Source of the DNA: Pegea sp. RAD2-039
Lineage: Eukaryota; Chordata; Thaliacea; Salpida; Salpidae
Length of the DNA stretch: 64,000 nt
Assembly (NCBI GenBank): GCA_034620365.1
Contig: JAQGEQ010000334.1
Coordinates: 124,001-188,000 of the forward strand
Reading direction: 5' to 3'
The position numbers and the translations under genes are program-made. The notes beneath the pieces were generated by a model that had not been told where the DNA came from, searched no databases, and was given only the letters and a program-made list of their open reading frames with translations. Below are positions 1-64,000 of this stretch, piece by piece. Position 1 is the first letter of the stretch, and each line of letters starts with the position of its first letter.

Positions 1-1455
1 ACTTAGCTCTTATAGAATCGATCTTAGGCTGTTTAACTGCTTACTTTTGTAGTGACAATCGTATTACTGACAGATAAATTATATCTTGTTAATAAGTTAC
101 CAGTCTACGATATACTCTAGCAAAGTTCAATAAAGTTTCTAAAACGAATTAGTAATATTATTACAATTGTCATAAACATCTTCTGTCATTAATGATTTGT
201 TTGCGTCAAGTTTCTTCTTGATTTTAACATAATAAAGCAATACGAAGCAAAAGTTTATTTTTTAGATCAGTTTCCATGATGAACAAGTCATTTTCTCATT
301 CAAAAAGCTATAAAAGTCAAAACAAACAACAGTTATAGCTGTCAGTTTTCAACTATGTATTTTTTTCCGTTAGAAAAAATCTTTTATTTAAGAAATTCAA
401 CAAAAAATTTTAGAATCTTTATAATTTACCTTCAAAGTTTACTTTTGTTGATAAATTAGCAAATACGCTAGTTGTTGCAAACTTATTCGATTTTAGCTAG
501 TAAAAATATAATTTATAAATTGATAACAACTTTAATTGGAAAATTGTTTAAAAAATTAATTTCATTATTTTTTGTTCTATGCTTTTCTGTATCTAATTTT
601 AACTCTATTCAGACAAGGAGTATTTGATTACATTGGTTTCTCTTTAACACATACATACTTTTCAATTATTAATATTGCAAACAGACATTAATTTTCAATT
701 ATATAGTCTACTAAAAAGGTTATTTTTCTTTATTTTTAAGCATAAATCGAAAACTACAATTCAAAATCTAAAAAATAATATGGTTGTATATTAATACATA
801 ATTATCATTATTATTATTTATGTTATTACTAATACTATTTTTAATTTATTTTTAATATTTTGTTTTTCTTTCATGAAGTTTACTTCTATTTGTTTTAACC
901 CACAAACATGAGATTGAAACAGCTTTACTTATAACGCTGGATTTTTCAACTGACATCTTCTATCATTCGATTCTTGAAAATGGAATTTGGAAACTGATAA
1001 CTTCAGTTGAATTAAAGTTAGCTTCTTATTGTTGATTACCAAATATCAATAAATTCGCTTTCTACTGAGATTAGCTAGATTTTTTTATTTTGAGATTTTT
1101 ATATTTGGAATACTAATTTCAGCATTTTACATAAAAGTCACTTTAAATTCAATAAAAAAATTGCATTAGAAAACAAACAAGACAGTTTTCCAAATTTAGT
1201 TGCTTTAAAAACAAGTTTAGTTTATAGAAAAGTTTTTTAAAATTTCACAACTAAAACATAAAATTAGTAGGACTGTAGTAAGAAAGATAAGGAATTTCTG
1301 AATAATAATATCTTGCAAAAATTGCATAATTTCAAAATTAAAAGATTTACCAAAATTTGCAGTAAGTAAACATTTAAAACTTTAACTCACAAACATTAGA
1401 TTAAAATGCAATAATATATAAGATGAGTATAACAAAATTTTACCTGATATTCGGA
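1..1455. repeat. Inverted-arm block L1, pairs with 61074-62529
   Basis: Reading forward from base 1 matches the reverse complement reading down from 62529, with only scattered substitutions by eye. The match stops at about 1455, inside a promoter-hairpin module. No protein gene seen. Direct copies of its first 0.5-1.1 kb recur at 29.58-30.85 kb and 34.94-35.52 kb. Confidence 0.85.
901..1008 (+). promoter_or_regulatory. Promoter-hairpin module, AACTGA class
   Basis: Element CACAAACATGAGATTGAAAC at 901-920, TTATAA at about 929, then hairpin AACTGA-TAACT-TCAGTT at 992-1008. The mirror copy at 61522-61629 has one stem substitution. Confidence 0.5.
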
Positions 1456-1456
1456 T
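1388..1456 (+). promoter_or_regulatory. Promoter-hairpin module, truncated
   Basis: Element CACAAACATTAGATTAAAA at 1388-1406, TATATAA at 1415-1421, and a first small hairpin ACCTGA-TAT-TCGGAT beginning 27 bases after the TATA start (1442). The GTTGAA hairpin is missing because the left arm is deleted from 1456. Confidence 0.5.
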
Positions 1457-1896
1457 TTTTAATGAAGAGTATTTAATACATAATTTTAACAATTTAATTT
1501 TAATCAAAAAAATTCTTTAAACTCTTACGCAATTTCATTATATAATTATTTAAACAATGAAATGCTTTACCGGCTGCATCCCTTGCGATGTAAGATGAGC
1601 TCACCCCATAAGTTAACTCGTTAAAAGTTAATTTACTACTTAACATCTAGTTTCCATTCTAATAAGACAAGAAGTTTTTCATTACATTACTTCTATTTAA
1701 CCAAAACATCCTTTTTTAACTTTAGTATTGCAAACATTTATTTTTTTACATACAAACTTTACTAAAGATGTTTTTTTTTTATTTTTTAAATATAAATCAA
1801 AAACTTTAATTCAATATTAAATAATAATACAAATAAATATCGAGAATTATTTTTAAATCTTTATTTTCATGACTTATACTTTTTTCTGTTTCAACC

Positions 1897-2007
1897 CAAA
1901 AATTTGAGACTAAAACAGCCTTATTTATAAGGTTAGCTCTACCAGTTGACAGGTCGATTTAAGTTTCCCATCTTCCGTTTCAAATTTTGAGACTGATATA
2001 TTCAGTT
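1897..2007 (+). promoter_or_regulatory. Promoter-hairpin module, AACTGA class
   Basis: Element CAAAAATTTGAGACTAAAAC, TTTATAA at 1924-1930, hairpin GACTGA-TATAT-TCAGTT at 1991-2007 (outer G-T pair). Confidence 0.5.
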
Positions 2008-2629
2008 TACAAAGATAATAAATTTATACAAAGTCTAATAATAATAAAAATAAAGTTGACAATAATTTGTTTCGTAAAATATTTGTGTGAAGAAGAAGAG
2101 ACTGTAGATAGTATTTATTTTTATATTTTATTGTTTATCATGCATTTTATTTTCTTTAAAATTCAAATTCATTTAAACTTATATGCAATTGTATATGACA
2201 TTTTGGGTAAAATTACTTTTAAACATAAACATTGTTGTTGTCTAGTCCTGGTCTTTTTGAGTTGTCCTTCTTTTGGTGGTTGTTTTTATTTATTTTTTCA
2301 ATATACACACTACTTAAAAGGAGAATTTTGTCATGTATTGTAATTTCTGTATTGCTTAAAAGAGTTATTTCTACTTAATCAACATTTTTTTTTTGATATT
2401 TTGTTTTTTTAGACTATGATAAGATTAAATATACAAAGTTGGTTGCTTTAATAACAAGTTAAATTTATAGAAATTTTATTTTTTAATTTCACATTGAAAC
2501 TAAAACATAAAATTAGTAAGACTGTAGTAAGAAAATAAGGAATATTTTAATAATAAAATCAAGCAAAAATTGCATAATTTTAAAAATTTACCAAAATTTT
2601 GCAAAAAGTAAACATTTTAAAATTTTAAC

Positions 2630-2752
2630 TTAGAAACCTTAGATTGAAATGCAATAATATATAACCTGAGTATAACGAAGTTTTTCCTGATATTTGGGTG
2701 TTATTGTTTATGTTATTGTTTTTTATTATTTTGAGGTTGAATAAGTTTCAAC
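2630..2752 (+). promoter_or_regulatory. Promoter-hairpin module, GTTGAA class
   Basis: Decayed element (TAGAAACCTTAGATTGAAA), TATATAA at 2658-2664, small hairpin CCTGA-TAT-TTGGG at 2686-2698, then GTTGAA-TAAGT-TTCAAC at 2736-2752. Confidence 0.5.
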
Positions 2753-2786
2753 TTATAATTCACATAAAATTATTGTTGTTCAGCAT

Positions 2787-2893
2787 CACAAACTTAGGAT
2801 TGAAACCACTTCATACATAAGATTTAAGATTTAATGTAATCTGCTTATCAACGTCAGAAAGATTAGTTTTTTAAACCCGTTAATTGTTACGAG
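2787..2893 (+). promoter_or_regulatory. Promoter-hairpin module, CCCGT class
   Basis: Element CACAAACTTAGGATTGAAAC, weak TATA (CATACATAAG) at 2812, imperfect hairpin CCCGT...ACGAG at 2876-2893. Mirrored at 58273-58379. Confidence 0.45.
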
Positions 2894-3156
2894 TGATTTT
2901 ATGGTAAATAATCTTTTTGCTAGTGAAGCATTATAAAAGGTCTGTTATTGAAATTAAATTTCTATCTCTGTTTAAATGATTATCACTTATTTAAATAATT
3001 TGCTGTTGATTTTTTGAAGTGCTGCAACTTAGTTGCATCTTGTACTTATTATTTTACTTTTCTATTTATTCTTACTGAAGCTGAACAGTTTTCAATTATA
3101 ATTTAAATACTATTGTATAAAGTTAGTCAAGCAGAACTGTTAAACAAAATACCAAA

Positions 3157-3900
3157 TTTATTTATTTATTACAATAAATGTGAAGGAGGGTGCCTAAAGA
3201 GAGCACCTCTCGCTAACACACATTCTCACAAATTAGATCTATTTGACATGTAAACGAAAAAGTATATGACAATGAAGAATTGCACAGAATCATAGTATTG
3301 TAAAAGAGAAAAATTCACAGTTTAGAAATGGCAATGTTGGCGATATTATAACATTTCAGCTTTTTCTTGAACAGCATAAGTGTTTTTGACATGACAATCT
3401 CTGATGGCAGATTGTTCCATGTACTGATTGTGCGGTATGAGAAAAAAACTTAATCTGGTTAACGTTGCTGGTGGAGTGGGCTTATTAAGATGTAATTTAT
3501 GTCTTCTAAGTTGATATAACTTGAAGGAGGGACTAATGGAGAAAAAGTCATCAAACTGAAGATCCATTAGGTTGTGAATAATTTTAAAAATCAGAAAAAG
3601 GTCGTATTTAATTCTTAGGATTTCCAAAGTATCTAGATTGAAGAAGCTGAGACGATGCTTATAACTCTCGCATTTGATATTAAGTTTCCTGCAAACCAAT
3701 CTCGTAAATTTTGCCTGAACAGATTCGATTTTTCTGATATCACCATATTTATACACCATAGAATTTATACAAGTAGTCAGTTTCAAAATAAAACTTTTTC
3801 AAAAATAACTTCGTATTCACATCTGAGAAAAGCCAGTTTGAAGTTACTATAGAAAATCTCTTTGACATTTTAGATTTATCGAAAGAATCTGTAGTTGACT
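3157..3900 (-). mobile_element. LINE 3' end, left-arm copy (C-terminal ORF2 remnant and 3' UTR)
   Basis: The minus-strand frame 3786-3346 encodes the region after the RT fingers and palm in LINEs (YGDIRKIESVQAKFTRLVCR, then FKIIHNLMDLQFDDFF). A run of seven T's causes a frameshift; in the next frame the family ending continues as SYRTISTWNNLPSEIV and FKKKLKCYNIANI to a TGA at 3315-3317. A second shift lies upstream, since FSIVTSNWLFSDVNTKLFL is readable in another frame near 3800-3850. The 3' UTR contains a hairpin (stem GGTGC/GCACC, 3189-3207) and ends in an AATAAATAAATAAA-type tail at about 3157-3175. It is a 5'-truncated, inactive copy. Confidence 0.85.
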
Positions 3901-4428
3901 TTATCTGTAGTAAAATTTTATCGATGGTAATAATGAATAATCATGTCTTTATAGTAATCTTGTTGCGTAATAAAGGTTTATAATGTAAACAATGTGAATG
4001 GATTTTACAACGTAATCATTGATTTTTTTAAATGTTTAATCATTCTACAGTTCGCAGAAAGCAGCGAAATAGATAGCTAAATGAAAAGAGTTCTGTTAAG
4101 GATAAATTATACGAACTTCATTATTCTAAAATGTTTAGAAAATTAAATTAAATTTTCTATTGTCTCTTAAGAGAAATTTAGAAAAATTAATTTAGTTAGA
4201 GAAAAATTAATTTAGAGCTTTTTCAAAACAGTAGAGATTTGAAATCAAAGTATTGAAAAAACATCGTTAAAACTTTACTAAAAATATCTTAGACCAAAAC
4301 CTATACAAAGCACTTTTAGCAAAAACAACTTCAAAACAAATAGCTAAATATAAGGAATTGTTTTGGATTATGTAAAAGTTAATTTCGTTTTTTTGTTTTC
4401 ATGACTTTTACTTTTCTCTGTCTAAACC

Positions 4429-4548
4429 CACAAAATTGAGACTAAAACAGGATTACTTATAAGGTTGGGTTTTTTTTTTTCTTTCAAGCTGTAGCTAAAA
4501 TCTACTAATTTAAATTCTCCTTAAATTTGGAAACTGATATTTTCAGTT
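4429..4548 (+). promoter_or_regulatory. Promoter-hairpin module, AACTGA class
   Basis: Element CACAAAATTGAGACTAAAAC, ACTTATAAGG, hairpin AACTGA-TATTT-TCAGTT at 4532-4548. Confidence 0.5.
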
Positions 4549-5605
4549 GAATTAAAATAGAAAATTACAGATTGTTGTTATTGTTGGTTATCAATAAAGC
4601 TGTTTTCTATTGAACTTAGCCTCTGCTTAAAATGCAAGAATTGTCTTTTTGGAATTTGTTTTCGTTTATATTTTCAACATACATAAAACATACAGACACA
4701 ACGTTTAAATATTATTAAATTATTTGTGTGGCTTTTAAGTGATGCTTCTATTTAGTCAAAAAACGCTGTTCTTGAACTTATAATAGAATTTTAAGAAAAT
4801 GCTTTTGACACACCGCGTTGGACAAACAATTTTTGATTGTTTTGTTTTTCATTAGACTAATAATTAAGTAAATTAAAAAAAAAATAAATTAGACTAAAAA
4901 AATCTTTTGGGTAGTAATAAGCATACATGAAGAAGACTAATATAAGATGATCCAATTTCTTGGATTTTAACTAAATTTTACCAGCTTTATTTTGGAGTTC
5001 TACCTAAGTCAAGAAGGATAAAATAAATTTTGAAAAATCAGAAAAGTATTTAAACAAATTTTGAGTTCAAAGAAAACTTCTAAACTTCTTAAATGTTTTG
5101 TCATTCCGAACATGGAAGCAAAAATTTTTATTTAAAATGTTTTCTAATAATATATTTATTAATATTTCAATATCTACAGCAGCTAAGTTTGTTAACATAA
5201 AATTGATGTCGAATTCCCTTTCTTTATAATGAGGAAGATCATGTATTTATAATAAATCTATTTATTTTGATAACTGTTTTTAAAAGTAGAATAAAAAAAT
5301 TATCAAATTTCGTGATTCACAAGAATTAAATAAACTACTCTTAATCCAAAATAGACATTAAGTTGTTAATTTTATTTAAATTCTTATGTCTATATACTAT
5401 TACAAAATCAATTTTTTGTTTAAAAAAGCCTAAAGAGAGTTAACCTAAGCTTTGAAAAGTCGTTTAAGCTTTATGTTTTTTTAAACGTAATAATATAAAG
5501 GTTAAATACATTTCAACTTTTTTTGCGTTTGAACATTATATGAGGGAACCGAGTGCAAGTTAAAAAGTAATACTTGATACACTGCTTGTTAATATCTATA
5601 GAGGA

Positions 5606-5735
5606 GTATGAATTTCATTCAACTTCAAATTAACCCAAGATATAGGCCAACATTCGTCTGTGAATTTTGTTCTAATTCTTGTGTACTCAGCATATAATTA
5701 TATAAAAGCTTTGTATAATCTACTGTTTGTAGTGT
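5606..5735 (-). promoter_or_regulatory. Promoter-hairpin module, GTTGAA class, broken hairpin
   Basis: Minus-strand element ACAAACAGTAGATTATAC with TATATAA near 5700. The distal hairpin has an extra base in one stem strand, and the mirror copy at 55442-55570 has the same lesion. The element lies only about 100 bp back-to-back from the next plus-strand module. Confidence 0.45.
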
Positions 5736-5837
5736 TAAGTGGTAAAACCTTATAATTAAAAAAAAACACGACGAATAATTAAGAAATTAATTTATTTATT
5801 TGGTTTTAGCGGCCCTTACTTTTTTTCTGTTCCAGCC

Positions 5838-5945
5838 CACAAATATGAAATTAAAACAGGCTTATTTATAAGGTTATCTTTTAGTTGACAGACAATTTAT
5901 ACTCTGTATTGTGACGGGCCTATTTGGAAACTGATATATTCAGTT
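5838..5945 (+). promoter_or_regulatory. Promoter-hairpin module, AACTGA class
   Basis: Element CACAAATATGAAATTAAAAC, TTTATAA at 5865-5871. A first hairpin ACAGA/TCTGT (5888-5907) starts 23 bases after the TATA start, followed by AACTGA-TATAT-TCAGTT at 5929-5945 and a TTTT run near 5977. Confidence 0.55.
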
Positions 5946-6465
5946 AACATTGAAAACACACAGTTGTACAGATTATTGGTTTTGATGATTTTCAATTATA
6001 TCACTTGAATTTTAAATAATTTTAAGAAAATGCTTTTGTCAATCAATATTTGATATTTTAGCATTTCTTTCAACTATGAAAAGATCGATTATTACAAAGT
6101 AAGTAACTTCAAAAAGTATGTTCTTTTGTTAGTAAGGTATAACTAAAGTATATTATTAAAGGGAAGTGTTACCTGCCCTCAAAGATGTTTACACAATAAA
6201 ATATTCTAAATATTATCATCAGTACATTAAAAAGTTTGTTTGCTAGTTTTTCTAGATAATTCTATATTTTTTGTTTAAATTGTTTTATTGCTTAATCGAA
6301 ATTGCAATTTGCTTTTATGTATACTTGGATAAAAAATAAATTTCAAAATGTTATTCAATAATAAATTATAATCGAGAAGTTGTATCAAAAATGGCGTTTT
6401 AGAAATCTAAATGTTAAATATGGCATTAAGACTATATTTCTCCTTGTTAATATTGAATGAAGTTT

Positions 6466-6574
6466 GTTGAAATTTATTCAACTCCAAATTAGTTTAAATA
6501 TATTCCTTCATTTGAAATGGAGCTTTGTTTCAGTTTATTATAATATAAAAGCTTCTTATATTCTAGTGTTTGTG
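6466..6574 (-). promoter_or_regulatory. Promoter-hairpin module, GTTGAA class
   Basis: Minus-strand element CACAAACACTAGAATATAAG, TATA-like box near 6540-6549, perfect stem GTTGAA/TTCAAC with a five-base loop at 6466-6482. Mirrored at 54593-54701. Confidence 0.5.
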
Positions 6575-7271
6575 GTGTAAATGGGCAAAAAATTGAATTC
6601 GTTAATAATGATCTATTCAGAACTCAATACCCTTGGATAATTTCCACTTTCTTTTATTTTTTAACGTATAAAAATATGATATTTTTGCTGAACACTTGTA
6701 CATTTTAAATTTAATTAAAGTTACTGATGAAATTAGCAAAGTTTACAGCTATTGCGCCGTAAAATTATTTTGATCGTTTATGCTATCATAAATATGCAAA
6801 TCCTAGTGAAGCTATTTGAAAATGTGTTTTTATAAATAGTAAGTATTATATAATTTTGAAAAATTAAATTTACTTAAAGAAAATCCTTAAACTGTTATGC
6901 AATTTCATTTTATACATATTTAAACAATGAAATGCCTTACCAGCTACATCCCTTGCGATGTAATGTGAGCTCACCTCATAAACTTACTCGTTAAAAGTGA
7001 ATTTACTACTCAACATCTAATTTCAACTCTAATAAGACAAGAAGTACTTCATTACATTTACTTCTCTTTAACAAATACATTCTTTTCAAACTTTTTTATA
7101 GGAAACAAATATTACTTTTTACATACAACATTTACTAAGAAATTACAGTTTCTCTTTTTTTAAGTATACATCAAAAACTATAATTAAGTCTAAAAAAATA
7201 AATGCGAATTAATAACAAGTTTATTTTTAAATGTTTTTTTTTTAAGAACTTCACTTTTTGCTGTTTTAACC

Positions 7272-7382
7272 CGCAAATATGAGACTAAAACAGGTTTATA
7301 TATAAGATTATGTTTCTCAAGTTGATATAATCTGATTTCTTTCTGTGTTAACGAATTCATTTAGAAACTGATACATTCAGTT
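7272..7382 (+). promoter_or_regulatory. Promoter-hairpin module, AACTGA class
   Basis: Element CGCAAATATGAGACTAAAAC enclosed by the 8-bp inverted repeat CTGTTTTA/TAAAACAG (7261-7293), TATATATAAG, hairpin AACTGA-TACAT-TCAGTT at 7366-7382, then a TTTTT run. Confidence 0.55.
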
Positions 7383-8029
7383 GAATTTAAAAGCATATTT
7401 TTCTTCAAATTGTTGGTTCGGATGAATTTCAATTATTATTGAAGTCGCTTTCCAAGGCCTGAATTTTTTCAATTGACATCAAAGCTACCAAATCTTGTTT
7501 CATTATTTTTTAAAAGCTGATAAATTCAGTTGAATTAAAAGCTATTTATTCAACATGTGGTTGGTGTTGTTGATAATTCATTATCAATAAAGTCGCTTCT
7601 AACGAGATTAGTAATTGGTAAAAGTGAAGGAATTGTCTTTTTGTACTTGTTGTCTGGTTATTGTCTTTCTAAATTGTCATTCTTTTGGTGGTTGTTTTGT
7701 TTATTTTATCAACTTATATAAAACTTAAAGAGAAAAAAATGGTGTTCTTGAATTTTTAAAAGAATTTTAAGATAATGCTTTTGAAACCACGCTCGATAAA
7801 CAATTTTTCAATCTTTCACTTTTCTTTGAATTATAAGAAATCAGATTTTAAAGTTATTAAGGTATCAAATTAGCGATTAAGTAACAAACTGAAATAAATA
7901 GTTCTATCACAGATAAATAATACAAGTTACAATAATTCTACAAATTTAACAAATTGTTTGCTTGATTTGTTTGTTTATGCATAAAGTTCTGATATAATTT
8001 GTACTATTAAAAAGTTTTGTCATTCGACA

Positions 8030-8100
8030 GCATATGTGGTTCAATGGTAGATTTCTCGCCTACCACGCTGCAAGGGCGAGTTGGATTCTCACCGAGGTAG
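8030..8100 (+). pseudogene. tRNA-Gly-like pseudogene
   Basis: The sequence starts GCATATGTGGTTCAATGG and keeps the tRNA-Gly D-arm (TGGTTCAATGGTAGA, an A-box), an anticodon arm CTCGC-CTACCAC-GCTGC and a T-arm-like GTTGGATTC (a degenerate B-box). The anticodon position reads ACC, where metazoan tRNA-Gly usually has GCC. The acceptor strands do not pair and the anticodon stem has mismatches. It is therefore a decayed tRNA or tRNA-derived element rather than a working gene. It lies in the left-only block 7984-9911 and has no counterpart in the right arm. Confidence 0.6.
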
Positions 8101-8925
8101 ATTTAGTTGTTTTTACAAAAGCTGATTTTTTTCTCAAAATAAAAGTTTAAAAATCTTTTCCAGAAATGAATTTTGAATCATAAATAAATTCCGCTCTATT
8201 TTATGATAAATAAAGTTAAATAATGCAGAATATTGAAACATTTAATAAAAATTGGGGTGAAGTTTGCACTTAAAAACGACTTTCTTTTTGATTAACGACT
8301 ATGTCTAAGTAATGTTGATCACAACAAACTTAATAATAAATAAATGTTTATAAATTAACAATTAAGCTCATCTGTTGGAGAAACTGAGAAAGTTTTGATT
8401 ATTTTATGAATACTTTTTAGACAATTAATTAATAAATAGTAATTTTAAATCATTTTTATGAAAAGAATAACATTTAATAACATTAATCGTCATACAAATG
8501 GTTATAAATAACACTAAGTCTAAGTAAATTATGAAAAAAAGTAGATAAATTCATGAAAATCAGACCTAAATGATAATCATTTTAAACTTAGAAACAAGCA
8601 GTCTCGTTTAAAATATTATCTTATAATATATATACAATTAATACAAATTTCAAATCAGCTAAGCAAGCAACTTATAATCCAAAACAAATGCTAATAAGTT
8701 AATTCTATTTACAGAAGTTAATCTCTATTTACTATTACAAAATCGACTTTCTGTTTAAAGAAATCCTATAAAGAGTTAATTTAAGCTATAACAAGTCAAG
8801 TATGTTCCAATTTCTTTTATAAACGATAATAACCTATTTTTTGCGTTTGAATATTATATGAGGAAGCCATGTGCAAGATAAACAGTAGTAGTTGCTACAC
8901 TGCTTGGTAACATTGATTAAAGTTT

Positions 8926-9048
8926 GTTGAAATTCATTCAACTTCAAATTAATGTGATGTTTAAACCCTCAACTGAATCGGAGCGCTGTACCTAATCTCC
9001 TTCACTCAGTATATAGTTATATAAAAGCTTTTACAATCTACTGTTTCT
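8926..9048 (-). promoter_or_regulatory. Promoter-hairpin module, GTTGAA class
   Basis: Minus-strand element CAGAAACAGTAGATTGTAAA, TATATAA near 9018, hairpin GTTGAA-loop-TTCAAC at 8926-8942. Between them, ACTGA/TCAGT with inner GGAG/CTCC can also pair. Confidence 0.5.
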
Positions 9049-10640
9049 GGTGTAACCTAAAAAAAACCTTGAAATTATTATAAATTATTTTTTCAGAGCT
9101 CAAAGCCCTTGGCTAATTGCAACTTTTTTTTTACTTACTAAATTTTCTAAAATATAAAATTTACTGATTAAGTGTGTATTTTAAATTAAAAAAGAACTAT
9201 TGAAGAAATTTGAAGAAGTTTACATGTACTACCTGTGGAAAATTATTTGAATTGCTTTAATTACAATAAAATATCAGCAAATAAATTAAAGGCTGATTTG
9301 ATTTTCTATGCAAATGCTCGGTAATAGCAAAACCAAGGGATGTTTATTTTTGGTTTAGTTTAATTTTTCTTGTTTCTTAAAAATCAAACAAGTTATTTGT
9401 AAATCAGAATAGTCGCTAGATGACGCTGTTTGTACTTGATTTTAACTTTTTTTTTTATTCTAAAAAGCCATTTTAAAACAAGAATATTTTTTTAAGTACG
9501 ATTAAATATTAAACTGTGCTACTTAGCTCTAAAAGAATAGATTTTAGAATGTTTAACTGCCAAACTTTGTGCTAGCAATTGTATTAATGACAAATATCAC
9601 CTTGTTAATATATTACAAGTCAAAGATACATTTAAACAAAGTTCAATAAATTATTAAAATAAATATTATAAAATAAATATTAATATTATTACACTTTTCA
9701 AAAACAATTTCTGTTATAAACAATTTATATATGCATCAAAATTGAATGCACATTCTAGTTTGTGTTGTTCTTTTTATTTTGCAACCCGTCCTTTTTTACG
9801 GTGAACTGTAAGATAAATATTGCTAATCCTAGTGAAGCTAAATGGAAACTTTTTTGTATAAATAGTAAGTTTTATATTATTTAACAAATTATGTTTCTAG
9901 TTTAAAAAATATATCTTTAAATCCTTAGTTAATTTCATTTTATAGTTATTTAAACAATGAAATGCTATACTAGCTGCATCCAATGCGATCTATAATGGGC
10001 TCACCCTTTGAATTATCTCGTTAAAATAGAATTTACTACTTCTCATCTAATTTCAAATCTATTAAGAAAAAAAGTTTTTCATTACATTTACTTCTCTTTT
10101 ACAAATACATTCTTTTGAAACTTTAGTATTGCAAATTAATATTTTTTTACATACACAAATGCTAAAGATTGTGGTTTCTTTGTTTTTTTAATATAATCAA
10201 AAACTTTAATTCAATATTAAAAAATTATACAAATTATAATTTTGAAGGGTTTTTAGAAAGTACATTCCTGCTCATTTTTATAAAATTTACTTTTTATAAA
10301 ATCGTAAAAGTATTGTGTATTAAAAGATATAGTTCATAAAATTTCATGATTTAATTTTAGAAAGTATAATTTTGAAATTATATTATATATATTGTCCTTG
10401 GAAAGATTACTTATATAATTTAAAAATAATTTTTGTTGAGAACCTCAAACTATTGAGACATGACACAATGATTGAAAGTAAAGCTATTGTGTTTTAAAAT
10501 AGAAAGTTTATAAAAATTTTTTATTTAAATTTAGAAAGTGTAATTTTGAAATTAAATTACATGCATTGTCCTTAGAAAATTTCCATTTATAATTTAAAAG
10601 TTATTTTTGTTGACAACCACAATCTATACAGATGATTGTT

Positions 10641-13262
10641 TGATATAGATAATAAATTTTTAAAATAACATTTAATACAAAAATTGAAACTAACTAAAAT
10701 GAAGAAATGAATAGGAAGCTAAAGTTTTAATGTTTAGATCAGTTTTGTATGATAGACACAGATCATTTTCTCATTCAAGAAGTTATATAAGCCAAAACCG
10801 ACAACAATTTTATTTTTCGAATTTCAACTAAATATTTTTCCTGTTAGAAAAAGTTTTTTGATTTATTTAACCCGAAAATAAATTTTTAGAAGCTTTATAA
10901 TTTACTTTGAAAGTTGATTTTTGTTAGAAATTTAGCAAATGCGCTATATGTTAAAAAAGTATTTGATTTTCGCTAGTAAAAAATGTAATCTGGAAATTGA
11001 AGACAAGTTGAATAGGAAATTTGTTGACCAAATTATATTCATTTAATATTTTTTGTGCTATGATTATCTTTATAGAAAACTAACCATTAAGTTTTATTCT
11101 AAAAAGTTGCTAAGCTCAATCAGATAGAACTTATATTTTCATTGTCAATAAAAGCAAAAAATGAATTGATACTCTGTTATAAGACGGCTGCTGTTTTATA
11201 ATTTTACGTTAAAAAGTCTTAATAAATGTTTGTTATTGATTAATACATGTCAATTTTTTAGAAGAAAAGTATATTTATTTAATTATCAAACTAAAGTAAT
11301 TTCAAAGCAAATAAAATATAAAAAATTCTAGTCTCCATTTAAAACCTCTAACAACTATGATAACAGATTTTATCTTTAATAAAATCCTTAAATCCTGGAA
11401 CAAACTTAATAATGGCGTTTTTGTTGAGTTTCTGCTGAGGAATAAAGTTTTTTACTGTAAACAATAAAAAAGAATTTTTTGACATGCTTATTATTTTGTT
11501 TAAAACATCTCAAAATTGTTTGAAATAAAAGTACTGTTTGCAAAAAAACGAAAACTAGATTACTAAATGATTAAAGGGAAATTCCAGATACTTTTCTAAA
11601 ATTTTACAAATTTTACTTTTGTATATTATGAATAACTTTCTTTAAGTATTAATATTTGTCGCAGCATTTCTTTATTTTGCTAAAATATCTTAGTTGAAAA
11701 AAAATATCTCAAATATACTTTGTTGAAAAATATATAATTGAAATTGTTAACCTCATAAATATTGTACTGAAATAAGTCAACATAACAATTTTAAACAAAC
11801 AAGATGTTTGTCTTTGGCTTAGTTTAATTTATTTTATTTCTATAATATCAAACAATTTTTTTGTAACTCACAACATCCGCCAGCTGTCGCTGTTGGTATT
11901 TTAATCTATATTCTTTTGTATTCAATTTCATATTCTAAAAAATCAAAATATAAACAAACTAAAATTGCTGCTTTACAGTTGCTACTTACTTTTGTACTGA
12001 CAATTGTATTACTGACAAATGAATTAAGTCTTGTTAACAAATTACAATGCTAAATTTGCTAATATAAATCATGTATAAGAAAAAAATTAAAGATATACAT
12101 TGCCAATCCTATTGAAGCTAGATGGAAATGTTTTTTTATAAATAGTAAGTATTACATAAATTTAACAAATTAAAATTACTTTATAAAAAGAAATCTTTAA
12201 ACTCCTACGCAATTTCATTTTGTAGTTATTTAAACAATGAAATGCTTTACCAGCTGTATCCCTTGCAAATTAATATGGGCTGACCCCACTCAATTAACTC
12301 GTTAAATTTTAAGTTACTACTTCACATCTGATATCAACTCTATTAAGACAACAAGTTTTTCATTATATATACTTCTCTATAACAAATACATTCTTTTCTA
12401 ACTTTAGTTTTGCAAACAAATATTTCTTACATAAAAAATTTACTAAAGATTGTGATTTCTTTGTTTTTTAAATATAAATCAAAAACATTTATTCAATATT
12501 AAAAAATAGTGCAAATAAATAAAAACTTTATTTTTAAATGTTTATTTTAAAGAAGTTTACTTTTTTCTGTTTTAACCCACAAATTTGAGACTAAAACAGG
12601 TTTATATATAAGATTATGTTTCTCGTGTTGATATAACGTAAACCAATTCTGTATAAACGAAATCATTTAGAAACTGATGCATTCAGTTGAATTTGAAAGA
12701 ATAATTTTCCTACAGATTGCTTGTTTTGATGAATTTCAATTATTACTGAAGTCGCTTTCTATAGCCTGAAATTTATCAATTGACATCAAAGCTACCAATT
12801 CTTGTTTCATTATTATATAATAATATTTATTATTATAATCTAACGAGATTAGTAATTGGTGAAAGTGAAGGAATTGTCTTTTTGTACTTCTTGTCTGGAG
12901 CTTGTCTTTCTGAATTGTCTTTCTCTTGCTAGTTGTTTTTGTTTATTTTTTCAACTTACATAAAACTTAAAGAAGAAAAAAATGCTGTTCTTGAATTTTT
13001 AAAAGAATTTTAAGAAAATGCTTTTGATACCACGTTCGAAAAACAATTTTTGATCTTTTTGCTTTTCTTTAAAATATAAAAAATCAGATTTCATAAAGTT
13101 ATTAATTTATTAAAATAGCGATTACTTAACTAACTGAAATAAATAGTTCTATCACAGATAAATAATACAAGTTACAATAATTCTACAATTTAAACAAATT
13201 TTTCAATATGATTATTCAATATGATTGTTCAACAAAATTAAAAAAGTATCAAGTAAAAGATA
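10641..13262 (+). repeat. 2.7-kb block, copy 1 of 3
   Basis: Direct copy of 20760-23483 and inverted copy of about 49740-52450. In the first 270 bases copies 1 and 2 differ at only about five positions by eye, which makes this younger than most repeats in the window. Non-coding, with one plus-strand promoter-hairpin module. Confidence 0.8.
12578..12688 (+). promoter_or_regulatory. Promoter-hairpin module, AACTGA class
   Basis: Element CACAAATTTGAGACTAAAAC inside a perfect CTGTTTTA/TAAAACAG inverted repeat (12567-12599), TATATATAAG at 12603, hairpin AACTGA-TGCAT-TCAGTT at 12672-12688, TTTT at 12705. Confidence 0.55.
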
Positions 13263-13743
13263 ATATTATTATTACAACTTTTATCACCAAATTTTGAGAT
13301 TTTAGTTTATGTCAATTTCGATAATAATTTAGAAATAGTAAATGAGTTATAAACAGCTTGATTTTCAAAATCAAATCAAAATTAACTGTTATCAAACTAT
13401 TATTCAAATTAGAATTTTTGATTTATGAGAAATCATTGAAAACTTTATCATTAGTTTATATTCTTTGTTTAAAGTTTTGTACAAAATCAACCTTAAAAAC
13501 TTTAATACATCTCCTGGGTAAGTTTTTCTTATACTACCAAAACGTTGTAATTTTTCTAACCTTTAGGTATAAATAAATAATGTCTTATAGCAAGAAGTTG
13601 TCTTATAAAACAAATAAATTTTAAAGTAATATTTAATAAAAAATTATAATCCAGAAGTTGAATATCAAATTGAGTTTTAAATATTGAAATGGAAAATTTA
13701 GCATTACTACCATATTTCTCGTTGGTAAATTTAATTGATGTCT

Positions 13744-13852
13744 GTTGAAATTTATTCAACTCCAAATTAGAAAAAAGTCAAGTATTCATAGGTCAATCGC
13801 CTAAGTTTCAGATTATTATTATATAAAACCTTCTTATAATCTAGTGTTTGTG
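13744..13852 (-). promoter_or_regulatory. Promoter-hairpin module, GTTGAA class
   Basis: Minus-strand element CACAAACACTAGATTATAAG, TATATAATAA near 13818-13828, perfect hairpin at 13744-13760. Mirrored at 49152-49260. Confidence 0.5.
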
Positions 13853-14716
13853 GTGCAAACTGGTAAAAAATTGAATTTGGGGGATAATTTCAATTTTCTT
13901 TTACTTTTTAATTTATAAAAAATATAATATTTTTACTGAGTAGGAATACATTTCAAATTTAACAAAAATTTTTAAGAAATTAGCAAAATTTTACAGCTAT
14001 TGCCTGCGGAAAATTATTTTAATGGTTTTAATTTAATAGATCATAGCAGCAAATAATTTAGTAGCATAAGTTGATTCAACTTTCTATATAAATGTTTATT
14101 AATAAGACAATTAAACAAGTTATTTGTTGTTATATCAGTTTAATATATTTTGTTTTCAAAATTTTGTCGAATTATTTGTAAACTTGAGCAGTCGCTAGTT
14201 GTCGCTGTTAAACTTACGTTAAATTTTTTATCTTTCATTTGACTTCTTAAACTAAAAAAATCATTTCAAACCAAAAAAATTTTCTTAAATACAACTTGAT
14301 GTTAAAATGCGGCACTAGCCATTAGATAATTGGTTTTTAACTATTTAACAGCCTACTTTTGTACTGAATATTTTCTTACTGACAAATAAACTAATCCTTA
14401 TTAATATACTACATACAAAAAATATGTTTCCACAAATTTATTAAGCCAATAAAAACAGATTAATAATATAATTACGATTGTCATGATAAACTTCTGTCAT
14501 TAATGCATTGCAAGTGTCAAAATTGTTTTTGATTTAAGCATATGATTAGAATGGGAAGCAAATGTTTTATTGTTAGAATCATTTTCTATAATATACATAT
14601 ATATGTTTATATATAATCAAATCAGTTTATTGTTCAAAATACTATATAAGCCAGAACAGACAAGAGTTATAGCTGTCAGTTTTCAACTGAATATTTTTCA
14701 TCGTTAGAAAACCTAC

Positions 14717-15243
14717 CACTTCATAAATAAAGTTTAAGATTTAATGCAATCAGCTAAACAACGTCAAAAAGATTATTTTTTTTGGAACCCGTTAATTGTA
14801 ATGGGTGATTCTATGGTAAATATTCTTTATGCTGGTGAAGCATTATAAAAGATTTTTTATTGAAACTAAATTTCTATCTCTGTTTAAATGATTATCACTT
14901 ATTTAAATAATTTGCTGTTGATTTTTTGAAGTGCATCAACTTAGTAGCATCTTTTACTTATTATTTAACTTTTCTATACATTCTTACTGAAGCTGGACAG
15001 TTTTCAGTTATAATTATTATAAACTTCTGTCATTAATGCATTGTAAGCGTCAAAATTGTTTTTGATTTAAGCATATGGAAAGAATGGGAAGCAAATATTT
15101 TAATGTTTGAATCAGTTTCTATAATATACATATATATGTAGATATATAATCAAATCATTTTATTGTTCAAGAAACTATATGAGTCAAAACAGACAACAGT
15201 TACAGTTGTCAGCTTACAACTGAACATTTTTCATCCTTTAGAA
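14717..15243. repeat. Left-only insertion (about 525 bp)
   Basis: The right arm lacks this piece (junction near 48310). Its first 300 bases resemble 2805-3105, including a CCCGTTA-ATTG-TAATGGG hairpin at 14788-14805. The rest repeats 14490-14715, so the insertion is flanked by a local direct repeat. Confidence 0.65.
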
Positions 15244-15850
15244 ACAATTTTTTTTTAAGGGAACCAAAAAAGGCTTAGAAACTATAAAGTTTACTTTTGT
15301 ACATAATCTAATAAGTGCGTTGTAAACTAATTAAATTTTCGCCAGTAAAAATTATAATCCAGAAATTGAAAATCAAGTTGCGCTGGAAAATATTTAAAAT
15401 TAAAACTATAGATTTGGAACCATATTTCTACTTGGTAATATTGATTAAAATTTGTTGAAACTTATTCAACTTCAAATTAATAAAAGATTGCCTGATATAA
15501 CCAACCGTACATATGTGTTACGTTTCGAGTATACTATTATTTGAAAGAGTTTTATAGTCTAGTGTTTGTGGTGTAGACTTGTAAAAAAATTGAATTTGTT
15601 AATAATCATTTCTCAGAGATTAATACCCTTGGCTAGTTTCAGCTTTATTTTAATTTTTCAACTTTTTAAAACTATAATTTTTGCAGAGTAAGTGTACATT
15701 TTAATTTTTAAAACGTTCATTACAGAAGTTAGCAAAGTTTTACAACTATTGCACGTGGAAGAGTATTTTAATCGTTTTAGCATAACAGAACATTGCAGCA
15801 AATAATTTAAGGGCTGATTTGATCTTCTATACAATTGCTCGCTAATAACA
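15244..15850. repeat. Inverted-arm block L4, pairs with about 48045-48310
   Basis: The last recognisable portion of the long inverted repeat. The right arm lacks about 15456-15805, which on the left includes most of a minus-strand module. Confidence 0.65.
15454..15570 (-). promoter_or_regulatory. Promoter-hairpin module, GTTGAA class
   Basis: Minus-strand element CACAAACACTAGACTATAAA with a weak TATA; perfect stem with loop ACTTA (plus reading) at 15454-15470. Confidence 0.45.
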
Positions 15851-15921
15851 AAACCAAGGGATGTTTGTTTTTTGGTTTAGTTTTTTGTTTCTTAAAAATC
15901 CAACAATATGTTTGTAAATCA

Positions 15922-15946
15922 CAACAGTCGCTAGCTGACGCTGTTG
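15922..15946. repeat. 25-bp GC-rich box, representative copy
   Basis: Starts CAACAG and ends CTGTTG with a TCGCTAGCTGACG centre. The same box recurs with fixed spacing at 11871-11895, 22016-22040, 29461-29485, 47563-47587, 51172-51196, about 62627-62652 and, more diverged, near 9410, 14190, 25465, 28325, 34840, 46695, 47110, 48800 and 63760. It is the most GC-rich and most conserved part of each unit. Confidence 0.6.
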
Positions 15947-17083
15947 GCACTTGATTTTAACTTTTTTTTCTAATTCTGGAAAGCCATTTTAAAGCAAAAA
16001 TATTTTGTTACATGCTATTAAATATTAATGGGTGCTACTTAGCTCTTATAGAAAAGGTTTTAGACTGTTTATCTGCTAAATTTTGGGCTGACAATCGTAT
16101 TAATGACTAATATAACCTTGTTAATATATTACGAGTCAAGGATACATTTAAACAAAGTTCAATAAAGTATTTAAAACAAATTATTAAAATGATTACACTT
16201 CTCATTAACAAATTCTGTCATTAATGATTTATGTGAATCAAAATTGAATCCACATTTTAGTTTGTGTTGTTATTTTTATTTCAGAACCCGTTTTTTTTAC
16301 GGCTGACTTAAAGATAAATATTGCTAATCCTAGTGAAGCTAAATAGAAACGTTTTTTATAAATAGTAAGTATTACATAACTCCAACAATTTAAATTTACT
16401 TAAAAAGATCCTTAAACTTTTAAGTAATTTCATTTCATATTTATTTAAACAATGAAATGCTTTACTATCTGTATCTCTTGCAAATTAATATGGGCTGACC
16501 CCAATCAATTAACTTGTTAAAATTTAAGTTACTAATTCACATCTGATTTCAACTCTAATAAGACAAGGAGTTTTTCATTACATTTACTTCTATTTAAGAG
16601 ATATATTCTTTTCTTACTTTAGTATTGCAAAGAAATATTTTTTTACATACAAAATTTACTAAAGATTGTGGTTTCTTTGTTTTTTAAATAAAATCAAAAA
16701 CTTTAATTCAATATTAAAAAATCAAATTTATTAAACTGATATTACAACCAATAATAAAAAAGATAAAATAAAGTACCTGCAATGACATCTTGCGGATGTC
16801 CTGATTTACAAATAATTTGTTTGATTTTTAAGAAGCAAAATTATTTAAACTAAACCAAAAACCAGTGCGCTTGGTTTTGTTATTAGCAAACCTTTATATA
16901 GAGAAGCAAATCAGCCCTTTAAATATTCGCTGATTATTTATGCTATTATTATTATATTTTCTTATCATTATCAATATTATTAGTGATTACAGGTGATATC
17001 TTAAGGAACGTTAAGTGTTCTGTAGCTTAATTTGTTTTGTAAAGTATTACTTTCTATAGCTCTATCATGGATATAATTTATAA

Positions 17084-17196
17084 GTTGAAACTTATTCAAC
17101 TTCAAAATATTAGTAAACACATGGAGAACTTCAAATTCATCTCTTTCACCGTTATACTCATGTTATATATTATTGCATTCTTATCTAATGTTTGTG
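17084..17196 (-). promoter_or_regulatory. Promoter-hairpin module, GTTGAA class
   Basis: Minus-strand element CACAAACATTAGATAAGAAT, TATATAAC near 17162-17170, perfect hairpin at 17084-17100. Confidence 0.5.
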
Positions 17197-17344
17197 GGTT
17201 GCAATTTTAAAATCCTTACTTTTTACAGATAAGCTACTTATAATCTAAAACAGACGCTACTAAGTAATTATTTTTTCAGTTCTTAATCTCTATTTACTAT
17301 TAAAAAATCGATTTTCTTTTTAAAAACATCCTATAGAGAGTCAA

Positions 17345-17369
17345 AGCTTCATATAATCTAGTGTTTGTG
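17345..17369 (-). promoter_or_regulatory. Orphan module element, no hairpin
   Basis: Minus-strand element CACAAACACTAGATTATATG is intact but is cut off by a repeat junction near 17340, so the rest of the module is missing. Confidence 0.45.
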
Positions 17370-19047
17370 GTGTAAACTGGTAAAAAATTGATTTCGTTAA
17401 TAATCATCTATTCCAAACTCAATATCTTTGGCTAATTTCAACTTTTTAATTTATACAATGTATTTTTTTGCTGAGTAAGAGTACATTTTAAATTTAACCA
17501 AAATTACTGAAGAAATTAGCAAAATCTTACATCTACTGCGCGTGGAAAATTATTTTATTGTTTTCTATTTAAAAAACCTATCAGCAAATATATGTATATG
17601 TATTTTCAATTCAAATGTTTGTTAATAGCAAAACAAACAAGTTGTCATTTCAGATTAATATATTTTATAAAAATCATAACTTTTTTAGTTATTTTTGTTA
17701 AGAAAAACGTTTTCTGTTTAAAAAAAAAAAATCAGTATTTTAATTAATCAGTTCTTTAACCAATTTTACATCCAATTTTTAATTTTAAAATTAAAATTCA
17801 TTTAGATTTATCATTTTGCTTTTTTTCTTGTTTTAGCACAGTTAGCAAAATATAATAAGGAAAGATAATTTTTCAAACTAAGAAAAATATTTTAAATTTT
17901 AGAAATACTTTTTTGATAGCTGTAAGCCTTTTTTTTAGCTTTAAAGTAGTAATTTTTTATTACATTTCATCTAAATTAAATATAATAGTATTACTTCCTT
18001 GTTTTTATGGATTAACTAAAAAAAGTAATAGTATTCTTTTATGGAATTTGCAATTTACTTTTAAGTATATTTGATTACAAAATAAAATTCAAAATATTTT
18101 TGGATAAACCAGAAAACGTTTATATTATTTTATAAATATTTAATAGATAAATTTGTTTTAACGTCAAAATGCAAATAATAATTTTGAAGGGTTTTTAGAG
18201 AGTAATTTCCGTCTTATTTATAAGAATTTTAGTTGTCATATAATTCGTTAAGAGTAAAAATAAATTTACCAAAGTTTGTAAAAAGTAGATAACGTAAACA
18301 TAGAAAAAAACGATTCTATTTGAAATGTTTTCTAATAATATATTTAATAATATTAAAAATTTTGAAACAGTTAAACTTACTAACTTAAAATTAATTTAAA
18401 TTTTATGTTAAATTTCATGAAGAAGATTATGTATTTATATTAAACTTATTTTTTTTTTTTCATTTAAAAAAAAGGAAAATAGAAAATTTACGAAATTGTG
18501 TATTTCACAATATTAAATAACCTACCTATAATCTAAAACAAACGCTAATAGATTAATTTTTTGTAGATCTTAATCTCTATTTACTATTAACAAATCGACT
18601 TTGATAAGAAAATGCAGATGGAATTTATTTATATATTTTATTGTTTTTCAAGTTTTTATTTCTCTTTAATTTCGAAATTATTTAAACTTTTAAGCATTTT
18701 TAAAAGACATTTTTCCTAAAGATACTTTTAAACATAAATAATTTATTTCTTAGAAAAGTTATTTTTCTTAAAAAAGAAAAATATTAATTGACGAGATGAA
18801 AGTCTATAGAAAAATTGCATTAAAAAACAAACAAGACAGTTCTTCAAAATTAGTTGCTTTATTAACAAGTTTAGTTTATAGAAAAGTTTTTTAGAATTTC
18901 ACAATGCAACTAAAACATAAAATTAGTAAGACTTTAGTAAGAAAGATAAGGATTTTCTGAATAATAAAATCTTGCAAAAATTGCATAATTTCAAAATTAA
19001 AAGATTTACTAAATTCTGTAGTAAGTAAACATTTTAAAATTTTAACT

Positions 19048-19169
19048 CACAAACCTGAGATTAAAATGCAATAATACATAAGATGAGTATAACAAAGCTT
19101 TACCTGATATTTAGGTGTTATTGTTTACATTACCATTGATTATTATTTTGAGGTTGAACAAGTTTCAAG
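19048..19169 (+). promoter_or_regulatory. Promoter-hairpin module, GTTGAA class
   Basis: Element CACAAACCTGAGATTAAAAT, TACATAAG at about 19075, first hairpin ACCTGA-TAT-TTAGGT, second GTTGAA-CAAGT-TTCAAG at 19153-19169 (outermost pair lost). Confidence 0.5.
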
Positions 19170-20219
19170 TTCAAAATTATATAAATAGTTTTATGTTTCT
19201 ATGTTTTAAACTTTTACGTTAAAAAGTCTTTATAAATGTTTGTTATTGAGTAATATATGTTAACTTTTTAAAACAAAAGTAGAATTTTTAAATTATCAAA
19301 CTAAGTTAATTACACTTCAAATAAAAATACTAATTTCGATTTAAAACCTCTAAGAACTATGATAAATGACTTTATCTTTAATAAAATCCTTAAATCCTGT
19401 CAAAAATAAATAATGACGTCTTTGTTGTAATTCTGAAAAGGAATAAAGCTTTGAACAGTAAAAATTAAGAAAGAATTTTTTGACATGCTTATTGTTTTGT
19501 TTAAAACATCTTAAAATTGTTTGAAATAAAAGTAATGTTTGCAAAAAAGAGTAAACTAGATAACTAAATGGTTGTAAGGAAATTACAAAAACTTTTCTAA
19601 AATTTGTTCTACGATGCTTAACCATTTATTATAAATTAAATTTACTTTTTTATATTATTGAACAACTTTCTTTAAGTATTATAATTCGTTGCGGCATTTC
19701 TTTATTTCGTCAACTTAATTTAGTTGAACGAAAAACATCTTAAATATACATTGCTCAAAATGTACGATTGAAAACTTTGATTATTTGCTAAGAATAAAGT
19801 TCAAGATTTTGCAAAAAGCCAGATTTTTGAAATCAAAGCGTTGAAGAGAATATTATTAAAATTTTAGAAAATAGTTTATCGAATAAAAACTGTACAAAGC
19901 ACTCTTAATGAATATAATTTAAAACAAATACTTAAAAATAAGTTGTTGTTGCCACTTATATATAACTATTTTTTGCATTAGTTTTTTTGAAATTTACTTT
20001 TCTCTTTTTCAACTTACAATTATGATAATTCTATTTTAAAATATATGATGAATAAATAAGAAAATTTATTTCTAAGAATTTGTTTTCATGAACTAAATAA
20101 GTTTCAAAATATTATTTAATAAAAAGTTTTAATCCAGAAGCTGAATTTCAAATTGAGTTTTAAAAATTTAAATTTAGCATTATGACCATATATCTCCATG
20201 GTAATTTTAATTGAAATTT

Positions 20220-20306
20220 GTTGATATTTAATTAACTCTAAATTCGTTCCAAGCTAATCATTTATCAGAAATTGAGTATAGTGTTTGTATAATAGTGTTT
20301 GTCGTG
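20220..20306 (-). promoter_or_regulatory. Promoter-hairpin module, variant stem
   Basis: Decayed minus-strand element (ACAAACACTATTATAC) with hairpin GTTGAT-ATTTA-ATTAAC at 20220-20236. Relative to GTTGAA/TTCAAC an A-T pair has become T-A on both strands of the stem and a G-C has become G-T. A second GTTTGT nearby partly duplicates the element. Confidence 0.45.
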
Positions 20307-20759
20307 TAAAGTGGTAAAAAATTGAATTCGTTAATAATCATCTATTCAATAAGATATAATTTTTATGTTAATGTTCAATAAAAGCAAAATAAGGAATTGA
20401 TATTGTGTTATTAGACGGCTGCTGTTTTAATTTATTACCTTAAAATGTCTTTATAAATGTTTGTCATTGATTAATATATTTTAACTTTTTTGAACAAAAG
20501 TAGATTTATTTATTTATCAAAATAAGTTAATTATAATGAAAATAAAAAAAAACCTAATCTTGATTAAAAACCATTACAATGCATTTAGGATTGTATTGCA
20601 ATTCAAAATTGTACAAAGAACTTTTAGTGAAAATAAGTTCAAAACAAATCACTAAAAATAAGGTATTGTTGCCACTTATATAAAACTTATTTTTGCCTTT
20701 TATTTTCATGAAATTTACTTTTCTCTGTAATATATAGAGAATATGAGAAATATGATCTA

Positions 20760-23483
20760 TGATATAGATAATAAATTTTTAAAATAACATTTAATACAAA
20801 AATTGAAACTAACTAAAATGAAGAAATGAATAGGAAGCTAAAGTTTTAATGTTTAGATCAGTTTTGTATGATAGACACAGATCATTTTCTCATTCAAGAA
20901 ATTATATAAGCCAAAACCGACAACAATTTTATTTTTTGAATTTCAACTAAATATTTTTCTTGTTAGAAAAAGTTTTTGCTTATTTAACACGAAAATAAAT
21001 TTTTAGAAGCTTTATAATTTACTTTGAAAGTTGATTTTTGTTAAAAATTTAGCAAATGCGCTATATGTTAAAAAATTATTTGATTTTTGCTAGTAAAAAA
21101 TGTAATCTGGAAATTGAAGACAAGTTGAATAGGAAATTTGTTGACCAAATTATATTCATTTAATATTTTTTGTGCTATGATTATCTTTGTAGAAAACTAA
21201 CCATTAAGTTTTATTCTAAAAAGTTGCTAAGCTCAATCAGATAGAACTTATATTTTCATTGTCAATTAGAGCAAAAAAGGAATTGATACTCTGTTATAAG
21301 ACGGCTGCTGTTTTAAAATTTTACGTTAAAAAGTCTTAATAAATGTTTGTTATTGATTAATACATGTCAATTTTTTAGAAGAAAAGTATATTTATTTAAT
21401 TATCAAACTAAAGTAATTTCAAAGCAAATAAAATATAAAAAATTCTAGTCTCCATTTAAAACCTCTAACAACTATGATAACAGATTTTATCTTTAATAAA
21501 ATCCTTAAATCCTGGAACAAACTTAATAATGGCGTTTTTGTTGAATTTCTGCTAAGGAATAAAGTTTTTTACTGTAAACAATAAAAAAGAATTTTTTGAC
21601 ATGCTTATTATTTTGTTTAAAACATCTCAAAATTGTTTGAAATAAAAGTACTGTTTGCAAAAAAACGAAAACTAGATAAATAAATGATTAAAGGGAAATT
21701 CCAGATACTTTTCTAAAATTTATTCTACAATGTTCAAATATTAGTTATAAATTAAATTTACTTTTGTATATTATGAATAACTTTCTTTAAGTATTAATAT
21801 TTGTTGCAGCATTTCTTTATTTTGCTAAAATATTTCAGTTGAAAAAAAATATCTCAAATATACATTGTTGAAAAATATATAATTGAAATTGTTAACCTCA
21901 TAAATATTGTACTGAAATAAGTCAACATAACAATTTTAAACAAACAAGATGTTTGTCTTTGGCTTAGTTTAATTTATTTTATTTCTATAATATCAAACAA
22001 TTTATTTGTAACTCACAACATCCGCCAGCTGTCGCTGTTGGTATTTTAATTTATATTCTTTTGTATTCAATTTCATATTCTAAAAAATCAAAATATAAAC
22101 AAACTAAAATTGCTGCTTTACAGTTGCTACTTACTTTTGTACTGACAATTGTATTACTGACAAATGAATTAAGTCTTGTTAACAAATTACAATGCTAAAT
22201 TTGCTAACATAAATCATGTATAAAAAAAAAATTAAAGATAAACATTGCCAATCCTATTGAAGCTAGATGGAAATGTTTTTTTATAAATAGTAAGTATTAC
22301 ATAAATTAAACAAATTAAAATTACTTTATAAAAAGAAATCTTTAAACTCTTACGCAATTTCATTTTGTAGTTATATAAACAATGAAATGCTTTACCAGCT
22401 GTATCCCTTGCAAATTAATATGGGCTGACCCCACTCAATTAACTCGTTAAATTTTAAGTTACTACTTCACATCTGATTTCAACTCTATTAAGACAACAAG
22501 TTGTTCATTATATATACTTCTCTATAACAAATACATTCTTTTCTAACTTTAGTTTTGCAAACAAATATTTCTTACATAAAAAAATTACTAAAGATTGTGA
22601 TTTCTTTGTTTTTTAAATATAAATCAAAAACATTTATTCAATATTAAAAAATAGTACAAATAAATAAAAACTTTATTTTTAAATGTTTATTTTTAAGAAG
22701 TTTACTTTTTTCTGTCTTAACCCACAAATTTGAGACTAAAACAGGTTTATATATAAGATTATGTTTCTCGTGTTGATATAATGTAAACCAATTCTGTATA
22801 AACGAATTCATTTAGAAACTGATGCATTCAATTGAATTTAAAAGAATAATTTTCCTACAGATTGTTTGTTTTGATGAATTTCAATTATTACTGAAGTCGC
22901 TTTCTATGGCCTGAAATTTATCAATTGACATCAAAGCTACCAATTCTTGTTTCATTAATTTGTAAAAGATGATAATTTCAGTTGAATTAAAAGCTATCTA
23001 TTCCACAGGTTATTGTTTTGTTGATAATTAATTATCAATAAAGTCGCTTCTAATGAGATTAGTAATTGGTGAAAGTGAAGGAATTGTCTTTTTGTACTTG
23101 TTGTCTGGAGCTTGTCTTTCTGAATTGTCTTTCTCTTGCTAGTTGTTTTTGTTTTTTTTTTCAACTTACATATAACTTAAAGAAGAAAAAAATGCTATTC
23201 TCGAATTTTTAAAAGAATTGTAAGAAAATGCTTTTGAAACCACGTTCAAAAACAATTTTTGATTATGTCACTTTTCTTTAAATTATAAAAAATCAGATTT
23301 CATAAAGTTATTAATTTATTAAAACAGTGATTACTTAACTAACTGAAATAAATACTTCTATCACAGATAAATAATACAAGTTACAATAATTCTAAAATTT
23401 AAACAAGTTTTTTAATATGATTATTCTATATGATTGTTCAACAAAATTAAAAAAGTATCAAGTAAAAGATAATATTATTATAT
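20760..23483 (+). repeat. 2.7-kb block, copy 2 of 3
   Basis: Direct copy of 10641-13262, about 98% identical in the stretches compared by eye. It keeps a segment around 22950-23040 that copy 1 has lost. It begins at a TGATATAGATAATAAAT junction after unrelated sequence. Confidence 0.8.
22723..22833 (+). promoter_or_regulatory. Promoter-hairpin module, AACTGA class
   Basis: Direct duplicate of the module at 12578. Same element and TATATATAAG; hairpin AACTGA-TGCAT-TCAATT at 22817-22833 has one stem substitution. Confidence 0.5.
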
Positions 23484-24613
23484 TAAAAAACAATTAGCAA
23501 AAAAATAAGAAAGGTAATTTTAAACTAATCAAAATATTTTATTTTGTAGAAATACTTTTTTGATAACTCTAAACCTTTCTACTTGCTTTAAATTATTAAT
23601 CTTTTAGTACATATCATCTTAACTCAATAAATCTAGTAATAACTTCTTGTTTTATCTTATGTTTGTATTCTTTTATAGAAATTGCAATTTACTTTTAAGT
23701 ATATTTGATTACAAAATATAATTCAAAATAACAATTGTTATAAAAACTGAAACTAACCAAAATCAAGCAAAGAATAAGAAGCAAACGTTTTAAAGTTTAG
23801 ATCAGTTTCTAAGATAGACACCGATCATTTTCTCATTCAAGAAAATATATAAGTCAAAACAGACAACAGTTATATCTGTCGATTTTCAAATAAATATTTT
23901 CTTTCGTTAGGAAAAGTTTTTGTTTATGAAACCCGAAAAGAAATTAGTAGAAACTTTATAATTTACTTTGAAAGTTGACTTTTGTTGATAATTTAACAAA
24001 TCTGCTAGATGTTAAAAACTTATTTGATTTTTGCTAGTAAGAAACATAATCTAGAATTTGAAAACAATTTAAATTGGAAAATTCCGGATTAAATTATATT
24101 CATTTAATACTTTTTGTGATATGATTATCTGTGTAGAAAATTAACAATGAAATTTTATTCTAAGAAGTTGCTAAACTCAATCAGATATAATTTATATTTT
24201 AACGGTCAATAAAAGCAAAATAAAGATATTGATATTGCGTTATAAGTTTCTTTGATGAATTTATGCTTAGGAATTAAGTTAAACATTTTATTTTGTATGT
24301 TTTTAAAATTGTAAAATTAAGTTCATTAATTCATTAATTACTTAAAAATTTTATTAACGACTCTTAAAAATAATTTTCATTTTAAAAGTAAATTACATCT
24401 TTAATTTAACATTTAGTTTGTCTTCCCATTTTATCACAATTAGGAATATATATACAAAAGAATTTTAAATGAAGGAAATAATTTCACTTCTCTGTAATTA
24501 GAGTTGTCGGAAAACAAAAACTTAAAATTATATCATGTATGACACTCATAGCAAACATAATTGACCGTCGTTCATCAAAGTAATTTGAGTATATTGAGTT
24601 CGATTCTTTATAC

Positions 24614-24731
24614 AACTGAATAATTCAGTTTTCAAATTAAACAACAATACTTAAACAAATATCAAAAATCGCCTTAGTTTTCATAGGAAACTAAAATTGT
24701 TATATTAACTTTTTTCAATTTTGTGTTTGTG
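24614..24731 (-). promoter_or_regulatory. Promoter-hairpin module, AACTGA class, minus strand
   Basis: Element CACAAACACAAAATTGAAAA on the minus strand, AATATAAC, and a seven-base perfect stem AACTGAA-TAA-TTCAGTT at 24614-24630. It lies in the lower-copy part of the repeat field. Confidence 0.45.
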
Positions 24732-25888
24732 GGGTTAATACAAATAAAATTGAGTTTGCTAAAAGCCGAAAACATACTTTTCTAACTTTAATTTTTCTAT
24801 TACTTATTATCAAAAAACAAAATATTTTTGATTGATACTTACCAAGTTTTTCAAAGAAATTTTTTTCTAGGATTGTTTATAATTTTCTAATCGTGACTTC
24901 CAAAATCTTCCAAAATTTGGTAAACTTATTTTTCAAATCATCGATTAAAATTTTTTCTAGCGAAAATCGTACAATTACTCGGTTACATTTGATAAAGATT
25001 TATTACTTCAAGTTTTTACAGCAACTAAAATATATTTTATCAAGAAATCGATAGATATTTTATTTTGATTGAATTATTTATTTGATATATCTGCGAACAT
25101 AGAATCTTTTTAAAGAATAAATTGAATGTACAACCCTTTCTCCGGAAAAATTATGATTAATGATAACTCAAGGTGCTTATAATTTTTCTTGTTTGTAAAC
25201 CATTGAGTTCCAAATATTATTTGCATGACTAAAGACATGTTAGAAACAGTTTATGGAAAGAATTCCATAAAAATGCTTGAATTTATGTTTAAACTTTTAA
25301 AATAAGAATAAATTTTGTAGAATTTCTTTTAACTAAAAGTACAATTCTCTAATGGCTAGTGCCACATTTTCAAATCAAATTGTATTTAAGAAAAGGTTTT
25401 TTGTCTTGAAATGATTTCTCAGTTTAAGAAGTCAAATGAAAGATCATAAATTTAACGTAAGTTTAACAGCGACAACTAGCGACTGTTCAAGTTTACAAAT
25501 AATTTGACAGAAGTTTATGAAACAAAATTTATTAAACTGATATGACAACAAACAATGAAAAGATAAAATAAAGTACCAACAGCGACAAATTGCGGATGTA
25601 ATGATTTACAAATAACTTGTTTGATTTTTAAGAAGCAAAATAAATTAAACTAAACCAAAAACAAACCAAAAACCAACTCATTTGGTTTTGTTATTAGCAA
25701 ACCTTTCTATAGACAATCAAATCAGCCCTTTAAAGATTTGCTTATTATTTATGTTATAAATATTATATATTTTTTTCTATTATTAGTGATTACAGGTGAT
25801 ATCTTAAGCAACGTTAAGTGTTTTATAGCTTGATATGTTTTGCTTATGTATCTACTTTCTATAGTTCTATTATTTATATAATCTTTAA

Positions 25889-26001
25889 GTTGAAACTTAT
25901 TCAAATTCAAAATATTAGTAAACATTTGGAAAACTTCAAAACTATCTTTTGCACCGCTATAATCATGTTATATCTTATTGCATTCTAATTAAATGTTTGT
26001 G
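25889..26001 (-). promoter_or_regulatory. Promoter-hairpin module, GTTGAA class
   Basis: Minus-strand element CACAAACATTTAATTAGAAT, TATAAC, hairpin GTTGAA-ACTTA-TTCAAA at 25889-25905 (outermost pair lost). Confidence 0.45.
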
Positions 26002-26656
26002 GGTTGAAATTTTAAAATCCTTACGTTTTACAAACTTTGATGAACTTTTAATTTTTAAAATTATTCAATTTGTGTTTGATTTTATTGTGTAAGATTTCGC
26101 AATTTGTGTTTTACTACTATCTTTCTAATTTTATGTTTTAACTCTATAGTTTACGTTTTGTGATAATTCAAAAAATGTGCTAGGTGTTTAAACTTTATTG
26201 ACCTTTGCTGGTAAAGAATAAAACCCAGAAAATTTAAATCAAGTTGAATTGGAATATTTTAAAAAGTAAAATTATAGAATTGTTACTTTTTCATTAATAT
26301 GATATTTATGTCTTAGTTTAAACGGACATTACTAATTTAAAAATAAAATTGCTGTTGATGTTCTGAATTTCAGCAACTTATGAGAAGTTTCAACTTTTAC
26401 TTTTTATTTTACTTTTGTATGCGTTTTTGTACTACAGCCGAACAGTTTTTATTTATATTCGTGAAACTACTGTAAGAAGTTATTCAAGCTTTTTAAACAA
26501 AACCAATTTTATACAAATTACACAATTAATCATTTTAGAAATTGATGTTTTTTAAATTTAGCTTCTTATTTACATCTAAGAAATACCAATGAGAAGTTAC
26601 TATTAGTTACTGTTTGTTTTTTGTTTTCATGAAGTATACTTTCCTCGGTTTCAACC

Positions 26657-26774
26657 CACAAACATGAGACTAAAACATGCTTATTTATAAGGCTTGACTT
26701 CCACTTAACATTAAAGTTAGGATTAATATTCTCTCCATCGAATCTGATTTATTTGAAAACTGATAATTTCAGTT
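26657..26774 (+). promoter_or_regulatory. Promoter-hairpin module, AACTGA class
   Basis: Element CACAAACATGAGACTAAAAC, TTTATAAGG, hairpin AACTGA-TAATT-TCAGTT at 26758-26774. Confidence 0.5.
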
Positions 26775-28977
26775 GAATTAAAAGCAAACTAATCGACAAG
26801 CTTTTGGTATTGTTGATTATCAATTATAAATAAAGTCGCTTCTAACCTGTTTAACAATTGCGGAAAGTGCAAGAATTGCGTTTTATTTTGTGGTTGTTAT
26901 CATTTATCTTTTCAACTAAAACCATACTTAAAGACAGGATTTTTTCATGCTTTTTAGTTTTCTTTATAGCTTACAAGACGTGTTTCCATTTAAAAACGTT
27001 GTTGCTGAAGTTTTAAAATATTTTTAAGTTAAACCTTTTGATACCATGATCCACAAAATATTTTTGATCTGTTGATTTTTTGTGACTAAGAAGTAATTAA
27101 GTATTACAAAGTTAGTAACTTCACAGATTAAGTGCTTTTGGTAGTCATAAGGTGTTACCTACCCTTAATCATGCTTACTTATTCAAATACCTTAAATTGC
27201 ATCATCAATACAATTAGATAATTTGTTTGCTGTATCTTCTAGATTCTTTCTATATTTTTTTTAGATATCTCTTACAATATTTTAGGAAGAAAAATTTGAA
27301 AGAATTTGGAGCAGATAATATTCTGTTGAGCTCAACTACGGATTATTGTTTGAAGTAGATTATAAACTTTTAAAGAAAAAACTTCGTTTTTTTAAGTAAC
27401 AAAAACACTTTTTACTAATAAATGTAGGCTAGAATTTTATAGCTTTAATGTAGTTATAGCTATTTACAATAATTTATTTTCCTAATAAAGGATACTTTTT
27501 ATTTACTCGAAAAACGCTTTAATAGAATTTTCATCAAATTTATCTATTTTATGTATACATAATCTAATTCTTTATAAAAATAAAAGTTTAAAAATTCTTT
27601 TCCAAAATTGAGTTTTGAATCAAAAATAAATTCTGCTGTAATTTATGCTAAGCAAATTTAAATAATAAAGAATATATAAAAATTTTATAAATATTGGGTT
27701 GTAGTTTTTACTAATATATGATTTACATTTTGATTAACGGATAAATTTAAAGTAATGACTATCAGAACAATTATTCTGAAATATCATTTCAAAACCAGAA
27801 TATTATTCTTAAGTTAAATTCGTTATTGAACTCTGGAACTTAGCTTTTAAAAATTTGATTTTTGACTGTTTAACTGACAATGGTATTATTGACAAATAAA
27901 TTAAATTTCATTATTGTATTCCATTTCAAAAATATAGATTTTTTATTTTAATATAGTTTCAAAAACAAATTAATAATATATTATGTATTAGTAATACTTT
28001 GTAGAGAGCTCAATGCCCTTGGGTAATTTCAATGCTTGTTTTAATTACTAACTTTTCTAAGACATAGATTTGTGTTGAGTAGGTTTATATTTTAAACTAT
28101 AAATTCTTAATTAAAGAAATTAGCAAAATTTTACACCTACTGTGATTCCAAAACTATTTTAATCGTTTTAATTTAACAAAACATAGCAGCAATTAGTTTA
28201 AGGGCTTATGATGAATGATTTTCCTTACACATGTTTGTTAAAAGCAAAACAAACAGAGTTGGTTTTTGTATTCTTTAATTTAATATATTTTGTTTCTCAA
28301 AATACAAGCAAACATTCTTAAGCATTAACAGTTGCGAGCTGTTGCTGTTGATAGTTCACTAAAACATTGTTATTTTTGGATTTTTTTTATTTCTTTTATT
28401 AATAAATTGTTATTGATTTACATGATGGACATTTTCTCACAACAGTTTAATAACAAATTGTTGCGCTTAGCAATGATAAAATTGAATTTAGACTATTCAT
28501 TTACCTACTTTTGTTCTGACTGTTTGTATAAGACTAAAATTTTTTAATAATAAGTTAATAATATTATTACACTTGTCAGAAACAGCTTCTGTTATCTTAG
28601 ATTTGTATGTACTATTATTAAATAACAGTGGTATTATTATTAAATAATATTATATTAAATAATATAATAGTGGTGCAATAATATATTAACTAATAATAAA
28701 AATTTCAAAACACCTAAGGAAGCTACTTATAATCCAAAACAAACGCTAATAAGTTAATTTTTTTTTCATTTCTTAATCGATATTTACTAATACAAAATCG
28801 ATTTTCGGTTTAAAAAAGACCTATAGAGAGTTAATCTAAGCTTTTAAAAGTCAAGTATGGTGTAATTTCTTTTAAGAATTATAACAACATATTTCTTGCG
28901 TTTGAAAATTATACCAGGAAACCATATGCAAGTTAAAGGGTAGTAGATAAACCGCTTGGTCACATTGATTAAAGTTT

Positions 28978-29103
28978 GTTGAAAAACATTCAACTTCAAA
29001 ATAAAGTGATCCTACGATTATCAACTGAGATCGATAGTTGTACCTAATCTCCTTCACTCAGTCAATAGCTACATAGAAGCTTCTTAAATTCTACTGTTTG
29101 TGG
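28978..29103 (-). promoter_or_regulatory. Promoter-hairpin module, GTTGAA class
   Basis: Minus-strand element CACAAACAGTAGAATTTAAG. ACTGAG/CTCAGT can pair mid-module. Perfect distal hairpin with loop AAACA (plus reading) at 28978-28994; the mirror at 63119-63135 has loop TGTAT on its own strand, so loops differ while stems agree. Confidence 0.5.
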
Positions 29104-30466
29104 TGTAAACTGGTAAAACCTTGAAATCGTTATAAATTAATTTTTCAGAGCTCAGAGCCCTTGACTAGTTTCAACTTTTGTTTAATCACTAAAACTTCTA
29201 AAATATAAATTTTGCTGACTAAGTGTGTATTTTAAATTAAAAATGAACTATTGAAGAAATTGGCAAAAGGTTACATCTACTACGTGTGGAAAATTATTTT
29301 AATCGCATTAATTTAACGTAAAATATCAGCAAATATTTTAAAACTGATTTGATTTTCTATACAAACGTTCGGTAATAGCAAAACAAAGCGAGATGTTTGT
29401 TTTTCGTTTAGTTTAATCTTTTTTAGTTTCTTAAAAATTAAACAAGTTAATTGTAAATCACAACATCCGCTAGCTGTCGCAGTTGGTAAAATATATATAA
29501 TTTTTTATTCGATTTCTCTTTCTGATAAACCATTTTAAGACCAGAATTTTTTTCTTTAGTACGATTCGATACCAAACTGTGGCACTTAGCTCTTATAGAA
29601 TTAATTTTAGACTTTTTAACCCCTTACTTTTGTACTGACAATCTTATTATTGACAAATAAATTAAATCTTATTAATGAATTACATGTCAAAAATATACTT
29701 GAATAAATTTAATAAAGTTTCTAAAACAAGTTAAAAATACTATTACAATTGTCATGAACAACTTCTGTCATTAATGATTTGTGTTTGTCAAGTTTGTTCT
29801 TGATTTAAACATAATAAATCAATACAAAGCAAAAGTTTATTTTTTAGATCAGTTTCCATGATGAACAAATCATTTTCTTATTCAAAAAGCTATAAAAGTC
29901 AAAATAAACAATAGTTATAGCTGTCAGTTCTCAACTATGTATTTTTCTTCCGTTAGAAAAAGTTTTTCGTTTAAGAAATTCAACAAAAAGTTTTAGAATC
30001 TTTACAATTTACCTTCAAAGTTTACTTTTGTTGAGAAATTAGCAAATACGCTAGTTGTTGTTGCAAACTTATTTGATTTTATCTAGTAAAAATATAATTT
30101 ATAAATTGATACCAACTTTAATTGGAAAATTATAAAAAAATTAATTTCATTATTGTTTGCTCTATACTTTTCTGTATCTAATTTTAACTCTATTCAGACA
30201 AGGAGTACTTGATTACATTGGTTTCTCTTTAACACATACATTCTTTACAATTATTAATATTGTAAACAGATATAAATTATCACTTATATAGTCTACTAAA
30301 AAATTAATTTTGCTTTATTTTTAAGTATAAATCGAAAACTACAATTCAACATCAAAAATAATATGGATGCATATAAATATATAAATTTTCTTAACAATAC
30401 TATTATCACTTTATTTTTAAAAGTTTGTTTTTGTTTTCATGAAATTTACTTTTATTTGTTTCAACC

Positions 30467-30578
30467 CACAAACATGAGATTGAATCAGGTTTATTTATAA
30501 GGCTGGATTTTTTTTTCATCTGGCGTCTTCTCTCGTTTGCTTCGTGAATGTTAAATTTGGAAATTGATAGTTTTAGTT
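30467..30578 (+). promoter_or_regulatory. Promoter-hairpin module, AACTGA class, wobble stem
   Basis: Element CACAAACATGAGATTGAATC, TTTATAAGG, hairpin AATTGA-TAGTT-TTAGTT at 30562-30578. Two substitutions leave all six pairs possible in RNA read on this strand (U-G and G-U wobbles). Confidence 0.5.
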
Positions 30579-31458
30579 GAATTAAAGTTAGCTTGTCATT
30601 GTTAATTATCAATAATCAATAAATTCACCTTCTGCAGAGATTAGCTAAATTATTTTCATTTGGAATTTTTTTTCTATTTGGAATAACAACTTCAGCATTT
30701 TGCATAAAAGTCCCTTCAAACGTTTTTTTGAATTTAAAAATACAATTTTTCAACGGATTTTTGGTTTTGTTGGTTATCAATTATTATTAAAACTTATTAA
30801 TTATCATTCTACATTTGTATAGTTGTTTCTCTGCAGCTAAAGCTTCTTAGGTTTTTTTTTTTTCAAAACTACTGTAAGAAGTTAGTCAAGAAGAACTATT
30901 TATACAAAACCATCCTGATGAAATTTACACAACTAGTCAATAAAAAGTTCGATTTTTTGTTAAATTTAGGTCCTTATTTACATATAAGAAGCACTAGTCA
31001 GAAGTTACCAAACTGTTATTGATTTATAAAAAGATATTTAACAGATTTATGAAAAATTGCTCAATAAATTTATTACATAAACAAGTTTCTTTTTCTCAGA
31101 AATTTGTAATTAGTTAATTTTTGTTTTTCTTTTGTAACACAAATTAGTAGATTTCTTCAATTTATTGAAGTAAGTTGCTTATATTGCAAACAAAAAACAG
31201 AAACGCTACTTTCTATCACGAACCGTTAGAAACTACTAAAAAAGATTATAATTCTAATATAATGATAAAAATTAGTGAATAAACTGGATAATGACATCTT
31301 ACTATACTTTATACAACATAACACATAAGTTTTGTAATTATAATTATAAATTTCAGATTTCTATTTCATCAGTTTCTTAACAAATTTTAAAAATAATTAT
31401 CTTACTAAAAAAAAACATATTTTGGATTTATCGTAACTTTATTTTTTCTATTTTATCC

Positions 31459-31569
31459 CACAAATGTGAGACTAAAGCAGGCTTATTTATAAGATTATCT
31501 TTACAAGTTGAAAGAAAGGTTAATATGATTGAGTATTATGAGCAAATTTAGAAACTGAAACTTTCAGTT
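31459..31569 (+). promoter_or_regulatory. Promoter-hairpin module, AACTGA class
   Basis: Element CACAAATGTGAGACTAAAGC, TTTATAAG, hairpin AACTGA-AACTT-TCAGTT at 31553-31569, T-run about 20 bases later. Confidence 0.5.
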
Positions 31570-34556
31570 GAATTAAAAGCATAATTTTTTAAAAGCATGT
31601 CAGTTTTGGTGAAATTCTAATTTCAGACCTTTAATTCATCAATTTCTTAACAAATTAAAAAACAAATTCTATTTGAAAATAAAATACCATTTGGATTTAT
31701 AATTTTGCTTGCTTTTGTGTTTTAGCACAATTAGCAAAAAAATAAGAAAGGTAATTTTAAGCTAATCAAAATACTTTATTTTGTAGAAATACTTTTTTGA
31801 TAACTCTAAACCTTTCTACTTGCTTTAAAGTATTAATTTTTTAGTACATTTCATCTTAACTCAGTAAATCTAGTAATAACTTCTTGTTTTATCTTATGTT
31901 TGTATTCTTTTATAGAAATTGCAATTTACTTTTAAGTATATTTTATTACAAAATATAATTCAAAATAACATTTGTTGTAAAAGCTGAACCTAATCAAAAT
32001 CAAGCAATGAATACGAAGCAAAATTTTTAAAGTTTAGATCAGTTTCTAAGATAGACACCGATCATTTTCTCATTCAAGAAGTTCTCTAAGCCAAAACAGA
32101 CAACAGTTATATCTGTCTATTTTCAAATAAATATTTTCTTTCGTTAGGAAAAGATTTTGTTTATGAAACCCGAAAAGAAATTTTTAGAAACTTTATACTT
32201 TACATTTAAAAATGACTTTTGTTGATAATTTAACAAATCCGCTATATGTTAAAAACAAATTTGTTTTTCGCTAGTAAGAAACATATTCTAGAATTTGAAA
32301 ACAATTTAAATTGGAAAATTCCGGACAAAATTATATTCATTTAATACTTTTTGTGCTATGATTATCTGTGTAGAAAATTAACAATGAAATTTTATCCTAA
32401 GAAGTTGCTAAACTCAATCAGATATAATTTATATTTTAATGGCTAATAAACGCAAATTAAGGACCTGATACTGTGTTAATAGATGGCTGCTGTTCTAAAT
32501 TATTACATTAAAAAGTCTTTATAAATGTTTGTTATTGATTAATATGAGTTAAGATTTTCGAACAAAAGTAGAATTTTTAAATTATCAAAATTAGTTAATT
32601 ACACTTCAAATAAAAATACTAATTTCGATTTAAAACCTCTAAGAACTAGGATAAAAGACTTTGTCTTTAATAAAATCCTTACATCCTGTAAAAATTATAT
32701 AATGGCGTCATTGTTTAATTTCTGCTAAGGAATAAAGTTTTGTAAATTGAAAAATAAGAAAGAAGCTTTCGACATGCTAATTGTTTTGTTTACAACATCT
32801 TAAAATTGTTTGACATAAAAGTACTGTTTGCAAAAAAACGCAAACTAGATAACTAAATGGTTGTAAGGAAACTACAGAAACTTTTGTTATATTTGTTCTA
32901 CAACTTTTAACTATTTATTATAACTTATATTTACTTTTGTATATTATGAACAACTTTCTTTAAGTATTATAATTCGTTGCAGCATTTCTTTAATTCGCCA
33001 ACTTAATTTAGTTGAACGAAAAACATCTCAAATATACATTGTGTAAAGTTGTACGATTGAAAACTTTGATTATATGTTTAAAATTAGATTTAAATTTTTG
33101 CAAAATACCAGATTTTTGAAATCAGAGCGTTGACTAGAATATTAATAAAACCTTGGAAAATATTTCATAAAATAAAAACTGTACAAAGCACTTTTAGTGA
33201 AAATAATTCAAAACAAATCAAGAAAAATAATTTTGTCATTTATATAAAACTTATTTTTGTCTTATGTTCTCATGAGATTTACCTTTCTCTGTTTCAACTT
33301 ACAATTATGACAATTCTATTTTAAAATATATAATGAATAAATAAGAAACTTTATTTCTAAAAAGTTGTTTTAAGAATTTTACTTTCCATGTAAACCAGTT
33401 TTAGAAAGCTCTTCTCCCAATACTAAAATTTTGAAACTGATATATTCAATTGAATTTAAAAACACAGACGTTCTAAACATTGTTGATTTTGTTGAATATC
33501 AATTATTATTAAAGCTAGTTTCTAATTAGGTTCACAAATACTGAGAGTATAAAAAATGTCTGATTATTTTATTTTCCGGTGGTTGTATTTGTTCATCTTT
33601 TTAACATACATGTAGCAAGAAATGAGATTTTATGATATTATTAGATTCTTTGTGATTCTTACAAGATAATTTTTATTTAGTCGAAAAAGGCTTGAACAGA
33701 ATTTTTAATCAAATTTATTTATTTTATGTATATTTATACACAATCTAAATTTTTCTAAAAACAAAAGTTTAAAAGTTCTTTTCCAGAAATGAATTTTGAA
33801 TCAAAAATAAATTCTGCTCTATTTTTTGCTAAATAAATATTAATCAATGCAGAATATACAAAAACTTTAAAAATACTAAGTTGATGTTTCTATTTAAATA
33901 AGATATACATTTTGATTAACTACTACATCTAAGTAATGTTGATCTCAACAAACATAAGTATAAACAAATGTTTATAAATTAACAACTAAGCTCATTTGTA
34001 TGAAAAAATGAGAAAGTTTTGATTATTTTATGAATACTTTTTAGACAATTAAATAACAAATAGTAATTTTGAAGCATTTTTATGAAAAGAATAACATTTC
34101 TAATAATAAAACAATTAATTGTCATACAAATTGTTATTAATAACATTAAGTCTAAGTGAATTCTGAAAAAAATAGATAAAGTCATGGAAAATTAAACTTA
34201 AATAATAATCATTTTAAACTTAGAAACAAGCAATTTCATCTAAAATATCATCTAATAATATATATACTAATAATACAAATTTCAAAACAGCTGAGCAAGC
34301 TACTTAAAATCAAAACAAACGCTAATAAGTTAATTCTTTTTACAGATCTTAATCTCTATTTACTATCACAAAATCGACTTTCTGTTTAAAGAAATTGTAA
34401 AGAGAGTTAATCTAAGCTTTAAAATGTCAAGTATGGTCTAATTTCTTATATGAATGAAAATAACCTATTTTTTATATTTAAAAATTATACGAGCAAACCA
34501 TATGCAAATTAAAAGGTAATAGTTGATACACTGCTTGGTAACATTGATTAAAGTTT

Positions 34557-34682
34557 GTTGAAATTCATTCAACTTCAAATTAATGTGATGTTTAAGACTT
34601 CAACTGAATCGGACAATTGTACCTTATCTCTTTCACTCAGTTAATAGCTATATTCAAGCTTCTTAAAATTTACTGTTTGTGG
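34557..34682 (-). promoter_or_regulatory. Promoter-hairpin module, GTTGAA class
   Basis: Minus-strand element CACAAACAGTAAATTTTAAG; AACTGA/TCAGTT pair mid-module; perfect distal hairpin at 34557-34573. Confidence 0.5.
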
Positions 34683-34930
34683 TGTAAACTGGTAGAGCCG
34701 TGCAATCGTTATAAATTAATTTTTCAGAGGTCAATGCCCTAGACTAATTTCAACTTTTTTTTACTTGACTAATTGTTTTTGGTTTCGTTTATCTTTTTTT
34801 TGTTTCTTAAAAATCAAACAAGTTATTTGTAAATCACAACTTCCGCTGGCTGTCGCTGTTGGTACTTTATTTTAACTTTTTTTTTATTTGTCATTCTGAA
34901 AAACTATTTTAAACCAATGGTAATATTGTT

Positions 34931-36545
34931 AAGCACGATTCGATATTAAACTGTTGCACTTAGCTCTTATAGAATCGAGTTTAGACTGTTTAACTGCTTT
35001 ATTTAGTAGTGACAATCGTATTACTGACAAATAAATTAAATGTTGTTTAAAAATTACAAGTAAAATATATACTTGAACAAATTTCAGTAAACCATCTAAA
35101 ACAAATTAATAATCTTTTTACAATTGTCATGAACATCTTCTGTCATTAATGATTTGTTTGCGTCAAGTTTGTTCTTGATTTAAACATAATAAATCAATAC
35201 AAAGCAAAAGTTTAATTTTTAGATCAGTTTCCATGATGAACAAATCATTTTCTTATTCAAAAAGCTATAAAAGTCAAAACAAACAACAGTTATAGCTGTC
35301 AGTTTTCAACTATGTATTTTTCTTCCGTTAGAAAAAGTTTTTTGTTTAAGAAATTCAACAAAAAGTTTTAGATTCATTATAAATAACCTTCAAAGTTTAC
35401 TTTTGTTGATAATTTAGCAAATGCGCTAGTTGTTGTTGCAAACTTATTGGATTTTAGCTAGTAAAAATATAATTTACAAGTTGATAACAACTTGAATTTG
35501 GAAAATTGTTGACAAAATTGAATTCATTTAAAAAAAAATCAGAAAAAGTCTGTAGCACAAAGATTTTAGTTGAGCTCAAATAATGAATAACTTAAAATTT
35601 AAATAAACCGTTTTTAAGGCCATACAATCATTTCAAGGTAAAAGAAAATGTTTCAGTTTTACAACATCTGTAAATGTAAGATGAATATGTTTCTAGAAAT
35701 TCAATCTTTTATTTTTTTTAAATAGTTAATTTGCTTTCAATGAAATATGTATAAATCATACCAATGATTCTACGTTTATCTTAAAAGCATACTTCTTAAA
35801 AATTAAAAACATTTTCTCATTTTTTGAAACAATTTGACTTTCAAAGATAATTACAAGACAAATACAAAAATAAACTTTGTATTAATATAAAATAAAGATA
35901 ATAATTATAGTAATAATAATAGTAATACCAATTAAAATAACTCATTTCGTAAAATAATTATGTGAAATAGTAGAAACAGTAGTTAGAAAATTTTTTTTAA
36001 TATTTATCATTTTTTTTCCTTCAATTTTAAATTCATTTAAACTATTATGCATTTTGAAATGGAATTTTTGCTAAATTTACTTTTAAATATAAACAATTTC
36101 TTAGTTGAAAAATTATTTTCCTTGAAAACGAAATTTATAAATTTACCACAAATATTTCTTTAATAAATTTGCACCTGAAAACAAACAAGACAATTTATCA
36201 AAGTTACTTGCTTCAATAACATGTTCAATTTATAGATAAGTTTTTTAAATTTCCACAATGCAACTAAAACATATATTTATTAATATAGTAATAAGAAAGA
36301 TAATGAATTGTTCAATAATAGAATCATTTAAAAATTGAATAATTTCCAAATATTATCAAGTATATCAAATCTTACAAGAAGTAAAGATTTTAAAATTTTA
36401 ATTCACAAACATTAGATTAAAGTTCAATGAAATATAACATGAGTATAACGTTATCAATGTTTTTTTTTATCGATTTCCACGTGTTTATAATTATTTTGAG
36501 GTTGAACAAGTTTCAACATATAATTTATATCCATTCTTTTTTCAA
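34931..36545. repeat. Last left-side repeat units before the core
   Basis: 34.94-35.52 kb is a direct copy of bases 1-530. 36.12-36.53 kb is a diverged copy of the 1160-1450 type unit and ends with a GTTGAA/TTCAAC hairpin. 35.52-36.1 kb shows nothing recognisable. Confidence 0.65.
36404..36517 (+). promoter_or_regulatory. Promoter-hairpin module, GTTGAA class
   Basis: Element CACAAACATTAGATTAAAGT, AATATAACATG, hairpin GTTGAA-CAAGT-TTCAAC at 36501-36517, TTTTTT about 20 bases later. It is the last module before the low-copy core. Confidence 0.5.
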
Positions 36546-37910
36546 TGAAAGCAGATAGAAAAGATATCACGCTACAAAATACCTAGTGTTGTTAAAGATA
36601 TCATTTGTAATAATTATGTTAATAGTAATATTGATAACAAAACGTAATAAAATTAATATAATAAAATAATAATATTAAAACACAACCTTTCTATTTACAT
36701 AAAGTTTCAATTAATAGTTGACTAGGCTGAATTTAGTTCATTATTTTTAGAATTGATATTAAAAAACGTTGTGGTATATAGTATATAAAAGGAATTAATA
36801 ACAGCTTAAATTGAAACATGGTTGAAAAAAATAATCTTATTTAAATTTTTATGTGCTATGCCTTTCTGTGTAGAAAATTAAATATTAAATTTCATTTAAA
36901 ACAGTTGGTAAGCATCTATCAGAGATAATTTAGATTTAAATGTTAGTAGAAGCAAAATTAAAGTTAAAAATCTATGATTAGACTACTGATGTATGAAATT
37001 GCTCATTTAAAAAGCCATTATGGATTTTTTTTTTATTAAAAATTGTTTATTTGTTTGAACAAAAGTATAATTCTTAAATAACCCAAATAAGTTAAACATA
37101 ATGCAAATAAAATCAAAAAGTGTTAATCTCGATTTTGTAGTAGTCGGTTTGGCAGAATTTATTTGTACACAGGAATTTAATGTCTTGCTAGTTTTATTTC
37201 GATTCATCATAGTTTTTAATTGCATAAACAATTTTTATTGCAATCAAACTAAAAAGTTCGAATTTATTTCTGATCCATATCGAATATTTTATCACAAGTA
37301 ATATGTATATCGCTTGCTTATTTAAATGGAAAACTATTTGAAAAGAATTTGAATAAATGTATCCAAAAGTTAAGTAAAAATAAGCTACATGTTATATTAC
37401 AAATAATTTTACAGCAAAAAACATTCACAAAAATCAAATCAAGTTATCAATTCATGAAAGCAAAAATATGAACGTGTTGAAAAGCTTTTCTTTATTTATA
37501 GATATTGTTAAAAGCTTTCTCTGACTTTCCTATGAGATGATTTACTTTTGAAAACAGAGTGCAAACTATATTGTATAATTGTTTAATTTGTGTTTTACTT
37601 TGCATTAGTTTTAAAGTTTAAGATTTGTTTGATATCATCCTATTAATATTTAAATGTTTAGCAATTATTTAAATGTTTTTAATGTTAAATGTTTAACTAT
37701 TTAGTAAAATGCATACAAGATATTTTTTATTGTTATTTTTAAAATAATTTTACAAACTTGCAACAAATTGTTATAAAAAAACAATTATAGAATAAGCCTA
37801 CTAATGGATTCAAATGTTTTTAAATTTAATAGTTTTATAACTTTCAATTAAATTTTGTTCATTATTGTTTATTAACAACTTTTAGTTTTCCTCTTTAAAG
37901 AACCTAGGGA
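36546..37910. other. AT-rich low-copy stretch, no gene seen
   Basis: No similarity to the flanking repeat units was noticed. Overlapping short frames on both strands at 37007-37301 have biased, low-complexity composition and no recognisable domain. Confidence 0.5.
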
Positions 37911-37938
37911 TTGTATAAAGTTTCTTTTTTCTTTAATA

Positions 37939-38384
37939 TGGATGAGAGACAAAACAATGCAATTAACCAGGAAAGAAAATCATCAAACTTTAATGTTGAA
38001 TATCCTAAACAGAGACTGATGTGGTATCGTATGAAGACCACTGACCAGCATAATTTGCAAACTAAGCGAGAAGGAAACGAAACTAACAAGAAAAAACTAT
38101 CCTCTCATGGTAATGCAGAGGCTTAGTTTGAATGTTTTGAATGTAAGAAAAGATTTAAGTTGAAGTCAAACCTGAAGTCTCATGAAAAAGTTCACTCTGG
38201 TGAAAAGCCTTTCGAGTGTGCTGCTTGTTTGCTATGTTTTTCTCAAAAATCATTTCTTGCTAATCATGAAAGAACTCACACCGGTGAAAAGCCATTCCAG
38301 TGTTATATATGTGGAAAAAGATTTTTTCAGAAGTCAACTGCTAATCGTCATGAAAGAACTCATTTTGTTAAATCTGTTCGATAG
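37939..38384 (+). pseudogene. C2H2 zinc-finger gene remnant with in-frame TAG
   Basis: From ATG at 37939 a charged 62-residue N-terminal stretch (begins MDERQNNAINQ) runs to an in-frame TAG at 38124-38126. The same frame continues directly into three C2H2 fingers: FECFECKKRF...H-EKV-H, FECAACLLCF...H-ERT-H and FQCYICGKRF...H-ERT-H. They are joined by the classical linkers SGEKP and TGEKP, each with CxxC, 12 residues, then HxxxH. The frame ends FVKSVR and a TAG at 38382. Such finger arrays bind DNA. The stop separates the N-terminus from all the fingers, and the next ATG (38160) lies inside finger 1 past its cysteines, so re-initiation would yield only two complete fingers. A 17-base GT...AG stretch spanning the stop does not restore the frame. 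It is probably a pseudogene or a fragment of a larger gene; read-through is possible but unsupported. Confidence 0.75.
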
Positions 38385-39156
38385 ATCATTTGCACAATTT
38401 TAATCAAAACGCATCTATTTTGTCATGAAAGTACGAATAAGAGTCAAACTTAATTAAAATTCTTCGTGAATAACTTTTCAAAAAATAAATATCGTTATTC
38501 CTAAAACGCCAATTTAAATAAACTGCTTAAACAATTTAATTCAAATTATTTTTCAACGATTCTGAAGATAACTTTCTTTAAAGATATGTGGTTAGTTCCT
38601 TCAATTTTAGTACCTGAACTTTTAGAATAATTTTGAGAAATTGCTTGGACAGCGTGTTAGAGAAACAATTTTTGATCCCTAGGTTGTTCATTAGACTATG
38701 ATAAGATAAAATTTTACAAAGTAAGTAAGTTCACACAATATATTTTTTGGTTAGAAATCGAGGATTTTATTTATCATCATAAAAGTAGTGTGAAGCGAAT
38801 TTTCAATCAACTGTGAAGTTAAGAAGCGTAATATGTAGTAATAAAACATATAATGTTATACAGTTCAAAGAATACTGGACAATTATGTCATTTATGTTGA
38901 GCTCGTGTAAGTACAGGGCTTGTTGAAAAAAGTAACTTATTTGCAAAAGAAGCGGGTCAAATAGGAAGTTAAATAATGACAATTACCTATTAAAAGTAGT
39001 CGACAATTTGTTTATAAGATTAATATAAAATCAAAACAGTCAATTGAAAACAAAGTATTTCTTGTTACACAATACTTAACTAAAACTTCAATTGTTTATT
39101 GTCAAATTATAACAAACAAAAAAAGAAACTTTAGTTAGTGCCTATTTAAATGATTT
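38385..39156. other. Intergenic stretch between zinc-finger remnant and LINE fragment
   Basis: AT-rich, with faint resemblance to repeat-unit pieces around 38640-38720 (compare 2390-2420 and 4800-4860). No coding signal. Confidence 0.4.
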
Positions 39157-39642
39157 ATGACAAGCGAAACTAATCTTAAAATTCTTACTTTTGAGCTTAC
39201 AGCCCATTACGAAAGTAATACTCCCTGTGACCTCATATACCTCGATTTTGCAAAAGCGTTTGATTCTGTCTCACACACTAAATTTGTTACTGTAATGAAA
39301 AACTTAAAAATCAATATCTTTATCTTACAGTGGATTGAAGATTACTTTTCAGCTAGAACCCAACAAGCTCGTGTAGAAAGATCTTTATCTACTTCTAGTC
39401 AAATCACTAGGGGTGCTCCTCAGGGTTCTGTTCTGGGCCTCCTTCTATTTTTAATTTTCATTGAAGACGTCATCAGAAGACTAGTAGTAGTAGATGATGT
39501 CAGAGTGTTTGTGTATGCAGATGATATCACGCTATTATGTTGCAATTCTTTAAAACTTTAAACTAAACTGCACAGTTTGGAAAACTGGTCTATGAATTGG
39601 AAGCTCAGAATCCAGCCCACAAAGTCTTGTGAAGACGAGAAT
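39157..39642 (+). mobile_element. Non-LTR retrotransposon (LINE) reverse-transcriptase fragment
   Basis: The frame encodes central RT blocks in the family order: TNLKILTFELTAHYE, then DLIYLDFAKAFDSVSH, WIEDYFSARTQQ, GAPQGSVLG and the catalytic YADD. A TAA at 39559 interrupts it just after YADDITLLCCNSLKL. The same frame then continues with TKLHSLENWSMNWKLRIQPT to about 39642, as expected for this part of the domain, so one nonsense change is inferred. The endonuclease and the C-terminal part are absent. The motif set is that of CR1/Jockey-like LINEs, which copy themselves by target-primed reverse transcription. It is a dead, 5'- and 3'-truncated copy in the low-copy core. Confidence 0.85.
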
Positions 39643-39645
39643 TTG

Positions 39646-41271
39646 TGAATGAAGTGAAGGAAATCACTTCATCTTCATTGATCAACTCACATTTGAAATA
39701 ATTCCTTTTTAATCTCAGTCTACAAAAACTCATATGAATGAACTAAATATTAACTATCAACCCTAATCATTAGTTAATTCTAATCAACAAATGTTAATTG
39801 TGCAATATGTCCATGCTGATTGTCGTGAAAACTATTTGTGTAATACATAAACACTATTAGTAGCAGAGAATTATGAAAAAATCTTAATCAAATTAATTAA
39901 ATACTAAATAACTTATCGATTAATACTTTATATCATAAATGAAATGGAAATTATGCAATTATTCTGTTTAATTTTAATATTTGGTTCAGATGTTTTGAGA
40001 TCGCCAATTTATAAAATTGAGTTTTTACTGAGTTTTTGTAGAACTAATTTACAAACAAACAAACAAAACAGTTTAGAATCAAATAAACTCATTAAAAGTC
40101 TCAACTCTTCTGTCTCTTTTCTATCTTCACTGATTAAGGTACGCTCGATTAAATTTCTTGTGTCTATCTCTTTTTCCAAACCAACTTTCTTTTATTCATA
40201 AATAGATTAACAACTTTCTCTGTATAAATTTTATAGTACTTTGTGTATATTGTGATTATGATTTATTATTTATTGGCATAGTTATTTAACTATTTAATTA
40301 GATGTTGCTACTAAAAACGTTTATTTTAAATATAAGATGTATATATCTGATTAAAGACTCTTCATTTCTTTCTTTTAATTTGATGCTTTTTTTATCTGTA
40401 AAGCTCATGATCATTAAATTCAATTTAATTTTTAGTTTTGTTTTTGTTTTATTTACAAATTAAAATTACTGAACCGGGACTACGTGCTTTTACTATCAGC
40501 AATTATGACGTCATTAATTTGGCAATCATTTGTACATTTGTATAATATTAGAAAGTTAGTTGAAAACAAAAACTTATATGTTCCAAGTTAATGAAAACGT
40601 CTAAATGTGTTTCAATGACCTCATGCTTTATTTTTTAATTCGATTTAAGAATATTTACGACTTTTATAGAATAAACACCTTGGATCATCACAAAAAATAA
40701 GGTAAAGATTGAAATAGATCTCAAAAAAGATATTATATCTCTTAATCTAATAAGCTTTCAATTAGACTAAATTAATTGTAAATGGATCAAGCGAAAAGTT
40801 ATTAATTTCTAAAATTAAAGAATTTTCAACGAATTGTCATTTTTTTTCGTTTTCCAATATTGTTTTTATTTAGTTATTTAAATAGTAGTAATCAGGTTGA
40901 ATAGAAACTTGATGAAACTTCCTTACATAAGTTTAATTTGCCTTGCGTTTACAGTCGAGTAGTTTTTCAAACTAGTTAAAATTGAAAGTTGTTTACCGTT
41001 TTTAAACCAGCATATTCTTTTTAAATATAAAGTAGCATTTATTAAGCTTTTTATTTAATTGATATAAATTATAATTTCTATGAAGTTTGTTTACAAAAAT
41101 ATTGTCATTAATTATAAACTCTGATAAAATCATCCGTAACTTTCTAATTGATCTCTAGAACAACTTCATTAACTGTCTTCAACAATAAATCACTACTCAT
41201 AATTCGACTTCTTAATCTTCTGTTGCAGCGTCGATTTTATAAAAAAATGTTATTTCATCTATTTATTTAAA
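39646..41271. other. Intergenic stretch downstream of the truncated cullin
   Basis: Searched on the minus strand for the missing cullin C-terminal half and none was found, apart from a doubtful short echo at about 41170-41240. An 85-codon plus-strand frame at 39944-40201 with a hydrophobic start is unrecognised and unsupported. A CRE palindrome lies at 40507-40514. Confidence 0.5.
40507..40514. promoter_or_regulatory. CRE-type palindrome TGACGTCA
   Basis: A perfect TGACGTCA, the CREB/ATF consensus, inside a wider imperfect palindrome (AATTA-TGACGTCA-TTAATT). It lies about 760 bp downstream of the cullin stop with no gene start recognised next to it, so function is unknown. Confidence 0.35.
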
Positions 41272-43386
41272 TTACAAAGAAAAATCCTGTATTCCGGAGT
41301 TGTCGGTGATGTGACGCTTAAAGTCCTCGTTGGTTGTGATGGAGAATTTCATGTCATTGAACATACTTTCGAGTTTCCTGGTGAACTGGCATCCACATTC
41401 AGTCTGAAATTCGATGACGTCTCGCGATTGATGACGTAGTTGATAAAAGAAGTAAACAAACCTTCAATTTGGCGATCATGTTTTTCTCAGAGTCATCTGA
41501 GATACTTTTGTTCGTGAGAAGACGTCTACTGAGATGCTGTTTGTAGTAGCGCTCAAAAACATATTTTTCTTGCAGAAAGCGAAATAGCGACATCGACTTT
41601 TCCAGGACGCTTTCAACGTCTTGTTCAGATAACTAGAAAGATCGGAATGATTATGAGGGCACCGGGTTGTTTTAAACTAACCATTTTATCTCCTTTCTTC
41701 AGTTTATCATCAATAAACAACGAGAGGTACTCTTGTGACTTCGGGTTGAGATTAACAAACCATTCAAAGTCACCCCTGATTATCTTCTTAAAGATATTAT
41801 CATTTTTGAATGATTTAGTCAGAAAGTCATCCATACGATCCTTGAGGTTCAGCAAGCTCTACAAGGTTGAAAGTTAAAAGGTTAGATGATAAATAGAAAG
41901 AAGTACCTGGATGTAATCCACTGCAGACTTTTGACCACAATCTTCAACAAGAGCTTTTCCCTGCTCTCGAAAGTACACACTCACACAATCCTTCAAAGTC
42001 AAAAGACCTTCAGGAACTCTTTCAATCAACTTGTACATACGAAGAAGATCTGTAAACAAACACCAGTTTTATATTTAATTTATGTGGTTGGAGAAATCCA
42101 ATAAACCCTCTTCTTTATCATTCTTTAACATGTGAACAGCTCCAGAGTTTTCCATCTCAACTATGGTACGCATGTGCTTCTGGATCAGCTCGCTTTCAAG
42201 AACTGAATCAAAAAAACAAATTTGAAGCTGGTCGTTGATGATGAGGGTGTCTAGGTACCAGATATAATAGCTGGTTCGCTCATTGGATTAAGATAATGAC
42301 GCGCTCTTTCGACTTCCTCTTCGATTCTAGCTTCAACTTTATTGATGTAGACAGAGGTGCTGTTTTCAGCTAACAATTTCTGGCTTTCCAACTACAAATG
42401 ATAATTAAATTAGAAATGTTTATGATTCTTAAGGAAGATTTTTACTCTATAAAATTCAGCCGACTGCTGCAAAAAAGCGATCTCAAATTGTTGCTCGTAA
42501 ACGTCTCGGTTATTCAGCGATAAAGTCGTGAGCATCATGCAAGCGCTTCTGATAGAACCTCTGAAAGTAGATGTTTAGAAAAATGTTTTAAATACTCTAG
42601 AGTCATCTACCTGTCAACAACTTCCCCCTTTCGTTCGCGAGCTACGAGATCTAGAAGCACTTCTTCAAGATAACTTCCTATCTTCTTGGGGCGGATCACT
42701 TCATCTCGAAAGAGTTTTAATCCCAGATGATAAACATTATCGACGTTATTTTGAGACACATAAACCCGATCCTTTATGAAAAAGATGTGAGAAGATCAAC
42801 ATGTAGGTAAAGATACTTACCATATGCGCCATGGTATGTCTGATCTTTACCATGCAGGTTTGATGGTCTTCCCAAGCAGCGTTCAGTGTGGACAGGAAGT
42901 TTTTCTTCAGTGAAGCAATCACATCAACACTAACCTGAAGTAAAAGAAGTTTTTTTCACTAAATAAATCTCTAAAAGTCATTTTAGACAAACAGAACCAC
43001 CCAAATACACCCGATGTTCGATGACTCTCAGCTGGGACAGTGGCATCAACGTCCAGCTAGTGTCTGCCTAGGTTAGGACCTAATAGGTGGCCAATTATTT
43101 AGAAAATATTTATAAGAAACATCTTTTGATGTGAGCTTTGCCAAATAAACTATAAAAATGATCGACCCAAATTCCAAAAACCAATCACCTTTAGACGAAG
43201 ATGGTCAGTGACCACCTCTCTCAATCCATTGTACAACTTCTCGCCATGCTCATGAATAACCATCATGTAGGCATTCCTATAAAGTTCTTCAAATCTAAGA
43301 CTACCCTCGTTTTTGTTTTGAATTTGTTGGATTGCTTTTTTGAGCAGATCCCAGTTGTTCAAGAAGTATCGGTCATCCACTGTCAT
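41272..43386 (-). CDS. CUL3-like: Cullin-3-like gene, 3'-truncated (479 codons)
   Basis: Ten exons on the minus strand: 43386-43189, 42934-42821, 42771-42611, 42560-42446, 42391-42259, 42202-42107, 42049-41907, 41858-41682, 41632-41462 and 41403-41272. All nine introns are GT-AG. The first is 254 bp, the others 48-58 bp, and phases agree throughout. The joined frame is open and follows cullin-3 closely: [20 protein letters not shown] in exon 1, [10 protein letters not shown] in exon 3, [14 protein letters not shown] in exon 8, ERYYKQHL and [13 protein letters not shown] in exon 9, [15 protein letters not shown] in exon 10. CUL3 is the scaffold that joins BTB substrate adaptors to RBX1 in ubiquitin ligases. 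This copy has the N-terminal cullin repeats but ends at a TAA about where residue 475-480 of the roughly 770-residue family protein would be. The rest of the cullin homology domain and the neddylated winged-helix domain are absent. An AATAAA lies just past the stop. The chosen ATG follows a TTTTTTTCTAG acceptor, so a short upstream exon (family N-terminus with MRIR) may exist but was not found. It is either a degenerating duplicate or a truncated regulator. Confidence 0.9.
42935..43188 (-). other. First intron of the cullin-3-like gene, unusually long
   Basis: This 254-bp intron is about five times longer than the other eight. It begins GTGATTGG and ends TTTTACTTCAG. Its middle (about 43000-43090) is clearly less AT-rich than the surrounding DNA and contains CAGCTGGGAC and CTAGGTTAGGACC on the plus strand. 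No exon with cullin similarity was seen in it. Confidence 0.6.
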
Positions 43387-43389
43387 CTA

Positions 43390-46010
43390 GAAAAAAAATC
43401 AGATTTTATATTTTCATTTTCTTTGTATGAAAATTTTTTTATCAAATTAAAATAAAAAGATAGTGAATAAAAACAGAATTTTTGAGAATCAAAAATGTCA
43501 TATCAACCAATAAGTTGATTTCCTTTTACATAAGCTGGCTAACTTAGACTGAAAGTTTATAACTGCTCAACTTATAAAAGCCTGAAAACTGAAGTTAGCA
43601 CCTCATTTTTATTATAAATATTTTCACTCAACTTTGATAAAACGCATTTTGCAGAAATTTGTTGAAAAAAAAAATATAAAAATGGGTTAAATATATTTGT
43701 AAAAAAAAGTTTATCATAAAATAAGTAAAAAAACACAAGTTTCTGAAAATCACAAAATGTAATGATTTATATAATTATTAATATATAGATGAAAACCAAA
43801 TGTTTGAATTATAAAACTAATTATAATTCCTACTCTAATATTTGATAAAGCTTTAATAAAATCTCTATAAATGTAAAATTAATTTAAAACTATAAGCATA
43901 GCAAGTTAACTTTAAATTACAAATAAAAAATCAACAATATACTACTATCAACATTTTAGCAAAAAATGAAATTCTTTAATCCACTATATTTAAACCAGTA
44001 CAACAAAATTGATATCAAAAATGATAAAAATTTCTATCACTTTATTAGTGTCTGAATAGTTTGAATCTCGATGAAACATGTGGCTGCTTCGTGTGTTTGT
44101 TTTAAAGTATGTAGGTGTTTGTCTGCATAAACAAAGAAATCATGACGTCGTACATCGAAAGTAGAAGCGAGAAAAAACACCCTCTACAACCAGCCTCATA
44201 AACATGAAGCGATCGTGCCTCAGTCACGCGCAAAACAATTGTTAAGATCATTTAAGCACGTTTAAACAATATTTTTAATATGCACAAAAAATTACTTTTA
44301 AGCTAAAAATGTATTCTTTTAGAAAGATACTAAATAAAAACTTAAATTTTCTGGTGCTTTAAATAATAAAACAAGAACAATAATTAAAATATAACAAGTA
44401 AAAGCAGTAGCAGCCAAGTTTAGCTAACTACACTCTTTTTCAACAGCATTAAGTATTCAAAAAGTTATTTAGTCTGTTATAATCAAAAAGATACTTAACC
44501 TTACATTCAGAAAACCTAGCACTGTACTATTGCTTAAACTATAGATCCCATATACTTAAAACAAAATGTTCTATTATTAAGCTAATCCTGTAGCAGGCTA
44601 CAGATTTATCTAACAACTGAAAAAGAAACATAAATTTTTTATCTTGTCTTTAAACCACAAGGAGATAACATAAACACTTTTGCAATCAGAAAACTTAACT
44701 TTGCGCTTTTAGCTTAAGTAACGGATCTAGAAAAAGCTTACATGAAATGTTTTTGAATTTAAAATGTTGATCAAACCTAGTAATACCTTGAAATTTAAAT
44801 TAAATTTTGAAGCAGAAATGATTTTGTACGCAAAAAAGTTATGAAAAAGAAATGAATTATTATTTTGAAAATGAATTTGAAAAAACCATTCTAAGTAATG
44901 GTAGCTGGAAGAAATTTTAAGTTGATTCAAAAAACTGACATTACGACTGCAAAACATTTTTTCCTTCTATTTACACGATAGACTCATATAAATAAACAAA
45001 ATAAATCCTAAAAGTATTTTTACACAAAACTACCGCTGAAGTATTTTGGTACTTATGAGATCATGAAATAATTCTGTCTTTTTAAAATTAATGAACGTCA
45101 TAAAGTACTTAAATACAAAAAAGCAAAAAAAAAAAACAATATATAAGAAAACAATCTAAATAACCATAAATAAAACTTCTGAACGTAAGTATATACAATA
45201 AATAAATGTTTGCTTGCATTTTGCTGCTTCAAACTCACTTTTACAATTTATAAAGATATAAAGCTAGATAAATATGAACTTTTAACAATTAAACTAGATA
45301 TTTAGCAACTATCAGTGGTAAACTTAACATCCTAACTCGAAGACAAAATGTGAAAAATTTTGTTAGAATGGGAACGCCCAAACTCAAAAGTTTGCTTTTG
45401 TAATTATGAAAAGTGATATAATAATCAAGAAACGACTAACTCATTCAGTAAAAGCAGCAAATATTTAGAAAATTTCGGATAATTACACTGCTGTAGATGT
45501 TATTCTTTAGATGAATATTCTTAAACTTTAAATTTGAGAAAATTGTAAATAGACAGATCAGCTTATATTTTAATCTTTATTTACAAATTTTTAGATATAT
45601 TTTGACTCGAAGTTACAACTAATACATAAACAACAGTAAACTGATTTAAAAATTAAAATATGAACTGTAGTTTGAATAAATGACAAATATATATAAAACA
45701 AGCACAAAAGTTAACCAACTATTTTAATCTTTTCTCTACTAATTAAAGTAATTTAAATCTCATTCTTAGAATGCTAACAGGATGAAAATCCGGTTTTTGT
45801 TAGTTTAAACATGTTAACAATTTTTAACATTTCAAATCAAAAGCGCTTAATATATAATAGAATTGTTATTCCAAATTGTATTCTATTTCTAGTAAGAAAA
45901 TTATTTTTGCGTTTTTTAAAAAAATAAATGAAAAAAAAATCTTAAATTTATAATTATAATTAAAAAATTCATGTTTATATAATATGAAATTCAACGTGAT
46001 GTCATTATCC
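43390..46010. other. AT-rich stretch upstream of the cullin copy, no gene seen
   Basis: Apart from the GC-enriched island at 44085-44245, this 2.6 kb has no recognisable gene or repeat unit. A 76-codon minus-strand frame at 44727-44957 has no domain. The right repeat field begins at about 46010-46040. Confidence 0.5.
44085..44245 (-). promoter_or_regulatory. Candidate promoter or 5' region of the cullin-3-like gene
   Basis: A GC-enriched island in otherwise very AT-rich DNA, about 700-850 bp upstream of the first recognised cullin exon. It holds a CRE-like TGACGTC core at about 44143 and the runs GCGATCGTGCC and CAGTCACGCGC. No cullin N-terminal exon (MRIR motif) could be read in it. A 21-codon minus-strand reading frame starting MFMRLVVEG is present but looks incidental. 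The promoter role is inferred from position and composition only. Confidence 0.3.
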
Positions 46011-48045
46011 ATTATTTACGCTGATTTTTACATTTTATTAGAACTAAAATCGTTCATAGTAGTTTTCATCGGTTTTCATTAGAATGTAGCGTTTCTAGTT
46101 TTTGTTTGCAGTATAAACAACTTACTTCAATAAATTGAAGAAATCTACTCTTTTGTTGTACAAAAGTAAACAAATATTAACTAATTACAAACTTTTGGAA
46201 TGGAAAATTATTTATGTAATAAATTGATTGAGCAATATTTCATAAAGCTGTTAAAATATTGTTTGATAAATCAATAACAGTATGGTAACTTCTGACTAGT
46301 TTTTGTTAGATGTAAATAAGCAGCTAAATTTGAAAATTGTTTCTAATAGTAAAAAATATTTAGTTGAAATTTGACCGATAGAATTTCTGTCTAATTTGAC
46401 TTATATAGCTTCTTGAATGAAAAAATGACTTGTTTATCATACAAACTGATGTAAACAATAAAAGTTTCTCTTGATTTTCATTTGTTTTGTTTAAATCTAA
46501 AACAATTTTGAGGAACACAAATCATCAATGACAGACGCTGTTGAAGACAGGCAAAATAATGTTATTAATTCCTTTTATATACTTTATTAAATTATTCCAA
46601 TTGCAACAGTTTGTTATCAAATTGTATTTAGGAAAATTATATCTGTTTAAAAGTGACTTACTAGTATAAGAAGTCAAATGAAGGATAGCTAATTTAACTT
46701 AAGGTCAACAGCAACAACGAGCGAATGTTTTAGCTCTCAAATAATTCTCTTTATAAAGTAATTTTAATTTGTTTAATTTATGTAATACTTACTATTTATA
46801 AAAACATTTCCATCTAGCTTCAATAGGATTAGCAATGTTTATCTTTTTGTCACCCGTAAAAAAGGACGGGTTCCAAAGTAACAAGAACAACACCAACAAC
46901 AGTGTGCATTCTTATTTGCAGCAACACAAATCATTAATGACAGAAGTTGTTCATGACAAGTGTAATAATATTGTTAATTTCTTTCTAATACTTAATTAAA
47001 CTATGCTAATTGCCGCATTTTTTTATCAAATTGTATTTAGGAAAATTATATCTGTTTAAAAATGACTTACCAGTATAAGAAGTTAAATGAAGGATAGCTA
47101 ATTTAACGTAAGGTCAACAGCGACATAAAGCGACTGATTAAGTTCTCAAATAATTTGATAGAAGTTTTAAACAAAATTTATTAAACTAAAATGACAACAA
47201 CCAACTCGTTTTGTTTTGTTGTTAACAAACATTTGTATGGAAAATCGAATAAACATAAGCTAGTAGATGATTTGCTACTATGTAAAATTTGATAACTTCT
47301 TTAATAAATTGGCTTAATTTTAACATCTAGACTTACAGTAATATAAGAAATTAAATAATTTTAGTATACATAAATGATCTTATACTTGATTTTTGTTAGC
47401 AAACTTAGCATTGTATTTTGTTAGCAAGATTTAATTCATTTGTCAGTAATACAACTGTCAGTACAAAAGTAAGCAGCAACTGTAAAGAAGCAACTTTAGT
47501 CTGTTTTTACTTTGAGATTTCAGAATAAAAAATTGAATAAAAGAGAAGATAAATTAAAATGCCAACAGCGACAGCTGGCGGATGTTGTGAATTACAAAAA
47601 ATTTGTTTCAATAAAATGTTAGAAATAAAATAAATTAAACTAAACCAAATACAAACAAATCGTTTTTTTAAAATAATTATGTTGACTTATTTCAGTAAAA
47701 TATTTATGAGGTTAACGCAAATGAAAGTTGATTTTGCTAAAATCAGAAAATATATGTTTTTAACTTTAAATTTTCTTTTATTTAATATCAAAATAAAAAA
47801 TATATTTGATTGATGATTAAAGAACATAAAATCTTGATTCTCAATTTTTGGATTATAGTTTTTACTAACAAAAATGAAAAATGTTTTTATATATCATTTA
47901 TAGTGCATTTGTTGAATTATCTACAAAAGGTACACTTTAAAGGTAAACCATATATTTCGTACAACTGTTTTTGTTCTATTTCAACACAAAAATTTGCTTT
48001 TAGTAATGGAAAAAATTGATCAAAAATTGAAATTTATAGCTGTTA
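46011..48045. repeat. First right-side repeat units
   Basis: 46.04-46.35 kb is the inverted match of 30.93-31.26 kb. 46.78-47.6 kb carries units in minus orientation like 50.9-51.3 kb. It contains a perfect ACCCGT/ACGGGT hairpin at 46852-46871 and a 25-bp GC-rich box at 47563-47587. No gene. Confidence 0.6.
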
Positions 48046-49151
48046 TCTCTTGGTTTTGTTATTAACAAACAATTGTATAGAAAATCAAATCAGTTTTTAA
48101 TCAATATTACCAAGTAGAAATATAGTTACAATTCTGTAGTTTTAATTTTAAATATTTTCCGGCTCAACTTGATTTTCAATTTCTGGATAATAATTTTTAC
48201 TTGAGAAAATCAATTAAGTTTATAGCGCACTTATTAAATTATGTACAATAGTAAACTTTAAAGTTTCTAAACTTTTTTTGGTACTTTAAAAAAAAAATTG
48301 TTTCTAAGGGATGAAATATATTCCGTTGAAAACTGGCAGCTATAACTGTTGTCTGTTTTGGCTTATATAGTTTCTAGAACAATAAAATGATCTGATTATA
48401 TATATACATATATATGTATATTATAGAAACTGATTCAAACAATAAAACATTTGCTTCCCATTCTATTCACATGCTTAAATCCGAAACAAATTTGACGCTT
48501 ACAAAGCATTAATAACATAAGTTTTTCATGACAATTGTAATAATATTATCTGTTTTTATTAGTTTAATAAATTTTTGGAAATATAATTTTGGTATGTAGT
48601 AGATTAATAAGAATTAGTTTATTTGTCAGTAATAAGATTTTCAGTACAAAAGTAGGCTGTTAAATAGTTAAAAACCAATTCTCTAATGGCTAGTACCACA
48701 TTTTAACATCAATTGTATTTAAGATAAGTTTTTTTGTTTTGAAATGATTTTTTTTAGTTTAAGAAGTCAAATAAAAGATAAAAAATTTAACGTAAGTTTA
48801 ACAGCGACAACTAGCGACTGTTCAAGTTTACAAATAATTCGACAAAAGTTTTGAAAACAAAATATATTAAACTGATATAACAACAAATAACTTGTTTAAT
48901 TTTCTTATTAATAAACATTTGTATAGAAAGTTAAATCAACTTATGCTACTAAATTATTTGCTGCTATGATCTATTAAATTCATTGATTAATTTTCCGCAA
49001 GCAATAGCTGTAAAATTTTGCTAACTTCTTAAAAATATTTGTTAAATTTGAAATGTATTCCTACTCAGTAAAAATATTATATTTTTTATAAGTTAAAAAG
49101 TAAAAGAAAATTGAAATTATCCCCAAAATTCAACTTTTTACCAGTTTAAAC

Positions 49152-49260
49152 CACAAACACTAGATTATAAGAAGGTTTTATATAATAACAATCTGAAACT
49201 AAGGTCATTTTCCTATGAATACTTTACTTTTTTCTAATTTGGAGTTGAATAAATTTCAAC
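49152..49260 (+). promoter_or_regulatory. Promoter-hairpin module, GTTGAA class (right arm)
   Basis: Element CACAAACACTAGATTATAAG, TATATAA, perfect GTTGAA-TAAAT-TTCAAC at 49244-49260. Mirror of 13744-13852. Confidence 0.5.
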
Positions 49261-49739
49261 AAACATCAATTAAATTTACCAACGAGAAATATGGTAGTAA
49301 TGCTACATTTTCCATTTCAATATATAAAACTCAATTTGATATTAAACTTATGGATTATAATTTATTATTAAATATTACTTTAAAATTTATTAGTTTTATA
49401 AGACAACTTTTGTTATAAGACATTTTTTATTTATACCTAAAGGTTAAAAAAATTACAACGTTTTGGTAGTATTAGAAAAACTTACCCAGGAGATGTATTA
49501 AAGTTTTTAAGGTTGAATTTGTACAAAACTTTAAACAAAGAATATAAACTAAAGATACAGTTTTCAATGATTTCTCATAAATCAAAAATTCTAATTTGAA
49601 TAATTGTTTGATAACAGTTAATTTAGATTTGATTTTTTAAATCAAGTTGTATATAAGTCATTTACTATTTCTAAATTATTATCGATATTGACATAAACTA
49701 AAATCACAAAATCTGGTGATAAAAATTGTAATAATAATA

Positions 49740-52450
49740 TTATCTTTTACTTGATACTTTTTTAATTTTGTTGAACAATCATATTGAATAATCATATTGA
49801 AAAATTTGTTCAAATTTTAGAATTATTGTAACTTGTATTATTTATCTGTGATAGAACTATTTATTTCAGTTAGTTAAGTAATCGCTGTTTTAATGAATTA
49901 ATAAATTTATGAAATCTGATTTTTTATCATTTAAAGAAAAGTGACATAATCAAAAATTGTTTTTGAACGTGGTTTCAAAGGCATTTTCTTACAATTCTTT
50001 TAAAAATTCAAGAACAGCATTTTTTTCTTCTTTAAGTTTTATGTAAGTTGAAAAAATAAACAAGAACAACTAGCAAGAGAAAGACAATTCAGAAAGACAA
50101 GCTCCAGACAACAAGTGCAAAAAGACAATTCCTTCACTTTCACCAATTACTAATCTCGTTAGAAGCGACTTTATTGATAATTAATTATCAACAAAACAAT
50201 AACCTGTGGAATAGATAGCTTTTAATTGAACTGAAATTATCATCTTTCACAAAATAATCAAACAAGAATTGGTAGCTTTGATGTCAATTGATAAATTTCA
50301 GACCATAGAAAGCGACTTCAGTAATAATTGAAATTCATCAATACAAACAATCTATAGGAAAATTATTCTTTTAAATTCAACTGAATGCGTCAGTTTCTAA
50401 ATGAATTCGTTTATACAGAATAGGTTTACATTATATCAACACGAGAAACATAATCTTATATATAAACCTGTTTTAGTATCAAATTTGTGGGTTAAAACAG
50501 AAAAAAGTAAACTTCTTAAAAATAAACATTTAAAAATAAAGTTTTTATTTATTTGTACTAATTTTTAATATTGAATAAATGTTTTCGATTTATATTTAAA
50601 AAAAAAAGAAATCACAATCTTTAGTAAATTTTTTATGTAAGAAATATTTGTTTGCAAAACTAAAGTTAGAAAAGAATGTATTTGTTATAGAGAAGTATAT
50701 ATAATGAAAAACTTGTTGTCTTAATAGAGTTGAAATCAGATGTGAAGTAGTAACTTAAAATTTAACGAGTTAATTGAGTGGGGTCAGCCCATATTAATTT
50801 GCAAGGGATACAGCTGGTAAAGCATTTCATTGTTTATATAACTACAAAATGAAATTGCGTAAGAGTTTAAAGATTTCTTTTTATAAAGTAATTTTAATTT
50901 GTTAAATTTATGTAATACTTACTATTTATAAAAAAACATTTCCATCTAGCTTCAATAGGATTGGCAATGTTTATCTTTAATTTTTTTCTTATACATGATT
51001 TATGTTAGCAAATTTAGCATTGTAATTTGTTAACAAGACTTAATTCATTTGTCAGTAATACAATTGTCAGTACAAAAGTAAGTAGCAACTGTAAAGCAGC
51101 AACTTTAGTTTGTTTATATTTTGATTTTTTAGAATATGAAATTGAATACAAAAGAGTATAAATTAAAATACCAACAGCGACAGATGGCGGATGTTGTGAA
51201 TTACAAATAAATTGGTTGATATTATAGAAATAAAATAAATTAAACTAAGCCAAAGACAAACATCTTGTTTGTTTAAAATTGTTATGTTGACTTATTTCAG
51301 TACAATATTTATGAGGTTAACAATTTCAATTATATATTTTTCAACAATGTATATTCGAGATATTTTCTTTCAACTAAAATATTTTAGCAAAATAAAGAAA
51401 TGCTGCAACAAATATTAATACTTAAAGAAAGTTATTCATAATATACAAAAGTAAATTTAATTTATAACTAATATTTGAACATTGTAGAACAAATTTTAGA
51501 AAAGTATCTGGAATTTCCCTTTAATCATTTAGTTATCTAGTTTTCATTTTTTTGCAAACAGTACTTTTATTTCAAAAAATTTTGAGATGTTTTAAACAAA
51601 ATAATAAGCATGTCAAAAAATTATTTTTTATTGTTTACAGTAAAAAACTTTATTCCTTAGCAGAAATTCAACAAAAAGCCATTATTAAGTTTGTTCCAGG
51701 ATTTAAGGATTTTATTAAAGATAAAATATTTTATCATAGATGTTAGAGGTTTTAAATGGAGATTAGAATTTTTTATATTTTATTTGCTTTGAAATTACTT
51801 TAGTTTGATAATTAAATAAATATACTTTTCTTCTAAAAAATTGACATGTATTAATCAATAACAAACATTTATTAAGACTTTTTAACGTAAAATTTTAAAA
51901 CAGCAGCTGTCTTATAACAGAGTATCAATTTCTTTTTTGCTTTTATTGACAATGAAAATATAAGTTCTATCTGATTGAGCTTAGCAACTTTTTAGAGTAA
52001 AACTTAATGGTTAGTTTTCTACACAGATAATCATAGCACAAAAAAAATTAAATGAATATAATTTGGTCAACAAATTTCCTATTCAACTTGTCTTCAATTT
52101 CCAGATTACAATTTTTACTAGCAAAAATCAAATAATTTTTTAACATATAGCGCATTTGCTAAATATTTAACAAAAATCAACTTTCAAAGTAAATTATAAA
52201 GCTTCTAAAAATTTATTTTCGGGTTAAATAAACAAAAACTTTTTCTAACAGGAAAAATATTTAGTTGAAATTCAAAAAATAAAATTGTTGTCGGTTTTGG
52301 CTTATATAACTTCTTGAATGAGAAAATGATCTTTGTCTATCATACAAAACTGATCTAAACATTAAAACTTTAGCTTCCTATTCATTTCTTCATTTTAGTT
52401 AGTTTCAATTTTTGTATTAAATGTTATTTTAAAAATTTATTATCTATATC
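49740..52450 (-). repeat. 2.7-kb block, copy 3 of 3 (right arm)
   Basis: Inverted copy of 10641-13262 and 20760-23483. A 64-codon frame at 51552-51746 falls in it, but equivalent positions in the other copies are closed, so it is not treated as a gene. Confidence 0.8.
50379..50489 (-). promoter_or_regulatory. Promoter-hairpin module, AACTGA class (right arm)
   Basis: Mirror of 12578-12688. The stem is unchanged but the loop differs by one base (ATGCG on the plus strand), and the CTGTTTTA/TAAAACAG flanking repeat is perfect. Confidence 0.5.
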
Positions 52451-53082
52451 AAACAATCATCTGTATAGATTGTGGTTGTCAACAAAAATAACTTTTAAAT
52501 TATAAATGGAAATTTTCTAAGGACAATGCATTTAATTTAATTTCAAAATTACACTTTCTAAATTTAAATAAAAAAATTTTATAAACTTTCTATTTTAAAA
52601 CACAATAGCTTTACTTTCAATCATTGTGTCATGTCTCAATAGTTTGAGGTTCTCAACAAAAATTATTTTTAAATTATATAAGTAATCTTTCTAAGGACAA
52701 TATATATAATATAATTTCAAAATTATGCATTCTAAAATTAAATCATGAAATTTTTTGAACTCTATCTTTTAAAACACAATACTTTTACGATTTTATAAAA
52801 AGTAAATTTTATAAAAATGAGCAGGAATTTACTTTCTAAAAACCCTTCAAAATTATAATTTGTATAATTTTTTAATATTGAATTAAAGTTTTTGATTATA
52901 TTAAAAAAACAAAGAAACCACAATCTTTAGCATTTGTGTATGTAAAAATGTATTAATTTGCAATACTAAAGTTTCAAAAGAATGTATTTGTAAAAGAGAA
53001 GTAAATGTAATGAAAAACTTTTTGTTCTTAATAGATTTGAAATTAGATGAGAAGTAGTAAATTCTATTTTAACGAGATAATT

Positions 53083-53100
53083 TAATGGGTGAGCCCATTA
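53083..53100. repeat. Perfect TAATGGG/CCCATTA hairpin of the second conserved box
   Basis: A seven-base stem with a four-base loop in a conserved box found near 1590, 6966, 9993, 12276, 16490, 22420, 50780, 54190 and 59570. At 12276-12288 the pairing is TGGG/CCCA and at 6966-6978 TGAG/CTCA, a matched change on both stem strands. Confidence 0.5.
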
Positions 53101-53785
53101 TAGATCGCATTGGATGCAGCTAAAATAGCATTTCATTGTTTAAATAACTATAAGATAAAATTAACTAAAGATTTAAAAGATTTGTGCATAAACAAACAAA
53201 TCAAGCAAAAAATTTGTTAAATTTGTAGAATTATTGTAACTTGTATAATTTATCTATGATAGAACTATTTATTTCTGTTTGTTAATTAATCGCTAATTTA
53301 ATACCTTAATAACTTTAAAATCTGATTTCTTATAATTCAAAGAAAAGTCAAAGATTAAAAAATTGTTTATCGAGCGTGGTTTCAAAAGCATTTTCTTAAA
53401 ATTCTTTTAAAAATTCAAGAACAGCAATTTTTTTTTCTTTAAGTTTTATATAAGTTGAAAAAATAAACAAAAACAACTAGCGAAAGAAAGACAATTTAGA
53501 AAGACAAGCACCAGACAACAAGTACAAAAAGACAATTCCTTCACTTTTACCAATTACTAATCTCGTTAGAAGCGACTTTATTGATACTTAATTATCAACA
53601 AAACCAACAACCTGTTGAATAGGTAGCTTTTAATTTAACTGAAATTATCAGCTTTTAAAAAATAATGAAACAACATTTGGTAGGTTTGATGTCAATTGAA
53701 AAAATTCAAGCCTTAGTAAGCGACTTCAATAATAATTGAAATTCATCAAAACCACCAATTTATAGAAAAATACGCTTTTAATTTC

Positions 53786-53895
53786 AACTGAATGTATCAG
53801 TTTCTAAATGAATTCGTTAACACAGAAAGAAATCAGATTATATCACTTGAGAAACATAATCTTATATATAAACCTGTTTTAGTCTCATATTTGTG
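53786..53895 (-). promoter_or_regulatory. Promoter-hairpin module, AACTGA class (right arm)
   Basis: Mirror of 7272-7382; AACTGA-ATGTA-TCAGTT at 53786-53802. Confidence 0.5.
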
Positions 53896-54592
53896 GGTTA
53901 AAACAGCAAAAAATGAAGTTCTTAAAAAAAAAACATTTAAAAATAAACTTGTTATTAATTCGCATTTATTTTTTTAGACTCAATTATAGTTTTTGATGTA
54001 TACTTAAAAAAAGAGAAACTGTAATTTCTTAGTAAATGTTGTATGTAAAAAGTAATATTTGTTTCCTATAAAAAAGTTTGAAAAGAATGTATTTGTTAAA
54101 GAGAAGTAAATGTAATGAAGTACTTATTGTCTTATTAGAGTTGAAATTAGATAATGAGTAGTAAATTCACTTTTAACGAGTAAGTTTATGGGGTGAGCTC
54201 ACATTACATCGCAAGGGATGTAGCTGGTAAAGCATTTCATTGTTTAAATATGTATAAAATGAAATTGCATAACAGTTTAAGGATTTTCTTTAAGTAAATT
54301 TAATTTTTCAAAATTATTTAATACTTACTATTTATAAAAACACATTTTCAATTAGCTTCACTAGGATTTGCATAATTATGATAACATAAACGATCAAAAT
54401 AATTTTACGGCGCAATAGCTGTAAACTTTGTTAATTTCATCAGTAACTTTAATTAAATTTAAAATGTACAAGTGTTCAGCAAAAATATCATATTTTTATA
54501 CGTTAAAAAATAAAAGAAAGTGGAAATTATCCAAGGGTATTGAGTTCTGAATAGATGATTATTAACGAATTCAATTTTTTGCCCGTTTACAC

Positions 54593-54701
54593 CACAAACA
54601 CTAGAATATAAGAAGCTTTTATATAATAATAAACTGAAACAAAGCTCCATTTCAAATGAAGGAATATATTTAAACTAATTTGGAGTTGAATAAATTTCAA
54701 C
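54593..54701 (+). promoter_or_regulatory. Promoter-hairpin module, GTTGAA class (right arm)
   Basis: Element CACAAACACTAGAATATAAG, TATATAATAA, GTTGAA-TAAAT-TTCAAC at 54685-54701. Mirror of 6466-6574. Confidence 0.5.
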
Positions 54702-55233
54702 GAACTTCAATCAATATTAACAAGGAGAAATATAGTCTTAATGCCATATTTAACATTTAGATTTCTAAAACACCATTTTTGATACAACTTCTCGATTATA
54801 ATTTATTATTGAATAACATTTTGAAATTTATTTTTTATCCAAGTATACATAAAAGCAAATCGCAATTTCGATTAAGCAATAAAACAATTTAAACAAAAAA
54901 TATAGAATTATCTAGAAAAACTAGCAAACAAACTTTTTAATGTACTGATGATAATATTTAGAATATTTTATTGTGTAAACATCTTTGAGGGCAGGTAACA
55001 CTTCCCCTTAATAATATACTTTAGTTATACCTTACTAACAAAAGAACATACTTTTTGAAGTTACTTACTTTGTAATAATCGATCTTTTCATAGTTGAAAG
55101 AAATGCTAAAATATCAAATATTGATTGACAAACGCGGTGTTAAAAGCATTTTCTTGAAATTATTTAAAATTCAAGTGATATAATTGAAAATCATCAAAAC
55201 CAATAATCTGTACAACTGTGTATTTTCATTGTT

Positions 55234-55336
55234 AACTGAATATATCAGTTTCCTAATAGGCCTGTCACAGTATAAATTGTCTGTCAACTGGAAACGATAA
55301 CCTAATAAATAAGTCTGTTTTAGTTTCATATTTGTG
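55234..55336 (-). promoter_or_regulatory. Promoter-hairpin module, AACTGA class (right arm)
   Basis: Mirror of 5838-5945; AACTGA-ATATA-TCAGTT at 55234-55250. Confidence 0.5.
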
Positions 55337-55441
55337 GGTCGGAACAGAAAAAAAGTAAAGGCCATAAAAACCAAACAGAAAAATTTAATTTCTTAATTAT
55401 TTGTCGTGTTTTTTTTAATTATAAGGTTTTACCACTTAACA

Positions 55442-55570
55442 CTACAAACAGTAGATTATACAAAGCTTTTATATAATTATATGCTGAGTACACAAGAATT
55501 AGAACAAAATTCACAGACGAATGTTGGCCTATATCTCGGGTTAATTTGAAGTTGAATGAAATTCATACTC
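55442..55570 (+). promoter_or_regulatory. Promoter-hairpin module, broken hairpin (right arm)
   Basis: Mirror of 5606-5735 with the same imperfect stem; intact element and TATATAA. Confidence 0.4.
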
Positions 55571-56626
55571 CTCTATAGATATTAACAAGCAGTGTATCAA
55601 GTACTACTTTTTATCTTGCACTCGGTTCCCTTATATAATGTTCAAACGCAAAAAAAGTTGAAATGTATTTAACCTTTATATTATTACTTTTAAAAAAAGA
55701 TAGAGCTTAAACGACTTTTCAAAGCTTAGGTTAACTCTCTTTAGGCTTTTTTAAGAAAAAAATAGATTTTGTAATAGTATATAGACATAAGAATTTAAAT
55801 AAAATTAACAACTTAATGTCTATTTTGGATTAAGAGTAGCTTATTTAATTCTTGTGAATCACGAAATTTGATAATTTTTTTATTCTACTTTTAAAAACAG
55901 TTATCAAAATAAATAGATTTATTATAAATGCATGATCTTCCTCATTATAAAGAAAAGGAATTCGACATCAATTTCATGTTAACAAATTTAGCTGCTGTAG
56001 ATATTGAAATATTAATAAATATATTATTAGAAAACATTTTAAATAAAAATTTTTGCTTCTATGTTCGGAATGACAAAACATTTAAGAAGTTTAGAAGTTT
56101 TCTTTGAACTCAAAATTTGTTTAAATACTTTTCTGATTTTTCAAAATTTATTTTATCCTTCTTGACTTAGGTAGAACTCCAAAATAAAGCTGGTAAAATT
56201 TAGTTAAAATCCAAGAAATTGGATCATCTTATATTAGTCTTCATCATGTATGCTTATTACTACCCAAAATATTTTCTTAGTCTAATTTATTTATTTATTT
56301 AATTTAGTTAATTATTAGTCTAATGAAAAACAAAACAATCAAAAATTGTTTGTCCAACGCGGTGTGTCAAAAGCATTTTCTTAAAATTCTTTTATAAGTT
56401 CGAGAACAGCGTTTTTTGACTAAATAGAAGCATCACTTAAAAGCCACACAAATAATTTAATAATATTTAAACGTTGTGTCTGTATGTTTTATGTATGTTG
56501 AAAATATAAACGAAAACAAATACCAAAAAGACAATTCTTGCATTTTAAGCAGAGGCTAAGTTCAATAGAAAACAGCTTTATTGATAACCAACAATAACAA
56601 CAATCTGTAATTTTCTGTTTTAATTC

Positions 56627-56745
56627 AACTGAAAATACCAGTTTCCAAATTTTAGGAGAATTTAAATTAGTAGATTTTAGCTACAGCTTGAAAGAAAAAA
56701 AAAACCCAACCTTATAATTAATCCTGTTTTAGTCTCAAATTTGTG
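56627..56745 (-). promoter_or_regulatory. Promoter-hairpin module, AACTGA class (right arm)
   Basis: Mirror of 4429-4548; one stem base has changed (CCAGTT), leaving a G-U pair if read from the element's strand. Confidence 0.45.
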
Positions 56746-57249
56746 GGTTTAGACAGAGAAAAGTAAAGGTCATGAAAACAAAAAAACGAAATTAACTTTT
56801 ACATAATCCAAAACAATTCCTTATATTTAGCTATTTGTTTTGAAGTTGTTTTCGCTAAAAGTGCTTTGTATAGGTTTTGGTCTAAGATATTTTTAGTAAA
56901 GTTTTAACGATGTTTTTTCAACACTTTGATTTCAAATCTCTACTGTTTTGAAAAAGCTCTAAATTAATTTTTCTCTAACTAAATTAATTTTTCTAAATTT
57001 CTCTTAAGACACAATAGAAAATTTAATTTAATTTTCTAAACATTTTAGAATAATGAAGTTCGTATAATTTATCCTTAACAGAACTCTTTTTATTTAGCTA
57101 TCTATTTTGCTGCTTTCTGCGAACTGTAGAATGATTTAACATTTAAACAAATTAATGATTACGTTGTAAAATCCATTCACATTGTTTACATTATAAAACT
57201 TTATTACGCAACAAGATTACTATAAAGACATGATTATTCATTATTACCA

Positions 57250-58010
57250 TCGATAAAATTTTACTACAGATAAAGTCAACTACAGATTCTTTCGATAAAT
57301 CTAAAATGTCAAAGAGATTTTCTATAGTAACTTCAAACTGGCTTTTCTCAGATGTGAATACGAAGTTATTTTTGAAAAAGTTTTATTTTGAAACTGACTA
57401 CTTGTATAAATTCTATGGTGTATAAATATGGTGATATCAGAAAAATCGAATCTGTTCAGGCAAAATTTACGAGATTGGTTTGCAGGAAACTTAATATCAA
57501 ATACGAGAGTTATAAGCATCGTCTCAGCTTCTTCAATCTAGATACTTTGGAAATCCGAAGATTTAAATACGACCTTATTCTGATTTTTAAAATTATTCAC
57601 AAACTAATTGATCTTCAGTTTGATGACTTTTTCTCCATTAGTCCCTCCTTCAAGTTATATCAACTTAGAAGACATAAATTACATCTTAATAAGCCCACTC
57701 CACCAGCAACGTTAACCAGATTAAGTTTTTTTCTCATACCGCACAATCAGTACATGGAACAATCTGCCATCAGAGATTGTCATGTCAAAATCACTTATGC
57801 TGTTCAAGAAAAAGCTGAATTGTTATAATATCGCCAACATTGCCATTTCTAAACTGTGAAATTTTCTCTTTTACAATACTATGATTCTGTGCAATTCTTC
57901 ATTGTCATATACTTTTTCGTTTACACGTCAAATAAATCTAATTTGTGAGAATTAGGTGCTCTCTTTAGGCACCCTCCTTCACATTTATTGTAATAAATAA
58001 ATAAATAAAT
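57250..58010 (+). mobile_element. LINE 3' end, right-arm copy (inverted duplicate)
   Basis: This is the inverted-arm counterpart of the copy at 3157-3900. The frame 57388-57828 has the same IESVQAKFTRLVCR segment and the same seven-T frameshift, after which SYRTISTWNNLPSEIV can be read to a TGA at 57857-57859. Upstream FSIVTSNWLFSDVNTKLFL is readable from about 57320 in a different frame. The 3' UTR hairpin GGTGC/GCACC is at 57955-57973 and the tail (AATAAA repeated) at about 57991-58010. Against the left copy it lacks about 14 bases before the hairpin. Shared lesions show that the insertion was already dead when the arms were duplicated. Confidence 0.85.
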
Positions 58011-58272
58011 TTGGTATTTTGTTTAACAGTTCTGCTTGACTAACTTTATACAAAAGTATTTAAATTATAATTGAAAACTGTTCAGCTTCAGTAAGAATGT
58101 ATAGAAAAGTAAAATAATAAGTACAAGATGCAACTAAGTTGCAGCACTTCAAAAAATCAACAGCAAATTATTTAAATAAGTGATAATCATTTAAACAGAG
58201 ATAGAAATTTAATTTCAATAACAGACCTTTTATAATGCTTCACTAGCAAAAAGATTATTTACCATAAAATCA

Positions 58273-58379
58273 CTCGTAACAATTAACGGGTTTAAAAAAC
58301 TAATCTTTCTGACGTTGATAAGCAGATTGCATTAAATATTAAATCTTATGTATGAAGTGGTTTCAATCCTAAGTTTGTG
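58273..58379 (-). promoter_or_regulatory. Promoter-hairpin module, CCCGT class (right arm)
   Basis: Mirror of 2787-2893 with the same imperfect hairpin at 58273-58290. Confidence 0.4.
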
Positions 58380-58413
58380 ATGCTGAACAACAATAATTTT
58401 ATATAAATTATAA

Positions 58414-58538
58414 GTTGAAACTTATTCAACCTCAAAATAATAAAAAACAATAACATGAACAATAACACCCAAATATCAGGTAAAACTTCGTTATACTCAG
58501 GTTATATATTATTGCATTTTAATCTAAGGTTTCTAAGT
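58414..58538 (-). promoter_or_regulatory. Promoter-hairpin module, GTTGAA class (right arm)
   Basis: Mirror of 2630-2752; decayed element, perfect hairpin at 58414-58430, first hairpin ACCTGA-TAT-TTGGGT. Confidence 0.5.
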
Positions 58539-59165
58539 TAAAATTTTAAAATGTTTACTTTCTGCAAAATTTGGTAAATTTTTAAAATTATGCAATTTTT
58601 GCTTGATTTTATTATTAAAAAATTCCTTATTTTCTTACTACAGTCTTACTAATTTTATGTTTTAGTTGCAATGTGAAATTAAAAAATAAAATTTCTATAA
58701 ATTTAACTTGTTATTAAAGCAACCAACTTTGTATATTTAATCTTATCATAGTCTAAAAAAACAAAATATCAAAAAAAAATGTTGACTAAGTAGAAATAAC
58801 TCTTTTAAGCAATACAGAAATTACAATACATGACAAAATTCTCCTTTTAAGTAGTGTGTATATTGAAAAAATAAATAAAAACAACCACCAAAAGAAGGAC
58901 AACTCAAAAAGACCAGCACTAGACAACAACAATGTTTATGTTTAAAAGTAATTTTACCCAAAATGTCACATACAATTGCATATAAGTTTAAATGAATTTG
59001 AATTTTAAAGAAAATAAAATGCATGATAAACAATAAAATATAAAAATAAATACTATCTACAGTCTCTACAGTCTCTACTTCTTCACACGAATATTTTACG
59101 AAACAAATTATTATCAACTTTATTTTTATTATTATTAGACTTTGTATAAATTTATTATCTTTATA

Positions 59166-59277
59166 AACTGAATATATCAGTCTCAAAATTTGAAACGGAA
59201 GATGGGAAACTTAAATCGACCTGTCAACTGGTAGAGCTAACCTTATAAATAAGGCTGTTTTAGTCTCAAATTTTTGG
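59166..59277 (-). promoter_or_regulatory. Promoter-hairpin module, AACTGA class (right arm)
   Basis: Mirror of 1897-2007; stem ACTGA/TCAGT at 59166-59182. Confidence 0.45.
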
Positions 59278-59719
59278 GTTGAAACAGAAAAAAGTATAAG
59301 TCATGAAAATAAAGATTTAAAAATAATTCTCTTTATTTATTTGTATTATTATTTAATATTGAATTAAAGTTTTTGATTTATATATAAAAAATAAAAAAAA
59401 AACATCTTTAGTAAAGTTTGTATGTAAAAAAATAAATGTTTGCAATACTAAAGTTAAAAAAGGATGTATTGGTTAAATAGAAGTAATGTAATGAAAAACT
59501 TTTTGTCTTATTAGAATGGAAACTAGATGTTAAGTAGTAAATTAACTTTTAACGAGATAACTTATGGGGTGAGATCATCTTACATCGCAAGGGATGCAGC
59601 CGGTAAAGCATTTCATTGTTTAAATAATTATATAATGAAATTGCATAAGAGTTTAAAGAATTTTTTTGATTAAAATTAAATTGTTAAAATTATGTATTAA
59701 ATACTCTTCATTAAAAATC

Positions 59720-61073
59720 TTATTTTTGCTTCACTAGGATTAGCGATATTTATCATAAAGTCACCCTGAAAAGATGACAAATTCCAAAATGACATGAATA
59801 TGAGCAACGAGAACGTACGTTGAATGCGTTGATGTTAAAAGCTTTTAAGTCAAGTAGTCTCAATCTTTGTCTCATGTCTCAATAGATTGTGGTTCTCAAC
59901 AAAAATAATTTTTAAATTTTATAAGCAATTTTTCTAAGAACAATATATATAATATAATTTCAAAAATATACTTTCTAAAATCAAATTTATAAAACTTTAT
60001 AAATTTTCTGTTTTAAAACACAATACGATTACGATTTTAGTTTGTCTCTAATATAACTAGAAAGCAAGTTACAAACTATATGAAGAAACTGACATTTATT
60101 GTTTTTTTTATAAATGAAAAAAATAAGGTGAATCTACTAAAGTTAAATTAACTTTAATAAAAAATAACAACATTAAAAACAACATAAAAATTTACAGCTA
60201 TCCCAAGTAATAGGAGTAAAAATTAGTTTTCTTAGTTTCACTATTGTTTAAATAATGTTATTTCAAAGTATTATTATCTTTAACAAACAACAAACAGTAG
60301 ATTAACATAAATGAAATTGCTCTGCTACAATTTCTTTTAAATGTTTATTTCGAAAATTTTCTAACAGAAGAATGAAGAATATTAAGTAAATGTTGCAGTA
60401 CTTTAGAACAACAACAGCAAATAAATTTAAATTATTCATAATCATCTAAACTGAGATAGAAATTTCATTTCAATACAATGTGTTTTATAATGCTTCACTT
60501 GCAATAATGTTATTAACCGAAAAATTACCCGTAAGAAAAAACGGGCTCCAATTATAAAAACTTTTTAGATGGTTGCATCTACGCAAATTGAGTTGAATCT
60601 CAAACGTTATATATAAAGTGGTCTCAATCTTATGTTTGTGGTGCTGAAAAAAAATAGCTTAAAAATTGTAATGACTAATTTTTAAATGAAAATAATAAAA
60701 ATCATTTCAATAATGACACTGATAATGACATTTTTTATATATTTCTATGTATTGGATGTTTATATTGTTAAAATTGTATAATTTGTTAACTTAATTTAGT
60801 AAATTAATATTCTAATAAGTTTACAATTTCAGTAAATTATGTTGAAAATATTTTCCATTTTTGCAGTTCAGAAAATATATTCAATAAAAAATTTAGAATA
60901 AATAAAAATAATATAATATTTTAATAATATAGATCCTTAACAACCTGCAGTGTTTTTTAGCTTGATATTTTCGCTTATGTTTCTACTTTCATTAGAAAAA
61001 CTATTTATATAATTTATAAGTTGAAACTTGTTCAACCTCAAAATAATAATTAATGATAACGTTAATAATAACA
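59720..61073. repeat. Right-arm-only block (about 1.35 kb)
   Basis: The left arm skips this block at 1455/1456. It contains a complete CCCGT/ACGGG module (60528-60640) and the hairpin half of the module that is truncated on the left at 1388-1455. The simplest reading is a deletion on the left. Confidence 0.75.
60528..60640 (-). promoter_or_regulatory. Promoter-hairpin module, CCCGT class, perfect stem
   Basis: Minus-strand element CACAAACATAAGATTGAGAC, TATATATAAC, then CCCGT/ACGGG with an eight-base loop at 60528-60545. Present only in the right-arm-specific block. Confidence 0.5.
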
Positions 61074-61140
61074 CCCGAATATCAGGTAAAATTTTGTTAT
61101 ACTCATCTTATATATTATTGCATTTAATCTAAGGTTTGTG
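61020..61140 (-). promoter_or_regulatory. Promoter-hairpin module, GTTGAA class, complete
   Basis: Minus-strand element CACAAACCTTAGATTAAATG, TATATAAG, first hairpin ACCTGA-TAT-TCGGGT, second GTTGAA-CAAGT-TTCAAC at 61020-61036, followed by TTTTT. It is the full form of the module truncated at 1388. Confidence 0.55.
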
Positions 61141-62529
61141 AGTTAAAGTTTTAAAATGTTTACTTACTGCAAATTTTGGTAAATCTTTTAATTTTGAAAT
61201 TATGCAATTTTTGCAATATATTATTATTCAGAAATTCCTTATCTTTCTTACTACAGTCCTACTAATTTTATGTTTTAGTTGTGAAATTTTAAAAAACTTT
61301 TTTATAAACTAAACTTGTTATTAATGCAACTAAATTTGGAAAACTGTCTTGTTTGTTTTCAAATGCAACTTTTTTATTGAATTTAAAGTGACTTTTATGT
61401 AAAATGCTGAAATTAGTATTCCAAATATAAAGAAGCTCTAAATAAAAAAATCTAGCTAATCTCAGTAGATAGCAAATTTGTTGATATTTGGTAACCAACA
61501 ATAAGAAGCTAACTTTAATTCAACTAAAGTTATCAGTTTCCAAATTCCATTTTCAAAAATCGAGTGATAGAAGATATCTGCTGAAAAATCCAGCCTTATA
61601 AGTAATGCTGTTTCAATCTCACGTTTGTGGGTTAAAACAAATAGAAGTAAACTTCATGAAAGAAAAACAAAATATTAAAAATAAATTAATAATATTATTA
61701 GTAATAACATAAACAATAATAACAATAATTATGTATTAATATGCATCCATATTATTTTTTAGATTTTGAATTGTAGTTTTCGATTTATACTTAAAAATAA
61801 AGAAAATTAACCTTTTTAGTAGATTATATAATTGAAAATTAATATCTGTTTGCAATATTAATAATTGAAAAGAATGTATGTGTTAAAAAGAAACCAATGT
61901 AATCAAATACTCCTTGTCTCAATAGAGTTAAAATTAGATACAGAAAAGTATAGAGCAAACAATAATGAAATTAATTTTTTTAACCATTTTCTAATTCAAG
62001 TTATTATCAATCTTTAGATTATATTTTTACTAGCTAAAATCCAGTAAGTTTGCAACAACTAGCGTATTTGCTAATTTATCAACAAAAGTAAACTTTGAAG
62101 GTAAATTATAAAGATTCTAAAACTTTTTGTTGAATTTCTTAAACAAAAATTTTTTTCTAACGGAATAAAAATACATAGTTGAAAACTGACAGCTATAACT
62201 GTTGTTTGTTTTGACTTTTATAGCTTTTTGAATGAGAAAATGATTTGTTCATCATGGAAACTGATCTAAAAGATAAACTTTTGCTTTGTATTGATTTATT
62301 ATGTTTAAATCAAGAACAAACTTGACGAACACAAATCATTAATGACAGAAGTTGTTCATGACAATTGTAATAGTATTTTTAACTTGTTTTAGAAACTTTA
62401 TTAAATTTATTTAAGTATATTTTTGACATGTAATTCATTAATAAGATTTAATTTACTTGTCAATAATAAGATTGTCAGTACAAAAGTAAGGGGTTAAAAA
62501 GTCTAAAATTAATTCTATAAGAGCTAAGT
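61074..62529. repeat. Inverted-arm block R1, pairs with 1-1455
   Basis: Reverse complement of the window start; also matches 29.58-30.85 kb in inverted orientation. No gene. Confidence 0.85.
61522..61629 (-). promoter_or_regulatory. Promoter-hairpin module, AACTGA class (right arm)
   Basis: Mirror of 901-1008; on the element strand the stem reads AACTGA/TTAGTT, with a G-U pair. Confidence 0.45.
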
Positions 62530-64000
62530 GCCACAGTTTGGTATCGAATCGTACTAAAGAAAAAATTTCTGGTCTTAAAATGGTTTATCAGAAAGAGAAA
62601 TCGAATAAAAAGTTATATATATTTCACCAACTGCGACAGCTAGCGGATGTTGTGATTTACAATTAACTTGTTTGATTTTTAAGAAACTAAAAAAGATTAA
62701 ACTAAACGAAAAACAAACATCTCGCTTTGTTTTGCTATTACCGATCGTTTGTATAGAAAATCAAATCAGTTTTAAATTATTTGCTGATATTTTACGTTAA
62801 ATTAATGCGATTAAAATAATTTTCCACACGTAGTAGATGTAACCTTTTGCCAATTTCTTCAATAGTTCATTTTTAATTTAAAATACACACTTAGTCAGCA
62901 AAATTTATATTTTAGAAGTTTTAGTGAGTAAACAAAAGTTGAAACTAGCCAAGGGCTCTGAGCTCTGAAAAATTAATTTATAACGATTTCAAGGTTTTAC
63001 CAGTTTACACCACAAACAGTAGAATTTAAGAAGCTTGTATATAGCTATTGACTGAGTGAAGGAGATTAGGTACAACTATCGATCTCAGTTGATAATCGTA
63101 TGATCACTTTATTTTGAAGTTGAATGTATTTCAACAATCTTTAATCAATGTGACCAAGCGGTTTATCTACTACCTTTTAACTTGCATATGGTTTCCTGGT
63201 ATAATTTTCAAACGCAAGAAATACGTTGTTATACTTCTTAAAAGAAATTACACCATACTTGACTTTTAAAAGCTTAGATTAACTCTCTATAGGTCTTTTT
63301 TAAACCGAAAATCGATTTTGTATTAGTAAATATCGATTAAGAAATGAAAAAAAAATTAACTTATTAGCGTTTGTTTTGGATTATAAGTAGATTCCTTAGG
63401 TGTTTTGAAATTTTTATTATTAGTTAATATATTATTGCACCACTATTATATTATTTAATATAATATTATTTAATAATAATACCACTGTTTATTAATAATA
63501 GTACATACAAATCTAAGATAACAGAAGCTGTTTCTGACAAGTGTAATAATATTATTAACTTATTATTAAAAATTTTTAATCTTATACAAACAGTCAGAAC
63601 AAAAGTAGGTAAATGAATAGTCTAAATTTAATTTTATCATTGCTAAGCGCAACAATTTGTTATTAAACTGTTGTGAGAAAATATCCATCATGTAAATCAA
63701 TAACAATTTATTAATAAAAGAAATAAAAAAATCCAAAAATAACAATGTTTTAGTGAACTATCAACAGCAACAGCTCGCAACTGTTAATGCTTAAGAATGT
63801 TTGCTTGTATTTTGAGAAACAAAATATATTAAATTCAAAAATACTAAAACCAACTCTGTTCGTTTTGCTTTTAACAAACATGTGTAAGGAAAATTATTCA
63901 TCATAAGCCCTTAAACTAATTGCTGCTATGTTTTGTTAAATTAAAACGATTAAAATAGTTTTAGAATCACAGTAGGTGTAAAATTTTGCTAATTTCTTGA
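62530..64000. repeat. Right-end unit, inverted match of 28.0-29.58 kb
   Basis: The inverted relation continues with 28-29.58 kb; the matching left-arm part would lie before base 1. It holds a 25-bp GC-rich box near 62627-62652 and a plus-strand module at 63010. Confidence 0.75.
63010..63135 (+). promoter_or_regulatory. Promoter-hairpin module, GTTGAA class (right end)
   Basis: Element CACAAACAGTAGAATTTAAG, TATATAGC, perfect GTTGAA-TGTAT-TTCAAC at 63119-63135. Mirror of 28978-29103. Confidence 0.5.

Follow-up and report, generated by a model that had tools for sequence, protein, structure and literature searches.

A large family of candidate small nuclear-type RNA genes with a constant promoter and a variable 5′ domain in a salp genome

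Several described systems come close to the one reported here. U7 snRNA, about 60 nt long, has a free 5′ domain that pairs with its target, an Sm-type site, a single 3′ hairpin and an snRNA promoter; to our knowledge, it does not form a hypervariable family with hundreds of members. The nematode SmY RNAs are described, in the portion of the source used here, as a short Sm-bound family with 12 genes in C. elegans and with stem-loops on either side of the Sm site (PMC11229312). The available part of another account gives dictyostelid Class I RNAs a median length of ~60 nt, a DUSE ~60 nt upstream and many genes, with constant ends, a highly variable part and a stem kept by compensatory changes (PMC7919456). 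Several spliced leaders (SLs) are in use in Hydra and in a chaetognath, and the SL RNAs of Hydra measure 80 or 107 nt, with sites AAUUUUGA or AAUUUUCG (SL-A: GAUUUUCGG), as given in the section consulted (PMC7986045).

The window studied here, by which we mean the whole 64,000-nucleotide stretch of salp DNA, is repeat-rich and AT-rich with few open reading frames. The first-pass annotation had reported more than 40 copies of a PSE-TATA-hairpin module in it, and this observation was confirmed. With at most 3 mismatches allowed, the consensus given in that annotation matched the window 37 times, against 2.31 expected (sd 1.35, largest 6, 100 shuffles). A 28-position matrix trained on the window copies gave 47 hits with a score above 9 and 45 with a score above 15 (22 on the + strand and 23 on the − strand), and no hits in the reversed window. 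Seven of the 45 copies are incomplete: four of class F, which have a PSE-like start and no Sm-hairpin, as well as 1388+ (a truncated class C), 17369− (class B with a foreign downstream part, by eye) and 60289+. The modules of classes A to E are the following.

901..1008, + strand, class A module (PSE and TATA, then a variable 5′ domain, an Sm-like site and a hairpin)
1388..1460 (end approximate), + strand, class C promoter with its 5′ domain, cut off ahead of the Sm site and hairpin
1897..2007 (end counted), + strand, class A module, AAATTTTGA and hairpin
2631..2752, + strand, class C module
2787..2894 (end counted), + strand, class D module, CCCGT..ACGAG hairpin, degenerate
4429..4548, + strand, class A module
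5607..5731, − strand, class B module, damaged hairpin
5838..5945, + strand, class A module
6466..6574, − strand, class B module
7272..7382, + strand, class A module
8926..9049 (end counted), − strand, class B module, in which GATTAG/GTACA is a candidate SL-like donor
12578..12688, + strand, class A module
13744..13852, − strand, class B module
15454..15570 (end counted), − strand, class B module
17084..17196, − strand, class C module
17320..17369, − strand, class B promoter, downstream part replaced, no convincing Sm site or hairpin (by eye)
19048..19169, + strand, class C module
22723..22833, + strand, class A module
24614..24731 (end counted), − strand, class E module, AACTGAAT..ATTCAGTT hairpin
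25889..26001, − strand, class C module
26657..26774, + strand, class A module
28978..29102, − strand, class B module
30467..30578, + strand, class A module
31459..31569, + strand, class A module
34557..34681 (end counted), − strand, class B module
36404..36517, + strand, class C module
49152..49260, + strand, class B module
50379..50489, − strand, class A module
53786..53895, − strand, class A module
54593..54701, + strand, class B module
55234..55336, − strand, class A module
55443..55567, + strand, class B module, damaged hairpin
56627..56745, − strand, class A module
58272..58379 (end counted), − strand, class D module
58414..58535, − strand, class C module
59166..59276 (end counted), − strand, class A module
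60527..60640 (end counted), − strand, class D module, CCCG..CGGG hairpin, then a T run
61020..61140, − strand, class C module
61522..61629, − strand, class A module
63011..63135, + strand, class B module

The cluster reaches past the window, along the contig and into other arrays of the 105.7-Mb genome. On 228 kb of the contig there are 147 strong PSEs, against none when reversed, and both strands are used (77 + and 70 −), as had been annotated. Genome-wide, two strict 3′-end patterns, one of them the class A 3′ end, found 258 and 105 matches and none in the controls. The same layout was seen by eye in nine stretches fetched from other arrays (C102, C107, C211, C188 and C224); further arrays include C23, C60, C92, C96, C134 and C283. 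The annotation's remark that the units otherwise differ has to be corrected: self-duplication is heavy, with 53.2-59.7 kb matching 8.0-1.5 kb in inverted orientation at 96.8%. Many units are recent duplicates, so there are fewer independent modules than copies, and 49 of 103 modules are non-redundant by their variable part. A tRNA scan of the window found none, and a search with COX1 turned up no mitochondrial contig. Rfam, at the gathering cut-off and at E values up to 5, returned for the window a single sub-threshold, chance-level match to a virus packaging signal (E 3.5), and the genome stretch L044 had no match at the gathering cut-off. A scan of IMG/VR with a class A promoter string gave 0 matches, and we found no published description of such an array in the open-licence PMC listings searched.

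The species' own snRNA genes allowed us to place the promoter. The element had been annotated as snRNA-type, and the U1, U2 and U6 genes of this species carry the same PSE rather than a different one: at 26 of 26 loci (8 U1, 8 U2 and 10 U6), inspection by eye finds CACAAACA(C/T), or a form that departs from it by one or two bases, at a fixed upstream place at −55 to −62, together with a TATA box. A PSE-TATA pattern likewise picked up genes for U4, U5 and RNase MRP. At the PSE place, the window-trained matrix scored 9.4-24.1 in each of the 8 U1 loci. Of the 10 U6 loci, 5 scored 6.8-14.1 and the other 5 had nothing above 4; in U2 it reached only 7.6 and 8.7, in 2 of 8 loci, and missed 6. Judged by sequence, the modules and the U1, U2 and U6 genes share one element in different sub-types. 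The distance from PSE start to TATA start is 24-27 bases in U1 and U2 and ~31 in U6 (by eye); in this species, U1/U2-type and U6-type promoters both have TATA boxes, set at different spacings. Among the 147 contig PSEs, the annotated TATA-like box begins 23-29 bases from the PSE start in 108 and 34-37 bases in 5, while a simple expression found none in 34. This spacing, like that of U1/U2 and unlike that of U6, favours Pol II transcription of the modules. None of the 147 modules has the TGACGTCA element of U1 promoters in its upstream sequence.

Downstream, the hairpin at its fixed distance from the PSE is preceded by an Sm-site-like ATTT(T)(G/A)(G/A)A. An ATTT-type site followed by a hairpin of at least 6 bp was found at +75..150 in 106 of the 147 contig copies (34 of 45 in the window), compared with 498 of 2940 shifted places (17%); on the reverse strand the count was 13 of 147. 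Of these 106 stems, 103 start 84-108 bases from the PSE start, in agreement with the annotated distance. The proposal of snRNA-type promoters for putative short structured RNAs is supported and is refined on two counts: the PSE-TATA distance speaks for Pol II rather than Pol III, and an Sm-like site stands ahead of the hairpin. For classes A and B, the site is short (ATTTGGA, ATTTAGA) and weaker than AUUUUUGG; among the places viewed, the canonical form occurs only in one class D member and in the C102, C107 and C211 stretches (for example AATTTTTGGA in C102 and AATTTTTGA in C107). For 45 chosen 3′ ends, 96% of the stem positions pair (260 of 270 cells), compared with 11-54% for slid partners, although the paired fraction leans upward because the search expression demanded a class-type 5′ arm. 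These ends were hand-picked from 75 unique strings, excluding those out of register, near-duplicates and the non-module L044 places; 53 of 181 stretches had no match to the 3′-end expression. Pairs were counted in the ungapped register because MAFFT shifted one class by one column. Stem sequences differ between classes with the pairing kept (AACTGA/TCAGTT, GTTGAA/TTCAAC, AACCGC/GCGGTT). Folding of +38..135, hairpin included, was not more stable than shuffles (z −2.44 to 1.17).

We compared the rates at which the parts of a module diverge. Alignments of classes A, B and C show conserved islands at 0..40 and 90..125, a stretch between them that is near background, and a return to background ~125-150 bases past the PSE start. 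The promoter and the Sm-hairpin are thus conserved among copies whose flanks are themselves near background. For the older of the recent-duplicate pairs, with a flank divergence of 0.15-0.25, the 5′ domain (~35-45 nt between promoter and Sm-hairpin) was faster than the flank in 24 of 27 pairs and the Sm-hairpin slower in 23 of 27; after composition correction, the 5′ domain ran at 1.55-fold and the Sm-hairpin at 0.59 of the expectation. As all pairs stem from a single contig and are related by descent, the p-values for divergence are optimistic, and with equal-length flank windows the Sm-hairpin was not significantly slow (mean 0.58, P ~0.08). Younger pairs were mixed: the 5′ domain ran at 1.84-fold below a flank divergence of 0.03 and at 0.80-fold between 0.03 and 0.08, and in the youngest pairs the Sm-hairpin (1.22-fold) was not slower than the flank.

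Taken together, these observations suggest a large family of small nuclear-type RNAs. We consider it probable that the modules constitute a huge, fast-evolving family of candidate Sm-class RNA genes, with products of ~50-70 nt and a layout like that of U7 or SL RNAs. The PSE would be the binding site of SNAPc, and the TATA box ~27 bases further on, at the U1/U2 spacing, that of TBP; Pol II would start ~55 bases past the PSE start. The predicted RNA would begin with a free domain of ~35-45 nt with no detected structure, continue with an unpaired AUUU(U)(G/A)(G/A)A stretch as the predicted loading site of an Sm ring, and end in the 6-bp 3′ hairpin. Repeated inverted and direct segmental duplication would have multiplied the genes into arrays of several hundred kilobases, while selection would hold the promoter and the Sm-hairpin and let the 5′ domain diversify. 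The 5′ domain would then be the working part, either for recognition or as a donated piece. Should the modules be transcribed, they would make up a very large animal snRNA-like gene family, unusual for its constant promoter and Sm-hairpin beside a presumed active part that outpaces the neighbouring DNA, a pattern that points to a recognition role or a leader repertoire. A bolder version, which we regard as speculative and rather unlikely, is an animal "variable-guide snRNP" system, with several hundred Sm-RNPs that share a constant promoter and 3′ Sm-hairpin and carry a positively diversifying 5′ guide domain. Such a system would act like U7 on many targets, for example against transposons or viruses, or in the tuning of splicing.

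Other readings need to be separated from this one. The modules may be SL RNA genes, the 5′ domain being a leader exon that ends at a GU donor and the array a diversified SL repertoire. The common SL RNA layout of exon, GU, Sm site and stem-loops, in multi-copy families (PMC7986045, in the section consulted), would fit, and GATTAG/GTACA can be read in some class B members. Of 49 non-redundant 5′ domains, 46 contain GT where 40.1 would be expected (sd 2.4), but a GC content that is higher in the 5′ domain (30% vs 24%) may be all that this excess reflects. Donor-like sites are not enriched (4.1% vs 4.9% in flanks), 3 of the 49 domains have no GT, stretch L049 lacks GT from +55 to the Sm site, and by eye no donor position is common to the subfamilies. 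When 16 SL queries, including two forms of the same Hydra SL, were aligned to the window, none exceeded its maximum in 10 shuffles. We therefore hold the SL reading to be doubtful, though worth keeping in mind. On a similar footing is an SL- or snRNA-derived family that is mostly pseudogenes spread by segmental duplication, with few active copies. Broken members (5731−, 55443+, 1388+ and 17369−), the repeat-rich, AT-rich setting with few open reading frames, and the Sm-hairpin ratio in the youngest pairs speak for it. On the other hand, the promoter and Sm-hairpin are conserved despite near-background flanks, the Sm-hairpin is slow in older pairs, hairpin pairing is preserved, and pseudogene decay does not predict a 5′ domain that outpaces its flanks; this reading, too, seems unlikely to us.

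In vertebrates, the U6-type promoter is a PSE plus a TATA box, which would make the modules Pol III small RNA genes of the U6 type, and runs of four or five T follow the class D hairpins. However, U1 and U2 of this species also have a TATA box, and the module spacing matches theirs and not that of U6. Moreover, the bodies of 60 of 103 predicted RNAs contain TTTT, whereas only 12 of the 103 hairpins have it in the 12 bases that follow. T4 runs that are mostly internal and seldom follow the hairpin disfavour Pol III, and we judge this alternative improbable. Finally, the modules could be DNA-level repeats, such as transposon ends or recombination sites, in which a PSE-like motif and an inverted repeat meet by chance. 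The region is a repeat mosaic that includes LINE fragments, as such an origin would lead one to expect. But the motif equals the PSE of the U1, U2, U6, U4, U5 and MRP genes at a similar TATA distance, conservation drops to background ~125-150 bases past the PSE start, and the order PSE, TATA, ATTT site, hairpin is fixed and seldom read in reverse; we find this explanation very improbable.

Against the known systems, the candidate Sm-class RNA genes resemble U7 (RF00066) in the predicted length of the product and its free 5′ domain, the Sm-like site, the single 3′ hairpin and the snRNA promoter. RF00066 itself had no match in the window and none above the cut-off among the best genome candidates (best of 16 weak hits, E 0.40), and hits below the cut-off also occurred in 12 of 14 control genomes. 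With animal SL RNA genes the modules have in common an Sm site, here an Sm-like one, the hairpin and the multi-copy families; they differ in that no shared donor was seen, with no conserved leader and no match to the 16 queries. SmY resembles the predicted RNAs of the modules in being a short family with an Sm site, which in the modules is an Sm-like one, but it has, as far as the consulted portion of its description goes, two stem-loops of which the first is strongly conserved, whereas the first part of the modules is hypervariable with no structure detected. SmY had no Rfam match in the window, its conserved first stem-loop was not seen in the modules, and a search for nematode cuticle collagen, run without a positive control, found none. 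Dictyostelid Class I RNAs, in the part of their description available here, are similar to the predicted products of the modules in the ~60-nt length, the upstream promoter element, the many copies, the variable part and the retained stem. The alignments of classes A-D show no constant 5′ element where the RNA is predicted to start. According to the same partial description, Class I RNAs have a stem that joins the 5′ and 3′ ends together with an 11-nt motif, their genes number in the tens, and no Sm site is mentioned; the modules, by contrast, have a 3′ hairpin that is internal, carry an Sm-like site and run to hundreds of gene-like copies.

The 19-base element that the first-pass annotation had reported as repeated is real. 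In the window it had 37 matches at up to three mismatches, against 2.31 expected by shuffling, and a matrix trained on the window (score >9) recovered 47 copies there and none in the reversed window. On 228 kb of the contig holding the window (C134), 147 proximal sequence elements (PSEs) scored >15, with none in the reversed contig. The window occupies bases 124001-188000 of this contig, which has 234,909 bases in a genome of 105.7 Mb and 387 contigs. It is highly self-duplicated, with a GC content of about 24%; across it, tRNA calling returned nothing and Rfam gave no match at the gathering score. After alignment, the copies were split by promoter and hairpin into classes that we named A to F. 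Class F has a PSE-like start without a well-placed TATA box or Sm-hairpin (Sm-like site plus hairpin), and its next ~145 bases are kept as a block; it could represent another type of repeat or RNA. Its copies and the other features of the window are as follows.

3346-3798 (-) and 57376-57828 (+): duplicated open frame resembling a LINE C-terminal end; no Pfam match for the one copy searched (3349-3798)
8022-8100 (+): degenerate tRNA-Gly(GCC)-like sequence, by eye; ARAGORN calls no tRNA
11754 (+), 21899 (+), 47708 (-), 51313 (-): class F copies
38127-38384 (+): open frame resembling a C2H2 zinc finger, by eye
39154-39561 (+): LINE-type reverse transcriptase fragment (RVT_1, E 8.5e-16)
41272-43386 (-): Cullin-3 exons inside the array, one matching Cullin-3 in PDB (E 4e-9), the others by eye

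A second Cullin-3-like copy was seen by eye outside the window, at C134:46200-47250, which suggests that Cullin-3 was co-duplicated with the array. The Cullin-3 exons in the window and the reverse transcriptase point to an animal genome.

The first-pass annotation had also proposed that the promoters are of snRNA type, and the species' own snRNA genes bear this out. Covariance searches placed U1 at 19 places (18 above the cut-off), U6 at 15 (13 above) and U2 at 19 (all 19 above), and we inspected by eye the promoters of 8 U1, 10 U6 and 8 U2 loci. The U1 PSE reads C(A/G)CAAA(C/T)A..AAACTTAAA in seven of the eight loci, the remaining one (L006) carrying a CACAAACACTAAAAATTTT variant; its first C lies 55 bases upstream of the RNA, with TTATAAATA or similar 24-27 bases downstream of that C. 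The U2 PSE, C(A/G)CAAACACTAA(G/A)CTTTCC, lies 56 bases upstream of the RNA and is followed by an ATATA-type box 26-27 bases past it. In U6 genes, (C/A)ACAAACACTAAAC(T/G)TTTT or a near variant stands ~62 bases upstream of the RNA, with ATATATA or similar ~31 bases past the PSE. The window-trained matrix scored at the same PSE place in 8/8 U1, 5/10 U6 and, weakly, 2/8 U2 loci. Genome-wide, the generic pattern CACAAACAYNAARCTT-N5-17-TATAWA gave 52 rows, six of them double readings of one place, and none in the control. Among 17 stretches fetched from such places, three were U4, U5 and RNase MRP (above cut-offs), nine (on C102, C107, C188, C211 and C224) held unknown genes laid out by eye as PSE, TATA, variable part, Sm site and hairpin, and five were without identity, one of these with a sub-threshold snoU25. 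Because the element occurs at the U1, U2 and U6 loci and in the U4, U5 and RNase MRP stretches, sequence comparison firmly identifies it as the snRNA PSE of this species.

Since U1 and U2 also have TATA boxes, a TATA box alone does not indicate Pol III here. The PSE-TATA spacing separates the U1/U2 type from the U6 type, and the modules match U1/U2; this spacing, together with internal T runs, makes Pol III transcription of the modules a disfavoured reading. In seven of eight U1 loci (L001-L005, L007, L008), a TGACGTCA element begins ~16 bases before the PSE; 0/147 modules have it upstream. Small clusters on C32, C39, C49, C81 and C114 combine neighbouring U2 and U6 genes, on both strands. GC was 26-34% at 23 of the 26 U1, U2 and U6 loci and 21-24% at the other three, against 19-25% in the array stretches.

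The fixed-distance hairpin of the first-pass annotation was likewise recovered. In 106/147 modules, the stretch +75..150 holds an ATTT-type site and, after it, a hairpin of at least 6 bp, compared with 17% at shifted places and 13/147 on the reverse strand. At this site, a putative Sm site, most class A and B modules have ATTT(G/A/T)(G/A)A and class C has ATTTTGA; its longest form, ATTTTTGGA, occurs in one class D member (C134:208367) and the C102 array. Stem sequences are of three clearly distinct kinds, with a fourth in class D (by eye). Pairing held in 260 of 270 cells from 45 chosen three-prime ends, against 11-54% with slid partners. Identity was computed in 10-base bins for diverged members of classes A (9 representatives), B (7) and C (6). 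It was 0.67-0.89 at 0..40, 0.56-0.73 at 40..90 and 0.70-0.93 in the Sm-hairpin stretch; the flanks gave ~0.53-0.76, rising to 0.89 immediately upstream of the PSE, and reached 0.79 within 130 bases upstream in class C. Taken from 55 bases past the PSE to the hairpin end, the predicted RNAs have a median length of 57 nt (range 48-72; 103 modules).

The strict class A promoter pattern had 35 matches in the genome, only on C92 (21), C134 (9), C283 (4) and C96 (1), and none in the control; on C92 (649,741 bases) they span 66 to 640 kb. The 3' ends GTTGA..TTTCAAC and AAC(T/C)G..GTTGAA had 258 and 105 matches, respectively, with none in the controls. These counts cover 3' ends only, with no promoter in the pattern, and are lower bounds from two strict types; among the matches listed are C23, C31, C60, C64, C89, C92, C93, C96, C102 and C134.

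C134 modules with similar flanks were matched in pairs, no module entering a given divergence class more than once. For the 27 pairs whose flanks diverge by 0.15-0.25, the 5' domain had 0.291 substitutions per site, compared with 0.151 (upstream) and 0.203 (downstream) in the flanks; the PSE had 0.108, the TATA zone 0.126 and the Sm-hairpin 0.107. In 24/27 of these pairs the 5' domain diverged more than the flank, and in 23/27 the Sm-hairpin diverged less. The 5' domain has the higher GC content (30% versus 24%), and GC sites diverge faster here; the GC-corrected ratios to flank were 1.55 for the 5' domain and 0.59 for the Sm-hairpin. Against equal-length flank windows (29 pairs, 0.10-0.25), the 5' domain averaged the 80th percentile and lay above the middle in 26, while the Sm-hairpin was not significantly low. 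Younger pairs were mixed: at <0.03, 0.03-0.08 and 0.08-0.15, ratios were 1.84, 0.80 and 1.49 for the 5' domain and 1.22, 0.48 and 0.78 for the Sm-hairpin. We read this pattern as constraint on the production and packaging signals, with a 5' domain that would be diversifying or at least evolving very fast. The main alternative is that relaxed constraint, combined with homogenised flanks, explains the same divergence pattern.

As to the kind of RNA, the promoter identification is firm at the level of sequence, and the predicted RNAs are likely of the Sm class. The RNAs could act as spliced leaders, but this is unsupported, because splice-donor quality in the 5' domains was no better than in the flanks (4.1% vs 4.9%) and none of the SL sequences tested fits; GT was slightly enriched (46/49 5' domains vs 40.1 expected, sd 2.4). 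A search of the genome for U7 gave no match above the cut-off among the best candidates scored. Another array of similar units, on C107 and C211 (L045-L047), has a AATTTTTGA or AAATTTTGA site and, by eye, a 5' stem-loop; being more uniform, it makes a stronger candidate for a genuine SL RNA or a housekeeping Sm RNA. For the modules themselves, the candidate readings are a repertoire of guide-like RNPs, a repertoire of leaders that has diversified, or a family that would be largely inactive. As accessory Sm-RNA families go, the nearest parallel would be the SmY RNAs (PMC11229312). In architecture, the nearest parallel is the Dictyostelid Class I RNAs, which, as described in PMC7919456, share constant ends, a variable middle and a PSE-like promoter with the modules but differ in having another stem and an 11-nt motif.
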